46,553 nucleotides of DNA. Origin: Asaia bogorensis. Lineage in GTDB: Bacteria > Pseudomonadota > Alphaproteobacteria > Acetobacterales > Acetobacteraceae. The notes under the pieces are model-generated. The model was not told the origin of the DNA and ran no database searches. It saw nothing but the letters and a program-made list of their open reading frames with translations. Where the stretch lies: positions 1-46,553 of the forward strand of contig CAMBRC010000027.1 in NCBI GenBank assembly GCA_945869965.1, in the 5' to 3' direction. A program made the position numbers and the translations under genes. Below are positions 1 to 46,553 of this stretch, piece by piece; positions within the stretch are counted from its first letter, which is position 1, and every line of letters starts with the position of its first letter.

Positions 1-38
1 GCAAGGCGAACCTTCCGATACAGTTCCACGGTGAAAAT
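1..38 (-). CDS. istA: IS21-type transposase IstA, first codons only (partial)
   Basis: Only the first 10 to 12 codons are present, reading I/M-F-T-V-E-L-Y-R-K-V-R-L. This matches the usual beginning of IS21-family IstA (a hydrophobic start, then VE-Y-x-x-VR), the transposase that works with the IstB ATPase. A purine-rich stretch (GGAGGGCGGGAG) just upstream could be the ribosome site. The start could be the GTG at 29 or an ATT at 38. The helix-turn-helix and DDE catalytic domain lie outside the window, so the call rests on the short N-terminus plus the repeat-bearing leader. Confidence 0.5.
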   Translation of the reverse strand, partial: MFTVELYRKVRL

Positions 39-147
39 GCTCCCGCCCTCCCTAAAAACAGAAAGGGCAAAACTGGCCGACTTTTACGCCGCCCGCAGCG
101 AGGCTATCCCGCCGCTACCGTGGCAAACTTTTCCACCGCCGTTCTCA
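1..147 (-). mobile_element. Terminal region of an IS21-family insertion sequence (partial)
   Basis: Read on the minus strand, the segment from about 147 to 39 is non-coding and holds two related elements: GGTGGAAAAGTTTGCC, and GGCGTAAAAGTCGGCC followed by AGTTTTGCCC. Multiple spaced copies of a short terminal repeat are typical of IS21-family ends. The element then runs into what looks like the start of istA at the window edge. The outer border is placed at the TGAGAAC near 147 because IS21-type ends commonly begin with TG; this border is inferred. The rest of the element lies outside the window. Confidence 0.55.
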
Positions 148-186
148 GAGGGGGCAGGCAGCCCTCAAAAACCGAAGGGAAACCCC

Positions 187-407
187 TTTTTTTTGTGAAT
201 AAAAAGAAGCAAAAAAACTTTATTCGTTTACCTCGGCTTCGTGAGGTGAGATGCGTTTTGGAAGTTTGGTTTTTTTCCATATCAGCAAATTGAGCGCAGA
301 AAAATATCCGCTATTTTCTTGCTCGGTGGCCAATCTATGTCCCGCAGGGCAATATGGTATGGATTTTTGCTTACTCTTGCGAGTAAAAGAAGCAAAGAGT
401 TTCATCC
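187..407. repeat. Degenerate copies of the AT-rich intergenic palindrome family
   Basis: At 187-225 lies TTTTTGTGAATAAAAAGAAG followed by CAAAAAAACTTTATTC, a slightly decayed forward copy of the repeat found elsewhere in the window. At 371-407 a variant has a different stem (TTACTC, loop TTGC, GAGTAA) but the same following AAGAAGCAAAGAGTTTCATCC-type tail. Between them, near 260-280, GAAGTTTGGTTTTTTTCC looks like a decayed reverse copy. No gene could be supported between 148 and 530. Confidence 0.6.
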
Positions 408-530
408 GAACTCGCCGCCATCGGCATTTCCCGCGCAGCGATGGACGCTAGTTCTCCAGCCGGCGCTGCCGTCACCGCTCCCGCAGTTCTGCGCCGGCTG
501 GGCCGTAATCCCGCCCGGTCGCGGCAGCGT

Positions 531-851
531 TCAGTTCGGGCACATCTGCGAACCGGCCGTAAACCCGATATGCCGGCAGTCGGCAGGCGTCGTCTCGGTG
601 CCGACGAAAACCACCATCCACTTGCTCTGCGCTAGCTTCGCGAACACGATCGGCGACATGAAATTCGAGCCCGCGATGCCTGCCGTCGCGAAGGCGCCCT
701 CGAACTGCACATTGTTGACGGCAATGTCAGCCGGCGTGATTCCAGACCCTGGCCTTGCCAATTCGGCCCTGATCGCGATCTGTACCGCAAGCACATCGGC
801 CACAGTCTGCGCGCGCGCCGCGACGGGCGTGATCAGCACGGCCAACCCCAA
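531..851 (-). CDS. Small secreted hypothetical protein
   Basis: The product is not recognised. The reading frame gives about 106 residues from a TTG at 851. It has a hydrophobic N-terminus ending in ARAQ, which looks like a signal peptidase I site, so the mature protein of about 90 residues should be periplasmic or secreted. Two Cys residues near the C-terminus (TPADC, SQMC) could form a disulphide. The start is uncertain: upstream codons in frame (THWLGSLLLL) would lengthen the signal peptide but have no ATG. An ATG at 889 begins MTNRR in another frame, so a frameshift or sequencing slip near 870-880 is possible. The gene stands alone between IS remnants and a Pro/Arg-rich gene. Confidence 0.5.
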   Translation of the reverse strand: MGLAVLITPVAARAQTVADVLAVQIAIRAELARPGSGITPADIAVNNVQFEGAFATAGIAGSNFMSPIVFAKLAQSKWMVVFVGTETTPADCRHIGFTAGSQMCPN

Positions 852-1190
852 GAGGAGCAGGGAGCCCAGCCAGTGCGTCTATTTGTCATGATGCCGCATC
901 CTCTTGTTCAGGTATCGGGTCAAGGAAAATGCAAAAAACGCAGGATCCGCACCGATACTCACCGAACTTTTCCACCGACGCCACTTAACGACTTTATTAT
1001 TTCAGTCTGGTTACAAAAGCCGACTTTCCCGGGACATCCGCCGCGGCCCGGTCCTCGACGTCATTCAACACAGCTTCGCCGGCTGGGTCGTCGCCGACAC
1101 AAAACCGGCAGAGCCCAATCTTCGTCCAGAATCGCAGCTACCAAAAAAAAATTCCGTAGCCAAGCAAAAATTTCCTTGCTCTCCGGAGAT
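852..1190. other. Intergenic stretch without a recognisable gene
   Basis: About 340 bases between the small secreted protein and the Pro/Arg-rich gene. No convincing coding frame, RNA gene or terminator is visible. An A-rich tract occurs at about 1141-1172. It may carry the promoter of the downstream gene, but no clear -35/-10 pair stands out. Confidence 0.4.
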
Positions 1191-1205
1191 ACGTTAGTTA
1201 GTATG
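1191..1205 (+). promoter_or_regulatory. AT-rich TTAGTTA motif before Pro/Arg-rich paralogue 1
   Basis: ACGTTAGTTAGTATG lies just upstream of the ATG at 1212. The paralogue starting at 31771 has GTTAGTTATTAT at exactly the same distance: in both genes 19 bases separate the beginning of GTTAGTTA from the start codon. The role is unknown; it could be a -10/extended promoter element or the border of a mobile unit. Confidence 0.4.
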
Positions 1206-1211
1206 CGCCGC

Positions 1212-1700
1212 ATGGAACCATCTTCCTCCCTCGGCGACAAGCTCGCCTGCCTGCGCTTAACCGCGCAGGCACCGTGGGAGAAGTGTGCCTGGATTCCTGA
1301 CCCCATCCACGCCCTGATCATGGCCGCCCTGGCGCGCATTTTCGGCCGCCTGGAGCAGCTTCTCCTGCTCTGGCAGTCAGGCCAGTTCCCGCCCCCGCAA
1401 TCCGCAAATCCCCGCCGCGCGGCTGCCCCGCGTCCGGCCGCCGCCCCGTGCCGCCGGGTCGAACCGCGCGCGCGCCTCCCCCGGCATTCGGCGGCGCGGC
1501 GCGACCGGGCCGCCATCTGCCGCCGCGTCCCGTCCCTCCGCGCCTCGCATTCGGCGCTCAACCCGCCGTCGCCCCCCGCCCGTGCACCCTCCGCACGCCC
1601 CCGCCCAACGCACGATCCTCCGTCGATTTGCCCGTCCATCGGTCGCAAAACCCCGCCCGCAGGGGTTGGAGAATTGCGCCTATATACGTTCAGTATATGA
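1212..1700 (+). CDS. Pro/Arg-rich lineage-specific protein, paralogue 1
   Basis: A protein of about 162 residues with no recognised domain. The N-terminal 60 residues are ordered-looking (SLGD-LA-LR, AP-EK, P-PI-A, then ARIFGRLEQLLLLWQSGQF) and match the gene at 31298-31771 almost position by position. The rest is low-complexity Pro/Arg/Ala. The start at 1212 is chosen over the ATG at 1203 because it aligns MEPSSSLGD with MENQTPSLGD of the paralogue. The C-terminus ends YTFSI, compared with HFVTI in the paralogue, and the stop sits in an AT-rich patch (TATATACGTTCAGTATATGA). The conserved amphipathic LEQ-LLLW segment may be a protein or membrane contact. The conserved frame across copies argues for a real gene despite the low-complexity tail. 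Function unknown. Confidence 0.6.
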   Translation: MEPSSSLGDKLACLRLTAQAPWEKCAWIPDPIHALIMAALARIFGRLEQLLLLWQSGQFPPPQSANPRRAAAPRPAAAPCRRVEPRARLPRHSAARRDRAAICRRVPSLRASHSALNPPSPPARAPSARPRPTHDPPSICPSIGRKTPPAGVGELRLYTFSI

Positions 1701-1782
1701 AACAAAATGCCCAAAGACGACACCCCTTGCCGCCTCAAGCGCCAAGCGCGATGATTCCGCCCGCCCACCCTGAGGACTCCGA

Positions 1783-2394
1783 ATGACCGCCAGCACCCTC
1801 CTCTTCCTCCCCGGCGCCGGCGGCTCCGCCAGCTTCTGGCAACCAGTCGCCGACCTCCTGCCCGAGGAATGGCCCAAGGTCATGCTGTCCTGGCCGGGCT
1901 TGGGAAACGAACCGCACGACCCCACCGTCCAGGGCCTCGACGACCTCGTCGACATGGTCAGCGCCTGCATCGCCATGTCCCCCACCCGGGTGGACCTGAT
2001 CGGCCAATCCATGGGCGGCCTCGTCGCCATCCGCGCCGCCCTGCGCCACACCTACCGCATCCGCCGCCTCGTCCTCACCGGCACCTCCGGCGGCTTGGAC
2101 GTGGCCGCCCTAGGCGGCTCCAACTGGCGCCCCGGCTATCGCGAAAGCTTCCCCAACGCCGCTCCCTGGATCACCGAAGTCCAGGCCGACCACACCCCGG
2201 ACATCCCCCGCATCACCACCCGCACTCTGTTGCTCTGCGGCGACGCCGACGACATCAGCCCGCCCCCCGTCGGCGAACGCCTGCTGAGCCTGCTCCCCAA
2301 CGCCACCCTGCACATCATCAAAGGCGGCGACCACAGCTTCCCGCACGACATGCCGGTCGAAACCGCCACCGCCATCGCCCGCCACCTGGCCTAG
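1783..2394 (+). CDS. Alpha/beta hydrolase
   Basis: A 203-residue alpha/beta-hydrolase-fold protein, probably a cytoplasmic esterase or lipase-like hydrolase. Visible signatures are an N-terminal [13 protein letters not shown] strand-loop with oxyanion-type glycines, the nucleophile elbow GQSMGG (Ser about residue 74), an acid in [12 protein letters not shown] (about 150) and the catalytic His in GGDHSFP (about 186). The family normally runs 220-280 residues; this one has a short cap. The ATG at 1783 follows a modest purine stretch (GAGGACTCCGA). Its TAG stop shares the palindrome CTAG with the stop of the convergent ABC ATPase gene, so the two genes overlap by four bases. The substrate cannot be deduced. 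Confidence 0.85.
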
Positions 2395-3416
2395 GCCACC
2401 ACGTGCTCCACGGCACCCACGCCGCCGAGCGCCAGTTCCTTCGCCCGATGGCACGCCACCAGCCGCCCCGGCTCCGCCTCCTGCAACTCCGGCAACACCT
2501 GCCGGCACACATCCGTCGCATAGCGGCAGCGCGGATGAAACGAACACCCCGGCGGTGGATTGGCCGGGTCGGCGATCTCGCGCTCCAGCACGATCCGGTT
2601 GCTCACCGCCCCAGGGATCGGCGTGGGGGCGGCTGAAAGAAGTGCCTCGGTATACGGATGCAACGGCCGGTCGAACAACGCCTCGGTCTCGGCCAGTTCG
2701 ACAATCCGCCCGACATACATGACCGCGACGCGGTCACTGACATGCTTCACCACGGAAAGGTCATGCGCCACGAACAGATAGGTCAAACCCAGCTGGTCCT
2801 GCAGATCCAGCATCAGGTTCAAAATCTGCGCCTGCACCGAAACATCGAGCGCACTGACCGGCTCATCCGCCACAATCAACGAGGGGTTCAACGACAACGC
2901 CCGCGCAATCCCGATCCGCTGTCGCTGCCCGCCGGAAAACGCATGCGGAAACCGGTTATAGTAGGCCCGCGGCAACTGGACGAGTTCCATCAACTCCTCC
3001 ACGCGCTTCCGCCGCGCCACGGCATCGCTCATGCCATTGATCAGCATCGGCTCGCCGATGATATCGCCCACCACCATGCGCGGATTCAGCGACGAGTAGG
3101 GGTCCTGGAACACCATCTGGATATGCCGCCGCAACGGCCGTAACCCGGCCCGCTTCAGCCCGGCGAGTTCGACCTCGCGGCCCTCGACCTTGAACTTGAT
3201 CGACCCCCCGGTCGGCGCATAGGCGCGCAGGATGCACCGCGCCGCCGTCGTCTTGCCGCACCCGCTCTCGCCCACCAGCGCCAGCGTCTCGCCCTTTCGA
3301 ATGGAGAACGAAACCCCATCCACCGCCTTCACCTGGCCCACGACTTTCCGCAACAGCCCGCGCCGTATCGGGAAATACTTCTTGAGGTCGACAACCTCCA
3401 GGATCGTCTCGCTCAT
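2391..3416 (-). CDS. ABC importer ATPase, DppF/OppF type (importer 1)
   Basis: A 341-residue ATP-hydrolysing subunit of a peptide/oligosaccharide-type importer, on the inner face of the membrane. It shows Walker [10 protein letters not shown], the Q-loop [13 protein letters not shown], signature [15 protein letters not shown], Walker [14 protein letters not shown] and the switch His in LFVAHDLS. The C-terminal oligo_HPY extension (HPYTEALL, then [17 protein letters not shown]) is characteristic of Dpp/Opp ATPases. The ATG at 3416 is preferred over upstream starts because it overlaps the TGA of the preceding ATPase gene as ATGA, implying translational coupling. It is the last gene of the importer 1 operon and converges on the hydrolase gene. 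Confidence 0.9.
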
Positions 3417-4435
3417 GCCGCGACCCCCGCCTTCGCCGCATCCATCCCGCCATGCAGGAAGCACCGTACCTGCCGCCCGTCATCGGTATCCACCGCCGGC
3501 GGCTCGGCCTTCTCGCAGACTGCGCCAATGATCTCGCCACAGCGCGGATGATACGAACACCCCTTCGGCCGATCGAACGGATGCGGAATCGAGCCGGCAA
3601 TCGTCGGCAATCGCGTCCGTGGCTTGGCCAACACCGTCGGGATCGACCGCAACAACGCCCGCGTATACGGGTGCTTCGGCGCCTCGAAGATTTCCTTCAC
3701 CGACCCAGTCTCGACCGCGCGTCCGAGATACATGACCGAAACGTCGTGCGCCATCTCGGCAATCACCCCCATGTCATGGGTGATCAGGATGATCGCCAAC
3801 CCGCGATCCTTCTGCAGCGTCCGCAACAGGTCGAGGATCTGCGCCTGCGTGGTCACATCCAGTGCCGTCGTCGGCTCATCGGCAATCAGCACCCGGGGAT
3901 CGCACGACAACGCCATCGCGATCATCACCCGCTGCCGCAATCCGCCCGAAAGCTGGAACGGATAATCGTCCACCCGCCGCGACGGCTGCGGCACGCCGAC
4001 CATGTCCAAAAGCTCGATCGCCCGCTTCTTCGCCGCCCGCTCATCCAGCCCCATATGCAGCTTGATGCCCTCGCCGATCTGGTTGCCGATCGTGTAATGC
4101 TGGCTGAATGAGGCCATCGGCTCCTGGAACACCAGTGCTATCTCCGGCCCGCGATACCGCCGCATCTCCTCGTTCGACAGCTTCGCCAAATCGATCGCCG
4201 GCCCGCCGCTGCCGGGCCGCAGCATGATGCTGCCGCCCACCACCCGGCCAGGCCGATCAACAATACCCAGCACCGATCGCGCAGTCACCGACTTGCCGCA
4301 GCCGCTCTCACCGACCACGCCGAGGGTGCGCCCCTCGTACACATCGAAATCCACGCCATCCACGGCGCGCACCACGCCCTCCGGCCCGAAGAACTGGGTC
4401 TTGAGATCGCGAACGGAAAGAATGGGTTCAGCCAT
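3413..4435 (-). CDS. ABC importer ATPase, DppD/OppD type (importer 1)
   Basis: The second nucleotide-binding subunit of importer 1, 340 residues from [11 protein letters not shown]. Motifs: Walker [13 protein letters not shown]-loop [11 protein letters not shown], signature [15 protein letters not shown], Walker [14 protein letters not shown] and switch ITHDMG. The C-terminal oligo_HPY region contains HPYTRALL and KGCSYHPRC. It is paired with the DppF-type subunit in the usual D-then-F order. The start at 4435 overlaps the stop of the upstream permease gene by eight bases (ATGGCTGA). A longer start, [10 protein letters not shown] at 4453, is possible but less likely. Confidence 0.9.
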
Positions 4436-5537
4436 AGGGGTCCGCCGCGTCACGCAGGCCGTCGCCCAGGAAGTTGAAAGCCAGGATCACGACCACCACG
4501 GGAATGGCGGATACCAATAGCCAAGGCGCCAGTGCCAGCGTCTGGATGTTCTGCGCATCCTGCAACAGGATGCCCCAGGATATTGCCGGCGGCCGCAGCC
4601 CGAGCCCGAGGAAGCTCAGCGACGTCTCGCTGATGATCATGGCGGGCAAGGCCAGGCTGACGGCGGCGATGATGTGGCTGGCAAAGCTCGGCAGCATATG
4701 GCGGAAGATGATCCGCCCTTGCGACGCGCCGGCCAGTTCGGCCGCCATCACGAAATCCTCCTCCTTCAGCGCCAGGAATTTTCCGCGCACCACGCGGGCG
4801 AGATCGGTCCACGCCAAAAGTGAAATGATGATCGTGATGGCGAAGTAGATTTGCAGCACGCTCCAGTCATTCGGCAACGCCGCCGCCAGCCCCAGCCACA
4901 ATGGAATGGTCGGCATCGAGCGGATCACCTCGATCACCCGCTGGATCACCGTATCGACCATGCCGCCATACACCGCCGAGATGCCGCCGAGCAGCACGCC
5001 GAGGAACAGGCTGATCGTTACGCCGACCAGGCCGATGGTCAGCGATACCCGCGTCGCCACCACCAGCCGCGACCATAGATCGCGCCCTAGCAGGTCAGTG
5101 CCCAGCAGATAAATGCCATCCCCGCGTTCGGCGTTTTTCAGCGTCATCAAATGGATGTCGGTGGTGATCAGGCCAAACAGATTGTATTCGTAGCCCCGGC
5201 CGAAGAAATCGATATAGACTTTTCGCGATGGGTCGATCGTATAGACCAGCTTGAACGTCTTCATGTCCCGCTGGCCCTTGATGCCATAAACATGCGGGTT
5301 GAAGCCGTTATCGTCGAACAGATGAATGCCCTGCGGCGCGATGTAGCTCGTCCTCGCGTCCGTGGCGTGTGGATCGGTGGTCGCCAGGAAATCGGCGAAG
5401 ATCGCCAACAGGTAGAACAGCAGCAGCAGCACGATGCTGATCATCGCCAGCTTGTGCCGCCGGAATCGCCACCAGGTCAGCTGAAGCTGGGTGGCAACCG
5501 CATACTTTTCGGAGTCGATCTGTGCCACGCCGCTCAA
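4428..5537 (-). CDS. ABC importer permease, DppC/OppC type with long periplasmic insertion (importer 1)
   Basis: An inner-membrane permease of about 369 residues. A first transmembrane helix (about residues 24-45) is followed by an unusually long extracytoplasmic segment (about 48-145, including YGIKGQRDMKTFKLVY and GRGYEYNLFGLITTDIH). Then come LLGTDLLGRDLWSRL and five further helices. The EAA loop that contacts the ATPases is visible as AAELAGASQGRIIFRHMLP. Ordinary DppC proteins are about 300 residues; the insertion resembles the alpha-galactoside/oligosaccharide branch of this family, so the substrate need not be a peptide. The start is not certain: a TTG at 5537 forms TTGA with the upstream stop, and a GTG at 5528 is the alternative. 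Confidence 0.88.
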   Translation of the reverse strand: MSGVAQIDSEKYAVATQLQLTWWRFRRHKLAMISIVLLLLFYLLAIFADFLATTDPHATDARTSYIAPQGIHLFDDNGFNPHVYGIKGQRDMKTFKLVYTIDPSRKVYIDFFGRGYEYNLFGLITTDIHLMTLKNAERGDGIYLLGTDLLGRDLWSRLVVATRVSLTIGLVGVTISLFLGVLLGGISAVYGGMVDTVIQRVIEVIRSMPTIPLWLGLAAALPNDWSVLQIYFAITIIISLLAWTDLARVVRGKFLALKEEDFVMAAELAGASQGRIIFRHMLPSFASHIIAAVSLALPAMIISETSLSFLGLGLRPPAISWGILLQDAQNIQTLALAPWLLVSAIPVVVVILAFNFLGDGLRDAADPYG

Positions 5538-6523
5538 TCCATCTGGTGGCGGATGCGCGGGTCCACCCACATCAGCACGAGGTCAGAGATGAAGGTCCCC
5601 ACCACGGTCATCACGCCGAGTAACAGCACGATGGTGCCGGCTAGGAACATGTCCTGGGCCACCAGCGCCTTGACCAGCAGTGGCCCAACCGTGGGCAAGC
5701 CGAGCACGATCGAGACGATGATCGAACCGGAGACGAGATAGGGAAACAGATAGGCGATGTTGCTGGCAAACGGGTTGAGCGCCGCGCGAACAGGATACTT
5801 CACGATGGTACGGAACTCCGACAATCCCTTGGCCCGGGCGGTCACAACATAGGGCCGGCGCAGTTCGTCGAGCAGGTTGGCACGCATGATGCGGATCAGC
5901 TGCGCCGTGCCGCCGAGCGCCAGGATCATTGCCGGCAGCGGCAGGTGCTTGATCAAGTCCCAGATCTTTGGCCAGCCCCACGGTGCCAGTGCCATCTCGG
6001 CCGAGAACAGGCCGCCCACGCTGGCGCCGAACCAGACGAAGGAGAAATACATGATCACCAGCGCCAGCAGGAAATTCGGCACCGCGATGCCGATGAAGCC
6101 CACCAGGGTGAAGGCATAGTCGGCAAAGGAATACTGGCGCACCGCCGAGAAGATGCCGATCGGCAGCGCCAGCCCCCAGGTGAGGAGGAGTGCTGCAAAG
6201 CTCAGCAACAGCGTCAACCACAGCCGGTCGCCGATCACCTCGGTCACCGGGCGGCGCCATTCCATCGACTCACCGAAATCGCCGGTGATGATACGAGCCA
6301 GCCATTTGCCGTACTGGACATAGAATGGCTCGCCGAGGCCGTAGAGCTGGCGCAGATTCTCCGCCTCGGCCGCCGAGACCTGGCTGCCGGAGGAGGAGAG
6401 CTGGGCAATGTAGGCGTCGACGAAATCGCCCGGCGGGAGCTGGATGATGATGAACGACAGGATCGAGATGAGCCAGACGGTCATGACGCCCAGGAGTAAG
6501 CGGCGGGTGACGAAGGAGATCAT
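5534..6523 (-). CDS. ABC importer permease, DppB/OppB type (importer 1)
   Basis: A 329-residue inner-membrane permease of importer 1, starting MISFVTRRLLLGVMTVW. An N-terminal helix is followed by the DppB-type periplasmic loop (LPPGDFVDAY, LYGLGEPFYVQYGKWL, GDFGESM) and then five helices. The EAA loop reads ARAKGLSEFRTIVKYPVRAALNP, and the C-terminus is VDPRIRHQMD. Start 6523 is favoured over 6541 because family members begin directly with the M-x-x-F-x-x-RRLL helix. It lies downstream of two substrate-binding protein genes, separated from them by a paired palindrome. Confidence 0.9.
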   Translation of the reverse strand: MISFVTRRLLLGVMTVWLISILSFIIIQLPPGDFVDAYIAQLSSSGSQVSAAEAENLRQLYGLGEPFYVQYGKWLARIITGDFGESMEWRRPVTEVIGDRLWLTLLLSFAALLLTWGLALPIGIFSAVRQYSFADYAFTLVGFIGIAVPNFLLALVIMYFSFVWFGASVGGLFSAEMALAPWGWPKIWDLIKHLPLPAMILALGGTAQLIRIMRANLLDELRRPYVVTARAKGLSEFRTIVKYPVRAALNPFASNIAYLFPYLVSGSIIVSIVLGLPTVGPLLVKALVAQDMFLAGTIVLLLGVMTVVGTFISDLVLMWVDPRIRHQMD

Positions 6524-6542
6524 GCAGGAAGTCCAAGGCAAG

Positions 6543-6679
6543 GATTCTTCTTTTTGTGAACAAAAAGAAGCAAAAAAACTTTACTCATTGGCATGTGACT
6601 CAACTGGCAAGGTCCGTGGTTGCCATTGGCAAACGGATAAAGTTTTTTTGCTTCTTTTTGTCCACAAAAAGAAGATTCT
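6543..6679. repeat. Inverted pair of AT-rich palindromes (site 2)
   Basis: A forward copy (6543-6583) and a reverse copy (6637-6679) face each other across about 50 bases. Each has arms CTTCTTTTT and AAAAAGAAG around a GTGAAC-type centre (GTCCAC in the second), and an A7/T7 tract toward the spacer. The spacer-proximal parts (CTTTACTCATT and ACGGATAAAG) are partly complementary, so the pair can also fold as one long stem flanked by A and U tracts. It lies between a substrate-binding protein gene and permease B of the same operon. Confidence 0.85.
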
Positions 6680-6692
6680 CTCTTCCCCATTC

Positions 6693-8732
6693 TCAAGCTT
6701 TGTAGAACCACGTCGCTGGATGCGAGCTGCCCGGGGTGCGGCAATGCTGGGCGATGCAGACCCGGCCAGGGATGTTGCCCAGGCGGCGGCTGGCCAGGCG
6801 CACGCCCATCAGCGCCGGTGATTGGCCGCAGACGCCGATGTGGAATTGCTGGTCGACCATGATCTTCCAGATTTCCTGGGCGTTCTTGTGGCGCTCGGCT
6901 TCCTGCATGCCGGCCGCCGAGCGGAATAGTTCGAGGGCGCGGATCATGTGGGGGTCGGACGGCTTGGTGCCGCCGGCGCCGTTGGAGGCGTACCAGCGTG
7001 AGTGCTCGATCCCGTAGGCGCCGTTGGCGATGTCCACCGGCAGGGCCCAGGACGGGTAGAGATACAGCAACTCGGTGCCGCCATTGGTCCACACCATGAT
7101 GTGGTGATCGCCTGCCAGCACGCGCTGGAACGCCAAGCCACGCTCCTGTTCCTTGACGTCGCCGAAGATGCCGATCTTGCGCCACTGCTGGGCGATCATC
7201 TGGGCGTGGGCCGGCCAGTCCATGAACGCCTTGACTGCGGTGAGCTGGATGATCAGGCGCTGGCCATTGTCGCTGCGCAGGCGATAGCCCTCGCGATCTT
7301 TCTTGTTCAGGCCAAGGGCGTCGAGCATCTTGTTGGCCTGGGCAACGTCGAGCACCGACCATTTCTTGCGCCATTCCGGGCCGGGGCTTTCGGGCATCGC
7401 TTCGGCCGGAGCGGTGGAACCGGGGGTGCCGAGGCCGAGCCAGAAGGTCTCGTTGAGCTGGTCGCGGTCGATGCCCAGCGAAAGGGCGCGGCGGAAATCG
7501 GCATTGCCCAGCCACTTGCCGATCTCAGGATCAGCGGTGTGGTTCATGTTGATGTGCAGGGTGGTGTCCCCGCCGTTATAGGCGAGGTCGAGATGCACGT
7601 CGTACTTGCCGCGGTCGCGGTTTTCCAGGATCACCGGCAGCTTGGCCAGGTCCATGTGGCGTTCCTGGAGGTCATACTCGCCGGCCATGGCGCGCAGGTT
7701 GGCGACCTCGATGTTTTCGGCCAGGGTCATCACGACCCCGTCGATATAGGGCAGCTGGTTTCCGTCGGTGTCGACCACGTAATAAAACGGGTTGCGCTCC
7801 ATCGCCCAGGTGGGGGTGTTGATCGGGCGGGTGGTCTTCCACGGGCCGAGCGTCGGCAGTTCGGGGTTGAGCTGCCAGTCCTTGCGGACGTGCAGCATGC
7901 GCACCCAGTTGTCGTAGCCGGCGGCGCGCGCCTTGGCGTTGACCTCGGCCTCGGACGAGTATTTCGGCATGAACTGCTTGAGGTAATGGGCGGGGGCATA
8001 GGCGCCGAAGCTGTTGCCGCCCGACTGGCGCACCGCCTGTCCGCCGCCGATCAGGGTGTCGCCGGCGATCATCGAGGGGAAGAGGAAGTATGGGTTCTCG
8101 AACTGGAACTGGATCGTGGTCTCGTCGATCTTTACCAGCTTGCCCTGTTTGCCGCCGGCCGCCATGTCGGCGATCGGGTTCGGCACGATGTCCTTGTTGA
8201 GGTACATGTCCTCGTACCAGAACACGAAGTCGTCGGCGGTGAAGGGGGCACCGTCGGACCACTTCATGCCTTTGCGTAGGAACAAGGTCGTGGTCTTGCC
8301 GTCGGCGCTGAGCTCATAGGCCTTGCAGACCGAGGGGACGATCTTGCTGCCGGTGGGGTCCCAGAACAGCAGCTTGTCGCTGGCCATGATGCGGTTGCCA
8401 TTCTCGCCGTCGGACGGGCCGATGAAGGCGCGGCGCCAGGTGCCGCCGTATTTGCCGGTGCTCTCCAGCGGCTTCATTACCAGCGGTTCGGCGGGCAGGC
8501 GCTGGGCCACGGGCGGGAGCTTGCCGGCCTTGACCAACTCGGCGAGTTGGGGCGCTTCCTTGAACGATGTCGGGATGGTGGTGACCTGGGTGGGGCCTTC
8601 CAGCTTTCCGACCAGGCCGGACTGGTCGAACGTGCTCTTGGCGGTCACGGCCTGGGCCAGTGCGTCCACGGTCGGAGCGGCGGCCGCGGCGAACGCAGCG
8701 GTGGCGCCAAGGAAAGTCCTGCGGGTGGTCAT
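6693..8732 (-). CDS. ABC importer substrate-binding protein, family 5 (importer 1, copy A)
   Basis: A 679-residue periplasmic solute-binding protein. The N-terminus MTTRRTFLGATAAFAAA has a twin-arginine-like signal followed by a hydrophobic stretch and an LAQ cleavage region. The SBP_bac_5 fold is indicated by YGGTWRRAF, LRKGMKWSDGAPFTADDFVFWYEDM (given here only as a landmark), the AERNP-like WAMERNPFYY, LPYIDGVVM, and FRRALSLGIDRDQLNE. It is longer than typical DppA (about 535 residues) and ends with a conserved Cys-containing tail, CIAQHCRTPGSSHPATW. It is about 70% identical by eye to the next gene upstream, pointing to a tandem duplication. It supplies substrate to permeases 5534-6523 and 4428-5537. 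Confidence 0.9.
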   Translation of the reverse strand: MTTRRTFLGATAAFAAAAAPTVDALAQAVTAKSTFDQSGLVGKLEGPTQVTTIPTSFKEAPQLAELVKAGKLPPVAQRLPAEPLVMKPLESTGKYGGTWRRAFIGPSDGENGNRIMASDKLLFWDPTGSKIVPSVCKAYELSADGKTTTLFLRKGMKWSDGAPFTADDFVFWYEDMYLNKDIVPNPIADMAAGGKQGKLVKIDETTIQFQFENPYFLFPSMIAGDTLIGGGQAVRQSGGNSFGAYAPAHYLKQFMPKYSSEAEVNAKARAAGYDNWVRMLHVRKDWQLNPELPTLGPWKTTRPINTPTWAMERNPFYYVVDTDGNQLPYIDGVVMTLAENIEVANLRAMAGEYDLQERHMDLAKLPVILENRDRGKYDVHLDLAYNGGDTTLHINMNHTADPEIGKWLGNADFRRALSLGIDRDQLNETFWLGLGTPGSTAPAEAMPESPGPEWRKKWSVLDVAQANKMLDALGLNKKDREGYRLRSDNGQRLIIQLTAVKAFMDWPAHAQMIAQQWRKIGIFGDVKEQERGLAFQRVLAGDHHIMVWTNGGTELLYLYPSWALPVDIANGAYGIEHSRWYASNGAGGTKPSDPHMIRALELFRSAAGMQEAERHKNAQEIWKIMVDQQFHIGVCGQSPALMGVRLASRRLGNIPGRVCIAQHCRTPGSSHPATWFYKA

Positions 8733-8844
8733 GTCGGCTGCCTCCGGGCGTTGCTGGGTCCGTGGCCTCTTTGACGGTGGCCACGGTGAGTTGGATCTAC
8801 GCTAGAGCAAGAGCGGGCGCGGGGCCAGTAGGGGAACAAAAAAT

Positions 8845-8963
8845 GTTCTTTTTTGAAAAAAAGAACCAAAAAACTTTTATCCATTGGATCGGTGCCAGTC
8901 GCGAAGGCTCGGCCCAAATGGATAAAGTCTTTTTGCTTCTTTTTCTTCAGAAAAAGAAGATTC
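8845..8963. repeat. Inverted pair of AT-rich palindromes (site 3)
   Basis: The forward copy at 8845-8880 is of the GTTC-type (GTTCTTTTTTGAAAAAAAGAAC, given as arms GTTCTTTTTT and AAAAAAGAAC). The reverse copy at 8923-8963 is of the CTTC-type with inner centre CTTCAG. The parts next to the spacer are TTTATCCATTGG and CCAAATGGATAAAG, an evident inverted repeat. It lies between the two substrate-binding protein genes. Confidence 0.85.
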
Positions 8964-8975
8964 TTTCGCTCCTTG

Positions 8976-11006
8976 TCAGCTCTTGAAGTACCAAGTCGTC
9001 GGGTGCGAGCTGCCCGGGGTGCGGCAGTGCTGGGCGATGCAGACGCGCTGGGGGATGTTGCCCAGCCGGCGGTTGACCATGCGCACCCCGGCGAAGGCGG
9101 GCGACTGGCCGCAGATGCCGATGCTGAACTGCTGGTCGATGACGATCTTCCAGATTTCCTGGGCCAGCTTGTTGCGCTCGGGCTCGCCCAGGGTGGTGGC
9201 GGAGCGGAACATCTCCAGCGCCTTCAGCACGTGCGGGTCGCTGGGCTTGGTGCCGATGGTGCCGTTGGAGGCATACCAGCGCGCCAGCTCGATCCCGAGC
9301 ACGCCGTTGCCGATATCGACCGGCAGGACGAAATGCGGATAGAGGAACAACTGCTCCGAGCCGGTGTTGCCGAAGACGAAGATGTGGTGCTCGCCAGCCA
9401 GTACGCGCTGGAACGCCAGGGCGCGCTCCTGGTCGCGGACATCGGCGAAGATGCCGATCTTCTTCCATTGCTGGGCCAGCATGTGCGAATGGGCCGGCCA
9501 GTCGAGGAACGCCTTGGTCACCGTGAGCTGGATCACCAGGCGCTGGCCGTTATCCGCGCGCAGGCGATAGCCCTCGCGGTCTTTTTTGGCCAGGCCGAGC
9601 CCGTCGAGCATCTTGTTGGCCAAGGCGAGATCCAGCACCGACCATTTCTTGCGCCATTCCGGGCCGGGGTTTTCCGGCATCACCTCGGCGGGGGCGGTGG
9701 AGCCAGGGGTGGCCAGGCCGAGCCAGAAGGTCTCGTTGAGTTGGTCGCGGTCGATGCCGAGGGAGAGTGCGCGGCGGAAATCGGCGGTGGCGAGCAGGCG
9801 GCCGATTTCGGCATCGCTGGTGAGGTTCAGGTTGAAGTGCAGTGCGGTATCCGCGCCGTTGAAGGCGAGGTCGAGATGCAGGTCGTAATTGCCACGGTCG
9901 CGGTTCTCCAGGATCACTGGCAGCTTGGCCAGGTCGATATGGCGCTCCTGCATGTCGAACTCGCCGGCCATGGCGCGCAGGTTCACGATCTCGGTGTTGT
10001 CGGCCAGCGTCATCACCACGGTGTCGATATAGGGCAGCTGGTTGCCGGCGGTGTCGACGGCGTAAAAGTATGGGTTGCGCTCCAGCGCCCAGACCGGCGA
10101 GTTGATCGGGCGGGTGGTCTTCCAAGGCCCGAGCGTGGGTAGTTCGGTGTTGATTGCCCAGTTGTGGCGGACCTTGAGCATGCGGACCCAGTTGTCGAAG
10201 CCGGCCTCGCGGGCGCGCCGGTTGACCTCGGCTTCGGAGGAGTATTTCGGCAGGAATTGCCTGAGGTAGTGGGCCGGGGCATAGGCGCCGAACGTGCCGC
10301 TGCCGGATTGCCGGGCGGCCTGGCCGCCGCCGATCAGGGTGTCGCCGGCCAGCATCGAGGGGAACAGGAGGTGGGGGGCGTCGAATTCGAAGCGGATGGT
10401 GGTGGCGTCGACTTTCACCATCCGGCCGGGCTTGCCGCCGGCTGACAAGTCGGGGATGGGCGACGGCACGATGTCCTTGTTGCTGTAAAGGTCGTCGAAC
10501 CAAAACATGAAGTCGTCGGCGGTGAAGGGGGCGCCGTCGCTCCATTTCATGCCGCGGCGCAGGAACAGCGTGGTGGTGCGACCGTCGGGGGAGATCTCAA
10601 AGGCGCGGGCCACCGCGGGTGCGATCTTGCTGCCGGTCAGGTCCCAGAACAGCGGCTTGTCCGAGGCCACGAGCCGGTTGCCGTTCTCGCCATCGCCCGG
10701 GCCGATGAAGGCGCGGCGCCAGGTGCCGCCATAGCGGCCGATGGCGTGCAGCGGCTGGATCACCAGGGGCTCGGACGGCACGCGTTCGGTTACTGGGGGG
10801 AGTTTGCCGGCTTTGACCAATTCGGCCAGTTGCGGCGCTTCCTGGAATTTGGCTGGCATCGTGGTCGCCAGCGTCGCGCCTTCCAGCTTGCCGACCAGGC
10901 CGGATTGGCCGAATTGCCCACTTGCCTGCGCGCGGGCCAGGTCAGGCCGCAGCAGGGCAGCCGCAAGGCCGAGGCTGCCGCCGATGACGTGTCGACGCGT
11001 GGTCAT
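8976..11006 (-). CDS. ABC importer substrate-binding protein, family 5 (importer 1, copy B)
   Basis: A 676-residue periplasmic solute-binding protein, paralogous to 6693-8732 and first gene of the importer 1 operon. It starts MTTRRHVIGGSLGLAAALL with a twin-arginine-like signal and an ARAQ cleavage region. Shared landmarks are FGQSGLVGKLEG, YGGTWRRAFIGPGDGENGN, DTLIGGGQAARQSG, WALERNPYFYAV, RALSLGIDRDQLNETFWLG, and the Cys tail CIAQHCRTPGSSHPTTW. The ATG at 11006 is chosen over the upstream ATG at 11096 because the signal peptide begins there and a purine-rich GGAGGAACC site precedes it. Two receptors for one permease suggests a broadened or differently regulated substrate range. Confidence 0.9.
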   Translation of the reverse strand: MTTRRHVIGGSLGLAAALLRPDLARAQASGQFGQSGLVGKLEGATLATTMPAKFQEAPQLAELVKAGKLPPVTERVPSEPLVIQPLHAIGRYGGTWRRAFIGPGDGENGNRLVASDKPLFWDLTGSKIAPAVARAFEISPDGRTTTLFLRRGMKWSDGAPFTADDFMFWFDDLYSNKDIVPSPIPDLSAGGKPGRMVKVDATTIRFEFDAPHLLFPSMLAGDTLIGGGQAARQSGSGTFGAYAPAHYLRQFLPKYSSEAEVNRRAREAGFDNWVRMLKVRHNWAINTELPTLGPWKTTRPINSPVWALERNPYFYAVDTAGNQLPYIDTVVMTLADNTEIVNLRAMAGEFDMQERHIDLAKLPVILENRDRGNYDLHLDLAFNGADTALHFNLNLTSDAEIGRLLATADFRRALSLGIDRDQLNETFWLGLATPGSTAPAEVMPENPGPEWRKKWSVLDLALANKMLDGLGLAKKDREGYRLRADNGQRLVIQLTVTKAFLDWPAHSHMLAQQWKKIGIFADVRDQERALAFQRVLAGEHHIFVFGNTGSEQLFLYPHFVLPVDIGNGVLGIELARWYASNGTIGTKPSDPHVLKALEMFRSATTLGEPERNKLAQEIWKIVIDQQFSIGICGQSPAFAGVRMVNRRLGNIPQRVCIAQHCRTPGSSHPTTWYFKS

Positions 11007-11099
11007 GGTTTGGTTCCTCCACGGGTCCGGCCTTGTCGTCGGCCGATTGGCAACGAGCCTACGGCCCGGCGCCACGCCATGTCCAGGAACGCACACCTC

Positions 11100-11828
11100 T
11101 CAGGCGGCGGCGAGCGCCCGCCACGCCAACACCATCAGCATTGCCGCGTTGCCCGTCAGCAGCCAGGGCGCGGCGCGATTGACCGCGCCTTGCCAGCGCC
11201 GCGCCGCTGCATGGCCCAGCAGGCCGACCGCGATCAATGCCGGCACCGTGCCGAGTCCGAAGGCCAGCATCGCCAGCCCGCCGATGATCGGCCCGGCCGA
11301 TGCCGCCGCCGCCAGCGCCGCATAGACCATGCCGCAGGGCAGCAAGCCGAGCGCCAAACCCAACGGCAGGCCGCGCAACTTGCCGATGCCGCCAAACCGC
11401 GCTGCCAGTGCCGTGATCCCGGGGTTGGTCCGCCGGCCGCCGGCCATGGCCGGTTGAAACCGCCGCAGTGCCAGCACCAGGAACCCGGCCGCCGCCAGGG
11501 CCAGTAGCACTGCGGGCAGTAGATGTGGCAGCCGCAGGCCGCCGAGCCAGCCGGCCCCGGCGCCGAGCGCCGCATAGGTCGCCAGCCGCCCGGCATGATA
11601 CGGCAGCAGCAGCGAGCCGCGCAGCCGCGCGCCCTGGCACATCCGCGCCGCCGGCAGCCGTGCCATGCCATCGGCGACCTGGCCCAGCACGAACGGCCCG
11701 CACATCGCGGCGCAATGCACCACGCTGCCGGCCAGCCCGGCCAGCAACAGCGCCGGCACCAGGAACAACCCGCGCTCGGCCTGTCCCGGCCCGCAGATCG
11801 CGGCCAGGGCGTCGAACAGGCCGTTCAC
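11100..11828 (-). CDS. DsbD_2/TauE-SafE-like membrane protein next to the cbb3 operon
   Basis: A 242-residue integral membrane protein with six or so predicted helices. It carries the motif HCAAMCGPF near the end of its first helix and a Pro/Cys-containing GLALGLLPCGMVYAAL later. Paired helices with Cys-Gly-Pro and Pro-Cys-Gly turns fit the DsbD_2 (cytochrome c biogenesis, 'sulfite exporter TauE/SafE') group. Members of this group are often found beside cco genes and are thought to help copper or thiol handling for oxidase maturation. The GTG at 11828 is taken as start because the conserved first helix begins there; the frame upstream looks non-coding and includes an 18-bp tandem repeat. It is divergent from the cco cluster and may share its FNR-type control. 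Confidence 0.75.
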   Translation of the reverse strand: MNGLFDALAAICGPGQAERGLFLVPALLLAGLAGSVVHCAAMCGPFVLGQVADGMARLPAARMCQGARLRGSLLLPYHAGRLATYAALGAGAGWLGGLRLPHLLPAVLLALAAAGFLVLALRRFQPAMAGGRRTNPGITALAARFGGIGKLRGLPLGLALGLLPCGMVYAALAAAASAGPIIGGLAMLAFGLGTVPALIAVGLLGHAAARRWQGAVNRAAPWLLTGNAAMLMVLAWRALAAA

Positions 11829-11843
11829 GTTGGGGCCGCCAGA

Positions 11844-11879
11844 AGGGGAGCGAGGGACACTAGGGGAGCGAGGGACATT
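11844..11879. repeat. 18-bp tandem repeat, two units
   Basis: AGGGGAGCGAGGGACACT (11844-11861) is followed immediately by AGGGGAGCGAGGGACATT (11862-11879), differing at one base. It lies in the divergent region between the DsbD_2-like gene and the cco cluster, just upstream of the FNR-type box. Confidence 0.8.
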
Positions 11880-11904
11880 TCGTCCATTGAACCGAAGCCG
11901 CCGT

Positions 11905-11936
11905 GCCGCGGCATTGATCTGCGTCAATGCCGCGGC
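11905..11936. promoter_or_regulatory. FNR/FixK-type box embedded in a perfect 13-nt-arm palindrome
   Basis: TTGATCTGCGTCAA at 11914-11927 matches the TTGAT-N4-ATCAA consensus of FNR/FixK/Anr regulators at nine of ten positions. It sits inside a longer perfect inverted repeat: GCCGCGGCATTGA, centre TCTGCG, then TCAATGCCGCGGC. It is about 80 bases before the first gene of the cco cluster and about 80 bases before the divergent membrane gene. Oxygen-responsive activation of cbb3 genes by FNR-family proteins is established in alphaproteobacteria; its use here is inferred. Confidence 0.8.
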
Positions 11937-12006
11937 GCAGCAAGACGGGCACCGTTGGACCATGCCGGGAATGGTGCCGGCCACACGCGACGGGGAATCG
12001 ATTCGG

Positions 12007-12225
12007 ATGCATGAGCAAACAGGAGACCTTGTCGTCGGCCTGCTGGTGCTGGTCCTGGGGCTGACCGGCCTGGTGCTGGCGTCTGGCGCGCTGGACGACG
12101 CAATGTATGTGTTCGGCCTGTCGCTGGCCGGATTTGCCGTGGTGTTCGACCTCGGCCTGGTCAAGCGCCACTTCGACCGGCTGGATGCCGCCCGCCATGC
12201 GGCCGCGGGAGGCAGCCATGTCTGA
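12007..12225 (+). CDS. Small two-helix membrane protein at the head of the cco operon
   Basis: The product is not recognised. It has 72 residues starting MHEQTGDL, with two hydrophobic helices ([17 protein letters not shown] and [16 protein letters not shown]) joined by a short loop, and a basic, His-containing tail ([15 protein letters not shown]). The gene ends eight bases inside the start of ccoN, so the two are probably co-translated. Its position behind the FNR-type box suggests it is the first gene of the oxidase transcript. It may be an accessory or assembly subunit; no function can be assigned from sequence. Confidence 0.65.
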
Positions 12226-13708
12226 CCTCGCCATCGGGTCCGGCGCATTCGCCGCGGCCGCCCCTGTTGCGCGCGCCGTCGAAGACTGCAACATGGACGT
12301 GGTGCGGAAGTTCACCAGCGCCGCCATGTTCTGGGCGATCGTGGCCTTTCTGGTGGGTGTCCTGCTAGCGGCGCAACTCGCCTTCCCGATCATGAATCTG
12401 GGGTTTGAGTTCACCGCGTTTGGCCGGCTTCGTCCGGTGCACACCTCGGCGGCGATCTTCGCCTTCGGCGGCTCGGCGCTGTTCGCCACTTCGTTCTATA
12501 TCGTCCAGCGCACCTGCCGCGCCCGGCTGTTCGGCGGCGAGGCGTTGGCGAGCTTCATCTTCTGGGGCTACCAGTTCTTCATCGTCATGGCCGCGCTGAG
12601 CTATGTGATGGGCTTTAGCCAGGGCCAGGAATACGCCGAGCCCGAGTGGCACCTCGACATCTTCCTGACCATTGTCTGGGTGTCGTACGCCATCGTCTTC
12701 CTCGGCACCGTGTTCAAGCGCCAGGAGCCGCATATCTACGTGGCGAACTGGTTCTTCATGGCCTACATCATCACCATCGCGGTGCTGCATCTGGGCAATA
12801 ACCTCGCGCTGCCGGCATCGGTGTTCGAGGCCAAGAGTTACAACATCTTCTCTGGCGTGCAGAACGCGCTGGTGCAGTGGTGGTATGGCCACAATGCCGT
12901 GGGATTCTTCCTGACTGCGGCGTTCCTTGGGATGGTCTACTACTTCATCCCCAAGCAGGCGAACCGGCCGGTCTACTCGTACCGCTTGTCGGTGGTGCAT
13001 TTCTGGTCGCTGATCTTCATGTATATCTGGGCCGGCCCGCATCACCTGCACTACACGTCGCTGCCCGATTGGGCGCAGACGCTGGGCATGGTGTTCTCGA
13101 TCATCCTGTGGATGCCGTCCTGGGGCGGCATGATCAACGGGCTGATGACGCTCTCGGGCGCGTGGGACAAGCTGCGCACCGATCCCGGCCTGCGCTTCTC
13201 GGTCACCGCCGTCGGCTTCTACGGCATGTCGACCTTCGAGGGGCCGATGATGTCGATCAAGGAGGTCAACGGCCTCGCCCACTACACCGACTGGGTGGTC
13301 GGCCACGTCCATTCCGGCGCCCTCGGCTGGGTCGCCTTCATCAGCTTCGGCGCGATCTACTACATGGTGCCGTTGCTGTGGAAACGCGAAGGACTGTATT
13401 CGGCCAAGCTGGCGGCCTGGCATTTCTGGATCGCGACGCTGGGTATCGTGCTCTACATCACCTCGATGTGGGTGGCCGGCATCATGCAGGGCCTGATGTG
13501 GCGGGCGTACGACAAGTTCGGATTTCTCCAGTACTCCTTCGCGGAGTCAGTGAACGCCATGCACCCGTATTACGTGATCCGGATGCTGGGCGGGCTGATG
13601 TTCCTCACCGGCGCGCTGATCATGGTCTTCAACCTGATCATGACGGTTCGCTCGGCCACCACTGAGATCCGCCCGGCGCGCGCCGGCGCCGCGGTCGCGG
13701 GAGCATAA
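12218..13708 (+). CDS. ccoN: Cytochrome cbb3 oxidase subunit I
   Basis: The 496-residue catalytic subunit of the high-affinity terminal oxidase; it reduces oxygen to water while pumping protons across the inner membrane. Visible heme-copper signatures are [14 protein letters not shown] (low-spin heme b His), [14 protein letters not shown] (CuB His), [17 protein letters not shown] (CuB His pair) and [11 protein letters not shown] (heme ligands). About twelve helices are expected. The ATG at 12218 (MSDLAIGSG) overlaps the preceding small gene by eight bases. It is followed directly by ccoO. The family length is about 480-550, so the gene looks complete. Confidence 0.97.
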
Positions 13709-13713
13709 CGACG

Positions 13714-14433
13714 ATGTTTATCCGTCACGAAACCATCGAGAAGAACGCCCTCCTGCTGGCGGTGCTGACCGTGCTGGCGATCTCCGTCGGCGGCATTGTC
13801 GAACTGGTGCCGCTGTTCACCATCGAGACCACGGTGGAGAAGGTGCCCGGTGTGCGGCCCTACGCGCCGCTGGAACTGGCCGGGCGCGACATCTATGTCC
13901 GCGAGGGTTGCTACAACTGCCACAGCCAGCAGATCCGCGCCCTCAAGGACGAGGTCGAACGCTACGGCCATTACAGCCTGGCGGCCGAGAGCATGTATGA
14001 CCGGCCGTTCCAGTGGGGCAGCAAGCGCAACGGCCCCGACCTGGCCCGCGTCGGCGGCAAGTTCTCCAACGACTGGCATTACGCCCATTTGACCAACCCC
14101 CAGGCGCTGGTGCCGGAGAGCCTGATGCCGCGCTACGGCTTCCTGGCCACCCGCGACGTCGATCCGGTGAAGGTGGCGCGCCACATGCGGGCCAACCGCG
14201 CCCTGGGCAATCCGTACACCGACGATCAGATGGCCAACGTCGCCGCCGACCTGGCGGCGCAGGCCGACACCCAGGCCGAGCCGGAGGCGCTGCAGAAGCG
14301 TTATCCGAAATCGGTCCAGGTCGCCGGCGACGGCCGCCGCGTCACCGAGATGGATGCGCTTGTCGCCTATCTCCAAGTGCTCGGCACCATGGTCGACTTC
14401 ACCAACCCCGCCGCCGAAAGTCTGCAGCAATAG
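13714..14433 (+). CDS. ccoO: Cytochrome cbb3 oxidase subunit II, mono-heme cytochrome c
   Basis: A 239-residue membrane-anchored cytochrome c. One N-terminal helix (about residues 11-33) anchors a periplasmic domain with a single heme c site CYNCH (about 67-71), reading [13 protein letters not shown]. Met ligation is consistent with the conserved [11 protein letters not shown]. Conserved segments [22 protein letters not shown] and NDWHYAHL (split here) are typical of CcoO. It passes electrons from CcoP to CcoN. The gene begins five bases after ccoN and precedes ccoQ. Confidence 0.97.
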
Positions 14434-14444
14434 GGATCCGTGGC

Positions 14445-14597
14445 ATGACCTTCACGACCATCATGCACTGGTTGCAGGACTATTCCGTGGCCTTCGTTGG
14501 CGGCGCCTTTCTGGTGCTGGTCGCCAGCGTCTACTGGCCCGGCCGCCGCGCGCGCTTCGACCGCGACGCCATGATCCCTCTTCAGGACGACAAGTAG
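14445..14597 (+). CDS. ccoQ: Cytochrome cbb3 oxidase subunit CcoQ
   Basis: A 50-residue single-helix protein, MTFTTIMHWLQDYSVAF onward, with helix FVGGAFLVLVASVYWPGRR and an acidic tail (RDAMIPLQDDK). CcoQ stabilises the assembled oxidase, especially its association with CcoP. Length, position between ccoO and ccoP and the helix-then-GRR pattern identify it. The ATG at 14445 is the only reasonable start. Confidence 0.92.
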   Translation: MTFTTIMHWLQDYSVAFVGGAFLVLVASVYWPGRRARFDRDAMIPLQDDK

Positions 14598-14607
14598 GAG
14601 CACGCGC

Positions 14608-15492
14608 ATGGCCAGCAACAATGCGCCGAACGAAGACCGCGACGCGGTCACCGGCCGCTCCACCACCGGACACGAGTGGGATGGGCTGAAGGAGCTGAAC
14701 ACCCCGCTGCCGAAATGGTGGTTCTGGACCTTCGTCGTCACCGTGATCTGGGGCATCGGCTATGCCGTGGTCTATCCCTCGGTGCCGTGGATCAACACCT
14801 ACTACCCCGGCCTGATTGGCTACTCGCAGCGCGCCACCGTGACCGCCGAGGTGAAGGCGCTGGAAGCCCGCCGGGCCGGGGTGATGGACAAGCTGCGCAC
14901 GGTGCCACTGGCCGAGGTGAAGAAAGACGAGGCGCTCTATGCGGTCGCCATGACCGCCGGTCGCCTGACCTTCGCTGAGAACTGCCAGGCCTGCCACGGT
15001 GCCGGCGGGGCAGGGCGGCCGGGCTTTCCCGCGCTGGCCGGCGATGCCTGGATCTGGGGCGGCACGCTGGATGCCATCCAGCAGACCGTCACCTTTGGCG
15101 TGCGCAATCAGCATCCCGATGCGCGCGTCAGCCAGATGCCGCGCTACGGCGTCGATGCCCTGCTCAAGGACGCGGAGATCGACGAGGTCACCGACTACGT
15201 CATGACCCTCTACAGGCCCGATGCCGCCGCCGGCGCCGGTGCGGTCAAGGGTGGCGTGGTGTATGCCGAGAACTGCGCCGCCTGCCACGGCGACAAAGGC
15301 GAGGGCCGACGGGAAATCGGCGCGCCGGCGCTGCGCTCCAGCGTGCATCTGTACGGCGATACCCGCACGGCGGTGCGGGCGCAGATTGCCAATCCGAAAC
15401 AGGGCGTCATGCCGAACTGGAACACCAGGCTGGACGAGGCGACCATTCGCGCCGTGACCCTCTACGTCCACGGCCTCGGCGGCGGCGAATAG
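14608..15492 (+). CDS. ccoP: Cytochrome cbb3 oxidase subunit III, di-heme cytochrome c
   Basis: A 294-residue di-heme cytochrome that accepts electrons from soluble cytochrome c or the bc1 complex. An N-terminal HEWDGLKELNTPLPKWW segment precedes the membrane helix (about 36-58), the usual CcoP start. Two heme c motifs follow, CQACH (about 127) and CAACH (about 221). Downstream Met ligand candidates are in QMPRYG and GVMPNWN. All features and length fit the family. It is ten bases downstream of ccoQ and 17 bases upstream of ccoG. Confidence 0.97.
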   Translation: MASNNAPNEDRDAVTGRSTTGHEWDGLKELNTPLPKWWFWTFVVTVIWGIGYAVVYPSVPWINTYYPGLIGYSQRATVTAEVKALEARRAGVMDKLRTVPLAEVKKDEALYAVAMTAGRLTFAENCQACHGAGGAGRPGFPALAGDAWIWGGTLDAIQQTVTFGVRNQHPDARVSQMPRYGVDALLKDAEIDEVTDYVMTLYRPDAAAGAGAVKGGVVYAENCAACHGDKGEGRREIGAPALRSSVHLYGDTRTAVRAQIANPKQGVMPNWNTRLDEATIRAVTLYVHGLGGGE

Positions 15493-15509
15493 GCGGGCAT
15501 CGGGCAGGC

Positions 15510-16976
15510 ATGAGCAAAATGGCCAAGAAGCCGCAGGCAGCCGGCGCACCGGAGGCGGAACTGCAACTCTACGCCGACCGCGTGCGGGTTTATCCGCGCG
15601 CGGTCCATGGCATCGCCCGCAACGTGAAATGGGCGATCCTGATCCTCTGCCTGATCGTCTATTACGTGACGCCGTGGATCCGCTGGGATCGCGGCCCGGG
15701 CCGCCCCAACCAGGCGGTGCTGCTCGATATCGGCCATGAGCGCTTCTACATCTTTGGCGCCACCTTCTGGCCCGAGGACATCTATTTCCTCACCGGCGCG
15801 CTGATCCTGGCCGCCGTTGGCCTGTTCCTGGTGACCTCGCTGGCCGGCCGCGTCTGGTGCGGCTACGCCTGTCCGCAGACGGTCTGGACCGACCTGTTCA
15901 TGTGGGTCGAACGCCTGGTCGAGGGCGACCGCAACGCCCGCATGCGACGGGACAATGGCCCGAACTTGCTCGACAAAACCTGGCGCAAGGTCGCCAAGCA
16001 TGCCGTCTGGGTGGTCATCGCGTTCTGGACCGGCGGCGCCTGGATCATGTACTACGTCGACGCCCCCACGGTGACGGTCGAATTCTGGACCGGCCAGTCC
16101 AGCCTGCAGGTCTACTTCTTCACCGGGCTGTTCACCGCCTTCACCTATGTCTTCGCCGGCTGGGCGCGCGAGCAGGTCTGCACCTACATGTGCCCGTGGC
16201 CGCGCTTCCAGGCCGCCATGCTCGACGAGCAGAGCTTCATCGTCACCTATCAGAAGTGGCGCGGCGAGCCACGCGGTCGCGGCCGCCGCGACAACGAGGG
16301 CATGGTCGGCAGCGAGAAGCTGGGCGACTGCATCGACTGCAACGCCTGTGTGAATGTCTGCCCCACCGGCATCGACATCCGCGACGGCGTGCAACTCGGC
16401 TGCATCAATTGCGGCCTGTGCGTGGATGCCTGCAACGAGATCATGACCAAGGCCGGCCGGCCGAAATGGCTGATCCTGTGGGACACCCTGGCGCGTCAGG
16501 ATGCGAAATCTCAAGGCAGGCACGAGCCGATCCACCTGTTGCGCCCGCGCACCCTGATCTACGTCACCGCGCTGGTGCTTGCGACCACGGTGATGGGTGC
16601 TGCAATGGCGATGCGCAACCAGGTCAGCCTGGCCGTGTTGCACGACCGCGCGCCGCTGTTCGTCAAGCTGCGCGACGGCGCCATCCGCAACGCTTACGCC
16701 ATCAAGATCTCGAACAAGACCGCCGAACCCGCCAGCTTCACGCTCGCCATCGCCGGGGTGCCCGGTGCTGTCATGACCGTGGCCGATGATGGCGACCGCC
16801 AGCCGACGCTGAACCTCACTGTGCCGACCGACGCCATCGGCACCTTCCGTGTGCTGGTCTACGGCTTGCCGGCCCAGCTTGTGGACGGCGCGCAAACGCT
16901 CAACTTCACCCTGCGCAACACCACCACCGGCGAGACCGCCGAGGTCGCCTCGGTGTTCATGGGTCCGGCCCGCTAG
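15510..16976 (+). CDS. ccoG: cbb3 oxidase assembly protein CcoG (polyferredoxin-like)
   Basis: A 488-residue membrane protein of the CcoG/FixG/RdxA family, implicated in reducing copper for cbb3 assembly. Features in order are a cytoplasmic N-terminus, helix at about 38-55, and helices around GRVWCGYACPQTVW. Then come CTYMCPWPRFQ, two ferredoxin-like 4Fe-4S clusters (CIDCNACVNVCP and CINCGLCVDACN), another helix (about 350-370) and a periplasmic immunoglobulin-like C-terminal domain (FixG_C, from about 380). All cysteine motifs are intact. The gene follows ccoP closely and is separated from ccoH by 65 bases. Confidence 0.96.
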   Translation: MSKMAKKPQAAGAPEAELQLYADRVRVYPRAVHGIARNVKWAILILCLIVYYVTPWIRWDRGPGRPNQAVLLDIGHERFYIFGATFWPEDIYFLTGALILAAVGLFLVTSLAGRVWCGYACPQTVWTDLFMWVERLVEGDRNARMRRDNGPNLLDKTWRKVAKHAVWVVIAFWTGGAWIMYYVDAPTVTVEFWTGQSSLQVYFFTGLFTAFTYVFAGWAREQVCTYMCPWPRFQAAMLDEQSFIVTYQKWRGEPRGRGRRDNEGMVGSEKLGDCIDCNACVNVCPTGIDIRDGVQLGCINCGLCVDACNEIMTKAGRPKWLILWDTLARQDAKSQGRHEPIHLLRPRTLIYVTALVLATTVMGAAMAMRNQVSLAVLHDRAPLFVKLRDGAIRNAYAIKISNKTAEPASFTLAIAGVPGAVMTVADDGDRQPTLNLTVPTDAIGTFRVLVYGLPAQLVDGAQTLNFTLRNTTTGETAEVASVFMGPAR

Positions 16977-17041
16977 TGGTCCGATGCTGACGGGCACTTC
17001 CGCCTGTCGGCTGAATCGGCTCACAAGATGAGGAGACGACG

Positions 17042-17518
17042 ATGCCTCAAGCCATTGCCCCGCGCACCGCCTGGCGCTTCTTCCCGTACTTCATCATCGC
17101 CGGCCTCGGCCTGGTTGTGGCGGTGAACATCGGCATGGCGGTGCTGGCCCATCGCAGCGCGCCCGGCCTTGCCGTCCAGGGTTCCTTCGCCACATCCAAC
17201 GCCTATGGCCGCATCCAGGAGGAATCCCGGCGCCAGGTTTCGCTCGGCTGGTCGCTGGACGTCGGCCTGAAGGACGGCCGCCTGCAAACCCGGCTCTCCG
17301 GCGCCAATGGTGCGCCGCTCCCCGCCGGCCGCCTGCGTGCCACCGCCACCCGCCCGGTCGGCGACGGCACGACCTTGGCATTGGAGATGCTGGAGGTGGA
17401 ACCAGGAAAGTTCCGCAGCGACATCGCCCTGCCGGGCCAGGGCCAGTGGGACGTACTGTTCGTCGCTAGCTCTGAGGGCCGCAACTTCCGCCACACCCGC
17501 CGGATCCTCGTCCCGTGA
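17042..17518 (+). CDS. ccoH: cbb3 oxidase assembly protein CcoH/FixH
   Basis: A 158-residue protein with one N-terminal membrane helix (FFPYFIIAGLGLVVAVNIGM split about residues 13-33) and a periplasmic beta-rich domain. This is the FixH layout; the family is needed for assembly of cbb3 subunits. Typical features are NAYGRIQEESRRQ after the helix and a C-terminal GQWDVLFVA region. The ATG at 17042 follows a good GAGGAGACG ribosome site. Its TGA overlaps the GTG start of ccoI (GTGA), indicating coupling. Confidence 0.92.
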   Translation: MPQAIAPRTAWRFFPYFIIAGLGLVVAVNIGMAVLAHRSAPGLAVQGSFATSNAYGRIQEESRRQVSLGWSLDVGLKDGRLQTRLSGANGAPLPAGRLRATATRPVGDGTTLALEMLEVEPGKFRSDIALPGQGQWDVLFVASSEGRNFRHTRRILVP

Positions 17519-19881
17519 GCGGTACCGCCCTGGTCAGCGAGGCGACTGGGGCATCGCGCGGCCAAACCGGCACTTGCGCTCATTGCGATGGCGAGACCGC
17601 ATCGGGCCAGCGCTTCTGCTGCCCCGGCTGCGGCGCCGCCTTCGAAACCATCCAGGAACTCGGCCTCGGCAGCTATTACCGCGACGTCGTGCGCGACACC
17701 CTTGCGCGCCGGCTGCAACCCAACACTGAGCCGCGCACCGACCTCGCCCGCCATATCCGCGCCGCCGCCGATGGCAGCCAGGAACTGCACCTGGCGATCG
17801 ACGGGCTGCAATGCGGCGCCTGCGTCTGGCTGATCGAATCCGTCCTGACCCGCGACCCCCGCGTCCGCGCGGCGCGCATCAACATGACCACCCGCCGCCT
17901 GCGCCTGTCCTGGACCGGCACGCCCGCCGACGCGCCCGGCCTTGTCGCCCGCATTGAACAGCTCGGCTACCGCCTGATCCCGTTCGACCCCGCCTGCCTC
18001 AGCGCCGCCCAGGACGCGACCGGGCGCGAATTGCTGCGCGCCCTGGCCGTGGCCGGCTTTGCCGCCGCCAATGTCATGCTGCCGGCGATCGCCATCTGGA
18101 TCGGCCTGTTCTCCGACATGGGCCCGGCCACCCGCGCGCTGCTGCACTGGGTCAGCGCCGCCATCGCCCTGCCGGCGATCATCTACGCCGTGCGCCCGTT
18201 CTACCGCTCCGCCTGGGCGGTGCTGCGCCATGGCCGCACCAACATGGATGTGCCGATCAGCATCGGCGTCACCCTGGTCACCGGCATGAGCCTGGTCCAG
18301 ACCATCAACCACGCCGAGCACGCCTATTTCGACAGCGCCGTGTCGCTGCTGTTCTTCCTGCTGATCGGCCGCGTGCTCGACCACTACACCCGCGCCCATG
18401 CCCGCGCCGCCGCCGAACAGCTGATCGCCCTGCAACAAAGCGATGTCGCCGTCATCGAGCCCGACGGCAGCATCGTCCGCCGCGACGCCGCCACCGTCCC
18501 CGCTGGTGCGCACATCCTGGTCACCCCCGGCGAACGCATCGGCGTCGATGGCGAGGTGGTGCGTGGCGACGGCTTGCTCGACACCGCGCTGGTCACCGGC
18601 GAAAGCCTGCCGGTCGCGGCCCCCCCCGGCACACGCGTGTTCGCCGGCACGCTGAACCTCGGTGCCCCGATCATGGTGCGCGCGTTGGCCACCGGCGGTG
18701 CCACGCTGCTGGCCGAATGCGTCCGCCTGATGGACGCCGCCGAGGCACGGCGCAGCCGCTTCGTGCTGTTCGCCGACCGCGTCGCCCGGCGTTACGCCCC
18801 CGTCGTCCACCTCGCCGCCCTGCTGACTTTCCTGTGGTGGTGGGGCGTCCAGGGCATGCCGGTCGCCGACGCCCTGCTGATCGCCGCCGCGGTGCTGATC
18901 ATCACCTGCCCCTGCGCCCTGGCCCTGGCCGTCCCCGCCGTGCAGGTCATCGGCACCGGTTGGCTGTTCCGCCGTGGCGTGCTGGTCAAATCCCCCACCG
19001 CCCTGGAGCGGCTGGCCGAAATCGACACCGTTGTGTTCGACAAAACCGGCACCCTGACCGACCCGGCACTCGCCCTCGTCTCCATCCACGACCCCGAAAC
19101 CCTGCGCCTCGCCGCCACCCTGGCCGCCACCAGCCGCCACCCGCTCTCCCGCGCGCTCGCCGCCGCCGCCGGCCCGGTGGTGCCCGCCGAAGACGTCCGC
19201 GAAACCATCGGCGCCGGCCTGGAACTGGACACCCAAGCCGGCCCAATCCGCCTCGGCAGCGCCGCCTTCACCGGCGCCGATGCAACCGCCACCACCCCCG
19301 CGCTATACTTGACCCGCCCCGGCGCCGCCCCCGTCCGCTTCGATTTCGCCGAAACCCTGCGCCCCGAGGCCGCCGCCACCATTGCCGCCCTGGCTCGCCT
19401 CGGCCTCGACGTCCGCCTCCTCTCCGGCGACCGCGACGCCCCCGTCGCTGCCGCCGCAACCCTGGCCGGCATCGCCACCTGGACCGCCGCCTGCACCCCA
19501 GTGGAAAAGGTCGCCGCCATCGAAGCCCTGCAGGCCCAGGGCCGCCGCGTCCTCATGGTTGGCGACGGGCTCAACGACGGCCCCTGCCTCGCCGCCGCCC
19601 ATGTCTCGATCTCGCCCTCCACCGCCGCCGAGATCAGCCAAACCGCCGCCGACATCGTCTTCCAGGGCACCTCGCTCGCCCCGGTCGCCGACGCAATCCG
19701 CACCGCGCGCCGCATGCGCAGCCTGTGCCGGCAGAACATCGCCCTCTCCCTGGCCTACAACCTGCTGATGGTGCCCGTGGCCATGGCCGGCTACGTCACC
19801 CCCTGGCTCGCCGCCTTCGCCATGTCCAGCTCCTCGCTGCTGGTCATGGGCAACAGCTTCCGCCTGAGGCGCACCCCATGA
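17515..19881 (+). CDS. ccoI: Copper-translocating P-type ATPase CcoI/FixI
   Basis: A 788-residue P1B-type ATPase that exports copper for insertion into the oxidase. Domains in order are an N-terminal Cys-rich metal-binding module (CAHC, then CCPGCG, about residues 21-43) and an HMA domain with CGAC (about 101-104). These are followed by the membrane helices, the actuator loop with VTGESLPV, the transport motif CPC (about 465-467), the phosphorylation site DKTGT (Asp about 509) and the hinge GDGLNDGPCLAA. The hinge has Cys where Ala is commoner. The start is GTG at 17515, within the GTGA overlap with ccoH. The stop overlaps ccoS as ATGA. Confidence 0.96.
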   Translation: MSGTALVSEATGASRGQTGTCAHCDGETASGQRFCCPGCGAAFETIQELGLGSYYRDVVRDTLARRLQPNTEPRTDLARHIRAAADGSQELHLAIDGLQCGACVWLIESVLTRDPRVRAARINMTTRRLRLSWTGTPADAPGLVARIEQLGYRLIPFDPACLSAAQDATGRELLRALAVAGFAAANVMLPAIAIWIGLFSDMGPATRALLHWVSAAIALPAIIYAVRPFYRSAWAVLRHGRTNMDVPISIGVTLVTGMSLVQTINHAEHAYFDSAVSLLFFLLIGRVLDHYTRAHARAAAEQLIALQQSDVAVIEPDGSIVRRDAATVPAGAHILVTPGERIGVDGEVVRGDGLLDTALVTGESLPVAAPPGTRVFAGTLNLGAPIMVRALATGGATLLAECVRLMDAAEARRSRFVLFADRVARRYAPVVHLAALLTFLWWWGVQGMPVADALLIAAAVLIITCPCALALAVPAVQVIGTGWLFRRGVLVKSPTALERLAEIDTVVFDKTGTLTDPALALVSIHDPETLRLAATLAATSRHPLSRALAAAAGPVVPAEDVRETIGAGLELDTQAGPIRLGSAAFTGADATATTPALYLTRPGAAPVRFDFAETLRPEAAATIAALARLGLDVRLLSGDRDAPVAAAATLAGIATWTAACTPVEKVAAIEALQAQGRRVLMVGDGLNDGPCLAAAHVSISPSTAAEISQTAADIVFQGTSLAPVADAIRTARRMRSLCRQNIALSLAYNLLMVPVAMAGYVTPWLAAFAMSSSSLLVMGNSFRLRRTP

Positions 19882-20024
19882 CCCCCATCCTCTGGCTGAT
19901 CGTGCTCAGCGTCTTCCTCGGCGGCGGCGGCCTGGCGTTGTTCCTGTGGGCCAGCCGCAGCGGACAATACGACGACATGGACGGCGCGGCGCAGCGCATC
20001 CTGTTTGACGATGACAAGAAGTAA
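19878..20024 (+). CDS. ccoS: cbb3 oxidase assembly protein CcoS
   Basis: A 48-residue single-helix protein (MTPILWLIVLSVFLGG, then ALFLWASRSGQYDDMDG and a C-terminal acidic/Lys tail). The helix followed by WA-x-x-SGQYDD-x-x-G-x-x-x-RIL is the diagnostic CcoS pattern. CcoS is required for incorporation of heme and copper cofactors. It starts inside the ccoI stop (ATGA) and is the last gene of the cluster, directly followed by a paired palindrome. Confidence 0.95.
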   Translation: MTPILWLIVLSVFLGGGGLALFLWASRSGQYDDMDGAAQRILFDDDKK

Positions 20025-20028
20025 GCGC

Positions 20029-20119
20029 GTTCTTTTTTGAAAAAAAGAACCAAAAAACTTTCATCCATTTAGCAAACGAATAAAGTCTTTTTGCTTCTTT
20101 TTCTTCAGAAAAAGAAGAA
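20029..20119. repeat. Inverted pair of AT-rich palindromes between convergent genes (site 4)
   Basis: The forward copy at 20029-20062 has arms GTTCTTTTTT and AAAAAAGAAC with a CAAAAAACTTTC tail. The reverse copy at 20081-20119 has a TAAAGTCTTTTTG tail then arms CTTCTTTTT and AAAAAGAAG around a TTCA centre. The spacer is short (about 18 bases) and contains CATCCATTT and ACGAATAAAG. It sits exactly between the stops of ccoS and the convergent galM, the expected place for a bidirectional terminator. Confidence 0.85.
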
Positions 20120-20125
20120 TCCTTC

Positions 20126-21115
20126 CTACCCTGAAAACCGGTACACCGTCTCCGACCGGAACACCGCCCCCGGCCGCAGCACCGTCGAGCCGAACTCCGG
20201 TCGGTTCGGCGCATTCGGCACGTGCTGCGTCTCCAGCGTCACCGCGCCATGCCGCGGATTGTCCAGGAAGTTGCCAGTATAGACCTGAACCGATGGCTCC
20301 GTCGTAAAGCAGTCCATCGCGATCCCGCCGGCTTCCAGCCGCGCGATCCAGCGCGGCGCCAGCACCGGCCCCGGCGACACCAGAAAACTGTGGTCATACC
20401 CCCCGGCCACGACGATCTGCGCATGCCCGGACCCCAAGCCATCGCCCAGCAACCGCGACGCACGAAAGTCGAACAGCGTGCCGTCAACGGGGCAGGGCGG
20501 GCCATTCTGGATTAGCCCGGGCCCCACTGGCACGAACGCATCGGCCGCCACCGTCAAGGCATGCCCCGAGATATCGCCACCGCCCAACAAGTTGAAATAC
20601 GCATGGTTGGTCAGGTTGAGCACCGTCGGCGCATCCGTCGTCGCCGTGTATTCGATCGCCAGCGCATTCCCATCGCGCACCGAATACCGCACCGCCACCG
20701 CCAGCCGCCCGGGGAACCCGTTCTCGCCCGCCGGGCTCACATGCCGCAGCACAACGCCGTCACCATCCGCCTCCGCCTGCCACAACGCCCGCTCGAACCC
20801 CGGCGACCCGCCATGCAGGCACGCCGCCCCATCATTGGCCACCAGCCGATGCTCCACTCCGTCCAGGCTGAACCGCGCCCCCTCGATCCGCCCGGCAAAC
20901 CGCCCCACCGTCGCGCCGAGATACGCCCGGTCCGCCTCCCACCCCGCCATGTCCGCGCAGCCCAGCACCACCTGCACCCGCCCGCGCGGCCCCGGCACGG
21001 TCAATGATGCCAACCGCGCGCCATATGTGATCACCGTGGCCTCAATCCCGCCCCCCAGCCGCCAGGCTTCCACCGCAGCACCGCCCGCCATCCGCCCATA
21101 CGCTGTCGCCGGCAT
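20126..21115 (-). CDS. galM: Aldose 1-epimerase (mutarotase)
   Basis: A 329-residue cytoplasmic galactose mutarotase-like protein that interconverts alpha and beta anomers of aldoses. Recognisable family elements are ITYGARLASLTVP, GATVGRFAGRI (substrate Arg region), ANDGAACLHGGSPGF (catalytic-type His), the second catalytic His in NLTNHAYFNL, GYDHSFLV, and the Glu-containing VTLETQHVPNAPNRPEF. Length is normal for the family. The start at 21115 (MPATAYGRM) is chosen as the shortest keeping the fold intact; earlier ATGs at 21139 and 21166 exist. It is divergent from the monooxygenase gene. Confidence 0.9.
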   Translation of the reverse strand: MPATAYGRMAGGAAVEAWRLGGGIEATVITYGARLASLTVPGPRGRVQVVLGCADMAGWEADRAYLGATVGRFAGRIEGARFSLDGVEHRLVANDGAACLHGGSPGFERALWQAEADGDGVVLRHVSPAGENGFPGRLAVAVRYSVRDGNALAIEYTATTDAPTVLNLTNHAYFNLLGGGDISGHALTVAADAFVPVGPGLIQNGPPCPVDGTLFDFRASRLLGDGLGSGHAQIVVAGGYDHSFLVSPGPVLAPRWIARLEAGGIAMDCFTTEPSVQVYTGNFLDNPRHGAVTLETQHVPNAPNRPEFGSTVLRPGAVFRSETVYRFSG

Positions 21116-21258
21116 CGCAAATCTCCCCGCTGCACGCATGTCACCCCGAACCGCAGCGGGGCACAACGTCCGCCCTCGGCGCTTGACAATTCACGCCCCA
21201 ATCGCGCGCAATGTCGACAATCACAGCGACCACAACGCCCAAGCGGAGACCAACAACC

Positions 21259-22896
21259 ATGGCCGAACACCAGCCACCCACGCTCGATGTTCTCATCGTC
21301 GGCGCCGGTTTCGCCGGCCTCTATTTGATGCACCGGATGCGCGGCGCCGGCCTGTCCGCTCATGTCCACGAGGGCGCGGACGGCGTCGGCGGCACCTGGT
21401 ACTGGAACCGCTACCCCGGCGCCCGCTGCGACGTTGAATCCATGCAGTATTCCTTCGGCTGGGACGAGGAATTCCAGCAGGAATGGAAATGGTCCGAGCG
21501 CTTCGCCGGCCAGCCCGAGCTGCTGAAATACGCCAACCACATCGCCGACCGCTACGACCTGCGCCGCCACATCACCTTCAACAGCCGGGTCAGTGCCGCC
21601 ACCTACAACGAAGCCGCCGGCACCTGGTTGGTGCAAACCGAAACCGGCGAGACCATCACCTGCCGCTACTTCGTCATGGCCACCGGCTGCTTGTCCACCG
21701 CCCGCATCCCGGACTTCCCCGGCCTGGCGGACTTCAAGGGCCGCACCTTCCACACCGGCTACTGGCCGCACCACGAAATCGACTTCACCGGCCGCCGCGT
21801 CGCCGTCGTCGGCACCGGCTCCTCGGCCATCCAGTCGATCCCAGTGATCGCCGAACAGGCCGCCCACCTCACCGTCTTCCAGCGCACGCCGAACTTCTCC
21901 ATCCCCACCCGCAACGGCCCGATGGACGACGAGTACGAAAATTGGTGGAAGACTGGTTACGCCCAAAAACGCGTCGAGGCCCGCCACACCCGCGCCGGCA
22001 TCCTCAACCGGCAATCCGAACAGAAGGCCAGCGAAACCCCGCGCGACGAACAACTCAAAATCTACGAAGCGCGCTGGCAAACCGGCGGCACCAGCTTCAT
22101 GGGCAGCTTCGCCGACATCGTCACCAGCAAACAAGCCAACGACACCGCCGCCGAATTCGTCCGCGCCAAGATCCGCGGCCTTGTCCAAGACCCCAAGGTC
22201 GCCGAACTGCTGTGCCCCACCAACCACCCGATCGGCACCAAGCGCATCTGCGTCGACAGCCACTATTACGAGACCTACAACCGCCCCAACGTCACCCTGG
22301 TCGACGTCAAGAACGCCGCCATCACCCACCTGACCGAAACCGGCCTGGCCTGGGGCGACAACAATCTCGCCGAATTCGATGACATCGTCTTCGCGACCGG
22401 CTTCGACGCCATGACCGGCACTATGACCCGCGTCGACATCAAGGGCCGCGCCGGCCAGACCCTGAAGGCGAAATGGGATGCCGGCCCCCTGACCTATCTC
22501 GGCCTGATGACCGCCGGCTTCCCCAACCTGTTCATGATCACCGGCCCCGGCAGCCCCTCGGTGCTGTCCAACATGATCCTGTCGATCGAACAGCACGTCG
22601 ACTGGATCACCGACTGCCTGATCCACCTCAAATCCCGCGGCATGCCCAGCATCGAAGCTGCCCCGGACGCCGAAGCCAACTGGGTCGTCCACGTCAACGA
22701 AGTCGCACACAAGACGCTCTACCCCCAGGCCAACTCCTGGTACATGGGCGCCAACATCCCCGGCAAACCGCAAGTCTTCATGCCCTACATCGGCGGTGTC
22801 GGCGTCTACCGCGACAAATGCGACCAGGTCGCGGCGAAGGGGTACGAGGGGTTCCGCATCGTCGCGCCGGCCGAGGTGGCGCAGGCCGCGGAGTAG
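21259..22896 (+). CDS. Flavin-containing Baeyer-Villiger-type monooxygenase
   Basis: A 545-residue FAD/NADPH monooxygenase of the class B (cyclohexanone/phenylacetone monooxygenase-like) type. It would insert oxygen next to a ketone to form an ester or lactone. Visible are the FAD Rossmann motif VGAGFAGLY, GGTWYWNRYPGARCDVES, and the Baeyer-Villiger fingerprint FKGRTFHTGYWP. The NADPH Rossmann motif is VVGTGSSAIQ, followed by VFQRTPNFSIP. The C-terminal half (GPGSPSVLSNM, NSWYMGANIPGKP) agrees with the family. ATG 21259 is preferred to 21211 because the FAD domain begins soon after. The substrate is unknown; the acyl-CoA synthetase downstream could act on a product acid, but this is only suggestive. 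Confidence 0.9.
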   Translation: MAEHQPPTLDVLIVGAGFAGLYLMHRMRGAGLSAHVHEGADGVGGTWYWNRYPGARCDVESMQYSFGWDEEFQQEWKWSERFAGQPELLKYANHIADRYDLRRHITFNSRVSAATYNEAAGTWLVQTETGETITCRYFVMATGCLSTARIPDFPGLADFKGRTFHTGYWPHHEIDFTGRRVAVVGTGSSAIQSIPVIAEQAAHLTVFQRTPNFSIPTRNGPMDDEYENWWKTGYAQKRVEARHTRAGILNRQSEQKASETPRDEQLKIYEARWQTGGTSFMGSFADIVTSKQANDTAAEFVRAKIRGLVQDPKVAELLCPTNHPIGTKRICVDSHYYETYNRPNVTLVDVKNAAITHLTETGLAWGDNNLAEFDDIVFATGFDAMTGTMTRVDIKGRAGQTLKAKWDAGPLTYLGLMTAGFPNLFMITGPGSPSVLSNMILSIEQHVDWITDCLIHLKSRGMPSIEAAPDAEANWVVHVNEVAHKTLYPQANSWYMGANIPGKPQVFMPYIGGVGVYRDKCDQVAAKGYEGFRIVAPAEVAQAAE

Positions 22897-22901
22897 CAAG
22901 G

Positions 22902-22943
22902 CGAGGGGCTCTGCCCCTCGACCCCGCTGGGGCGTCGCCCCAG
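22902..22943. terminator. Two adjacent GC-rich hairpins after the monooxygenase gene
   Basis: CGAGGGGCTCTGCCCCTCG at 22902-22920 is followed by CTGGGGCGTCGCCCCAG at 22927-22943. They start six bases after the monooxygenase stop. There is no following T-run, so they are a candidate rho-assisted terminator, mRNA-stabilising structure or dispersed GC-rich repeat. The rest of 22944-23097 holds nothing recognisable besides the ribosome site of the next gene. Confidence 0.55.
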
Positions 22944-23097
22944 GCCCCAGCTCTTGATGGGCCATTCCAGCGGCAGTCCGACCTTGCTTGATCTCATGTG
23001 GGTTGGCTAACATTCGGGCAACTCGGTCTGCGGCCCGCAAATTCGGGATGTCGGATCAGGAGCGGTGAAAACGCCGCGACCCGGAGGGAACAGGGCC

Positions 23098-24777
23098 ATG
23101 CTGCCTCGTACATCGAGCTACGCCCACAGCACTTCGTCGACGCCGCTGCTCAATGCCACGCTGGGCCAAGCTCTCGACGCCGCTGCGGCATCCTGGCCGG
23201 ACCGCGAGGCGGTGGTGGTACGCGACCAGGGCGTCCGGCTGACCTTTGCCGCCTTGCGGACCGAGGTCGATCGCCTCGCCGCAGGCCTCGTGGCACTCGG
23301 GCTGCAACCGGGCGACCGGGTCGGGCTGTGGTCGCCCAACCGGCTGGAATGGGTAGTCACCCAATACGCCACCGCCAAGGCCGGCTTGATCCTGGTGAAC
23401 CTCAATCCCGGCTACCGCGTGGGCGAACTGGAATACGCGCTCAACAAGGTCGAATGCCGCGCGCTGGTCATGGCCGACCGTTTCAAGACCAGCGACTATA
23501 TCGGCATCCTGCGCAGCCTGGCGCCGGAACTGGCGCAGTGTGCGCCAGGGACCCTTCGCGCGGCACGGCTGCCGCATCTGTCCACCGTGATCCACATGGA
23601 CAGCACCGACGAGCCGGGCATGCTCACCTTCGCCGCCGTCGGCGCGATGGGTGGCGCGGCTGAGCGCGCGCGGCTCGCCGAACTGGCGGCAACGCTACAG
23701 CCCGACGACCCGATCAACATCCAGTTCACCTCCGGCACGACCGGATCGCCCAAGGCGGCGACCCTGTCGCATCATGGGCTGGTCAATAACGCGCTGTTCT
23801 TCGCCGAGTGCGCGGGGTTCAAGGGCGGCGAGCGGTTCTGCAATCCGCTGCCGCTGTACCATGTCGGCGGCATGGTGCTCGGCAGCATCGCCGGCGTCCT
23901 GAAGGGCATCACCCTGGTCTATCTCGGCGAGGCCTTCGACCCCATCGCCGCACTCGAGGCCGTTCAGGACGAGCACTGCGACGCGCTGGGCGGCGTGCCG
24001 ACCATGTTCGTCGCCATGCTCAACCATCCGGCATTCGCAAAATACGACACCACCACGCTGCGCCTCGGCTTCATCGGCGGCTCGCCATGCCCGGCGGACA
24101 TCATGCGGCGCATCATGTCCGAGATGCACATCGCCGGCATAACCATCGTCTATGGCATGACCGAATTGTCCGGCAGCAGCATGCAGACCGCGCTCGACGA
24201 CACCATCGAACGCCGGGTTGCCACCATCGGCCGGGTCCAGCCCCACATGGAAGTCAAGATCGTCGACCCCGACGGCCGCACGGTGGCCTGCGGGATACAG
24301 GGTGAAATCTGTTTCCGCGGCCACATGGTGATGCGCGGCTATTGGAATGACGAGGCGCAGACCCGTGCCGCCATCGATGCAGCGCGCTGGCTCCATTCCG
24401 GCGACCTCGGGGTCATGGACCCAGACGGCTACATCTCGATCACCGGGCGCAGCAAGGACATGGTGATCCGCGGCGGCGAGAACATCTATCCGCGCGAGGT
24501 GGAGGAGTTCCTGTTCGGCCACCCCGCGGTAGCCGATGTCCAGGTGTTCGGTATTCCCGATGCGAAATACGGCGAAGAACTGTGCGCCTGGGTGCGCCTG
24601 CGCCCCGGCACGGCGGCCACCGAGGAGGAGATCCGCGGTTTCTGCCGCGAGCGGATCACCCATTTCAAGATCCCCCGGCACGTCCGCTTTGTCGAAGCCT
24701 TCCCCATGACCGTGACCGGCAAGGTGCAGAAATTCATCATGCGGGAACAGATGGCCGCCGAACTGAAGGCGATCTGA
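23098..24777 (+). CDS. AMP-forming acyl-CoA synthetase
   Basis: A 559-residue acyl-adenylate-forming ligase that activates a carboxylic acid with ATP and CoA. Motifs: the P-loop FTSGTTGSPKAATLSHHGLV (A3), YGMTELSG (A5), HSGDLGVMDPDGYISITGRS (A7/A8), RGGENIYPREVEEFL and the C-terminal catalytic Lys in TGKVQKF (A10). Length is typical of medium/long-chain fatty acyl-CoA ligases (FadD/AtoE-like). The start at 23098 has a GGAGGGAA ribosome site 7 bases ahead; a GTG at 23065 is the alternative. It is convergent with the second importer operon, with only seven bases between their stops. Chain-length specificity cannot be read. Confidence 0.9.
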   Translation: MLPRTSSYAHSTSSTPLLNATLGQALDAAAASWPDREAVVVRDQGVRLTFAALRTEVDRLAAGLVALGLQPGDRVGLWSPNRLEWVVTQYATAKAGLILVNLNPGYRVGELEYALNKVECRALVMADRFKTSDYIGILRSLAPELAQCAPGTLRAARLPHLSTVIHMDSTDEPGMLTFAAVGAMGGAAERARLAELAATLQPDDPINIQFTSGTTGSPKAATLSHHGLVNNALFFAECAGFKGGERFCNPLPLYHVGGMVLGSIAGVLKGITLVYLGEAFDPIAALEAVQDEHCDALGGVPTMFVAMLNHPAFAKYDTTTLRLGFIGGSPCPADIMRRIMSEMHIAGITIVYGMTELSGSSMQTALDDTIERRVATIGRVQPHMEVKIVDPDGRTVACGIQGEICFRGHMVMRGYWNDEAQTRAAIDAARWLHSGDLGVMDPDGYISITGRSKDMVIRGGENIYPREVEEFLFGHPAVADVQVFGIPDAKYGEELCAWVRLRPGTAATEEEIRGFCRERITHFKIPRHVRFVEAFPMTVTGKVQKFIMREQMAAELKAI

Positions 24778-24784
24778 CCCCGCG

Positions 24785-25783
24785 CTACACCGCGGCCGCG
24801 GCAAACTCCTCCGCCCGCCAGCAACTCACCAGATGCCCGTCCTCGACCGGCGCCAGCACCGGTGCCGCACTCCGGCAATGGTCGGTAGCATGCGGGCAGC
24901 GCGGGTTGAAGGTGCAGCCTGGCGGCGGGTTCAGCGGACTGGGGACTTCCCCCCGCGCCTTCTCCCGCGCCAGCCCGCGCGTGAGGGGATCAGGGATCGC
25001 GGCAATCAACGCCCGCGTATACGGATGCCGCGGCTGCTCGAATATCTCGCGCCAGCCGCCGGTCTCCACGATCCGCCCGAGATACATCACCGCCACCCGG
25101 TCGCTCATATGCTCGACCACGCCAAGGTCGTGCGAGATCATCAGGTAGGACAACCCCATCTCGGCCTGCAGTTCCAGCAGCAGGTTGATGATCTGCGCCC
25201 GGATCGAGACATCGAGCGCCGAGACCGGCTCATCGCAGATCACCAGCTTCGGCTTGAGGATCAGCGCCCGGGCAATGCCAATGCGCTGCCGCTGCCCGCC
25301 GGAGAATTCGTGTGGATACAAATCGGCCTGGTCCGGCCGCAGCCCAACCTGGCGCAGCATCTCGGCCACCCGGTCGGCCACTTCGCCGGCATTGTTCACC
25401 CCATGCAGCCGCAGCGGATCGGCCAGCGTGCGCCGCACCGTCTGGCGCGGGTTCAGCGAGGCATAGGGGTCCTGGAACACCATCTGCACCGTGCGCGCGA
25501 CCGCGAGCCGGTCGGTATCCGCGCCGACAGTTTGCCCGTCCAGCACCACCCGTCCCTGCGTCGCCTCGACCAGCCCGAGCACCGACAGCGCCAGGGTCGA
25601 CTTGCCGCAGCCACTCTCGCCGACCAGCCCCAGGTTCTCGCCCGGCTTGATCGCCAGCGACACGCCATCGACCGCGCGCAGCATCTGCGGCGGCCCGCTG
25701 AATACCCCGCCGCCGATCGGGAAATAGACGGCCAGATCCTCGATGGAGAGGAGTGCTTGCCCCCCGTTGGTTGGGCTATCCAT
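24785..25783 (-). CDS. ABC importer ATPase, DppF type (importer 2)
   Basis: A 332-residue ATPase of a second dipeptide-type importer. Walker [13 protein letters not shown]-loop MVFQDPYASLNPRQT, signature [15 protein letters not shown], Walker [14 protein letters not shown] and switch MISHDLG are all present. The C-terminal oligo_HPY region has HPYTRALI and PPGCTFNPRCPHATDHC. The ATG at 25783 overlaps the stop of the upstream DppD-type gene by eight bases (ATGGATAG region). It is the last gene of the operon and ends facing the acyl-CoA synthetase gene. Confidence 0.9.
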   Translation of the reverse strand: MDSPTNGGQALLSIEDLAVYFPIGGGVFSGPPQMLRAVDGVSLAIKPGENLGLVGESGCGKSTLALSVLGLVEATQGRVVLDGQTVGADTDRLAVARTVQMVFQDPYASLNPRQTVRRTLADPLRLHGVNNAGEVADRVAEMLRQVGLRPDQADLYPHEFSGGQRQRIGIARALILKPKLVICDEPVSALDVSIRAQIINLLLELQAEMGLSYLMISHDLGVVEHMSDRVAVMYLGRIVETGGWREIFEQPRHPYTRALIAAIPDPLTRGLAREKARGEVPSPLNPPPGCTFNPRCPHATDHCRSAAPVLAPVEDGHLVSCWRAEEFAAAAV

Positions 25784-26762
25784 GATGATGGCACCTCACC
25801 AGGCTACCCTCGGCCAGCGGCGTCAAATCCGGCACCACGGTGTCGCAAATCTCCGTCCGCCTGATGCAACGCGGATGAAACCGGCAGCCACCGGGATAGG
25901 CGGTGATCCCCGGCACCACCCCGGCGATTTCGGTCAGCCGCTGCCGCCCATGCCGCGCCCGCATCCCCAGCCGCGGCAGCGAGGCCACCAGCCCCTGGGT
26001 GTACGGATGCTGCGGACTGTTGAAGATGTTCTCGGAGTCCTGCTGCTCGACAATGCGTCCGGCATACATCACGCAAACCCGGCTGCAGATATCGGTGACC
26101 AGCCCGAGGTCGTGGCTGATCATCAGGATCGCCGTGCCGCGCGCCGCGCACAACTCCTTCATCAGGTCGACGATCTCCGACTGCACCGTGACATCCAGCG
26201 CGGTGGTCGGCTCGTCGGCGATCAGCAAATCAGGCTCACAGGCCAACGCGATCGCGATCATCACCCGCTGCCGCATCCCGCCCGAGAGTTCGTGCGGATA
26301 GGCCCGCGCCCGCCGTTCCGGGGCCGGCACCTTCACCTGGGTCAGCGACTCGATCGCCTTCTTCTCCGCTTCGCGCCACGACGCCCCCTGATGCAGCACG
26401 AACATCTCGGCAATCTGCGTGCCCACCGTCTTCAGCGGATTCAGCGCCGTCATCGGCTCCTGGAAGATCATCGCGATCCGCTTGCCGCGCAGCGCCCGCA
26501 ACTGCGACGCCGGCAGGTTCTGGATCTCCTGCCCGGTCAGAATGATCTTGCCGCCCGCCAATCCCAGGGGATCGCGCAACAGCCCCATGATCGCCAACGC
26601 GGTGATGCTCTTGCCACAACCGCTCTCGCCCACCAGCCCGACCGTCTCGCCGCGGCCGATCGTGAAGCTGACACCCTCGACGGCCGGAAAGCTCCCGGCA
26701 TCGGTGCGCAACCCGATGTGCAGGTTCTCGACCGACAACAGCGGCATGTTGGCGCCGCTCAT
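25776..26762 (-). CDS. ABC importer ATPase, DppD type (importer 2)
   Basis: A 328-residue ATPase. Walker [13 protein letters not shown]-loop MIFQEPMTALNPLKT, signature LSGGMRQRVMIAIAL, Walker [14 protein letters not shown] and switch MISHDLG are present. The oligo_HPY tail includes HPYTQGLV and GCRFHPRC and ends in a His-rich CHHHG. The start at 26762 overlaps the stop of the DppC-type gene by four bases (ATGA). It is probably coupled to the permease genes and pairs with the downstream DppF-type ATPase. Confidence 0.9.
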   Translation of the reverse strand: MSGANMPLLSVENLHIGLRTDAGSFPAVEGVSFTIGRGETVGLVGESGCGKSITALAIMGLLRDPLGLAGGKIILTGQEIQNLPASQLRALRGKRIAMIFQEPMTALNPLKTVGTQIAEMFVLHQGASWREAEKKAIESLTQVKVPAPERRARAYPHELSGGMRQRVMIAIALACEPDLLIADEPTTALDVTVQSEIVDLMKELCAARGTAILMISHDLGLVTDICSRVCVMYAGRIVEQQDSENIFNSPQHPYTQGLVASLPRLGMRARHGRQRLTEIAGVVPGITAYPGGCRFHPRCIRRTEICDTVVPDLTPLAEGSLVRCHHHG

Positions 26763-27577
26763 CTCCGGCTCCTCGACTGCGGATCAAGAATATCGCGCAG
26801 CCCGTCGCCCAGCAGGTTCAGCCCCAGCACGGTCAGGAAGATCGCCATGCCCGGGAACAGGCTCAGCCACGGCGCCGTGGTGATGGTCTCTCGTGCGTCA
26901 GACAGCATCGAGCCCCAGGATGGCGAGGGTGGCCGCACCCCAAGCCCGAGGAACGACAAGGCTGCCTCGGCCAGGATCGTCCCGCCCATCCCAAGCGTGG
27001 CGATGACGATGATCGGCCCCAGCGTGTTCGGCAGGATTTGCGTGAACATGATGCGGATATCGCCATAGCCCAGCACGCGGGCCGCCTGGACATAGCCCTG
27101 GCTTTTCACCGCCAGCGCCTGCGCCCGGCTGATCCGGCACGTGTAGGACCAGTTGGTCAGCCCGAGCGCGATCAGCAGCGAGGTCAGCCCCGGCCCAAGG
27201 ATCGCCATGATGGCGAGGGCAAAGATCAGCGACGGGATCGCCAGCATCAGGTTGGTCAGCCCGTTGACGAAATCATCCCACCAGCCGCCCCAGTACCCCG
27301 CCGTCACCCCCAGCGCCGTGCCGATAAAAGTGTTGATCAACTGCGACACCACCCCCACGGTGAGCGATATCTGCGCCCCGTACATGACGCGGCTCCAGAT
27401 ATCGCGGCCCTGCTGGTCGGTGCCGAACCAGAACTCGCGCCCGGGCGGCAGTTCCGCGTTCATCAGGTTGGCGTCCATGATCGGGTCGGTATGCGCGAGC
27501 CATGGCCCGAACACCCCCACTACCAGGGCGAGCCCGCAGAGCGTGCCGCCGATTGCCAGATTGGCCCTGATCTTCAT
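26759..27577 (-). CDS. ABC importer permease, DppC type (importer 2)
   Basis: An inner-membrane permease of 272 residues, MKIRANLAIGGTLCGLAL onward. It has the DppC layout: one N-terminal helix, a short periplasmic segment with FWFGTDQQGRDIWSRVMYG, and five helices. The EAA loop is AARVLGYGDIRIMFTQILPN, and LSFLGLGVRPPSPSWG and LNLLGDGLRDILDP follow. Unlike its counterpart in importer 1 it has no long insertion, so the two importers belong to different sub-branches. The ATG at 27577 shares one base with the upstream TGA (TGATG); a GTG at 27580 would add one residue. Confidence 0.9.
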   Translation of the reverse strand: MKIRANLAIGGTLCGLALVVGVFGPWLAHTDPIMDANLMNAELPPGREFWFGTDQQGRDIWSRVMYGAQISLTVGVVSQLINTFIGTALGVTAGYWGGWWDDFVNGLTNLMLAIPSLIFALAIMAILGPGLTSLLIALGLTNWSYTCRISRAQALAVKSQGYVQAARVLGYGDIRIMFTQILPNTLGPIIVIATLGMGGTILAEAALSFLGLGVRPPSPSWGSMLSDARETITTAPWLSLFPGMAIFLTVLGLNLLGDGLRDILDPQSRSRR

Positions 27578-28509
27578 CACGTGTACCGAATGCGCGGATC
27601 GATAATCTTGTAGGCGATATCGACCGAGGTGTTGATCACCAGGAAGAACAGGGTGATCACCAGGATGCAGCCCTGGACCGCCGGAATGTCGCGCTGAAAC
27701 ACGCTATCGACCAGCAGCGAGCCGATGCCTGGCCAGGCGAACAGTTTTTCCACCACCACGCCCTGGCCCAGCAGCGAGCCGAATTGCAGGCCGATCGTGG
27801 TCAGCACCAACACCAGCGCATTGCGCAGCACGTGCCACACCACGACGCGATACTCGTTCATGCCCTTGGATCGCGCCGTGCGGACAAAGTCGGCGTTCAT
27901 GATGTCGAGCACCGCCGCCCGCGTGGTCCGTGCCAGCAGCGCCATCGGGCTGACGCCCAAGGCGATCGCCGGCAAGGTCAGGTGGTACCAGCCGCCCTCG
28001 CCGTAGCCGAAACTAGGGAACCAGCCCAGCGTCAAGGCGAACAAGTACATCAACAGGATGCCAAGCCAGAATTTCGGCAGCGACAGGCCAGAGACGGCGA
28101 TGATCATCAGGCCGAGATCGACCATGCTGCCGGGCCGCAAGGCGGCGACGAAACCCAGCGGCAGGCCGATGGCGATGGCGAACCCCATCGCCGCCATGGT
28201 CAACATCAGCGACGGCCACAGCCGGGCCGCGATCATATCCGCCACCGGCTGGCGCGAGCGGAACGAGATGCCGAGATCAAGCGTCGCCAACTGGCTGACG
28301 TAATGACCGAAGCGGACATGCAGCGGATCGTCGAGCCCGAGCTCCAGGCGCATGCGCGCCACCACCGCCATGTCCAGCCCCAAGCCTTCGTCCTGCTGCC
28401 CGGTGGCGAAGCTGCCGGGAATGACGCTGAACAGCACGAAGATCAGCAACGCGATGGCCGCCAGCATCGGCACCATCTGCAACAGCCGTCGAACAACAAA
28501 CCCGAACAT
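27577..28509 (-). CDS. ABC importer permease, DppB type (importer 2)
   Basis: A 310-residue inner-membrane permease starting MFGFVVRRLLQMVPML, the standard DppB opening. It has a periplasmic loop (ELGLDDPLHVRFGHYVSQL, LDLGISFRS), then five more helices. The EAA loop is ARSKGMNEYRVVVWHVLRNA, and the C-terminus is IIDPRIRYT. Family length is about 305-340. It follows the substrate-binding protein gene after a 97-base gap containing a single copy of the AT-rich palindrome. Confidence 0.92.
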   Translation of the reverse strand: MFGFVVRRLLQMVPMLAAIALLIFVLFSVIPGSFATGQQDEGLGLDMAVVARMRLELGLDDPLHVRFGHYVSQLATLDLGISFRSRQPVADMIAARLWPSLMLTMAAMGFAIAIGLPLGFVAALRPGSMVDLGLMIIAVSGLSLPKFWLGILLMYLFALTLGWFPSFGYGEGGWYHLTLPAIALGVSPMALLARTTRAAVLDIMNADFVRTARSKGMNEYRVVVWHVLRNALVLVLTTIGLQFGSLLGQGVVVEKLFAWPGIGSLLVDSVFQRDIPAVQGCILVITLFFLVINTSVDIAYKIIDPRIRYT

Positions 28510-28541
28510 GTGGTCCCCTAGTAAAGCGAGGCGCGCGGAGG

Positions 28542-28574
28542 ATAAAAGTTTTTGCTTCTTTTTTCAAAAAGAAG
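28542..28574. repeat. Single AT-rich palindrome (site 5)
   Basis: ATAAAAGTTTTTG is followed by CTTCTTTTTTCAAAAAGAAG, a reverse-orientation copy with a shortened loop. No partner copy is visible nearby. It lies between the substrate-binding protein gene and permease B of importer 2, the same operon position as the pair at 6543-6679. Confidence 0.8.
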
Positions 28575-28606
28575 CGCTTGTTCTCTTATCCTCCAGGCAC
28601 GCGGGA

Positions 28607-30217
28607 TCACTTCGCCGGCGATGTGGCGTCGACCCAGATGAACTCGGGGTACTGGTGGACCAGCTCGGTCGGGTTGCCGAGCAGGCCGTGCACCCAAGGC
28701 TGATAGGCCAGGGCCGCCTTGTTGTAGTTGAAGAACCACACCGGGGCGGCGTCATACAGATGGGCGTTGGCCTGCTTGAGCAGGGCCAGCTTGCGGGCGG
28801 GGTCGTCGGTCGTGCCGGCCTCGTCCAGCAGCTTGTCGTAGTCGGCATTCTTGTAGCCGGTCACGTTGCACGAGGTGCGCGGGGTGGCCGAGTGGTAGCA
28901 GCGCAGAACCTGCAGCGGATCCGGCCCGGTCTGGCTGGAGCCGATATAGGCCTGGAACTCGCCCTTCAGCGCGAGGTCGGTCAGCACGGCGACTTCGACC
29001 ACCTTGGTTTTCACCTTGATGCCGACCTGCGCCAGCATCGGGATCACCGCCTCGACGATCGGCAGGCCCCAGCTTTCGTTCTGGCTGGTCGTCCACTCGA
29101 ACTCGAAGCCGTTCGGCAGGCCGGCCTCGGCGAGCAGGGCCCTGGCTTTGGCGGGGTCAAAGGCGTACGGCGCCATGTCCTTGTCGAAGCCAGGCACGGT
29201 GATCGGCAGCCAGGAGGTGGCCACGTAGGCCTTGTTGCGGGCCAGCCGCTCGACAATGAGCTTGGTGTTGATGGCGTGGTTGATCGCCTGGCGCACGCGC
29301 TTGTCGTCGAAGGGCTTCACGCCGTGGTGCATGGTCATCGAGCGGGTGAACACCTCGGCGACTTCGAGGATGTTCTTCTTCAGGTTGGCATCGGCGTTGT
29401 AGGCCACGTACTGCACGGGACCGAGGATCGAGGTGTCGACTTCCTTGTTGCGGAAGGCGATGTCGCGGGCCGAAGCCTCGGCCATGATCGGGAATTCGAC
29501 CCGGTCCAGGTACGGCAGGCCGGGCTTGTAGAACTTGTCGAAGCGCTCGGCGACCAGGCGGGAGCCCGGGATGTGCTCCTTGAACTTGAACGGGCCGAGA
29601 CCCACCGGGCTGGTAGCCCAGCTTGGCTTTGCCACTTCTTCCTGCGGCAAGATCGAGGTGGTCATGTTGTAGAACAGGAAGCCGGGCTCGACCTTCTGGG
29701 TGAAGGTGATCTCGACGGTGGCATCGTCGATCTGCTTGATGCCGGCGATGGTCTGGGCCTCGCCCTTCTCCTTCTCCACGGCGCCCTTGATCAGGCGGAC
29801 CCAGCGGGCGCCGACGAAGCCCTTGCCGGATTCCATCAGGCGATTGAAGCTCCAGACCACGTCATCGGCGACCATCTTGCGACCGTTGTGGAAGAAGGCG
29901 TCGGTGCGCAGCTTGAAGGTCCAGACGGTGCCGCCGGCCGAGGGGGTGGCGGCGGTGGCGAGTTCCAGCGCCGGCTCACCCTTGGCGCTGTCCCAGATGT
30001 ACAGCGTGCGGTGCAGGGTCATGTGGACCTGGCCGTCTTGCGATCGGCCGGACATGTGGGGGTCGAGGTTGCCGAAGGAAGAGGCGTAGGGGGCGGTCAT
30101 GCGGACCACGCCGCCGCGGCGCGGGGTTGTCCCCTGGGCTTCGGCGGCGGGCGCCAGGGCGGCGATCAGCCCGGCGGTGGCCATGGCGATGCCGGAGAGC
30201 AAAGCAAGACGTTTCAT
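28607..30217 (-). CDS. ABC importer substrate-binding protein, family 5 (importer 2)
   Basis: A 536-residue periplasmic solute-binding protein with a Sec-type signal (MKRLALLSGIAMATAGL, cleavage near AEAQG). The SBP_bac_5 fold is seen in RGGVVRM, NLDPHMSGRS, FKLRTDAFFHNGRKMVADDV (first part), VWSFNRLM, GLGPFKFKEH, RQAINHAINTKLIVERL and GPDPLQVLRCYHS. Length is typical of DppA. The ATG at 30217 is chosen because the signal peptide begins there and a GGAAGCACC site precedes it. It is the first gene of importer 2, whose order is SBP, B, C, D, F. The ligand (peptide, nickel or sugar) is not evident. Confidence 0.92.
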   Translation of the reverse strand: MKRLALLSGIAMATAGLIAALAPAAEAQGTTPRRGGVVRMTAPYASSFGNLDPHMSGRSQDGQVHMTLHRTLYIWDSAKGEPALELATAATPSAGGTVWTFKLRTDAFFHNGRKMVADDVVWSFNRLMESGKGFVGARWVRLIKGAVEKEKGEAQTIAGIKQIDDATVEITFTQKVEPGFLFYNMTTSILPQEEVAKPSWATSPVGLGPFKFKEHIPGSRLVAERFDKFYKPGLPYLDRVEFPIMAEASARDIAFRNKEVDTSILGPVQYVAYNADANLKKNILEVAEVFTRSMTMHHGVKPFDDKRVRQAINHAINTKLIVERLARNKAYVATSWLPITVPGFDKDMAPYAFDPAKARALLAEAGLPNGFEFEWTTSQNESWGLPIVEAVIPMLAQVGIKVKTKVVEVAVLTDLALKGEFQAYIGSSQTGPDPLQVLRCYHSATPRTSCNVTGYKNADYDKLLDEAGTTDDPARKLALLKQANAHLYDAAPVWFFNYNKAALAYQPWVHGLLGNPTELVHQYPEFIWVDATSPAK

Positions 30218-30282
30218 GGTGCTTCCCTGTCGGTACGATGTTGGAGGCATACCAACACCGCATCGCGGGGATGCGCAAGGGG

Positions 30283-30747
30283 TCAGCGGTCCAGCGGCAC
30301 CGCGGTGACGCTGTTGAAGGCCGAGCCGTCGGTGCCGAGGGTGAGGGTGGACCAGACGAGGTAGACCAGGACGCGCTTCTCGCGGTCGAACAGGCGGCTG
30401 ACGCGGATTTCCTTGAAGAAGAAGCTGGCTTTTTCATCGAAGACGACTTCGTTGTCCGGTACTTCGCCTTTCAGGATGACGGCGCCGGTGGCGCGGCAGG
30501 CGATGGAGAAGCGGTTGGGGTCGGTGGCCAGGCCGAGGGTGCCCTTCACGCCGCCGGTCTCGGCGCGGGAGAGGTAGCAGGAGACGCCGTCGACGCGAGG
30601 GTCGTCGTAGCGGTCGACGACGATGCGGTCGTTGCGGCCGAGCAGGCGGAAGGTGGTCGAGACGGTGCCGATGCGGGTGGAGTCCTCGGCCAGCGCCGGG
30701 CCGGTTGCGAGAAGCACGGTCAGCAGTGCGAGAACGAGGCGCATCAT
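30283..30747 (-). CDS. CreA-family periplasmic protein
   Basis: A 154-residue protein with a signal peptide (MMRLVLALLTVLLATGPALA), then IGTVSTTFRLLGRNDRIVVDR. The pattern D-P-x-V-x-G-V-x-CYLSRAETGG, SIACRA and FKEIRVSRLFDREKRVLVYL is the CreA family, a conserved periplasmic protein of unclear role. Two Cys residues (CYLS and ACRA) could form a disulphide. The start at 30747 overlaps the rppH stop (ATGATG context); the next ATG at 30744 differs by one residue. It is probably co-transcribed with rppH. Confidence 0.85.
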   Translation of the reverse strand: MMRLVLALLTVLLATGPALAEDSTRIGTVSTTFRLLGRNDRIVVDRYDDPRVDGVSCYLSRAETGGVKGTLGLATDPNRFSIACRATGAVILKGEVPDNEVVFDEKASFFFKEIRVSRLFDREKRVLVYLVWSTLTLGTDGSAFNSVTAVPLDR

Positions 30748-31247
30748 TCCTCCACCGGGGTTGCGTAGCGGGCGAAATCGCGCGCCAGTGCGACATAGAT
30801 GGCGTGCTTGAACGGGACTGCCAGGGCGGGCAGAGATTCGAGCGGTACCCATTGCCAGGCGTCGAATTCGGGGTCGGGGTCGAGGTCCAGGCGGATGTCG
30901 GAGTCGTGGCCGGTGAAGCGCAGGGCGAACCAGCGCTGGCGCTGGCCGCGGTATTGGCCGCCCAGGGCGACGCCAAGCAGTTCGGCGGGGAGGTCGTAGG
31001 TGAACCAGTCCGGGTGCTCGCCGATGACGTGGGCCGCGCCAGTGCCGATTTCCTCGGCCAGCTCGCGCAGGACGGCGGTGCGCGGGTCCTCGGTTTCGTC
31101 GATGCCGCCCTGGGGCAGTTGCCAGCCGCCGGGGGCGCCCTCGGCGTTGGGCAGGTCGGCGCGGCGGGCGACCAGGACGCGGCCGGTGCGGTCGAACAGG
31201 ACGGCGCCGACATTGGGGCGGTAGGGCAGGGTGCTCGGGTCGGTCAT
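30744..31247 (-). CDS. rppH: RNA pyrophosphohydrolase (Nudix)
   Basis: A 167-residue Nudix hydrolase that removes pyrophosphate from the 5' end of RNAs or hydrolyses dinucleoside polyphosphates. It starts MTDPSTLPYRPNVGAVLFD. The Nudix box is complete: GGIDETEDPRTAVLRELAEE followed by IG, with the RE and EE metal-binding residues. The adjacent GGWQLPQGG and W-F-A-L-x-F and the C-terminal FKHAIYVALARDFA are typical of RppH/InvA-type proteins. The start at 31247 is the first Met in front of the family N-terminus; the long frame upstream is a shadow of the Pro/Arg-rich gene. Confidence 0.92.
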   Translation of the reverse strand: MTDPSTLPYRPNVGAVLFDRTGRVLVARRADLPNAEGAPGGWQLPQGGIDETEDPRTAVLRELAEEIGTGAAHVIGEHPDWFTYDLPAELLGVALGGQYRGQRQRWFALRFTGHDSDIRLDLDPDPEFDAWQWVPLESLPALAVPFKHAIYVALARDFARYATPVEE

Positions 31248-31297
31248 ATGCGGAGTGTAGGCTGGGACGGTGCGGGCGGGCAGGGGATTATTAATTT

Positions 31298-31771
31298 TTA
31301 TATCGTAACAAAATGGCTGTGACTGGGCGAGCGCGGAAAACCCGGGTTTTGCCCGGTGCGTCGACATCGGGCGGGGTGGGGTGCGGCTGCTGGGGGCGCG
31401 GATGATGTGCCGCGGGGGTTGGCGGGGGCGGCGCGATGGGTGATTGCGCGGCGAGCCCGAGCGGGGGGCTGGATCGAGTCGGGGGCTTGGCGGGCGGACG
31501 GGCGCCGGGCGTGGCTGTGCCGGGTGCCGGAGCGCGCTACCGGGGTAGGACGCGCGGCTGCTTCGCGGGGTTCGCGAGGTTGGGGGGCGGGGAGTTGGCC
31601 GGCCTGCCAGAGCAGGAGGATCTGTTCCAGGCGGCCGAAAATGCGGGCGAAGATCGCCGCGATGACGGCCTGGATGGGCGCCGGCAAGAAGACACACTTT
31701 TCCCGTGGTGCCTGCACCGTGTGGCGCAGGCCGGCGAGGGCGTCGCCCAGGGAGGGTGTTTGGTTCTCCAT
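31298..31771 (-). CDS. Pro/Arg-rich lineage-specific protein, paralogue 2
   Basis: A 157-residue protein with no recognised domain. Its N-terminal 60 residues (MENQTPSLGDALAGLRHTV onward, then APREKCVFLPAPI, FARIFGRLEQILLLWQAGQL) align closely with the gene at 1212-1700. The remaining 95 residues are Pro/Ala/Arg-rich and presumably disordered. The stop (TAA) is in an AT-rich patch, GTTACGATATAAAAATTAAT on the minus strand, which is unusual for this genome. Conservation of the first part across two distant loci supports translation. The gene sits between yibQ-like and rppH, interrupting an otherwise housekeeping series. Function unknown. Confidence 0.6.
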   Translation of the reverse strand: MENQTPSLGDALAGLRHTVQAPREKCVFLPAPIQAVIAAIFARIFGRLEQILLLWQAGQLPAPQPREPREAAARPTPVARSGTRHSHARRPSARQAPDSIQPPARARRAITHRAAPANPRGTSSAPPAAAPHPARCRRTGQNPGFPRSPSHSHFVTI

Positions 31772-31776
31772 GGGAT

Positions 31777-31796
31777 GGATAATAACTAACAGATAT
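31777..31796 (-). promoter_or_regulatory. AT-rich TTAGTTA motif before Pro/Arg-rich paralogue 2
   Basis: On the minus strand ATATCTGTTAGTTATTATCC lies directly upstream of the ATG at 31771. The GTTAGTTA core is at the same spacing as in front of paralogue 1. It could be a promoter -10 region or a border motif of the unit. Confidence 0.4.
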
Positions 31797-31857
31797 TAGA
31801 AGAACAAGAGAAAAATTGCATGAGGGGGGGATTTTTTTGGTGGCGCTGAGGGAGGAA

Positions 31858-32090
31858 GATTCTTCTTTCTGTGAACAAAAAGAAGCAAAAAAACTTTATT
31901 CGATGGCGTGTTCCGCGAAGTTCGGGGTGGAAAGGTGTGGGCCCTTCGCTGCGCACAGGATGATGAAAGAGGGGGAGCCAGCAAGGCAGAGCCCCCCTCC
32001 GGCTCCCCCCGCCCAAGCGCGAGGGGAGAGAAGGTTTTTTTTTGTGAATGAAGTTTTTTTGCTTCTTTTTGTTCACAAAAAGAAGATTCT
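31858..32090. repeat. Inverted pair of AT-rich palindromes with long spacer (site 6)
   Basis: The forward copy at 31858-31900 and reverse copy at 32051-32090 carry arms CTTCTTTCT or CTTCTTTTT and AAAAAGAAG around GTGAAC or GTTCAC. The spacer is about 150 bases, the longest in the window, and includes a GC-rich inverted segment (GGGGGAGCC with GGCTCCCCCC). This fills the gene-free stretch 31797-32098 between the yibQ-like gene and paralogue 2; nothing coding is supported there. Confidence 0.85.
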
Positions 32091-32098
32091 TTCTTGTT

Positions 32099-33283
32099 CT
32101 AGGGAACGACCAGCGCACTGACCGGGACCAGGACAACGCCCCGTTGGGCCAGCAGGGCGGTCCAGGCGGCGAGGCGTTCGACGGCGACCGGGGTTGGGGC
32201 GGAGACCAGGCCGATTGCGGTGCCGCGATCGCGGGCGAGTTGTTCCAGGCGTTCGAGCTTGGCTTCGATTTCGGTGCGCACGCCGGGCTCGTCCACGATC
32301 AGGTCGATGGCGCGGCGGGGGGCGGCTGGTGTCGTGGGGGGGAGTTTGCCGTCCGGGCGGGGGTCGATGTAGAGCAGGCCGCGTTGGGCCAGTTCTTCCA
32401 GGAGTTGGGCCATTTGGCCGCTGGCGGCGAAGCGTTCGCCGCGCAGGCTGCCCAGCGCGCCGGTGGCGCCGACGGGGCCGCCGAGGCGCGAGAGGGTCCA
32501 GCGCAGGGCGGCGGCGTTGCGGTCGGCGGTGGCGCCGGTCAGCAGGGCGCGGTCGCCGGGGTCGTCGAGCGGATAGCCGCGCGGCTCCATCGGGATGGCG
32601 ATCAGCAGTTCGTGGCCGGTCTGGCGGGCGCGCTCGATTTGGCCGCGTGGTTGTGGGGGACGCAGGGCGTAGGGCGAGACGGCGAGGGATATGGCGGCGG
32701 GCAGGACGCGCAGGGCTTCCTCGCTGTCGGCTTCGCGCATGGCGAAGTCGGCCAGCAGGATGGCGACGCGGGGGCGGGCGTCGGCGGGCGGGCTGCCGGC
32801 GGCGTAGGCGCGCATGGGGGCCAGGCCGCCGGCGATGCGGGGCAGGAAGCTGTTGTCGCCGAGGCCGGAGGGTTCCTGCAGGGCTGGATCGGGCGGCGGG
32901 ATGGCGGCGCCGGGGGCGCGCGGGCCGGGCACGATGCGGGCGGTGACCGGGGGGGGGCCGGTGGGGCCGTGGACGGGTGGCAAGGCGGTTGGGGCGGGAG
33001 CCGGGCCAGGGGTTGGGGCGGCGGCCGGGGCGGGCGGCGGCGCGGGTGTGGGGGACGCGAATGTGGGGGATGGGGGCGCGGGGGAACCGGGGCTGGCGGA
33101 GGCGGATGTGGCGGAAGCGGGCGGGGTGGGTGGGGGTGCGGGGGAGGTGGCGATGGGCGAAGGCGGGGCGCCGAGCAGCTGCAGGGCTGCGCCGCCGGCC
33201 AGCAGCAGGAGCAGGATGGCCGCCCAGAAATATCCCAAGGCGCGCAGCGCGCCGCGGCCCGGGGCTGCGTCGTCGTCGGTCAC
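32099..33283 (-). CDS. YibQ-like divergent polysaccharide deacetylase family protein
   Basis: A 394-residue protein with an N-terminal membrane anchor (about residues 16-36, YFWAAILLLLLAGGAAL). A long Pro/Ala/Thr-rich linker (about 38-125) leads to a C-terminal domain of the divergent polysaccharide deacetylase type (YibQ, Polysacc_deac_2). Landmarks are RVAILLADFAMREADSEEAL, LPAAISLAVSPYA, LLIAIPMEPRGYP and GATGALGSLRGERFAASGQM (partly). The family works at the cell envelope with EnvC-like and CtpA proteins, which lie just upstream here. Metal ligands of true deacetylases are not obvious. The start is GTG at 33283, 34 bases after ctpA. Confidence 0.85.
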   Translation of the reverse strand: MTDDDAAPGRGALRALGYFWAAILLLLLAGGAALQLLGAPPSPIATSPAPPPTPPASATSASASPGSPAPPSPTFASPTPAPPPAPAAAPTPGPAPAPTALPPVHGPTGPPPVTARIVPGPRAPGAAIPPPDPALQEPSGLGDNSFLPRIAGGLAPMRAYAAGSPPADARPRVAILLADFAMREADSEEALRVLPAAISLAVSPYALRPPQPRGQIERARQTGHELLIAIPMEPRGYPLDDPGDRALLTGATADRNAAALRWTLSRLGGPVGATGALGSLRGERFAASGQMAQLLEELAQRGLLYIDPRPDGKLPPTTPAAPRRAIDLIVDEPGVRTEIEAKLERLEQLARDRGTAIGLVSAPTPVAVERLAAWTALLAQRGVVLVPVSALVVP

Positions 33284-33317
33284 GCGCGTCGACTTGCGGC
33301 CAGGCTGGCGGGTTCGC

Positions 33318-34706
33318 TCAGCGCGACGCGCGCCGGGCGGGTTGCGGCATGGCGCGCAGCAGGGTCAGGCCCTGTTGCAGCTGGTAGTCGGTTTCCGGCT
33401 TGAGGGGGTCGAAGGCCGGCTGGTTTTCCGGCGGCAGCTTGACGATGTCCTTGGCGATGGCGGGCAGGTCGTTGCGCGGCGGCGCGATGTTTTGCGCGGC
33501 CGCGCCGGAATTCTTCAGGGTGCGGTTCAGGTCGGCCTCACGCGCCGGGCCGAAGCGGGCGGTTTCCTCGCGGGTGGCGGCGACCTCGACGTCCGGGGTG
33601 ATGCCGAGCCCCTGGATCGAGCGGCCGGAGGGGGTGTAGTAGCGCGCGGTGGTCAGGCGCATGCCGCCATTGCCGGGCAGCGGCGAGACGGTCTGGACGC
33701 TGCCTTTGCCGAAGCTGCGGGTGCCCAGGATGATGGCGCGGCGGTGGTCTTGCAGGGCGCCGGCGACGATTTCGCTGGCCGAGGCCGAGCCGCCATTGAT
33801 CAGCACGACGACCGGCAGGCCGCCGGTCATGTCGCCGGCCTTGGCGTTCCAGCGCTGGGTGTCCTCGGCGTGGCGGCCGCGGGTGGAGACGATCTCGCCG
33901 CGGTCGAGGAAGTCGTCGGAGACCGAGATCGATTCGGGCAGCAGGCCGCCGGGGTTGTTGCGCAGGTCGAGGATGACGCCGCGCAGCTTGTCGCCGGATT
34001 GCGCCTTGAGGTCGTTGAAGGCCTTTCGCATCGAGGTTTCGGTCTGTTCGCTGAAGCTGGAGATGCGGATATAGGCGATGTCGTCGCCCTCCATGCGCGA
34101 GCGGACGACGCGCAGCTTGATGACCTCGCGCACCAAGGCGATGTCGAGTGGCTTCTCGGTGCCTTCGCGGCGCACGGTGATGACGATGCGGGTGTTCGGC
34201 GCGCCGCGCATTTTTTCGACCGCGTCGTTCAGGCTCATGCCCTGGACGGTTTGACCGTCGAGTGCGGTGATCAGGTCGCCGGCCTTGACGCCGGCGCGCA
34301 TGGCGGGGGTGTCGTCGATCGGGGAGATGACCTTGATGTAGCCGTTTTCCTGGGTGACCTCGATGCCGAGGCCGCCGAATTCGCCGCGGGTCTGGACCTG
34401 CATGTCGCGGAAGGATTTTGCGTTCATGTAGGAGCTGTGCGGGTCGAGCCCGGTCAGCATGCCGTTGATGGCGTTTTCGATCAGGTCGCGATCGTTGGCC
34501 GGCTCGACGTATTCGGCGCGGACGCGCTCGAACACTTCGGCGAAGAGGTTGAGCAGGCGGTAGGTTTCGGCGCGGGTGCTGTCCTGGGCGAAGGCCTGGG
34601 GCAGCAGGCTGATGCCGAAGCGGCGTTGCAACTGGTCGGAGACCGGGCCGATCGCGATGCCGGCGGCGAAGGCGGCGCTCAGCAGAAGGCCTGCACGAAG
34701 CTTCAT
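33318..34706 (-). CDS. ctpA: Carboxy-terminal processing protease, S41 family
   Basis: A 462-residue periplasmic serine protease that trims envelope proteins. An N-terminal signal/anchor (LRAGLLLSAAFAAGIAIG) is followed by an N-terminal helical region (RLLNLFAEVFERVRAEYVE). A PDZ domain follows (GLGIEVTQENGYIKVISPI, then AGVKAGDLITALDGQ). The S41 core has the catalytic Ser in GGSASASEIVAGAL and the Lys in GTRSFGKGSVQT. Length and motifs are complete. ATG 34706 has AAGGATATCC just ahead. It belongs with envC upstream and the yibQ-like gene downstream. Confidence 0.95.
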   Translation of the reverse strand: MKLRAGLLLSAAFAAGIAIGPVSDQLQRRFGISLLPQAFAQDSTRAETYRLLNLFAEVFERVRAEYVEPANDRDLIENAINGMLTGLDPHSSYMNAKSFRDMQVQTRGEFGGLGIEVTQENGYIKVISPIDDTPAMRAGVKAGDLITALDGQTVQGMSLNDAVEKMRGAPNTRIVITVRREGTEKPLDIALVREVIKLRVVRSRMEGDDIAYIRISSFSEQTETSMRKAFNDLKAQSGDKLRGVILDLRNNPGGLLPESISVSDDFLDRGEIVSTRGRHAEDTQRWNAKAGDMTGGLPVVVLINGGSASASEIVAGALQDHRRAIILGTRSFGKGSVQTVSPLPGNGGMRLTTARYYTPSGRSIQGLGITPDVEVAATREETARFGPAREADLNRTLKNSGAAAQNIAPPRNDLPAIAKDIVKLPPENQPAFDPLKPETDYQLQQGLTLLRAMPQPARRASR

Positions 34707-34817
34707 GACGGATATCCTTTGGCGGCGCGGGGCAGGCTTGGTTCGCGACGTGGTCTGGTCCCTAGGGTATCCCAGAGACGGGCGGGATCAAACGGTTTCA
34801 TGATGAGGTAGGAAGGG

Positions 34818-34948
34818 TCTTCTTTTTGTGAACAAAAAGAAGCAAAAAAACTTTATCCGATTGGCGTGGGGCGAAAAGCCCGGCGCCGGGTTGGTGGGCG
34901 AATGAATGAAGTTTTTTTGCTTCTTTTTGTTCACAAAAAGAAGATTCT
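34818..34948. repeat. Inverted pair of AT-rich palindromes (site 7)
   Basis: The forward copy at 34818-34855 and the reverse copy at 34909-34948 both have arms CTTCTTTTT and AAAAAGAAG with a GTGAAC or GTTCAC centre and A7 or T7 tracts facing the spacer. The spacer is about 53 bases and begins TATCCGATTGGCG. The pair lies between envC and ctpA, both read on the minus strand. Confidence 0.85.
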
Positions 34949-34972
34949 TGATGCCGCTTGCCTTCCATGCGG

Positions 34973-36217
34973 TCAACTCCGCCCACGCAGGAACGGGGCC
35001 GGGTTGACCGCCTGTCCGGAGCGGCGGAGTTCGACGTAGAGCGCCGGGCGGCCGCCGCCGGTGCGCGGGTCCCAGCCGGGCATGACGCCGACCGGGGTGC
35101 CGGAGGTGACGCGTTGGCCGACGGTGAGGTCGATGCGTTCGAAGCCGGCCAGGACGAAATGGTAGCCGCCGCCGCAATCGACGATGACCAGTTGGCCGAA
35201 GCTGCGGAACGGGCCGGCGAAGACGATGCGGCCGGCGCAGGGGGCGAAGACGCGGGCGCGGGGGGCGGCGTGGTACGACAGGCCGGTGGAGGGGCCGCTG
35301 TCGGTGGCATCGCCGAAGCCGCGCACCAGGGTGCCGGAGACGGGGGCGGCCAAGGGGGGGGAGTCGCTGGCGGCGGGCATGGTGATGCCTGGGCCGGCGG
35401 GGGCGGCGAGTTCGGCCTGGCGGGTGCGGGCGGCGGCGGCGGCGGTGGCCTGGCGGCGGCGGGCGGCTTCTTCGGCTTCGCGGCGGGCGCGGGCTTCGGC
35501 GGCGCGGTGTTCGGCCTCGATCTGGGCGATGGCGGATTTGAGGCCTTCGGCGCGGGCGGCTTCGGCGGCGGCGCGGCGGGCGGCGCGGGTGGCTTCGTCT
35601 TCGGCGGCACGGCCTTCGGCGCGGGTGGTGCGGAGTTGTTCGTCCAGGGCTTCGGCGGCCTGGGCCTGGGCGGCCTGGGCTTCGGCGAGGCGGGGGAAGG
35701 CGGCGTCCATTTCGGCCTGGAGGCGAGCGATTTCGGCCTGTTCGGCGCGCAGGGCCTGAGCTTCGTGCTCCAGGGTGCGGACCAGGCCGCCGAGGACCAG
35801 GGCGCCGCGGACGGCTTGCTCCGGGGGGACGGGGACGGCGAGGAGGGTTTCGGTGGGGAACAAAGCGAGGCGTTCGATCAGGGGGAGCAGCGGGGTGATG
35901 TCGGCGGCGCGGACGGCCAGGCGGGTTTCCGCCATGCGGCGGCGTTCGGCGAGGGCTTCGATGCGGGTGGCGGCTACGGTTGTTGCTTGTTCGGCGTCGC
36001 GCAGGCGGGACAGGATCTGGGTTTGCTGGGCGGCGAGTTTTTGGGCGTCGGTGCGGGCGGCGGTGGCGCGTTGGGCTGCTTCGCGCTGGGCGGCGAGTTC
36101 TTCGCGGCGGGATTGCTCGGCTTCGCGGAGCTGGTCGTGCCTGGGTTGGGCCGCGGCGGGGGCAGCGAGGAGGAGGGCGATGAGGAGCCCCGGGGCCAGG
36201 GTGGTGAGGCGGATCAC
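34973..36217 (-). CDS. envC: Murein hydrolase activator, EnvC-like
   Basis: A 414-residue periplasmic protein: a signal peptide (LAPGLLIALLLAAPAAAQ), a long coiled coil (about 20-270, rich in E-A-A-R repeats), and a C-terminal LytM/M23-like domain (about 290-410). In that domain the zinc ligands of active M23 peptidases are not conserved: LSYHAAPRARVFAP replaces the H-x-x-x-D motif and LYVELR replaces H-x-H. It is therefore more likely an amidase activator than an enzyme. This matches EnvC, which activates cell-division amidases. The start is GTG at 36217, overlapping the gpmI stop as GTGA. Confidence 0.9.
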   Translation of the reverse strand: MIRLTTLAPGLLIALLLAAPAAAQPRHDQLREAEQSRREELAAQREAAQRATAARTDAQKLAAQQTQILSRLRDAEQATTVAATRIEALAERRRMAETRLAVRAADITPLLPLIERLALFPTETLLAVPVPPEQAVRGALVLGGLVRTLEHEAQALRAEQAEIARLQAEMDAAFPRLAEAQAAQAQAAEALDEQLRTTRAEGRAAEDEATRAARRAAAEAARAEGLKSAIAQIEAEHRAAEARARREAEEAARRRQATAAAAARTRQAELAAPAGPGITMPAASDSPPLAAPVSGTLVRGFGDATDSGPSTGLSYHAAPRARVFAPCAGRIVFAGPFRSFGQLVIVDCGGGYHFVLAGFERIDLTVGQRVTSGTPVGVMPGWDPRTGGGRPALYVELRRSGQAVNPAPFLRGRS

Positions 36218-37746
36218 GTGGTGGCGAGCAGGGACCGGCCGGTCATCTCGGCGGGGGCCGGGAGTCCGATGAGGTCGAGCAAGGTGGGGGCGATGTCGGC
36301 GAGGCGGCCGGTTTGCATTGGGCGGTTGGTGGGGCCGAAGAGCAGGACGGGGACGGGGTTGGTGGTGTGGGCGGTGTGCGGGGCGCCGGTGATGGGGTCG
36401 CGCATCAGTTCGGCGTTGCCGTGGTCGGCGGTGACCAGGAGCCAGCCGTGCCGGGCGGCGATGGCGGCCTGGAGGCGGCCGAGGCCGGTGTCGACGGCTT
36501 CGACGGCGCGGATGGCGGCGGACAGGCTGCCGGTGTGGCCGACCATGTCGGCGTTGGCGTAGTTGAGGACGAGGAGGGAGTACTGGGCGGTTTCGATGGC
36601 GCGGATGGCGGCGTCGGTGAGTTCGGGGGCGGACATCTCGGGCTGCAGGTCGTAGGTGGCGACGTTTGGCGAGGGGATCATGACGCGGTCTTCGCCGGGG
36701 TTGGGGGTCTCGACGCCGCCGTTGAAGAAGTAGGTGACGTGGGGGTATTTTTCGGTTTCGGCGAGGCGGATTTGCTGGAGGCCGGCGGCGGCGACGACCT
36801 GGCCGAGGAGGTGGTCCATGGTTTGCGGCGCGAACAGGGCGGTCATGAGGGGGGCGAGGGCGTCGCTGTAGCGGGTCATGCCGGCGGCGGCGGCGAAACT
36901 GATGGCGCGCGGGCGGGGGAAGCCGGTGAAGGCGGGGTCAAGCAGGGCTGCGAAGATTTCGCGCACGCGGTCAGCGCGGAAGTTGGAGCACAGCAGGGCG
37001 TCGCCGTCGCGCATGCCTTGGTAGTCGGCGATCACGGCGGGTTCGACGAATTCGTCGGTTTTGCCGGCGGCGTAGGCTTGTTGGAGGGCTTCGGCGGGGG
37101 TGGTGGCGCGGGGGGCGTCGGCTTCGGCCATGGCGCGGTAGGCGCGGGCGACGCGGTCCCAGCGGTTGTCGCGGTCCATGGCGAAGTAGCGGCCGGTGAC
37201 GGTGGCGATGCGGGCGCTGGGGGGGAGGCTGGCTGCGAGTTTGGCGAGGTCGGATTGGGCGGATTGCGGGGGGGTGTCGCGGCCGTCGAGCCAGGCGTGG
37301 ATGGCGACCGGGATGCCCTGGGCGTCGAGGACGTGGGCGAGGGCGATGGTGTGGTCGAGGTGGGAGTGGACGCCGCCTTCGGAGGCGAGGCCGAGGAGGT
37401 GGCAGGTGCCGCCGGTGGATTTCAGGGTGGCGATCAGGTCGGAGAGGGCGGGCAGGGTGGCGAGCGAGCCGTCCTGGCAGGCGAGGTTGATGCGCGGGAG
37501 GTCCTGCATGACGACGCGGCCGGCGCCGATATTGAGGTGGCCGACTTCGGAATTGCCCATCTGGCCGTCCGGCAGGCCGACATCGAGGCCGGAGGTGCGC
37601 AGGAAGGCGTGCGGGCAGGATTGCCACAAGGCGTTGAAATTGGGCGTGTTTGCCTGGAGGACTGCGTTGTCCGCACGGTCTTCGCGCCAGCCCCAGCCGT
37701 CGAGGATCACCAACATGACAGGAGGGGGCATGACGGGTGGGCGCAT
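36214..37746 (-). CDS. gpmI: 2,3-bisphosphoglycerate-independent phosphoglycerate mutase
   Basis: A 510-residue cytoplasmic enzyme interconverting 3- and 2-phosphoglycerate in glycolysis. It has the alkaline-phosphatase-like core. VILDGWGWRED carries the first metal Asp, GQMGNSEVGHLNIGAG the phosphorylated Ser, and WLDGRDTPPQSA, KYPHVTYFFNGG, NYANADMVGHTG, VTADHGNAE and HTAHTTNPVPV the remaining metal ligands. The start at 37746 (MRPPVMPPPVMLV) gives the usual length; 37731 is the alternative. It heads the envelope part of the operon and is coupled to envC. Confidence 0.96.
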   Translation of the reverse strand: MRPPVMPPPVMLVILDGWGWREDRADNAVLQANTPNFNALWQSCPHAFLRTSGLDVGLPDGQMGNSEVGHLNIGAGRVVMQDLPRINLACQDGSLATLPALSDLIATLKSTGGTCHLLGLASEGGVHSHLDHTIALAHVLDAQGIPVAIHAWLDGRDTPPQSAQSDLAKLAASLPPSARIATVTGRYFAMDRDNRWDRVARAYRAMAEADAPRATTPAEALQQAYAAGKTDEFVEPAVIADYQGMRDGDALLCSNFRADRVREIFAALLDPAFTGFPRPRAISFAAAAGMTRYSDALAPLMTALFAPQTMDHLLGQVVAAAGLQQIRLAETEKYPHVTYFFNGGVETPNPGEDRVMIPSPNVATYDLQPEMSAPELTDAAIRAIETAQYSLLVLNYANADMVGHTGSLSAAIRAVEAVDTGLGRLQAAIAARHGWLLVTADHGNAELMRDPITGAPHTAHTTNPVPVLLFGPTNRPMQTGRLADIAPTLLDLIGLPAPAEMTGRSLLATT

Positions 37747-37832
37747 GAGGGGTTCCCGGGGACGAGTCGTTCGATTCGCAAGATATACGGGCATTGCGAT
37801 GAATCTGAGAGATATTCGTCCGGGACTCGGGG

Positions 37833-38300
37833 TTACGACTCGCGCGGGCCACGGTGGTAGGGGTGGCCGGCGAGGATCGATTGGGCGCGGAAAAGCTGTT
37901 CGGCGAGCATCGCGCGGGCGAGCATATGGGGCCAGACCAGAGGGCCGAGGGAGAGGCGGTGGGCGGCTTGCGCGACCAGCGTGGGGTCGAGGCCTTCGGC
38001 GCCGCCGATGAGGAAGCAGGGGGTTCGGCCGGTGGCGGTCCATTGGGCCAGGAGGCGGGCGAGGCCGGCGGAGTCCGGCGCGTGGCCGGTGCGGTCGAGG
38101 GCGACGGTGAGGGCGGCGGGCGGGATGCGGGCGCGCAGGGCTTCGGCCTCGCGGCGCATGATTTCGACCGGCGCGCCGCGGCCGTCGGCGATTTCGACGA
38201 TGCGTAGCGCCGGGCGCAGGCGGGCGGCATAGCGGGCGACCAGCGCCGCTTCGGGCGAGGTGCCGATGCGGCCGACCGCCAGCAGCAGCCACTCGCCCAA
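37833..38300 (-). CDS. rlmH: 23S rRNA (pseudouridine-1915 N3) methyltransferase
   Basis: A 155-residue SPOUT-family methyltransferase that methylates pseudouridine 1915 of 23S rRNA on the assembled 70S ribosome. Family elements visible are LLLAVGRI at the N-terminus, ALDRTGHAPDSAGLARLL, the SAM-binding knot glycines in CFLIGGAEGLD, and the C-terminal PHMLARAMLAEQLFRAQSI followed by AGHPYHR. Length is exactly that of the family. It lies 20 bases after rsfS, a common adjacent pair. Confidence 0.95.
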   Translation of the reverse strand: MGEWLLLAVGRIGTSPEAALVARYAARLRPALRIVEIADGRGAPVEIMRREAEALRARIPPAALTVALDRTGHAPDSAGLARLLAQWTATGRTPCFLIGGAEGLDPTLVAQAAHRLSLGPLVWPHMLARAMLAEQLFRAQSILAGHPYHRGPRES

Positions 38301-38319
38301 GCGCGGCCTCGCCGGCCGC

Positions 38320-38913
38320 TCAGCCAGGCTCGGGCTCGTCGGCGACCGTTAGAGGCTCGGGGGGCGTTTCGTCCAGGTCGGCGCCCCACATGCGCTCGAT
38401 GCCGTAGAGGGCGCGGGCCTCGGCCTTGAACAGGTGGATGATGATGTCGCCGGCGTCGATCAGGACCCAGTCGGAGCCCGAGGCGCCCTCGATCTTGATC
38501 CGCTTGAGGCCGACTTCGGCTAGTTTTTGCTCGAGGTGGATCGCCATGGCGGAGATTTGCCGGTCGGCGATGCCGGTGGCGACGACCATGCGGTCGGCGA
38601 AGGAGGCGCGGCCTTGCAGGTCCAGCGCGATCACGTTTTCGGCCTTGTCGTCGTCCAGGCTGGCGAGGATCACTGCTTGCAACTGGTCGAGGCGGGCAGA
38701 GTCGGTCTTCACCACAGGCTTGGCGCGGCGGATCTTCGCGGGACCGGCGGCGGCGGCTTTCTTGCGCGCGGTGCCCGGGGGGGTGGAAATCGCGGGGAGG
38801 AGGATGGTGGCGGTCGCGGTCGTGCGGGGGCTGGCGCGTTTGCGCGGGGCGGCGGCCGATGGACCAGTCGGGGGCGTGGCGGGGGGGGCAGGCGGCTTGC
38901 GGGCGATGGTCAT
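38320..38913 (-). CDS. rsfS: Ribosomal silencing factor RsfS with long N-terminal extension
   Basis: A 197-residue protein. The C-terminal part (from about residue 70) is the RsfS/Iojap domain: LQAVILASLDDDKAENVIAL (partly), DLQGRASFADRMVVATG, RQISAMAIHLEQKL, GSDWVLIDAGDIIIHLF (split), and ALYGIERMWG. It binds L14 of the large subunit and blocks subunit joining during starvation. The first 65 residues are Pro/Ala/Lys/Arg-rich and unlike the compact family norm of 105-130 residues. The ATG at 38913 overlaps the nadD stop (ATGA), which supports the long form. Confidence 0.92.
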   Translation of the reverse strand: MTIARKPPAPPATPPTGPSAAAPRKRASPRTTATATILLPAISTPPGTARKKAAAAGPAKIRRAKPVVKTDSARLDQLQAVILASLDDDKAENVIALDLQGRASFADRMVVATGIADRQISAMAIHLEQKLAEVGLKRIKIEGASGSDWVLIDAGDIIIHLFKAEARALYGIERMWGADLDETPPEPLTVADEPEPG

Positions 38914-39515
38914 GAACTCCGATTGAGGCGGATGGCAGTCGCCGAGGTGGCGTTTTGCGCCGTCGGCAGGAATACCCAGCGTGGGGTTGGCAGCCCGGCC
39001 AGTGTCGCGGCGGCATGTGCTGGCAGGCGGTGCGCGGCCAGGCGGTGGGCGGCCTGGCTGGCCAGCGCGCGGTGATTGTAGGTAGGGCGGGGCAGGACGG
39101 CAAATGCAACCTGGGCGGCGATGGCGCGCCAGCGTCGCCAGCGCGGCAATTGCACCAGGTTGTCGGCACCCATCAGCCAGACGAAATGGGCGCGGGGGAA
39201 GCGTTGGAGCAGGGTTTGCAGCGTGTCGACGGTGTAGCGCGTGCCCAGGCGGGTTTCGATATCGGTGGCGACGATGCGGCGGCCATCGGCGATGCGGCGC
39301 GCCGAGGCGAGGCGGGCGGCGGGGGCGGCCATGTCGTGGGCTGGCTTCAGGGGGTTGCCGGGCGAGACCATCAGCCAGACCTGGTGCAGACGCAGGCGGC
39401 GACGCGCCAGCCGGGCGATGTGCAGGTGGCCGGCATGGGCGGGGTTGAACGAGCCGCCGAGCAGGCCGATGCGGACGCGCCGGCGGTCGCCCCATTCGGG
39501 TGGGTCATCACTCAG
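38910..39515 (-). CDS. nadD: Nicotinate-nucleotide adenylyltransferase
   Basis: A 201-residue enzyme transferring AMP to nicotinate mononucleotide in NAD synthesis. The nucleotidyltransferase signature is IGLLGGSFNPAHAGHLHIA, including the HxGH-type AHAGH. Also seen are WLMVSPGNPLK, FVWLMGADNLVQLPRW and the C-terminal substitute of the family ISST-x-x-R-motif, NATSATAIR. No ATG, GTG or TTG lies in frame between the conserved beginning and the upstream proA stop. The best start is CTG at 39515, which overlaps the proA stop as CTGA, implying re-initiation by coupled ribosomes. A small sequence error is the alternative. Confidence 0.88.
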   Translation of the reverse strand: MSDDPPEWGDRRRVRIGLLGGSFNPAHAGHLHIARLARRRLRLHQVWLMVSPGNPLKPAHDMAAPAARLASARRIADGRRIVATDIETRLGTRYTVDTLQTLLQRFPRAHFVWLMGADNLVQLPRWRRWRAIAAQVAFAVLPRPTYNHRALASQAAHRLAAHRLPAHAAATLAGLPTPRWVFLPTAQNATSATAIRLNRSS

Positions 39516-40783
39516 GGCCGGATCTGCCCGGTACCGCGGACGAGGTAGCGGAAGGTGGTGAGCTGTTCGAGGCCGATCGGGCCGCGGGCGTGCATGCGGC
39601 CGGTGGCGATGCCGATCTCGGCGCCGAAGCCGAATTCGCCGCCGTCGCAGAACTGGGTGGAGGCGTTCCACATCGCCACGGCGGAATCGACGCTGTTGAG
39701 GAATGTGGCGGCGGCGGCGGCGTCTTCGGTGACGATGGCGTCGGTGTGCGAACTGCCGTGGTGGCGGATGTGGTTCAGGGCGCCGTCGAGGTTGTCGACG
39801 ACGGCGACGGTGAGGATGGCGTCGAGCCATTCGCGGTCGAAGTCGCCTTTTTCGGTGGGCGGAAGGTCGGGGACGATGGCACGGGCGCGCGGGCCGGCGC
39901 GGAAGTTGCAGCCCAGCGCGCGCAGGTCGGCGACCAGCAGGGGCAGCAGGGAGGGGGCGATGGCGGCGTCGATCAGCAGCACCTCGGTGGCGCCGCAGAC
40001 GCCGGTGCGGCGCATCTTGGCATTGGCGAGGATGGCGCGGGCCATGGCGGGGTCGGCGGCGGTGTGGATGTAGGTGTGGCAGAGGCCCTCGGCGTGGGCG
40101 AGGACGGGGACACGGGCTTCCTGTTGCACCCGTTCGACCAGGGATTTGCCGCCGCGCGGGATGATGAGGTCGATCTGGCCGGCGGCGCCGAGCATGGCGG
40201 CGACGTAGGCGCGGTCGGTGGCGGGGGGGATTTGCACGGCGGCTTCCGGCACGCCGGCTTTTTGCAGCCCTTCGGTCACTGCCGCGTGGATGGCGCGGGC
40301 ACTATGAAAACTGTCGGAGCCGCCGCGCAGGATGACGGCGTTGCCGGCCTTGAGGCAGAGGCCGGCGGCGTCGGCGCCGACATTGGGGCGGCTTTCGTAG
40401 ATCATACCGATGACGCCGAGGGGCTGGGGGATGCGTTGGATGCGCAGGCCGTTGGGCTGGGTCCAGTCGGCGAGCACGCGGGCCAGCGGGTCGGGCAGGG
40501 CGGCGATGTCGTCCAGGCCCTGGGCCATGCTTTCGATGCGGGCGGGGGTGAGCGCCAGTCGGTCGCGGAAGGCTTTCGTCCCGCCAGCGGAATCGAACGC
40601 GGCGAGGTCGAGCGCGTTGGCGGCCTCGATGTCGGTCGCATGGGCGCGGATGGCGGTGGCGGCGGCGTGCAGGGCGGCGTTGCGGGCGTCGGCCGGCATT
40701 GTGGCGAGCGTGTTCGAGGCGGCACGAGCGCGGGTGGCGGCCTCATGCGTCCAGGTGGTAGCGGGGTTTGTCGCCATGTCCAT
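39512..40783 (-). CDS. proA: Gamma-glutamyl phosphate reductase
   Basis: A 423-residue cytoplasmic enzyme reducing gamma-glutamyl phosphate to glutamate semialdehyde with NADPH, the second step of proline synthesis. It is an aldehyde-dehydrogenase-fold protein: PLGVIGMIYESRPNV and LKAGNAVILRGGSDSFHS for the cofactor domain, IPRGGKSL, the catalytic Cys in RRTGVCGATEVLL, and WNASTQFCDGGEFGFGAEI (split). Length is typical (about 420). The ATG at 40783 has GGGAG at a good distance; MATNP at 40777 is also possible. It follows proB after a single AT-rich palindrome. Confidence 0.96.
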   Translation of the reverse strand: MDMATNPATTWTHEAATRARAASNTLATMPADARNAALHAAATAIRAHATDIEAANALDLAAFDSAGGTKAFRDRLALTPARIESMAQGLDDIAALPDPLARVLADWTQPNGLRIQRIPQPLGVIGMIYESRPNVGADAAGLCLKAGNAVILRGGSDSFHSARAIHAAVTEGLQKAGVPEAAVQIPPATDRAYVAAMLGAAGQIDLIIPRGGKSLVERVQQEARVPVLAHAEGLCHTYIHTAADPAMARAILANAKMRRTGVCGATEVLLIDAAIAPSLLPLLVADLRALGCNFRAGPRARAIVPDLPPTEKGDFDREWLDAILTVAVVDNLDGALNHIRHHGSSHTDAIVTEDAAAAATFLNSVDSAVAMWNASTQFCDGGEFGFGAEIGIATGRMHARGPIGLEQLTTFRYLVRGTGQIRP

Positions 40784-40806
40784 CGATGGTCTCCCAAGCA
40801 AATGGG

Positions 40807-40841
40807 TAAAAGTTTTTTGGTTCTTTTTTTCAAAAAAGAAC
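40807..40841. repeat. Single AT-rich palindrome, GTTC-type (site 8)
   Basis: TAAAAGTTTTTTG is followed by arms GTTCTTTTTTT and AAAAAAGAAC. It is a reverse-orientation copy of the GTTC subfamily with no visible partner, lying in the 71-base gap between proB and proA. Confidence 0.8.
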
Positions 40842-40854
40842 GCGCTTGTCTTGC

Positions 40855-41982
40855 CTATCCCTCGCGCAGGACGAGGTCATCGCGGTGGATCAGTTCGTCC
40901 CGCCCCCGCCAGCCGAGGATGGCTTCGATCTCGGCGGAGCGGCGGCCGATGATGCGGGCGGCGTCGGTGCTGGCGTAGGCGGTGAGGCCGCGGCCGAGGG
41001 GGCGGCCGTCGGGGGCCAGGACTTCGACGACGTCGCCGCGTTCGAAGCTGCCGCCGATGTCGCGGACGCCGGCCGGGAGCAGGGAGCGGCCGGTGGCGAG
41101 GGCTTTTACCGCGCCGGCGTCCAGGGTGTATTGCCCGGCGGGGTGCAGGGTGCCGAGGATGAAGCGCTTGCGGGCGGAGTGGTCGGCGGTGTCGGGCAGG
41201 AACCAGGTGCAGCGGGCGCCGGCTTCGAGGGCGGCGAGGGGGTGGTCGGGGTTGCCCAGGGCGATCGCCATGGCGCAGCCGGCGCCGGTCGCGATGCGGG
41301 CGGCGAGCAGCTTGGTGCGCATGCCGCCGGAGGAGTAGCCGGGCGGGGGTTCGCCACCCATGGCTTCGATTTCGGGGGTGACGGCTTCGACGACGGCGAG
41401 GTGCCTGGCGTCGGGGTTGGAGCGCGGGTCTGCGGTGTAGAGGCCGTCGATGTCCGACAGCAGGATGAGCTGGTCGGCGCCGACCATTTCGGCAACGCGG
41501 GCGGCGAGGCGGTCATTGTCGCCAAAGCGGATTTCGGCCGTTGCGACGGCGTCGTTCTCGTTGATGACGGGGACGCAGCCGAGTTCCAGCAGGGTGCGCA
41601 GGGTGGCGCGGGCGTTGAGGTAGCGCTGGCGGTCTTCGCTGTCGCCCAGGGTGAGCAGGAGCTGGGCGGCGGTGATGTTCTGGGCGGCGAGCACGTCGGC
41701 CCAGGCGCCGGCGAGGCGGATCTGGCCGACCGAGGCGGCGGCCTGTTTTTCCTCCAGGCGGAGTTTTCGCCGGGTGAGGCCGAGGCTGCGGCGGGCCAGG
41801 GCGATGGCGCCAGAGGAGACGACGATGACCTCGACGCCGCGGGCGCGCAGGGCGGCGATGTCGGCGGCGATGGCGGTGAGCCAGGACATGCGTAGGGACG
41901 CCTGGGTCTGGTCGACGACCAGGGCGCTGCCGATCTTGATCACCAGGCGCTTGGCGGTGGCGAGCGAGGGCAGGGCGCTCAT
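40855..41982 (-). CDS. proB: Glutamate 5-kinase with PUA domain
   Basis: A 375-residue enzyme phosphorylating glutamate in the first step of proline synthesis. It has an amino-acid kinase domain (about 1-260: [80 protein letters not shown]). A C-terminal PUA domain follows (about 275-375: [44 protein letters not shown]). The ATG at 41982 overlaps the obgE stop (ATGA). The enzyme is normally feedback-inhibited by proline. Confidence 0.96.
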
Positions 41983-42980
41983 CTGTTGCGGGCCTCGATG
42001 ATGGCTTGCCACAGGGCGCCGAGGACTTCGGGCACGCCCTGGCCGGCGACGCCGGAGATGACGAAAACCGGGGCGCCGGAGGCTTCGGCGAGTTGGCGCT
42101 TGCGGTCGGCAATCTGGCGCGGGGTCATAGCGTCGGACTTGTTAAGGGCGATGATTTCCAGTTTTTCGCCTAGGCCGCCGCCGTATTGTTCCAGCTCTTC
42201 GCGCACGGTGCGCCATTGCTTCACCACGTGGCCGGCGGCGCCGTCGACGAGGTGGAGCAGGACGGCGCAGCGTTCGACATGGCCGAGGAAGCGGTCGCCG
42301 AGGCCGGCGCCTTCGTGGGCACCCTCGATCAGGCCGGGGATGTCGGCGATGACGAATTCCTGGGTCATCGACAGGCGCACGACGCCGAGCTGCGGGTGCA
42401 GGGTGGTGAAGGGGTAGTCGGCGATCTTCGGGCGGGCGGCGGAGACGACGGAGAGGAAGGTGGATTTGCCGGCGTTGGGCAGGCCGACGAGGCCGGCATC
42501 GGCGATCAGTTTCAGGCGCAGCCAGATCCAGCGTTCCTGGCCCGGCCAGCCCGGATCGGCGCGGCGGGGGGAGCGGTTGGTGGAGGATTTGAAGGTGGCG
42601 TTGCCGTGCCCGCCGTCGCCGCCGCGCAGCAGGGTGATCTTCTTGCCCGGCACGTCGAGGTCGGCGAGCATGGTTTCCTGGTCGTCGTCGAAGATCTGGG
42701 TGCCGACGGGGACCTTGATGTGCACCGTGGGGGCGCCGGCGCCGGTACGGTCGGAGCCCGAGCCGTTGCCGCCCTTCTTGCCACGGAAATGCTGGGTGTA
42801 GCGGAAGTCGATCAGGGTGTTGAGGTTCTGCACGGCCTCGAACACGATATCCGCGCCACGGCCGCCATTGCCGCCGTCGGGACCGCCGAACTCGATGAAG
42901 CGCTCGCGGCGGAAGGCGATGACGCCGTCGCCGCCATCGCCGGAGCGGCAGTAGATTTTTGCTTGATCGAGGAATTTCAT
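41979..42980 (-). CDS. obgE: GTPase ObgE
   Basis: A 333-residue essential ribosome-assembly GTPase. The N-terminal glycine-rich Obg fold (about 1-158) contains [18 protein letters not shown] and [12 protein letters not shown]. The G domain has [12 protein letters not shown] (G1), the conserved [12 protein letters not shown] switch [17 protein letters not shown] (G3), LNKSDAM (G4) and ISGVAGQG (G5). It ends soon after the G domain and lacks the variable C-terminal domain of some homologues, as is common in this class. It is 73 bases after rpmA, with a hairpin between. Confidence 0.97.
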
Positions 42981-42998
42981 GGGAGCTTCAAACGCGAA

Positions 42999-43026
42999 AT
43001 GGGGGCCGGCTGGTGCCGACCCCCAT
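42999..43026 (-). terminator. Hairpin between rpmA and obgE
   Basis: In the minus-strand RNA a 12-base stem forms between ATGGGGGTCGGC and GCCGGCCCCCAT with loop ACCA. It is fully paired if one G-U wobble is allowed. No T-run follows, so a partial terminator or RNA-processing/stabilising structure that sets ribosomal protein and ObgE levels apart is possible. Confidence 0.5.
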
Positions 43027-43053
43027 CACAGACTGGAACCGGCCTAGGCGTCG

Positions 43054-43341
43054 TTATTCGGCGGCGACGGCCACTGGTGCGTCGTCGTTGGCCGGGATGA
43101 CGGAGCAGTGGACGCGGTCGTCGCCGCGGGTCTGGAACTGGACGGTGCCGGCGATCAGGGCGAACAGGGTGTGGTCCTTGCCCAGGCCGACATTGGCGCC
43201 CGGCTTCACCTTGGTGCCGCGCTGGCGGACGATGATGTTGCCGGCGATGACGGCCTGGCCGCCGGACTTCTTCAGGCCGAGGCGCCGGCCTTCGGTATCG
43301 CGGCCGTTGCGCGAGGAGCCGCCGGCTTTCTTGTGTGCCAT
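43054..43341 (-). CDS. rpmA: 50S ribosomal protein L27
   Basis: A 95-residue ribosomal protein near the peptidyl-transferase centre. It begins [20 protein letters not shown] and continues [25 protein letters not shown] and [12 protein letters not shown], all canonical. There is no N-terminal cleavable extension of the Firmicutes type. The C-terminus has a short Ala/Val/Asp-rich tail. The AAGGAG ribosome site overlaps the TAA of rplU. Confidence 0.98.
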
Positions 43342-43354
43342 GGGTGAGGTCTCC

Positions 43355-43669
43355 TTAGGCTGCGTTGATGGCCGAGACGCGCAGGACGGTCACCGGCTGG
43401 CGGTGGCCGTTCTTGCGGCGGCTGTTCTGGCGGCGGCGCTTCTTGAAGATGATGACGGTGTCCAGGCGGTCTTGTGCGACCACGGTGGCGACAACGGTGG
43501 CGCCGGCGACGGTGGGGGCGCCGATGGTCAGGCCGGATTCGCCGCCGATGGCCAGGACGTCGGTGAAGGTGATGCTGGTGCCGGCTTCGGCCTCCAACTT
43601 CTCGACCTTGAGCACCTGGTCGGGTTGTACGCGGTATTGCTTACCGCCGGTGCGGATGACTGCAAACAT
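43355..43669 (-). CDS. rplU: 50S ribosomal protein L21
   Basis: A 104-residue ribosomal protein beginning [20 protein letters not shown], with the conserved [20 protein letters not shown] and the final VTVLRVSAI. The upstream extension of the frame lacks family similarity, so the start is 43669. It is the first gene of the long minus-strand series; the 123 bases ahead (43670-43792) should hold its promoter and leader. No clear boxes were picked out there. Confidence 0.97.
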
Positions 43670-43792
43670 GGTCCAGATTCCTTGCGCTTGGCCGAGGCCG
43701 CTGCGCCGATGCAACGCGTGACGCGGCGCCAACGGTTGCCCGGGCACCAGGAGCGGGCTTTTAGGGGCGGGGCGGGGCGGGAGTCAATGGCG

Positions 43793-45028
43793 CTAGTAGA
43801 TTGCGGAGGCGAGGCGGCCCTGGGCGGGCTTGGCTTCGGCGACGCTTGCTGCGAGGTCGCGGAGGTATTCGGGGCGGGCGGGTTCGTGGAGCAGGGACAT
43901 CATGAGGTGCAGGCCCGGGGGGGTGCGGACCATGCCGGGGACCCAGTCTCGGGCGGTCATGCCGGCGGCGATGGAGTCGGCGTCTTTGCCGGGGTGGCCG
44001 AAGGCGAGGATGGAGAGGTCGGGTTTGCCGTACACTTGCATGCCGGGGATGGCTTCGATGCCTGCGATGTAGGCGTCGCGCATGGTGAGCATGCGTTCGG
44101 CGATCTGCATGTAGCCCGCCCGGCCGAGGAAGTTCAGGACGGCCCAGGCGGCGGCGATGCCACCGCCCGGGCGGGTGCCGACGAGGGTGTTGGTGGTGAA
44201 GCGGCCGTTCGGCCAGACGTCGAGGTCGAGGGCTTGGGCTGCGTGTTTTTCGGCGTCACGGTAGAAGACGGTGCTTGCGGGTTTGGGGCAGAAGCCGAAT
44301 TTGTGCAGGTCGGCGGAGAGGGACATCACGCCTTGGTTTTCGAAATCGAAGGCGGGGATCGGGCGGCCTAGGGCTTTGGCGAAGGGGGCGAAGTAGCCGC
44401 CGACGCAGGCGTCGACGTGGAGCCAGATGCTCTTGCGTTGGGCGAGGTCGGAGAGGGCGGGGATCGGGTCGACGACGCCGTAGGGGAAGCAGGGGGTGCT
44501 GCCGACGAGCATGATGGTGTCGGCGTCGGTGGCGGATTCCATGGCTTCGGGGTCGGCGCGGAGGTCTGGGGTTATCGGGGTGCGGCGGACTTCGAGGTCC
44601 ATGAGGTGGGCGCCTTTTTCGAAGGCGGGGTGGGCGGTGAGGGGGGCTACGATGTTGCCGCGGTGGGTGGGGTTTTGGCGTTTGGCGCGGTTGTAGTCTC
44701 GGCAGGCTTTGATGGCCATGACGATGGATTCGGTGCCGCCGGAGGTCATGTTGCCAGCGGCGGATTCGGGGGCGTGGAAGAGGTTGAGGGCCATGGCGAT
44801 GACTTCCTCCTCCATGCGTTTGAGGGAGGTGAAGGCACGTTTGGCGCCCAGGGCGTTTTCGGTGAAGAAGGCCATGAAGGCATCGCGGCCAACTTCGGAG
44901 ACGGCGGGGGTGGCGCCGAAGACATAGAGGGGCACGCGGCCTTCGCGCCATCTTGCGTCGGTGGCTTTCATGCCGTCGAGCAGGGCGGCGATGCGGTCGG
45001 CGGGTTGGCCGGTTTCGGGGAATTTCAT
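43793..45028 (-). CDS. PLP-dependent lyase/decarboxylase, sphingosine-1-phosphate lyase-like
   Basis: A 411-residue pyridoxal-phosphate enzyme of the group II decarboxylase fold. Features: TSGGTESIVMAIKACRDY, TAHPAFEKGAHLMDLEVRR (split), WLHVDACVGGYFAPF with the PLP-contacting Asp, and SADLHKFGFCPK with the Schiff-base Lys. The GGTESI, VDAC-x-GG and HKFGF-x-PK pattern resembles bacterial sphingosine-1-phosphate lyase-like proteins more than glutamate or aromatic amino acid decarboxylases, though the substrate is not established. Length is near normal. The start at 45028 has GGGAGCCC upstream. It follows paralogue 3 on the same strand. Confidence 0.85.
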   Translation of the reverse strand: MKFPETGQPADRIAALLDGMKATDARWREGRVPLYVFGATPAVSEVGRDAFMAFFTENALGAKRAFTSLKRMEEEVIAMALNLFHAPESAAGNMTSGGTESIVMAIKACRDYNRAKRQNPTHRGNIVAPLTAHPAFEKGAHLMDLEVRRTPITPDLRADPEAMESATDADTIMLVGSTPCFPYGVVDPIPALSDLAQRKSIWLHVDACVGGYFAPFAKALGRPIPAFDFENQGVMSLSADLHKFGFCPKPASTVFYRDAEKHAAQALDLDVWPNGRFTTNTLVGTRPGGGIAAAWAVLNFLGRAGYMQIAERMLTMRDAYIAGIEAIPGMQVYGKPDLSILAFGHPGKDADSIAAGMTARDWVPGMVRTPPGLHLMMSLLHEPARPEYLRDLAASVAEAKPAQGRLASAIY

Positions 45029-45085
45029 GGTGGGCTCCCTTGGGTGGCGGGAGGGTGGCAGGCGGGGGGGGCGGTTGTCTATTGG

Positions 45086-45103
45086 GTTAGTTAGTTACGA
45101 TAG
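45086..45103 (+). repeat. TTAGTTA motif beyond the 3' end of Pro/Arg-rich paralogue 3
   Basis: GTTAGTTAGTTACGATAG on the plus strand. It contains TAGTTACGATA, the inverted counterpart (one base shorter) of TAGTTAGCGATA found just upstream of paralogue 3 on the minus strand at 45781-45807. The two copies therefore bracket the gene as imperfect terminal inverted repeats. Confidence 0.5.
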
Positions 45104-45135
45104 TGGAATGAAGGTGGCGTGGGTGGGGTGAGGGG

Positions 45136-45780
45136 TCAGATTCGGGTTTTGGAACGCAAGCGGGTGGGGATGAGGGGTGGGGGGAGGCCGCGGCGATGGG
45201 TGCGGCGCCAGAGTTCATGGGGGGAGGGGGGTGCGGGGGGTTGGGGGGCGGGGTGGGGGGGGCGGATTCTGGGCGGGCGGGGGCGGATGGGGAGGGCGAG
45301 GTGGGGGGCGATGCCGAGAATGTGGCAGAGGGGGCGGAGGAGGCGAGTGGCTTGCGGGGCGGCGGCGAGGAAGTCCGTGAAATCGGGGGATTCGATGAGG
45401 TGGTTGAGCTGGGAGGCGCGGCCGCGGGTGTGGTAGTCGGCGGCGATGGCGAGCCAGGCGCGGCCGCGCGGGAGGCGGGGTTTTCCGGATTCGGCGGCGT
45501 CTTGGGTGCGGGCGGGACGGAGTCGGGGTGCCTGGGGCTTGGGGAGGGTGTTGGTGTGCCAGCGGGCGATGAGGTTTTCGAGGCGGCGGGCGGTGCGGCC
45601 GATATAGGCCCAGGCGAGGGTGAAGAGGGCGGTGGGGGGCTGGGGCCGGGGCGGGCGCTGCTGGGGTGGGCGGGACCAGGGGATGAGCGCGGATTCGGCG
45701 TGCGGCCGCGCCGCGTGAGCGGCGATGGCGGCGCGGAGGCCGGTTAGGATGTGGGTTAGTAGCGACGCCAGGTGATGCAT
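45136..45780 (-). CDS. Pro/Arg-rich lineage-specific protein, paralogue 3
   Basis: A 214-residue protein with no recognised domain. It shares with the other two members the amphipathic segment reading LAWAYIGRTARRLENLIARW, followed by NTLPKPQAPRLRP (compare ARIFGRLEQLLLLW and G-Q-x-P-x-PQ). Unlike them it has a further ordered region, RAWLAIAADYHTRGRASQLN then LIESPDFTDFLAAAPQATRL and LRPLCHILG, before a Pro/Arg-rich tail. Members 1 and 2 may therefore be shortened forms. The GC-rich coding strand ends in AT-rich borders on both sides. The ATG at 45780 is the only plausible start. Function unknown. Confidence 0.65.
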   Translation of the reverse strand: MHHLASLLTHILTGLRAAIAAHAARPHAESALIPWSRPPQQRPPRPQPPTALFTLAWAYIGRTARRLENLIARWHTNTLPKPQAPRLRPARTQDAAESGKPRLPRGRAWLAIAADYHTRGRASQLNHLIESPDFTDFLAAAPQATRLLRPLCHILGIAPHLALPIRPRPPRIRPPHPAPQPPAPPSPHELWRRTHRRGLPPPLIPTRLRSKTRI

Positions 45781-45807
45781 GGTGGGTAATATATATCGCT
45801 AACTACA
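45781..45807 (-). promoter_or_regulatory. AT-rich motif before Pro/Arg-rich paralogue 3
   Basis: On the minus strand TGTAGTTAGCGATATATATT precedes ACCCACC and the ATG at 45780. It resembles the TTAGTTA motifs ahead of the other two paralogues and forms an imperfect inverted repeat with 45086-45103. Confidence 0.4.
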
Positions 45808-45930
45808 CCACGTCAAGGGTTTTTTGCTCGGTTAGAGGATAATTTCCATACCGCATGGCGGGGACGTTGGATTCGATGCAGGGGGACCGGTCAGGTCGAA
45901 GCGAAAGAAGTTCCTCTAAAGCAAGTAAAT

Positions 45931-46410
45931 CTACCTACGAAACGTTCTAGCAACTCGAAACCCCATATCATTGTCGCGCCCATCCCTTAATGTCCCGCTG
46001 CGCGAAGCGGATCGCAAGTCGCGTGGATCGTCAAACCACGACCCTCCACGTAGGGTCTTTGTATCATTCGACGCGGTATATCTCGCAAGAGATCCATCGG
46101 GATGTGCATCATTGTGGTCATCGTGCCAGGAATCTGCCACCCATTCCCAGACGTTGCCATGGACTTCGTGAAGTCTCCAAGGGTTTGCGGGTAGTGCGCC
46201 TACGGGAACAGTCCTTTTTCTCGATTGCCCTTTCTGACTATTTCCGTAAGTTAAAGCTCCGTCGTAATTCGCTACTCGGGTTGAAATTACTTCTCCAAAT
46301 GAGAATGGGGACGTCGTTCCCGCACGGCAAGCGTACTCCCATTCTGTTTCTGTGGGAAGTCGGTATTCATCTGTTATGTTCAATACTCCATTTAGCCAAT
46401 TACAATAAGT
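45931..46410 (-). pseudogene. SUMF1/formylglycine-generating-enzyme-like domain, 5' end lost to an IS
   Basis: The reading frame TYCNWLNG, then YRLPTETEWEYACRAGTT, GNVWEWVADSW, LRGGSWFDDPRDLRSASRS and DMGFRVARTFRR is the C-terminal half of a SUMF1 (formylglycine-generating enzyme-like, C-type-lectin-fold) domain. The part before TYCNWLNG is replaced by an IS5-type transposase end, so the gene is truncated. The Cys residues of true formylglycine-generating enzymes are absent at the usual place (SASR is found). It is therefore more likely a SUMF1-fold protein of another role. G+C is near 50%, well below the neighbours, and codon choice (TTA, AGA, ATA) differs, both signs of transfer. It has a TAG stop at 45931. 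Confidence 0.8.
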
Positions 46411-46553
46411 GTCCGTCCGGAAGGTTCATACCTGATTGCATAGTCTTCGCAGCATGAGGCGGATTGATGCCACTCGGATGAACGCCACCGCCATTCGTGT
46501 CAGATTCTCGAAGTCCTTTGCCAAACGGCGACAGCGGTTCAGCCAGGCCAGCG
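46411..46553 (-). mobile_element. End of an IS5-family insertion sequence (partial)
   Basis: The element enters from the right edge. It contains the transposase C-terminus and ends within about 20 bases of its stop, around GAACCTTCCGGACGGACAC, the probable terminal inverted repeat. The exact border with the SUMF1 gene is inferred from where that gene's similarity resumes. Confidence 0.65.
46426..46553 (-). CDS. IS5-type transposase, C-terminal fragment
   Basis: The last 42 codons of a DDE transposase: LAWLNRCRRLAKDFENLTR, then MAVAFIRVASIRLMLRRL and CNQV before TGA. The run W-L-N-R-x-R-R-L-A-K-D-x-E, followed by A-x-x-x-I-x-x-A-S-I-R-L-M-L-R-x-L, is the well-known C-terminus of IS5-family (IS427/IS1031-like) transposases. 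The catalytic residues D, D and most of the E region lie outside the window. The same frame continues, after the stop, into the interrupted SUMF1 gene. Confidence 0.85.
   Translation of the reverse strand, partial: LAWLNRCRRLAKDFENLTRMAVAFIRVASIRLMLRRLCNQV

What the first reader, a model, noticed from the sequence alone, without database searches (positions are those of the whole stretch)
6543..40841. Family of AT-rich palindromes placed only between genes, mostly as inverted pairs
At least twelve well-preserved copies (6543, 6637, 8845, 8923, 20029, 20081, 28542, 31858, 32051, 34818, 34909, 40807), plus degenerate ones near 187-407, share a hairpin with a fixed tail C-A6/7-CTTT. Five sites hold a forward and a reverse copy facing each other over 18 to 150 bases; two sites have one copy. 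No copy falls inside a supported gene. In the pairs, the tail and spacer edge (for example CTTTTATCCATTGG with CCAAATGGATAAAG) are complementary and bounded by A and T runs. The pair thus looks like a bidirectional intrinsic terminator enclosed by two extra AT hairpins. The layout is like paired REP/BIME elements, but AT-rich in a GC-rich genome.
Basis: partly seen in the sequence, partly recalled or inferred. Interest (0 to 1): 0.75.

Follow-up and report, generated by a model that had tools for sequence, protein, structure and literature searches.

The report
Mobile AT-hairpin pairs behind genes
The window holds members of a large family of short AT-rich hairpins that sit in facing pairs just after genes; a pair behaves like a tiny copy-able DNA unit found in many bacteria of one family and in viral and plasmid DNA, yet the transposase that spreads similar repeats elsewhere is missing from most carriers.

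Summary
The window has 12 well-preserved copies, plus a 13th slightly degenerate one, of a hairpin with tail C-A6/7-CTTT. The whole genome gives 745 hits to a 21-base probe, the reversed probe 4. In 846 kb sampled, 3 of 195 copies lie in predicted genes although 87% is coding. Copies favour gene ends: 25 of 55 convergent, 70 of 252 tandem, 8 of 94 divergent spacers. In pairs the hairpin starts about 9-10 nt behind the stop codon.

New: the facing pair is the unit. In one IMG/VR contig two pairs are identical over 121 bases, hairpin to hairpin, with unrelated flanks. Units lie between phage structural genes and on Pseudoroseomonas cervicalis plasmids. A same-genus genome lacks 5 of the 7 window sites. 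Copy number is patchy inside genera. This resembles REPINs, but 21 of 26 copy-rich genomes, this one included, show no Y1 (REP-type) transposase.

The terminator reading is plausible but unproven: left and right tails do not covary. Verdict: a RAYT-less, AT-rich, REPIN-like mobile family probably acting at transcript 3' ends.

The parts
188..221 (+). Slightly degenerate hairpin + tail A7CTTT (13th copy); the remnant near 355-389 is more degenerate
6547..6674 (.). Inward pair, types B and B (left hairpin 6547-6570 +, right hairpin 6651-6674 -), between a solute-binding-protein ORF (6693-8732, -, SBP_bac_5) and a permease ORF (5534-6523, -, BPD_transp_1)
   Evidence: the site holds a GC-rich repeat in G008/G004 and only 18 bases, stop codon included, in G002
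8845..8959 (.). Inward pair, types A and C (left hairpin 8845-8866 +, right 8936-8959 -), between two SBP_bac_5 ORFs; present in G006, absent in G005, G008, G001, G002
   Evidence: 79-82% identical units on P. cervicalis plasmids
20029..20117 (.). Inward pair, types A and C, filling a convergent spacer; G005 has a pair at the same site with a different interior and a type B right hairpin
28540..28576 (-). Single copy, type D, with a remnant (GGATAA..GAACAAGCGC) suggesting a lost outward partner
31862..32085 (.). Inward pair, types B and B, enclosing a GC-rich repeat (GGGGGGAGCCGG type)
   Evidence: G005, G001, G007 have 17-20 bases there, stop codon included
34819..34943 (.). Inward pair, types B and B; absent in G005, G001, G007, G004; left copy only in G006
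40808..40841 (-). Single copy, type A, in a junction that is 16-17 bases long (stop codon included) in G005, G007, G001

Best explanation
The copies belong to one family of short non-coding mobile units. A unit, mostly 95-180 bases, is two AT-rich hairpins facing each other, each followed inward by C-A6/7-CTTT, around a short, often GC-rich interior. Shown here: the family is multi-copy, extragenic and tied to stop codons; in one viral contig a pair with its interior exists twice, identical from hairpin edge to hairpin edge at unrelated sites; units sit in viral and plasmid DNA; presence at a given site differs between species. Inferred: the hairpin with its tail is the end recognised by an unidentified copying enzyme acting in trans (or by a recombination process), much as RAYT is thought to recognise REPINs, and phages and plasmids carry units between species. 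Also inferred: units persist mainly just behind stop codons because there they do no harm, and often serve as bidirectional intrinsic terminators or transcript 3' ends (A-tract, inner stem, U-tract, T-rich hairpin).
For: Copy number and extragenic location. Gene-end bias: convergent against divergent p=3e-7, repeated in 95 loci of other genomes (2 of 252 in genes; convergent 43/57, tandem 63/182, divergent 11/71; p=5e-12; those loci were picked for holding a copy). Unit copying: L222 units at 5542 and 11096 identical over 121 bases, flanks unrelated, no target duplication seen by eye; the third unit at 9102 is related. Interiors of units in one viral locus are more alike than between viral loci (0.73, n=16, against 0.61, n=699; shuffled 0.56). 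Sharp unit size in viral loci: 36 of 48 inner gaps are 42-51. Hairpin types are non-randomly paired (A-C 15 against 4.4 expected, A-A 1 against 5.4). Hairpin arms compensate: 121 of 162 distinct sequences perfect in the four distal pairs, 57.6 expected when arms are dealt at random. Site differences: 5 of 7 window sites lack a copy in G005; patchy inside genera, e.g. g120 with 234, 130 and 191 against 0, 0 and 1. Terminator side: inner segment MFE -18.2 against -14.3 shuffled, 45 of 70 with 5 or more arm pairs; near mutual exclusion with a GC-rich CCAGGGGC repeat in convergent and tandem spacers (1 shared, 8.4 expected, p=4e-4).
Against: No enzyme was found and no target duplication seen. Between G005 and G001/G003/G007 (about 93-96% identical DNA) all three pair sites that could be compared were shared, so movement is not frequent there. 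The two identical L222 units are one case in one contig. In the 95 GTDB loci, units of one locus are no more alike in the interior than units of different loci (0.61, n=22, against 0.60, n=2169; shuffled 0.55), and in this genome the mean is only 0.63 against 0.56 shuffled. Tail covariation test negative and wobble direction not favoured; 17 of 70 inner segments have no arm pairs. The direction of single copies differs between data sets. Inference: a strong terminator between co-directional late phage genes would be costly, which speaks against full termination there.
Confidence: 0.6

Rival explanations
1. They are ordinary bidirectional intrinsic terminators, kept by selection and inherited vertically; likeness between copies comes from constraint and occasional gene conversion.
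For: Position behind stop codons, depletion from divergent spacers, A-tract/stem/U-tract layout, exclusion with another gene-end repeat, Microviridae copy right after a GC-rich inverted repeat with the T-tract downstream of it on the annotated strand, sites shared between close relatives.
Against: The hairpin beyond the T-run is nearly invariant (83 of 187 identical), which a terminator does not need; empty sites in relatives and patchiness inside genera; identical unit at two sites; no tail covariation.
Confidence: 0.2
2. Intercistronic RNA hairpins that stabilise or process the upstream mRNA, as REP elements are reported to do at malE-malF (recalled), rather than terminate transcription.
For: Pair between a solute-binding-protein ORF and a permease ORF (6547-6674); a different hairpin repeat at the same site in G008 and G004; 39 tandem spacers of the viral loci hold exactly one inward pair, among structural genes in the contigs examined; 14 of 17 tandem singles in this genome have no U-tract in sense.
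Against: Bidirectional symmetry and U-tracts would be unnecessary; the hairpins are weak, about -8 to -9 kcal/mol; convergent spacers are preferred over tandem ones; viral tandem singles mostly do have the T-tract in sense (8 of 10).
Confidence: 0.3
3. True REPIN/BIME elements spread by a REP-associated Y1 transposase.
For: Inverted doublets with conserved ends and variable spacer, extragenic, hundreds of copies; copies lie within about 1 kb of Y1 genes in G027 and G127.
Against: No PF01797 match in 21 of 26 copy-rich genomes, this one included; several are incomplete drafts. No fixed GTAG/CGTC tag. 6 of 8 Y1 loci have no copy in the fetched flanks. The G027 copy follows the stop of an anthranilate-synthase gene like any other copy, and that Y1 gene appears to have another repeat in its own flanks (flanks read by eye).
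Confidence: 0.05
4. DNA-uptake or protein-binding signal sequences.
For: Hundreds of near-identical short motifs, often inverted, between genes, as described for DUS in Haemophilus and Pasteurella (PMC1590033, passages).
Against: Nearly absent from genes (3 of 195), while uptake sequences are also studied inside genes (PMC2346458, title and start of abstract only); bound to stop codons; each word carries its own perfect hairpin.
Confidence: 0.04

Closest known systems
REPINs (REP doublets forming hairpins) of Pseudomonas and E. coli
   Same: Two conserved palindromic ends in inverted order, variable spacer able to fold, extragenic, hundreds of copies, pair as replicative unit, singles as remnants (PMC3116915, abstract and passages)
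   Different: AT-rich hairpins in a GC-rich genome, no GTAG tag, no RAYT in most copy-rich genomes tested, hairpin a few nt behind stop codons, units inside viral contigs
GTAG- and CGTC-tagged palindromic repeats
   Same: Short extragenic palindromes with an unpaired conserved tail
   Different: Neither tag; that survey says CGTC repeats are missing from Acetobacteraceae (PMC3733652, passages)
Inverted DNA uptake sequence pairs forming stem-loops in Haemophilus and Pasteurella
   Same: Repeated word, inverted pairs, stem-loops between genes (PMC1590033, passages)
   Different: Here each word carries its own perfect hairpin and the pair is copied as a unit
MITEs and bidirectional intrinsic terminators
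   Same: Terminal inverted repeats with non-coding interior; A-tract, stem, T-tract (general knowledge)
   Different: No target duplication seen, no parent transposon found, extra hairpins outside the terminator

Membership tests
REP/REPIN | Extragenic palindrome in high copy, arranged as inverted doublets | tested here: met
REP/REPIN | Conserved ends, less conserved spacer, pair as copied unit | tested here: met
   (exact unit copying seen in one viral contig; interiors in GTDB loci show no such signal)
REP/REPIN | GTAG (or CGTC) tag at one end of the hairpin | tested here: not met
   outer flank is purine-rich with no fixed tetranucleotide; tail is C-A6/7-CTTT
REP/REPIN | RAYT (Y1 transposase) in the genome, flanked by the repeat | tested here: not met
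   none in G000; 5 of 26 copy-rich genomes have a match; 2 of 8 Y1 loci have a copy in the fetched flanks
Bidirectional intrinsic terminator | Placement at gene 3' ends, convergent spacers preferred | tested here: met
Bidirectional intrinsic terminator | Stable stem directly followed by a U-tract on both strands | tested here: inconclusive
   45 of 70 with 5 or more arm pairs, 17 of 70 with none; L222 units lack it (by eye)
Bidirectional intrinsic terminator | Stem kept by compensatory change between the two tails | tested here: not met
   within-pair identity at the three variable sites 0.438, shuffled 0.497 (67 of 73 pairs)
Bidirectional intrinsic terminator | Transcript 3' ends at the T-run | not testable with these tools
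   no RNA data
MITE | Target-site duplication | tested here: inconclusive
   none seen by eye at the L222 units or at the empty site of 40808-40841
MITE | Parent transposon with the same ends | tested here: inconclusive
   no gene enclosed by neighbouring facing copies in 846 kb; the one long interior found in other loci, L161, was printed but not analysed
DNA uptake sequence | Copies also inside genes | tested here: inconclusive
   3 of 195 here; PMC1590033 says most DUS are intergenic, PMC2346458 deals with intragenic ones (listing)
Any Rfam family | Match at gathering score in the window | tested here: not met
   0 matches

The most novel reading that the evidence does not exclude
A phage-travelling mobile terminator: a non-coding unit whose ends are hairpins, copied in trans by an unknown enzyme that is not a RAYT, inserted just behind stop codons of phage and host genes, so that 3' ends of genes across a bacterial family are repeatedly rewritten by one selfish element.
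Probability: 0.28. Interest if true: 0.78.

Novelty: new variant of a known kind. Interest (0 to 1): 0.57.

Why it matters
REPIN-type repeats are usually explained by RAYT transposases. A family with the same architecture, hundreds of copies per genome, copies in viral and plasmid DNA and mostly no RAYT asks what else can copy such units. Its tight link to stop codons makes it a natural test of whether selfish repeats supply bacterial transcription terminators. At least one named carrier exists (P. cervicalis, with units on two plasmids), so both questions can be tested.

Tried and rejected
RAYT (PF01797) as mobiliser: rejected as general explanation. The G027 Y1 gene next to a copy looked promising, but the copy follows the stop of an anthranilate-synthase gene like other copies, and the Y1 gene seems to have a different repeat in its own flanks (flanks read by eye). 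Tail-tail covariation and strand-specific wobble as proof of an RNA stem: negative. Autonomous parent element between facing copies: none in 846 kb. Looser matches at G005 13761 and 63806 were judged false when aligned. Consensus terminator scan of window 1-40000: 15 and 22 sites against 12.1 and 12.1 expected; it picks up five outer hairpins but allows loops of 3-8 only, so it cannot see the inner stems. Rfam: nothing. Literature: 8 searches listed no description of this family; the library is open-access PMC only. Matches of the 6545-6684 pair to plasmids of Lactococcus, Enterococcus and others (listed ones E 0.1-0.4) are treated as chance AT-rich hairpins.

Mended on re-check: distance behind the stop codon is a median of 9 (tandem) and 10 (convergent) nt here, 7-8 in other loci; junction lengths in relatives include the stop codon; two Y1 loci, not one, have a copy nearby; the flat GTDB interior result and the differing direction of singles were added; confidence lowered from 0.62 to 0.60 and the novel case from 0.30 to 0.28 for these two.
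Full report
WHAT IS THERE. The window contains hairpins followed by C-A6/7-CTTT. All twelve listed copies were found, and a thirteenth, slightly degenerate, at 188-221. Five sites are inward pairs with inner gaps of 54, 45, 19, 151 and 52 bases; two are singles. The window is contig C27 of an unnamed 4.735 Mb genome that has 745 hits to a 21-base probe with up to 3 mismatches, against 4 for the reversed probe.

SAMPLE STATISTICS. I took 40 stretches of 20 kb plus the window (846,553 bases) and a simple codon-usage gene finder written for this purpose. There are 195 copies; 3 have their midpoint in a predicted gene though 87% is coding. Among spacers of at least 50 bases, copies occur in 25 of 55 convergent, 70 of 252 tandem and 8 of 94 divergent ones (convergent against divergent p=3e-7). 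There are 73 inward pairs closer than 300 bases. Taking the hairpin edge as 20 bases outside the matched core, it lies -2 to 30 nt behind the stop codon on 32 of 44 sides of convergent pairs (median 10) and in 41 of 47 tandem pairs (median 9). In tandem spacers with a single copy, 14 of 17 have the hairpin on the side of the upstream gene (p=0.013); this bias is not repeated in other loci (6 of 10 GTDB, 2 of 10 viral). In convergent spacers the pair leaves at most 40 further bases in 12 of 22 cases.

ANATOMY. Of 187 parsed hairpins (195 copies), 83 are identical type B, 48 type A, 13 type D and 12 type C. Over several sources, 121 of 162 distinct sequences are perfectly complementary in the four distal pairs, against 57.6 expected when arms are dealt at random, and the first pair switches between C-G and G-C. 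Behind CTTT the consensus is YATYCRTTNG; in types A and B the strongly variable sites vary mainly C/T or A/G. Interiors vary in sequence and some contain other dispersed repeats. Types pair non-randomly: A-C 15 (4.4 expected), A-A 1 (5.4), B-C 1 (8.0) among 73 pairs, 11 of which include an unclassified hairpin. Pairs with one A and one non-A hairpin have a median gap of 45 (n=39), others 72.5 (n=34) (p=1e-7). Inference: short-gap pairs avoid being perfect long palindromes, which are unstable. Whole units are 96-180 bases in 70 of 73 cases.

TERMINATOR TESTS. For: position, the A-tract/stem/T-tract layout, inner segment MFE -18.2 against -14.3 shuffled (median z -1.6), and 45 of 70 pairs with at least 5 arm pairs. 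Against or neutral: 17 of 70 have no arm pairs; left and right tails are not more alike within a pair than between pairs (0.438 against 0.497 at the three variable sites, 67 of 73 pairs), and mismatches are not biased to G-U wobble on the transcribed strand (39 wobble, 54 mismatch). In convergent and tandem spacers this repeat and a GC-rich CCAGGGGC repeat almost exclude each other (1 shared, 8.4 expected, p=4e-4), which suggests that they can replace each other. At the spacer between the permease and solute-binding-protein ORFs (6523-6693), relatives carry either this repeat, with one degenerate arm (G005, G001, G003), the GC-rich one (G008, G004) or only 18 bases, stop codon included (G002).

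GAIN AND LOSS. Syntenic spacers were compared with same-genus genomes. G005 has a copy at 2 of the 7 window sites. The single at 40808-40841 sits in a junction of 16-17 bases (stop codon included) in G005, G007 and G001; the pair at 31862-32085 in one of 17-20 bases. The pair at 8845-8959 is shared with G006 but absent in G005, G008, G001 and G002. At the convergent site, G005 has a pair with another interior. That these are gains in the window's lineage is inferred. Between G005 and G001/G003/G007, about 93-96% identical, all three pair sites that could be compared were shared, so turnover is visible at genus depth, not between near relatives.

DISTRIBUTION. All 8 other genus members searched have 418-603 hits; 27 other family members in that call have 0 to 382. 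In 299 genomes of the family (up to 2 mismatches) 93 have a match, some with only one or two, the highest outside the genus 592; differences inside genera are large: g120 has 234, 130 and 191 in three species and 0, 0 and 1 in others. In the 95 loci the same rules hold: 2 of 252 in genes, convergent 43/57, tandem 63/182, divergent 11/71, median 7 nt from the upstream stop in tandem spacers; they were chosen for holding a copy.

PHAGES AND PLASMIDS. An IMG/VR scan gave 37 stretches with 119 copies, 48 inward pairs, 36 of them with gaps of 42-51; 1 of 119 lies in a predicted gene, and 53 of 151 tandem spacers hold a copy. Eight of the 37 were looked at gene by gene. Of 20 neighbouring proteins from four of them, 16 matched PHROGs families, among them terminase, portal, major head and tail sheath. 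In L222 one unit lies between terminase and portal, one upstream of the major head gene and one upstream of the sheath gene; those at 5542 and 11096 are identical over 121 bases from hairpin to hairpin, including the interior, with unrelated flanks and no target duplication seen by eye; the third is related. Interiors within one viral locus are more alike than between loci (0.73, n=16, against 0.61, n=699; some loci are the same phage sampled twice, which raises the between value). In GTDB loci there is no such difference (0.61 against 0.60). By database annotation, a unit fills the convergent spacer between two oxidoreductase genes on P. cervicalis plasmid pL11-B (9 and 2 bases from the stops), and another lies between two co-directional genes on pL11-A; they are 82% and 79% identical to the window unit. 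A Microviridae record (marked unverified, from cattle blood) has one type A copy behind a GC-rich inverted repeat.

MOBILISER. PF01797 has no match in this genome. Of 26 genomes with at least 40 hits (G000; 11; 14), 5 have a match and 21 none; of 15 copy-poor genomes, 2 have one. Several are incomplete drafts. Of 8 Y1 loci, 2 have a copy in the fetched flanks: G027, behind an anthranilate-synthase stop, and G127, about 1 kb away in a genome with 234 hits. No gene lies between neighbouring facing copies in the sample. The copying agent is unknown.

COMPARISON. REPINs (PMC3116915, abstract and passages read) share the inverted doublet, conserved ends, foldable variable spacer and the pair as unit. 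GTAG/CGTC tags (PMC3733652, passages) and RAYT are not met. So it works like a REPIN in arrangement but is not filed as one. The malE-malF and long-palindrome remarks are recalled, not looked up.

CONCLUSION. The best reading is a REPIN-like, RAYT-less family of mobile AT-hairpin pairs that settle behind stop codons in Acetobacteraceae and in viral contigs, and probably act at transcript 3' ends. Mobility as a unit is shown directly in one viral contig and indirectly elsewhere; the terminator function and the enzyme are inferred or unknown.

Noticed in passing
window 22897-23214 and G008/G004 spacers orthologous to 6523-6693: A second, GC-rich family of facing hairpins (CCAGGGGC..GCCCCTGG ACCCC) occupies gene ends that lack the AT family; 84 matches in 846 kb counted on both strands of a palindrome, so about half as many places, 6 matches in predicted genes.
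   Followed up: partly
window 31900-32050; L031-L050 and L186-L205: Other dispersed repeats lie inside or beside the AT units: GGGGGGAGCCGGAGGGGGGCTC (14 matches) and CATCCTGAGC..AGCGAAGGA..CCACGC (10 matches), none in predicted genes.
   Followed up: partly
L048:8485-8553, L049:16-85, L050:16404-16469, L046:4064-4127: Back-to-back outward pairs (types D and A, often joined by GCGC) look like the junction that head-to-tail or circular units would give.
   Followed up: no
L253 (MG945182.1) about 1200-1235: A single type A copy in an unverified Microviridae genome from cattle blood, directly behind a GC-rich inverted repeat.
   Followed up: no
L206 (G027) 1426-1989: A Y1-transposase gene whose flanks share ATGCGGGACC-type words, apparently its own REP family (by eye).
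   Followed up: no
G006 contig C23 (L181/L052): At the site of 34819-34943 the related genome keeps the left copy but lacks the right hairpin and T-run next to an AAG repeat, an apparent hairpin deletion.
   Followed up: no
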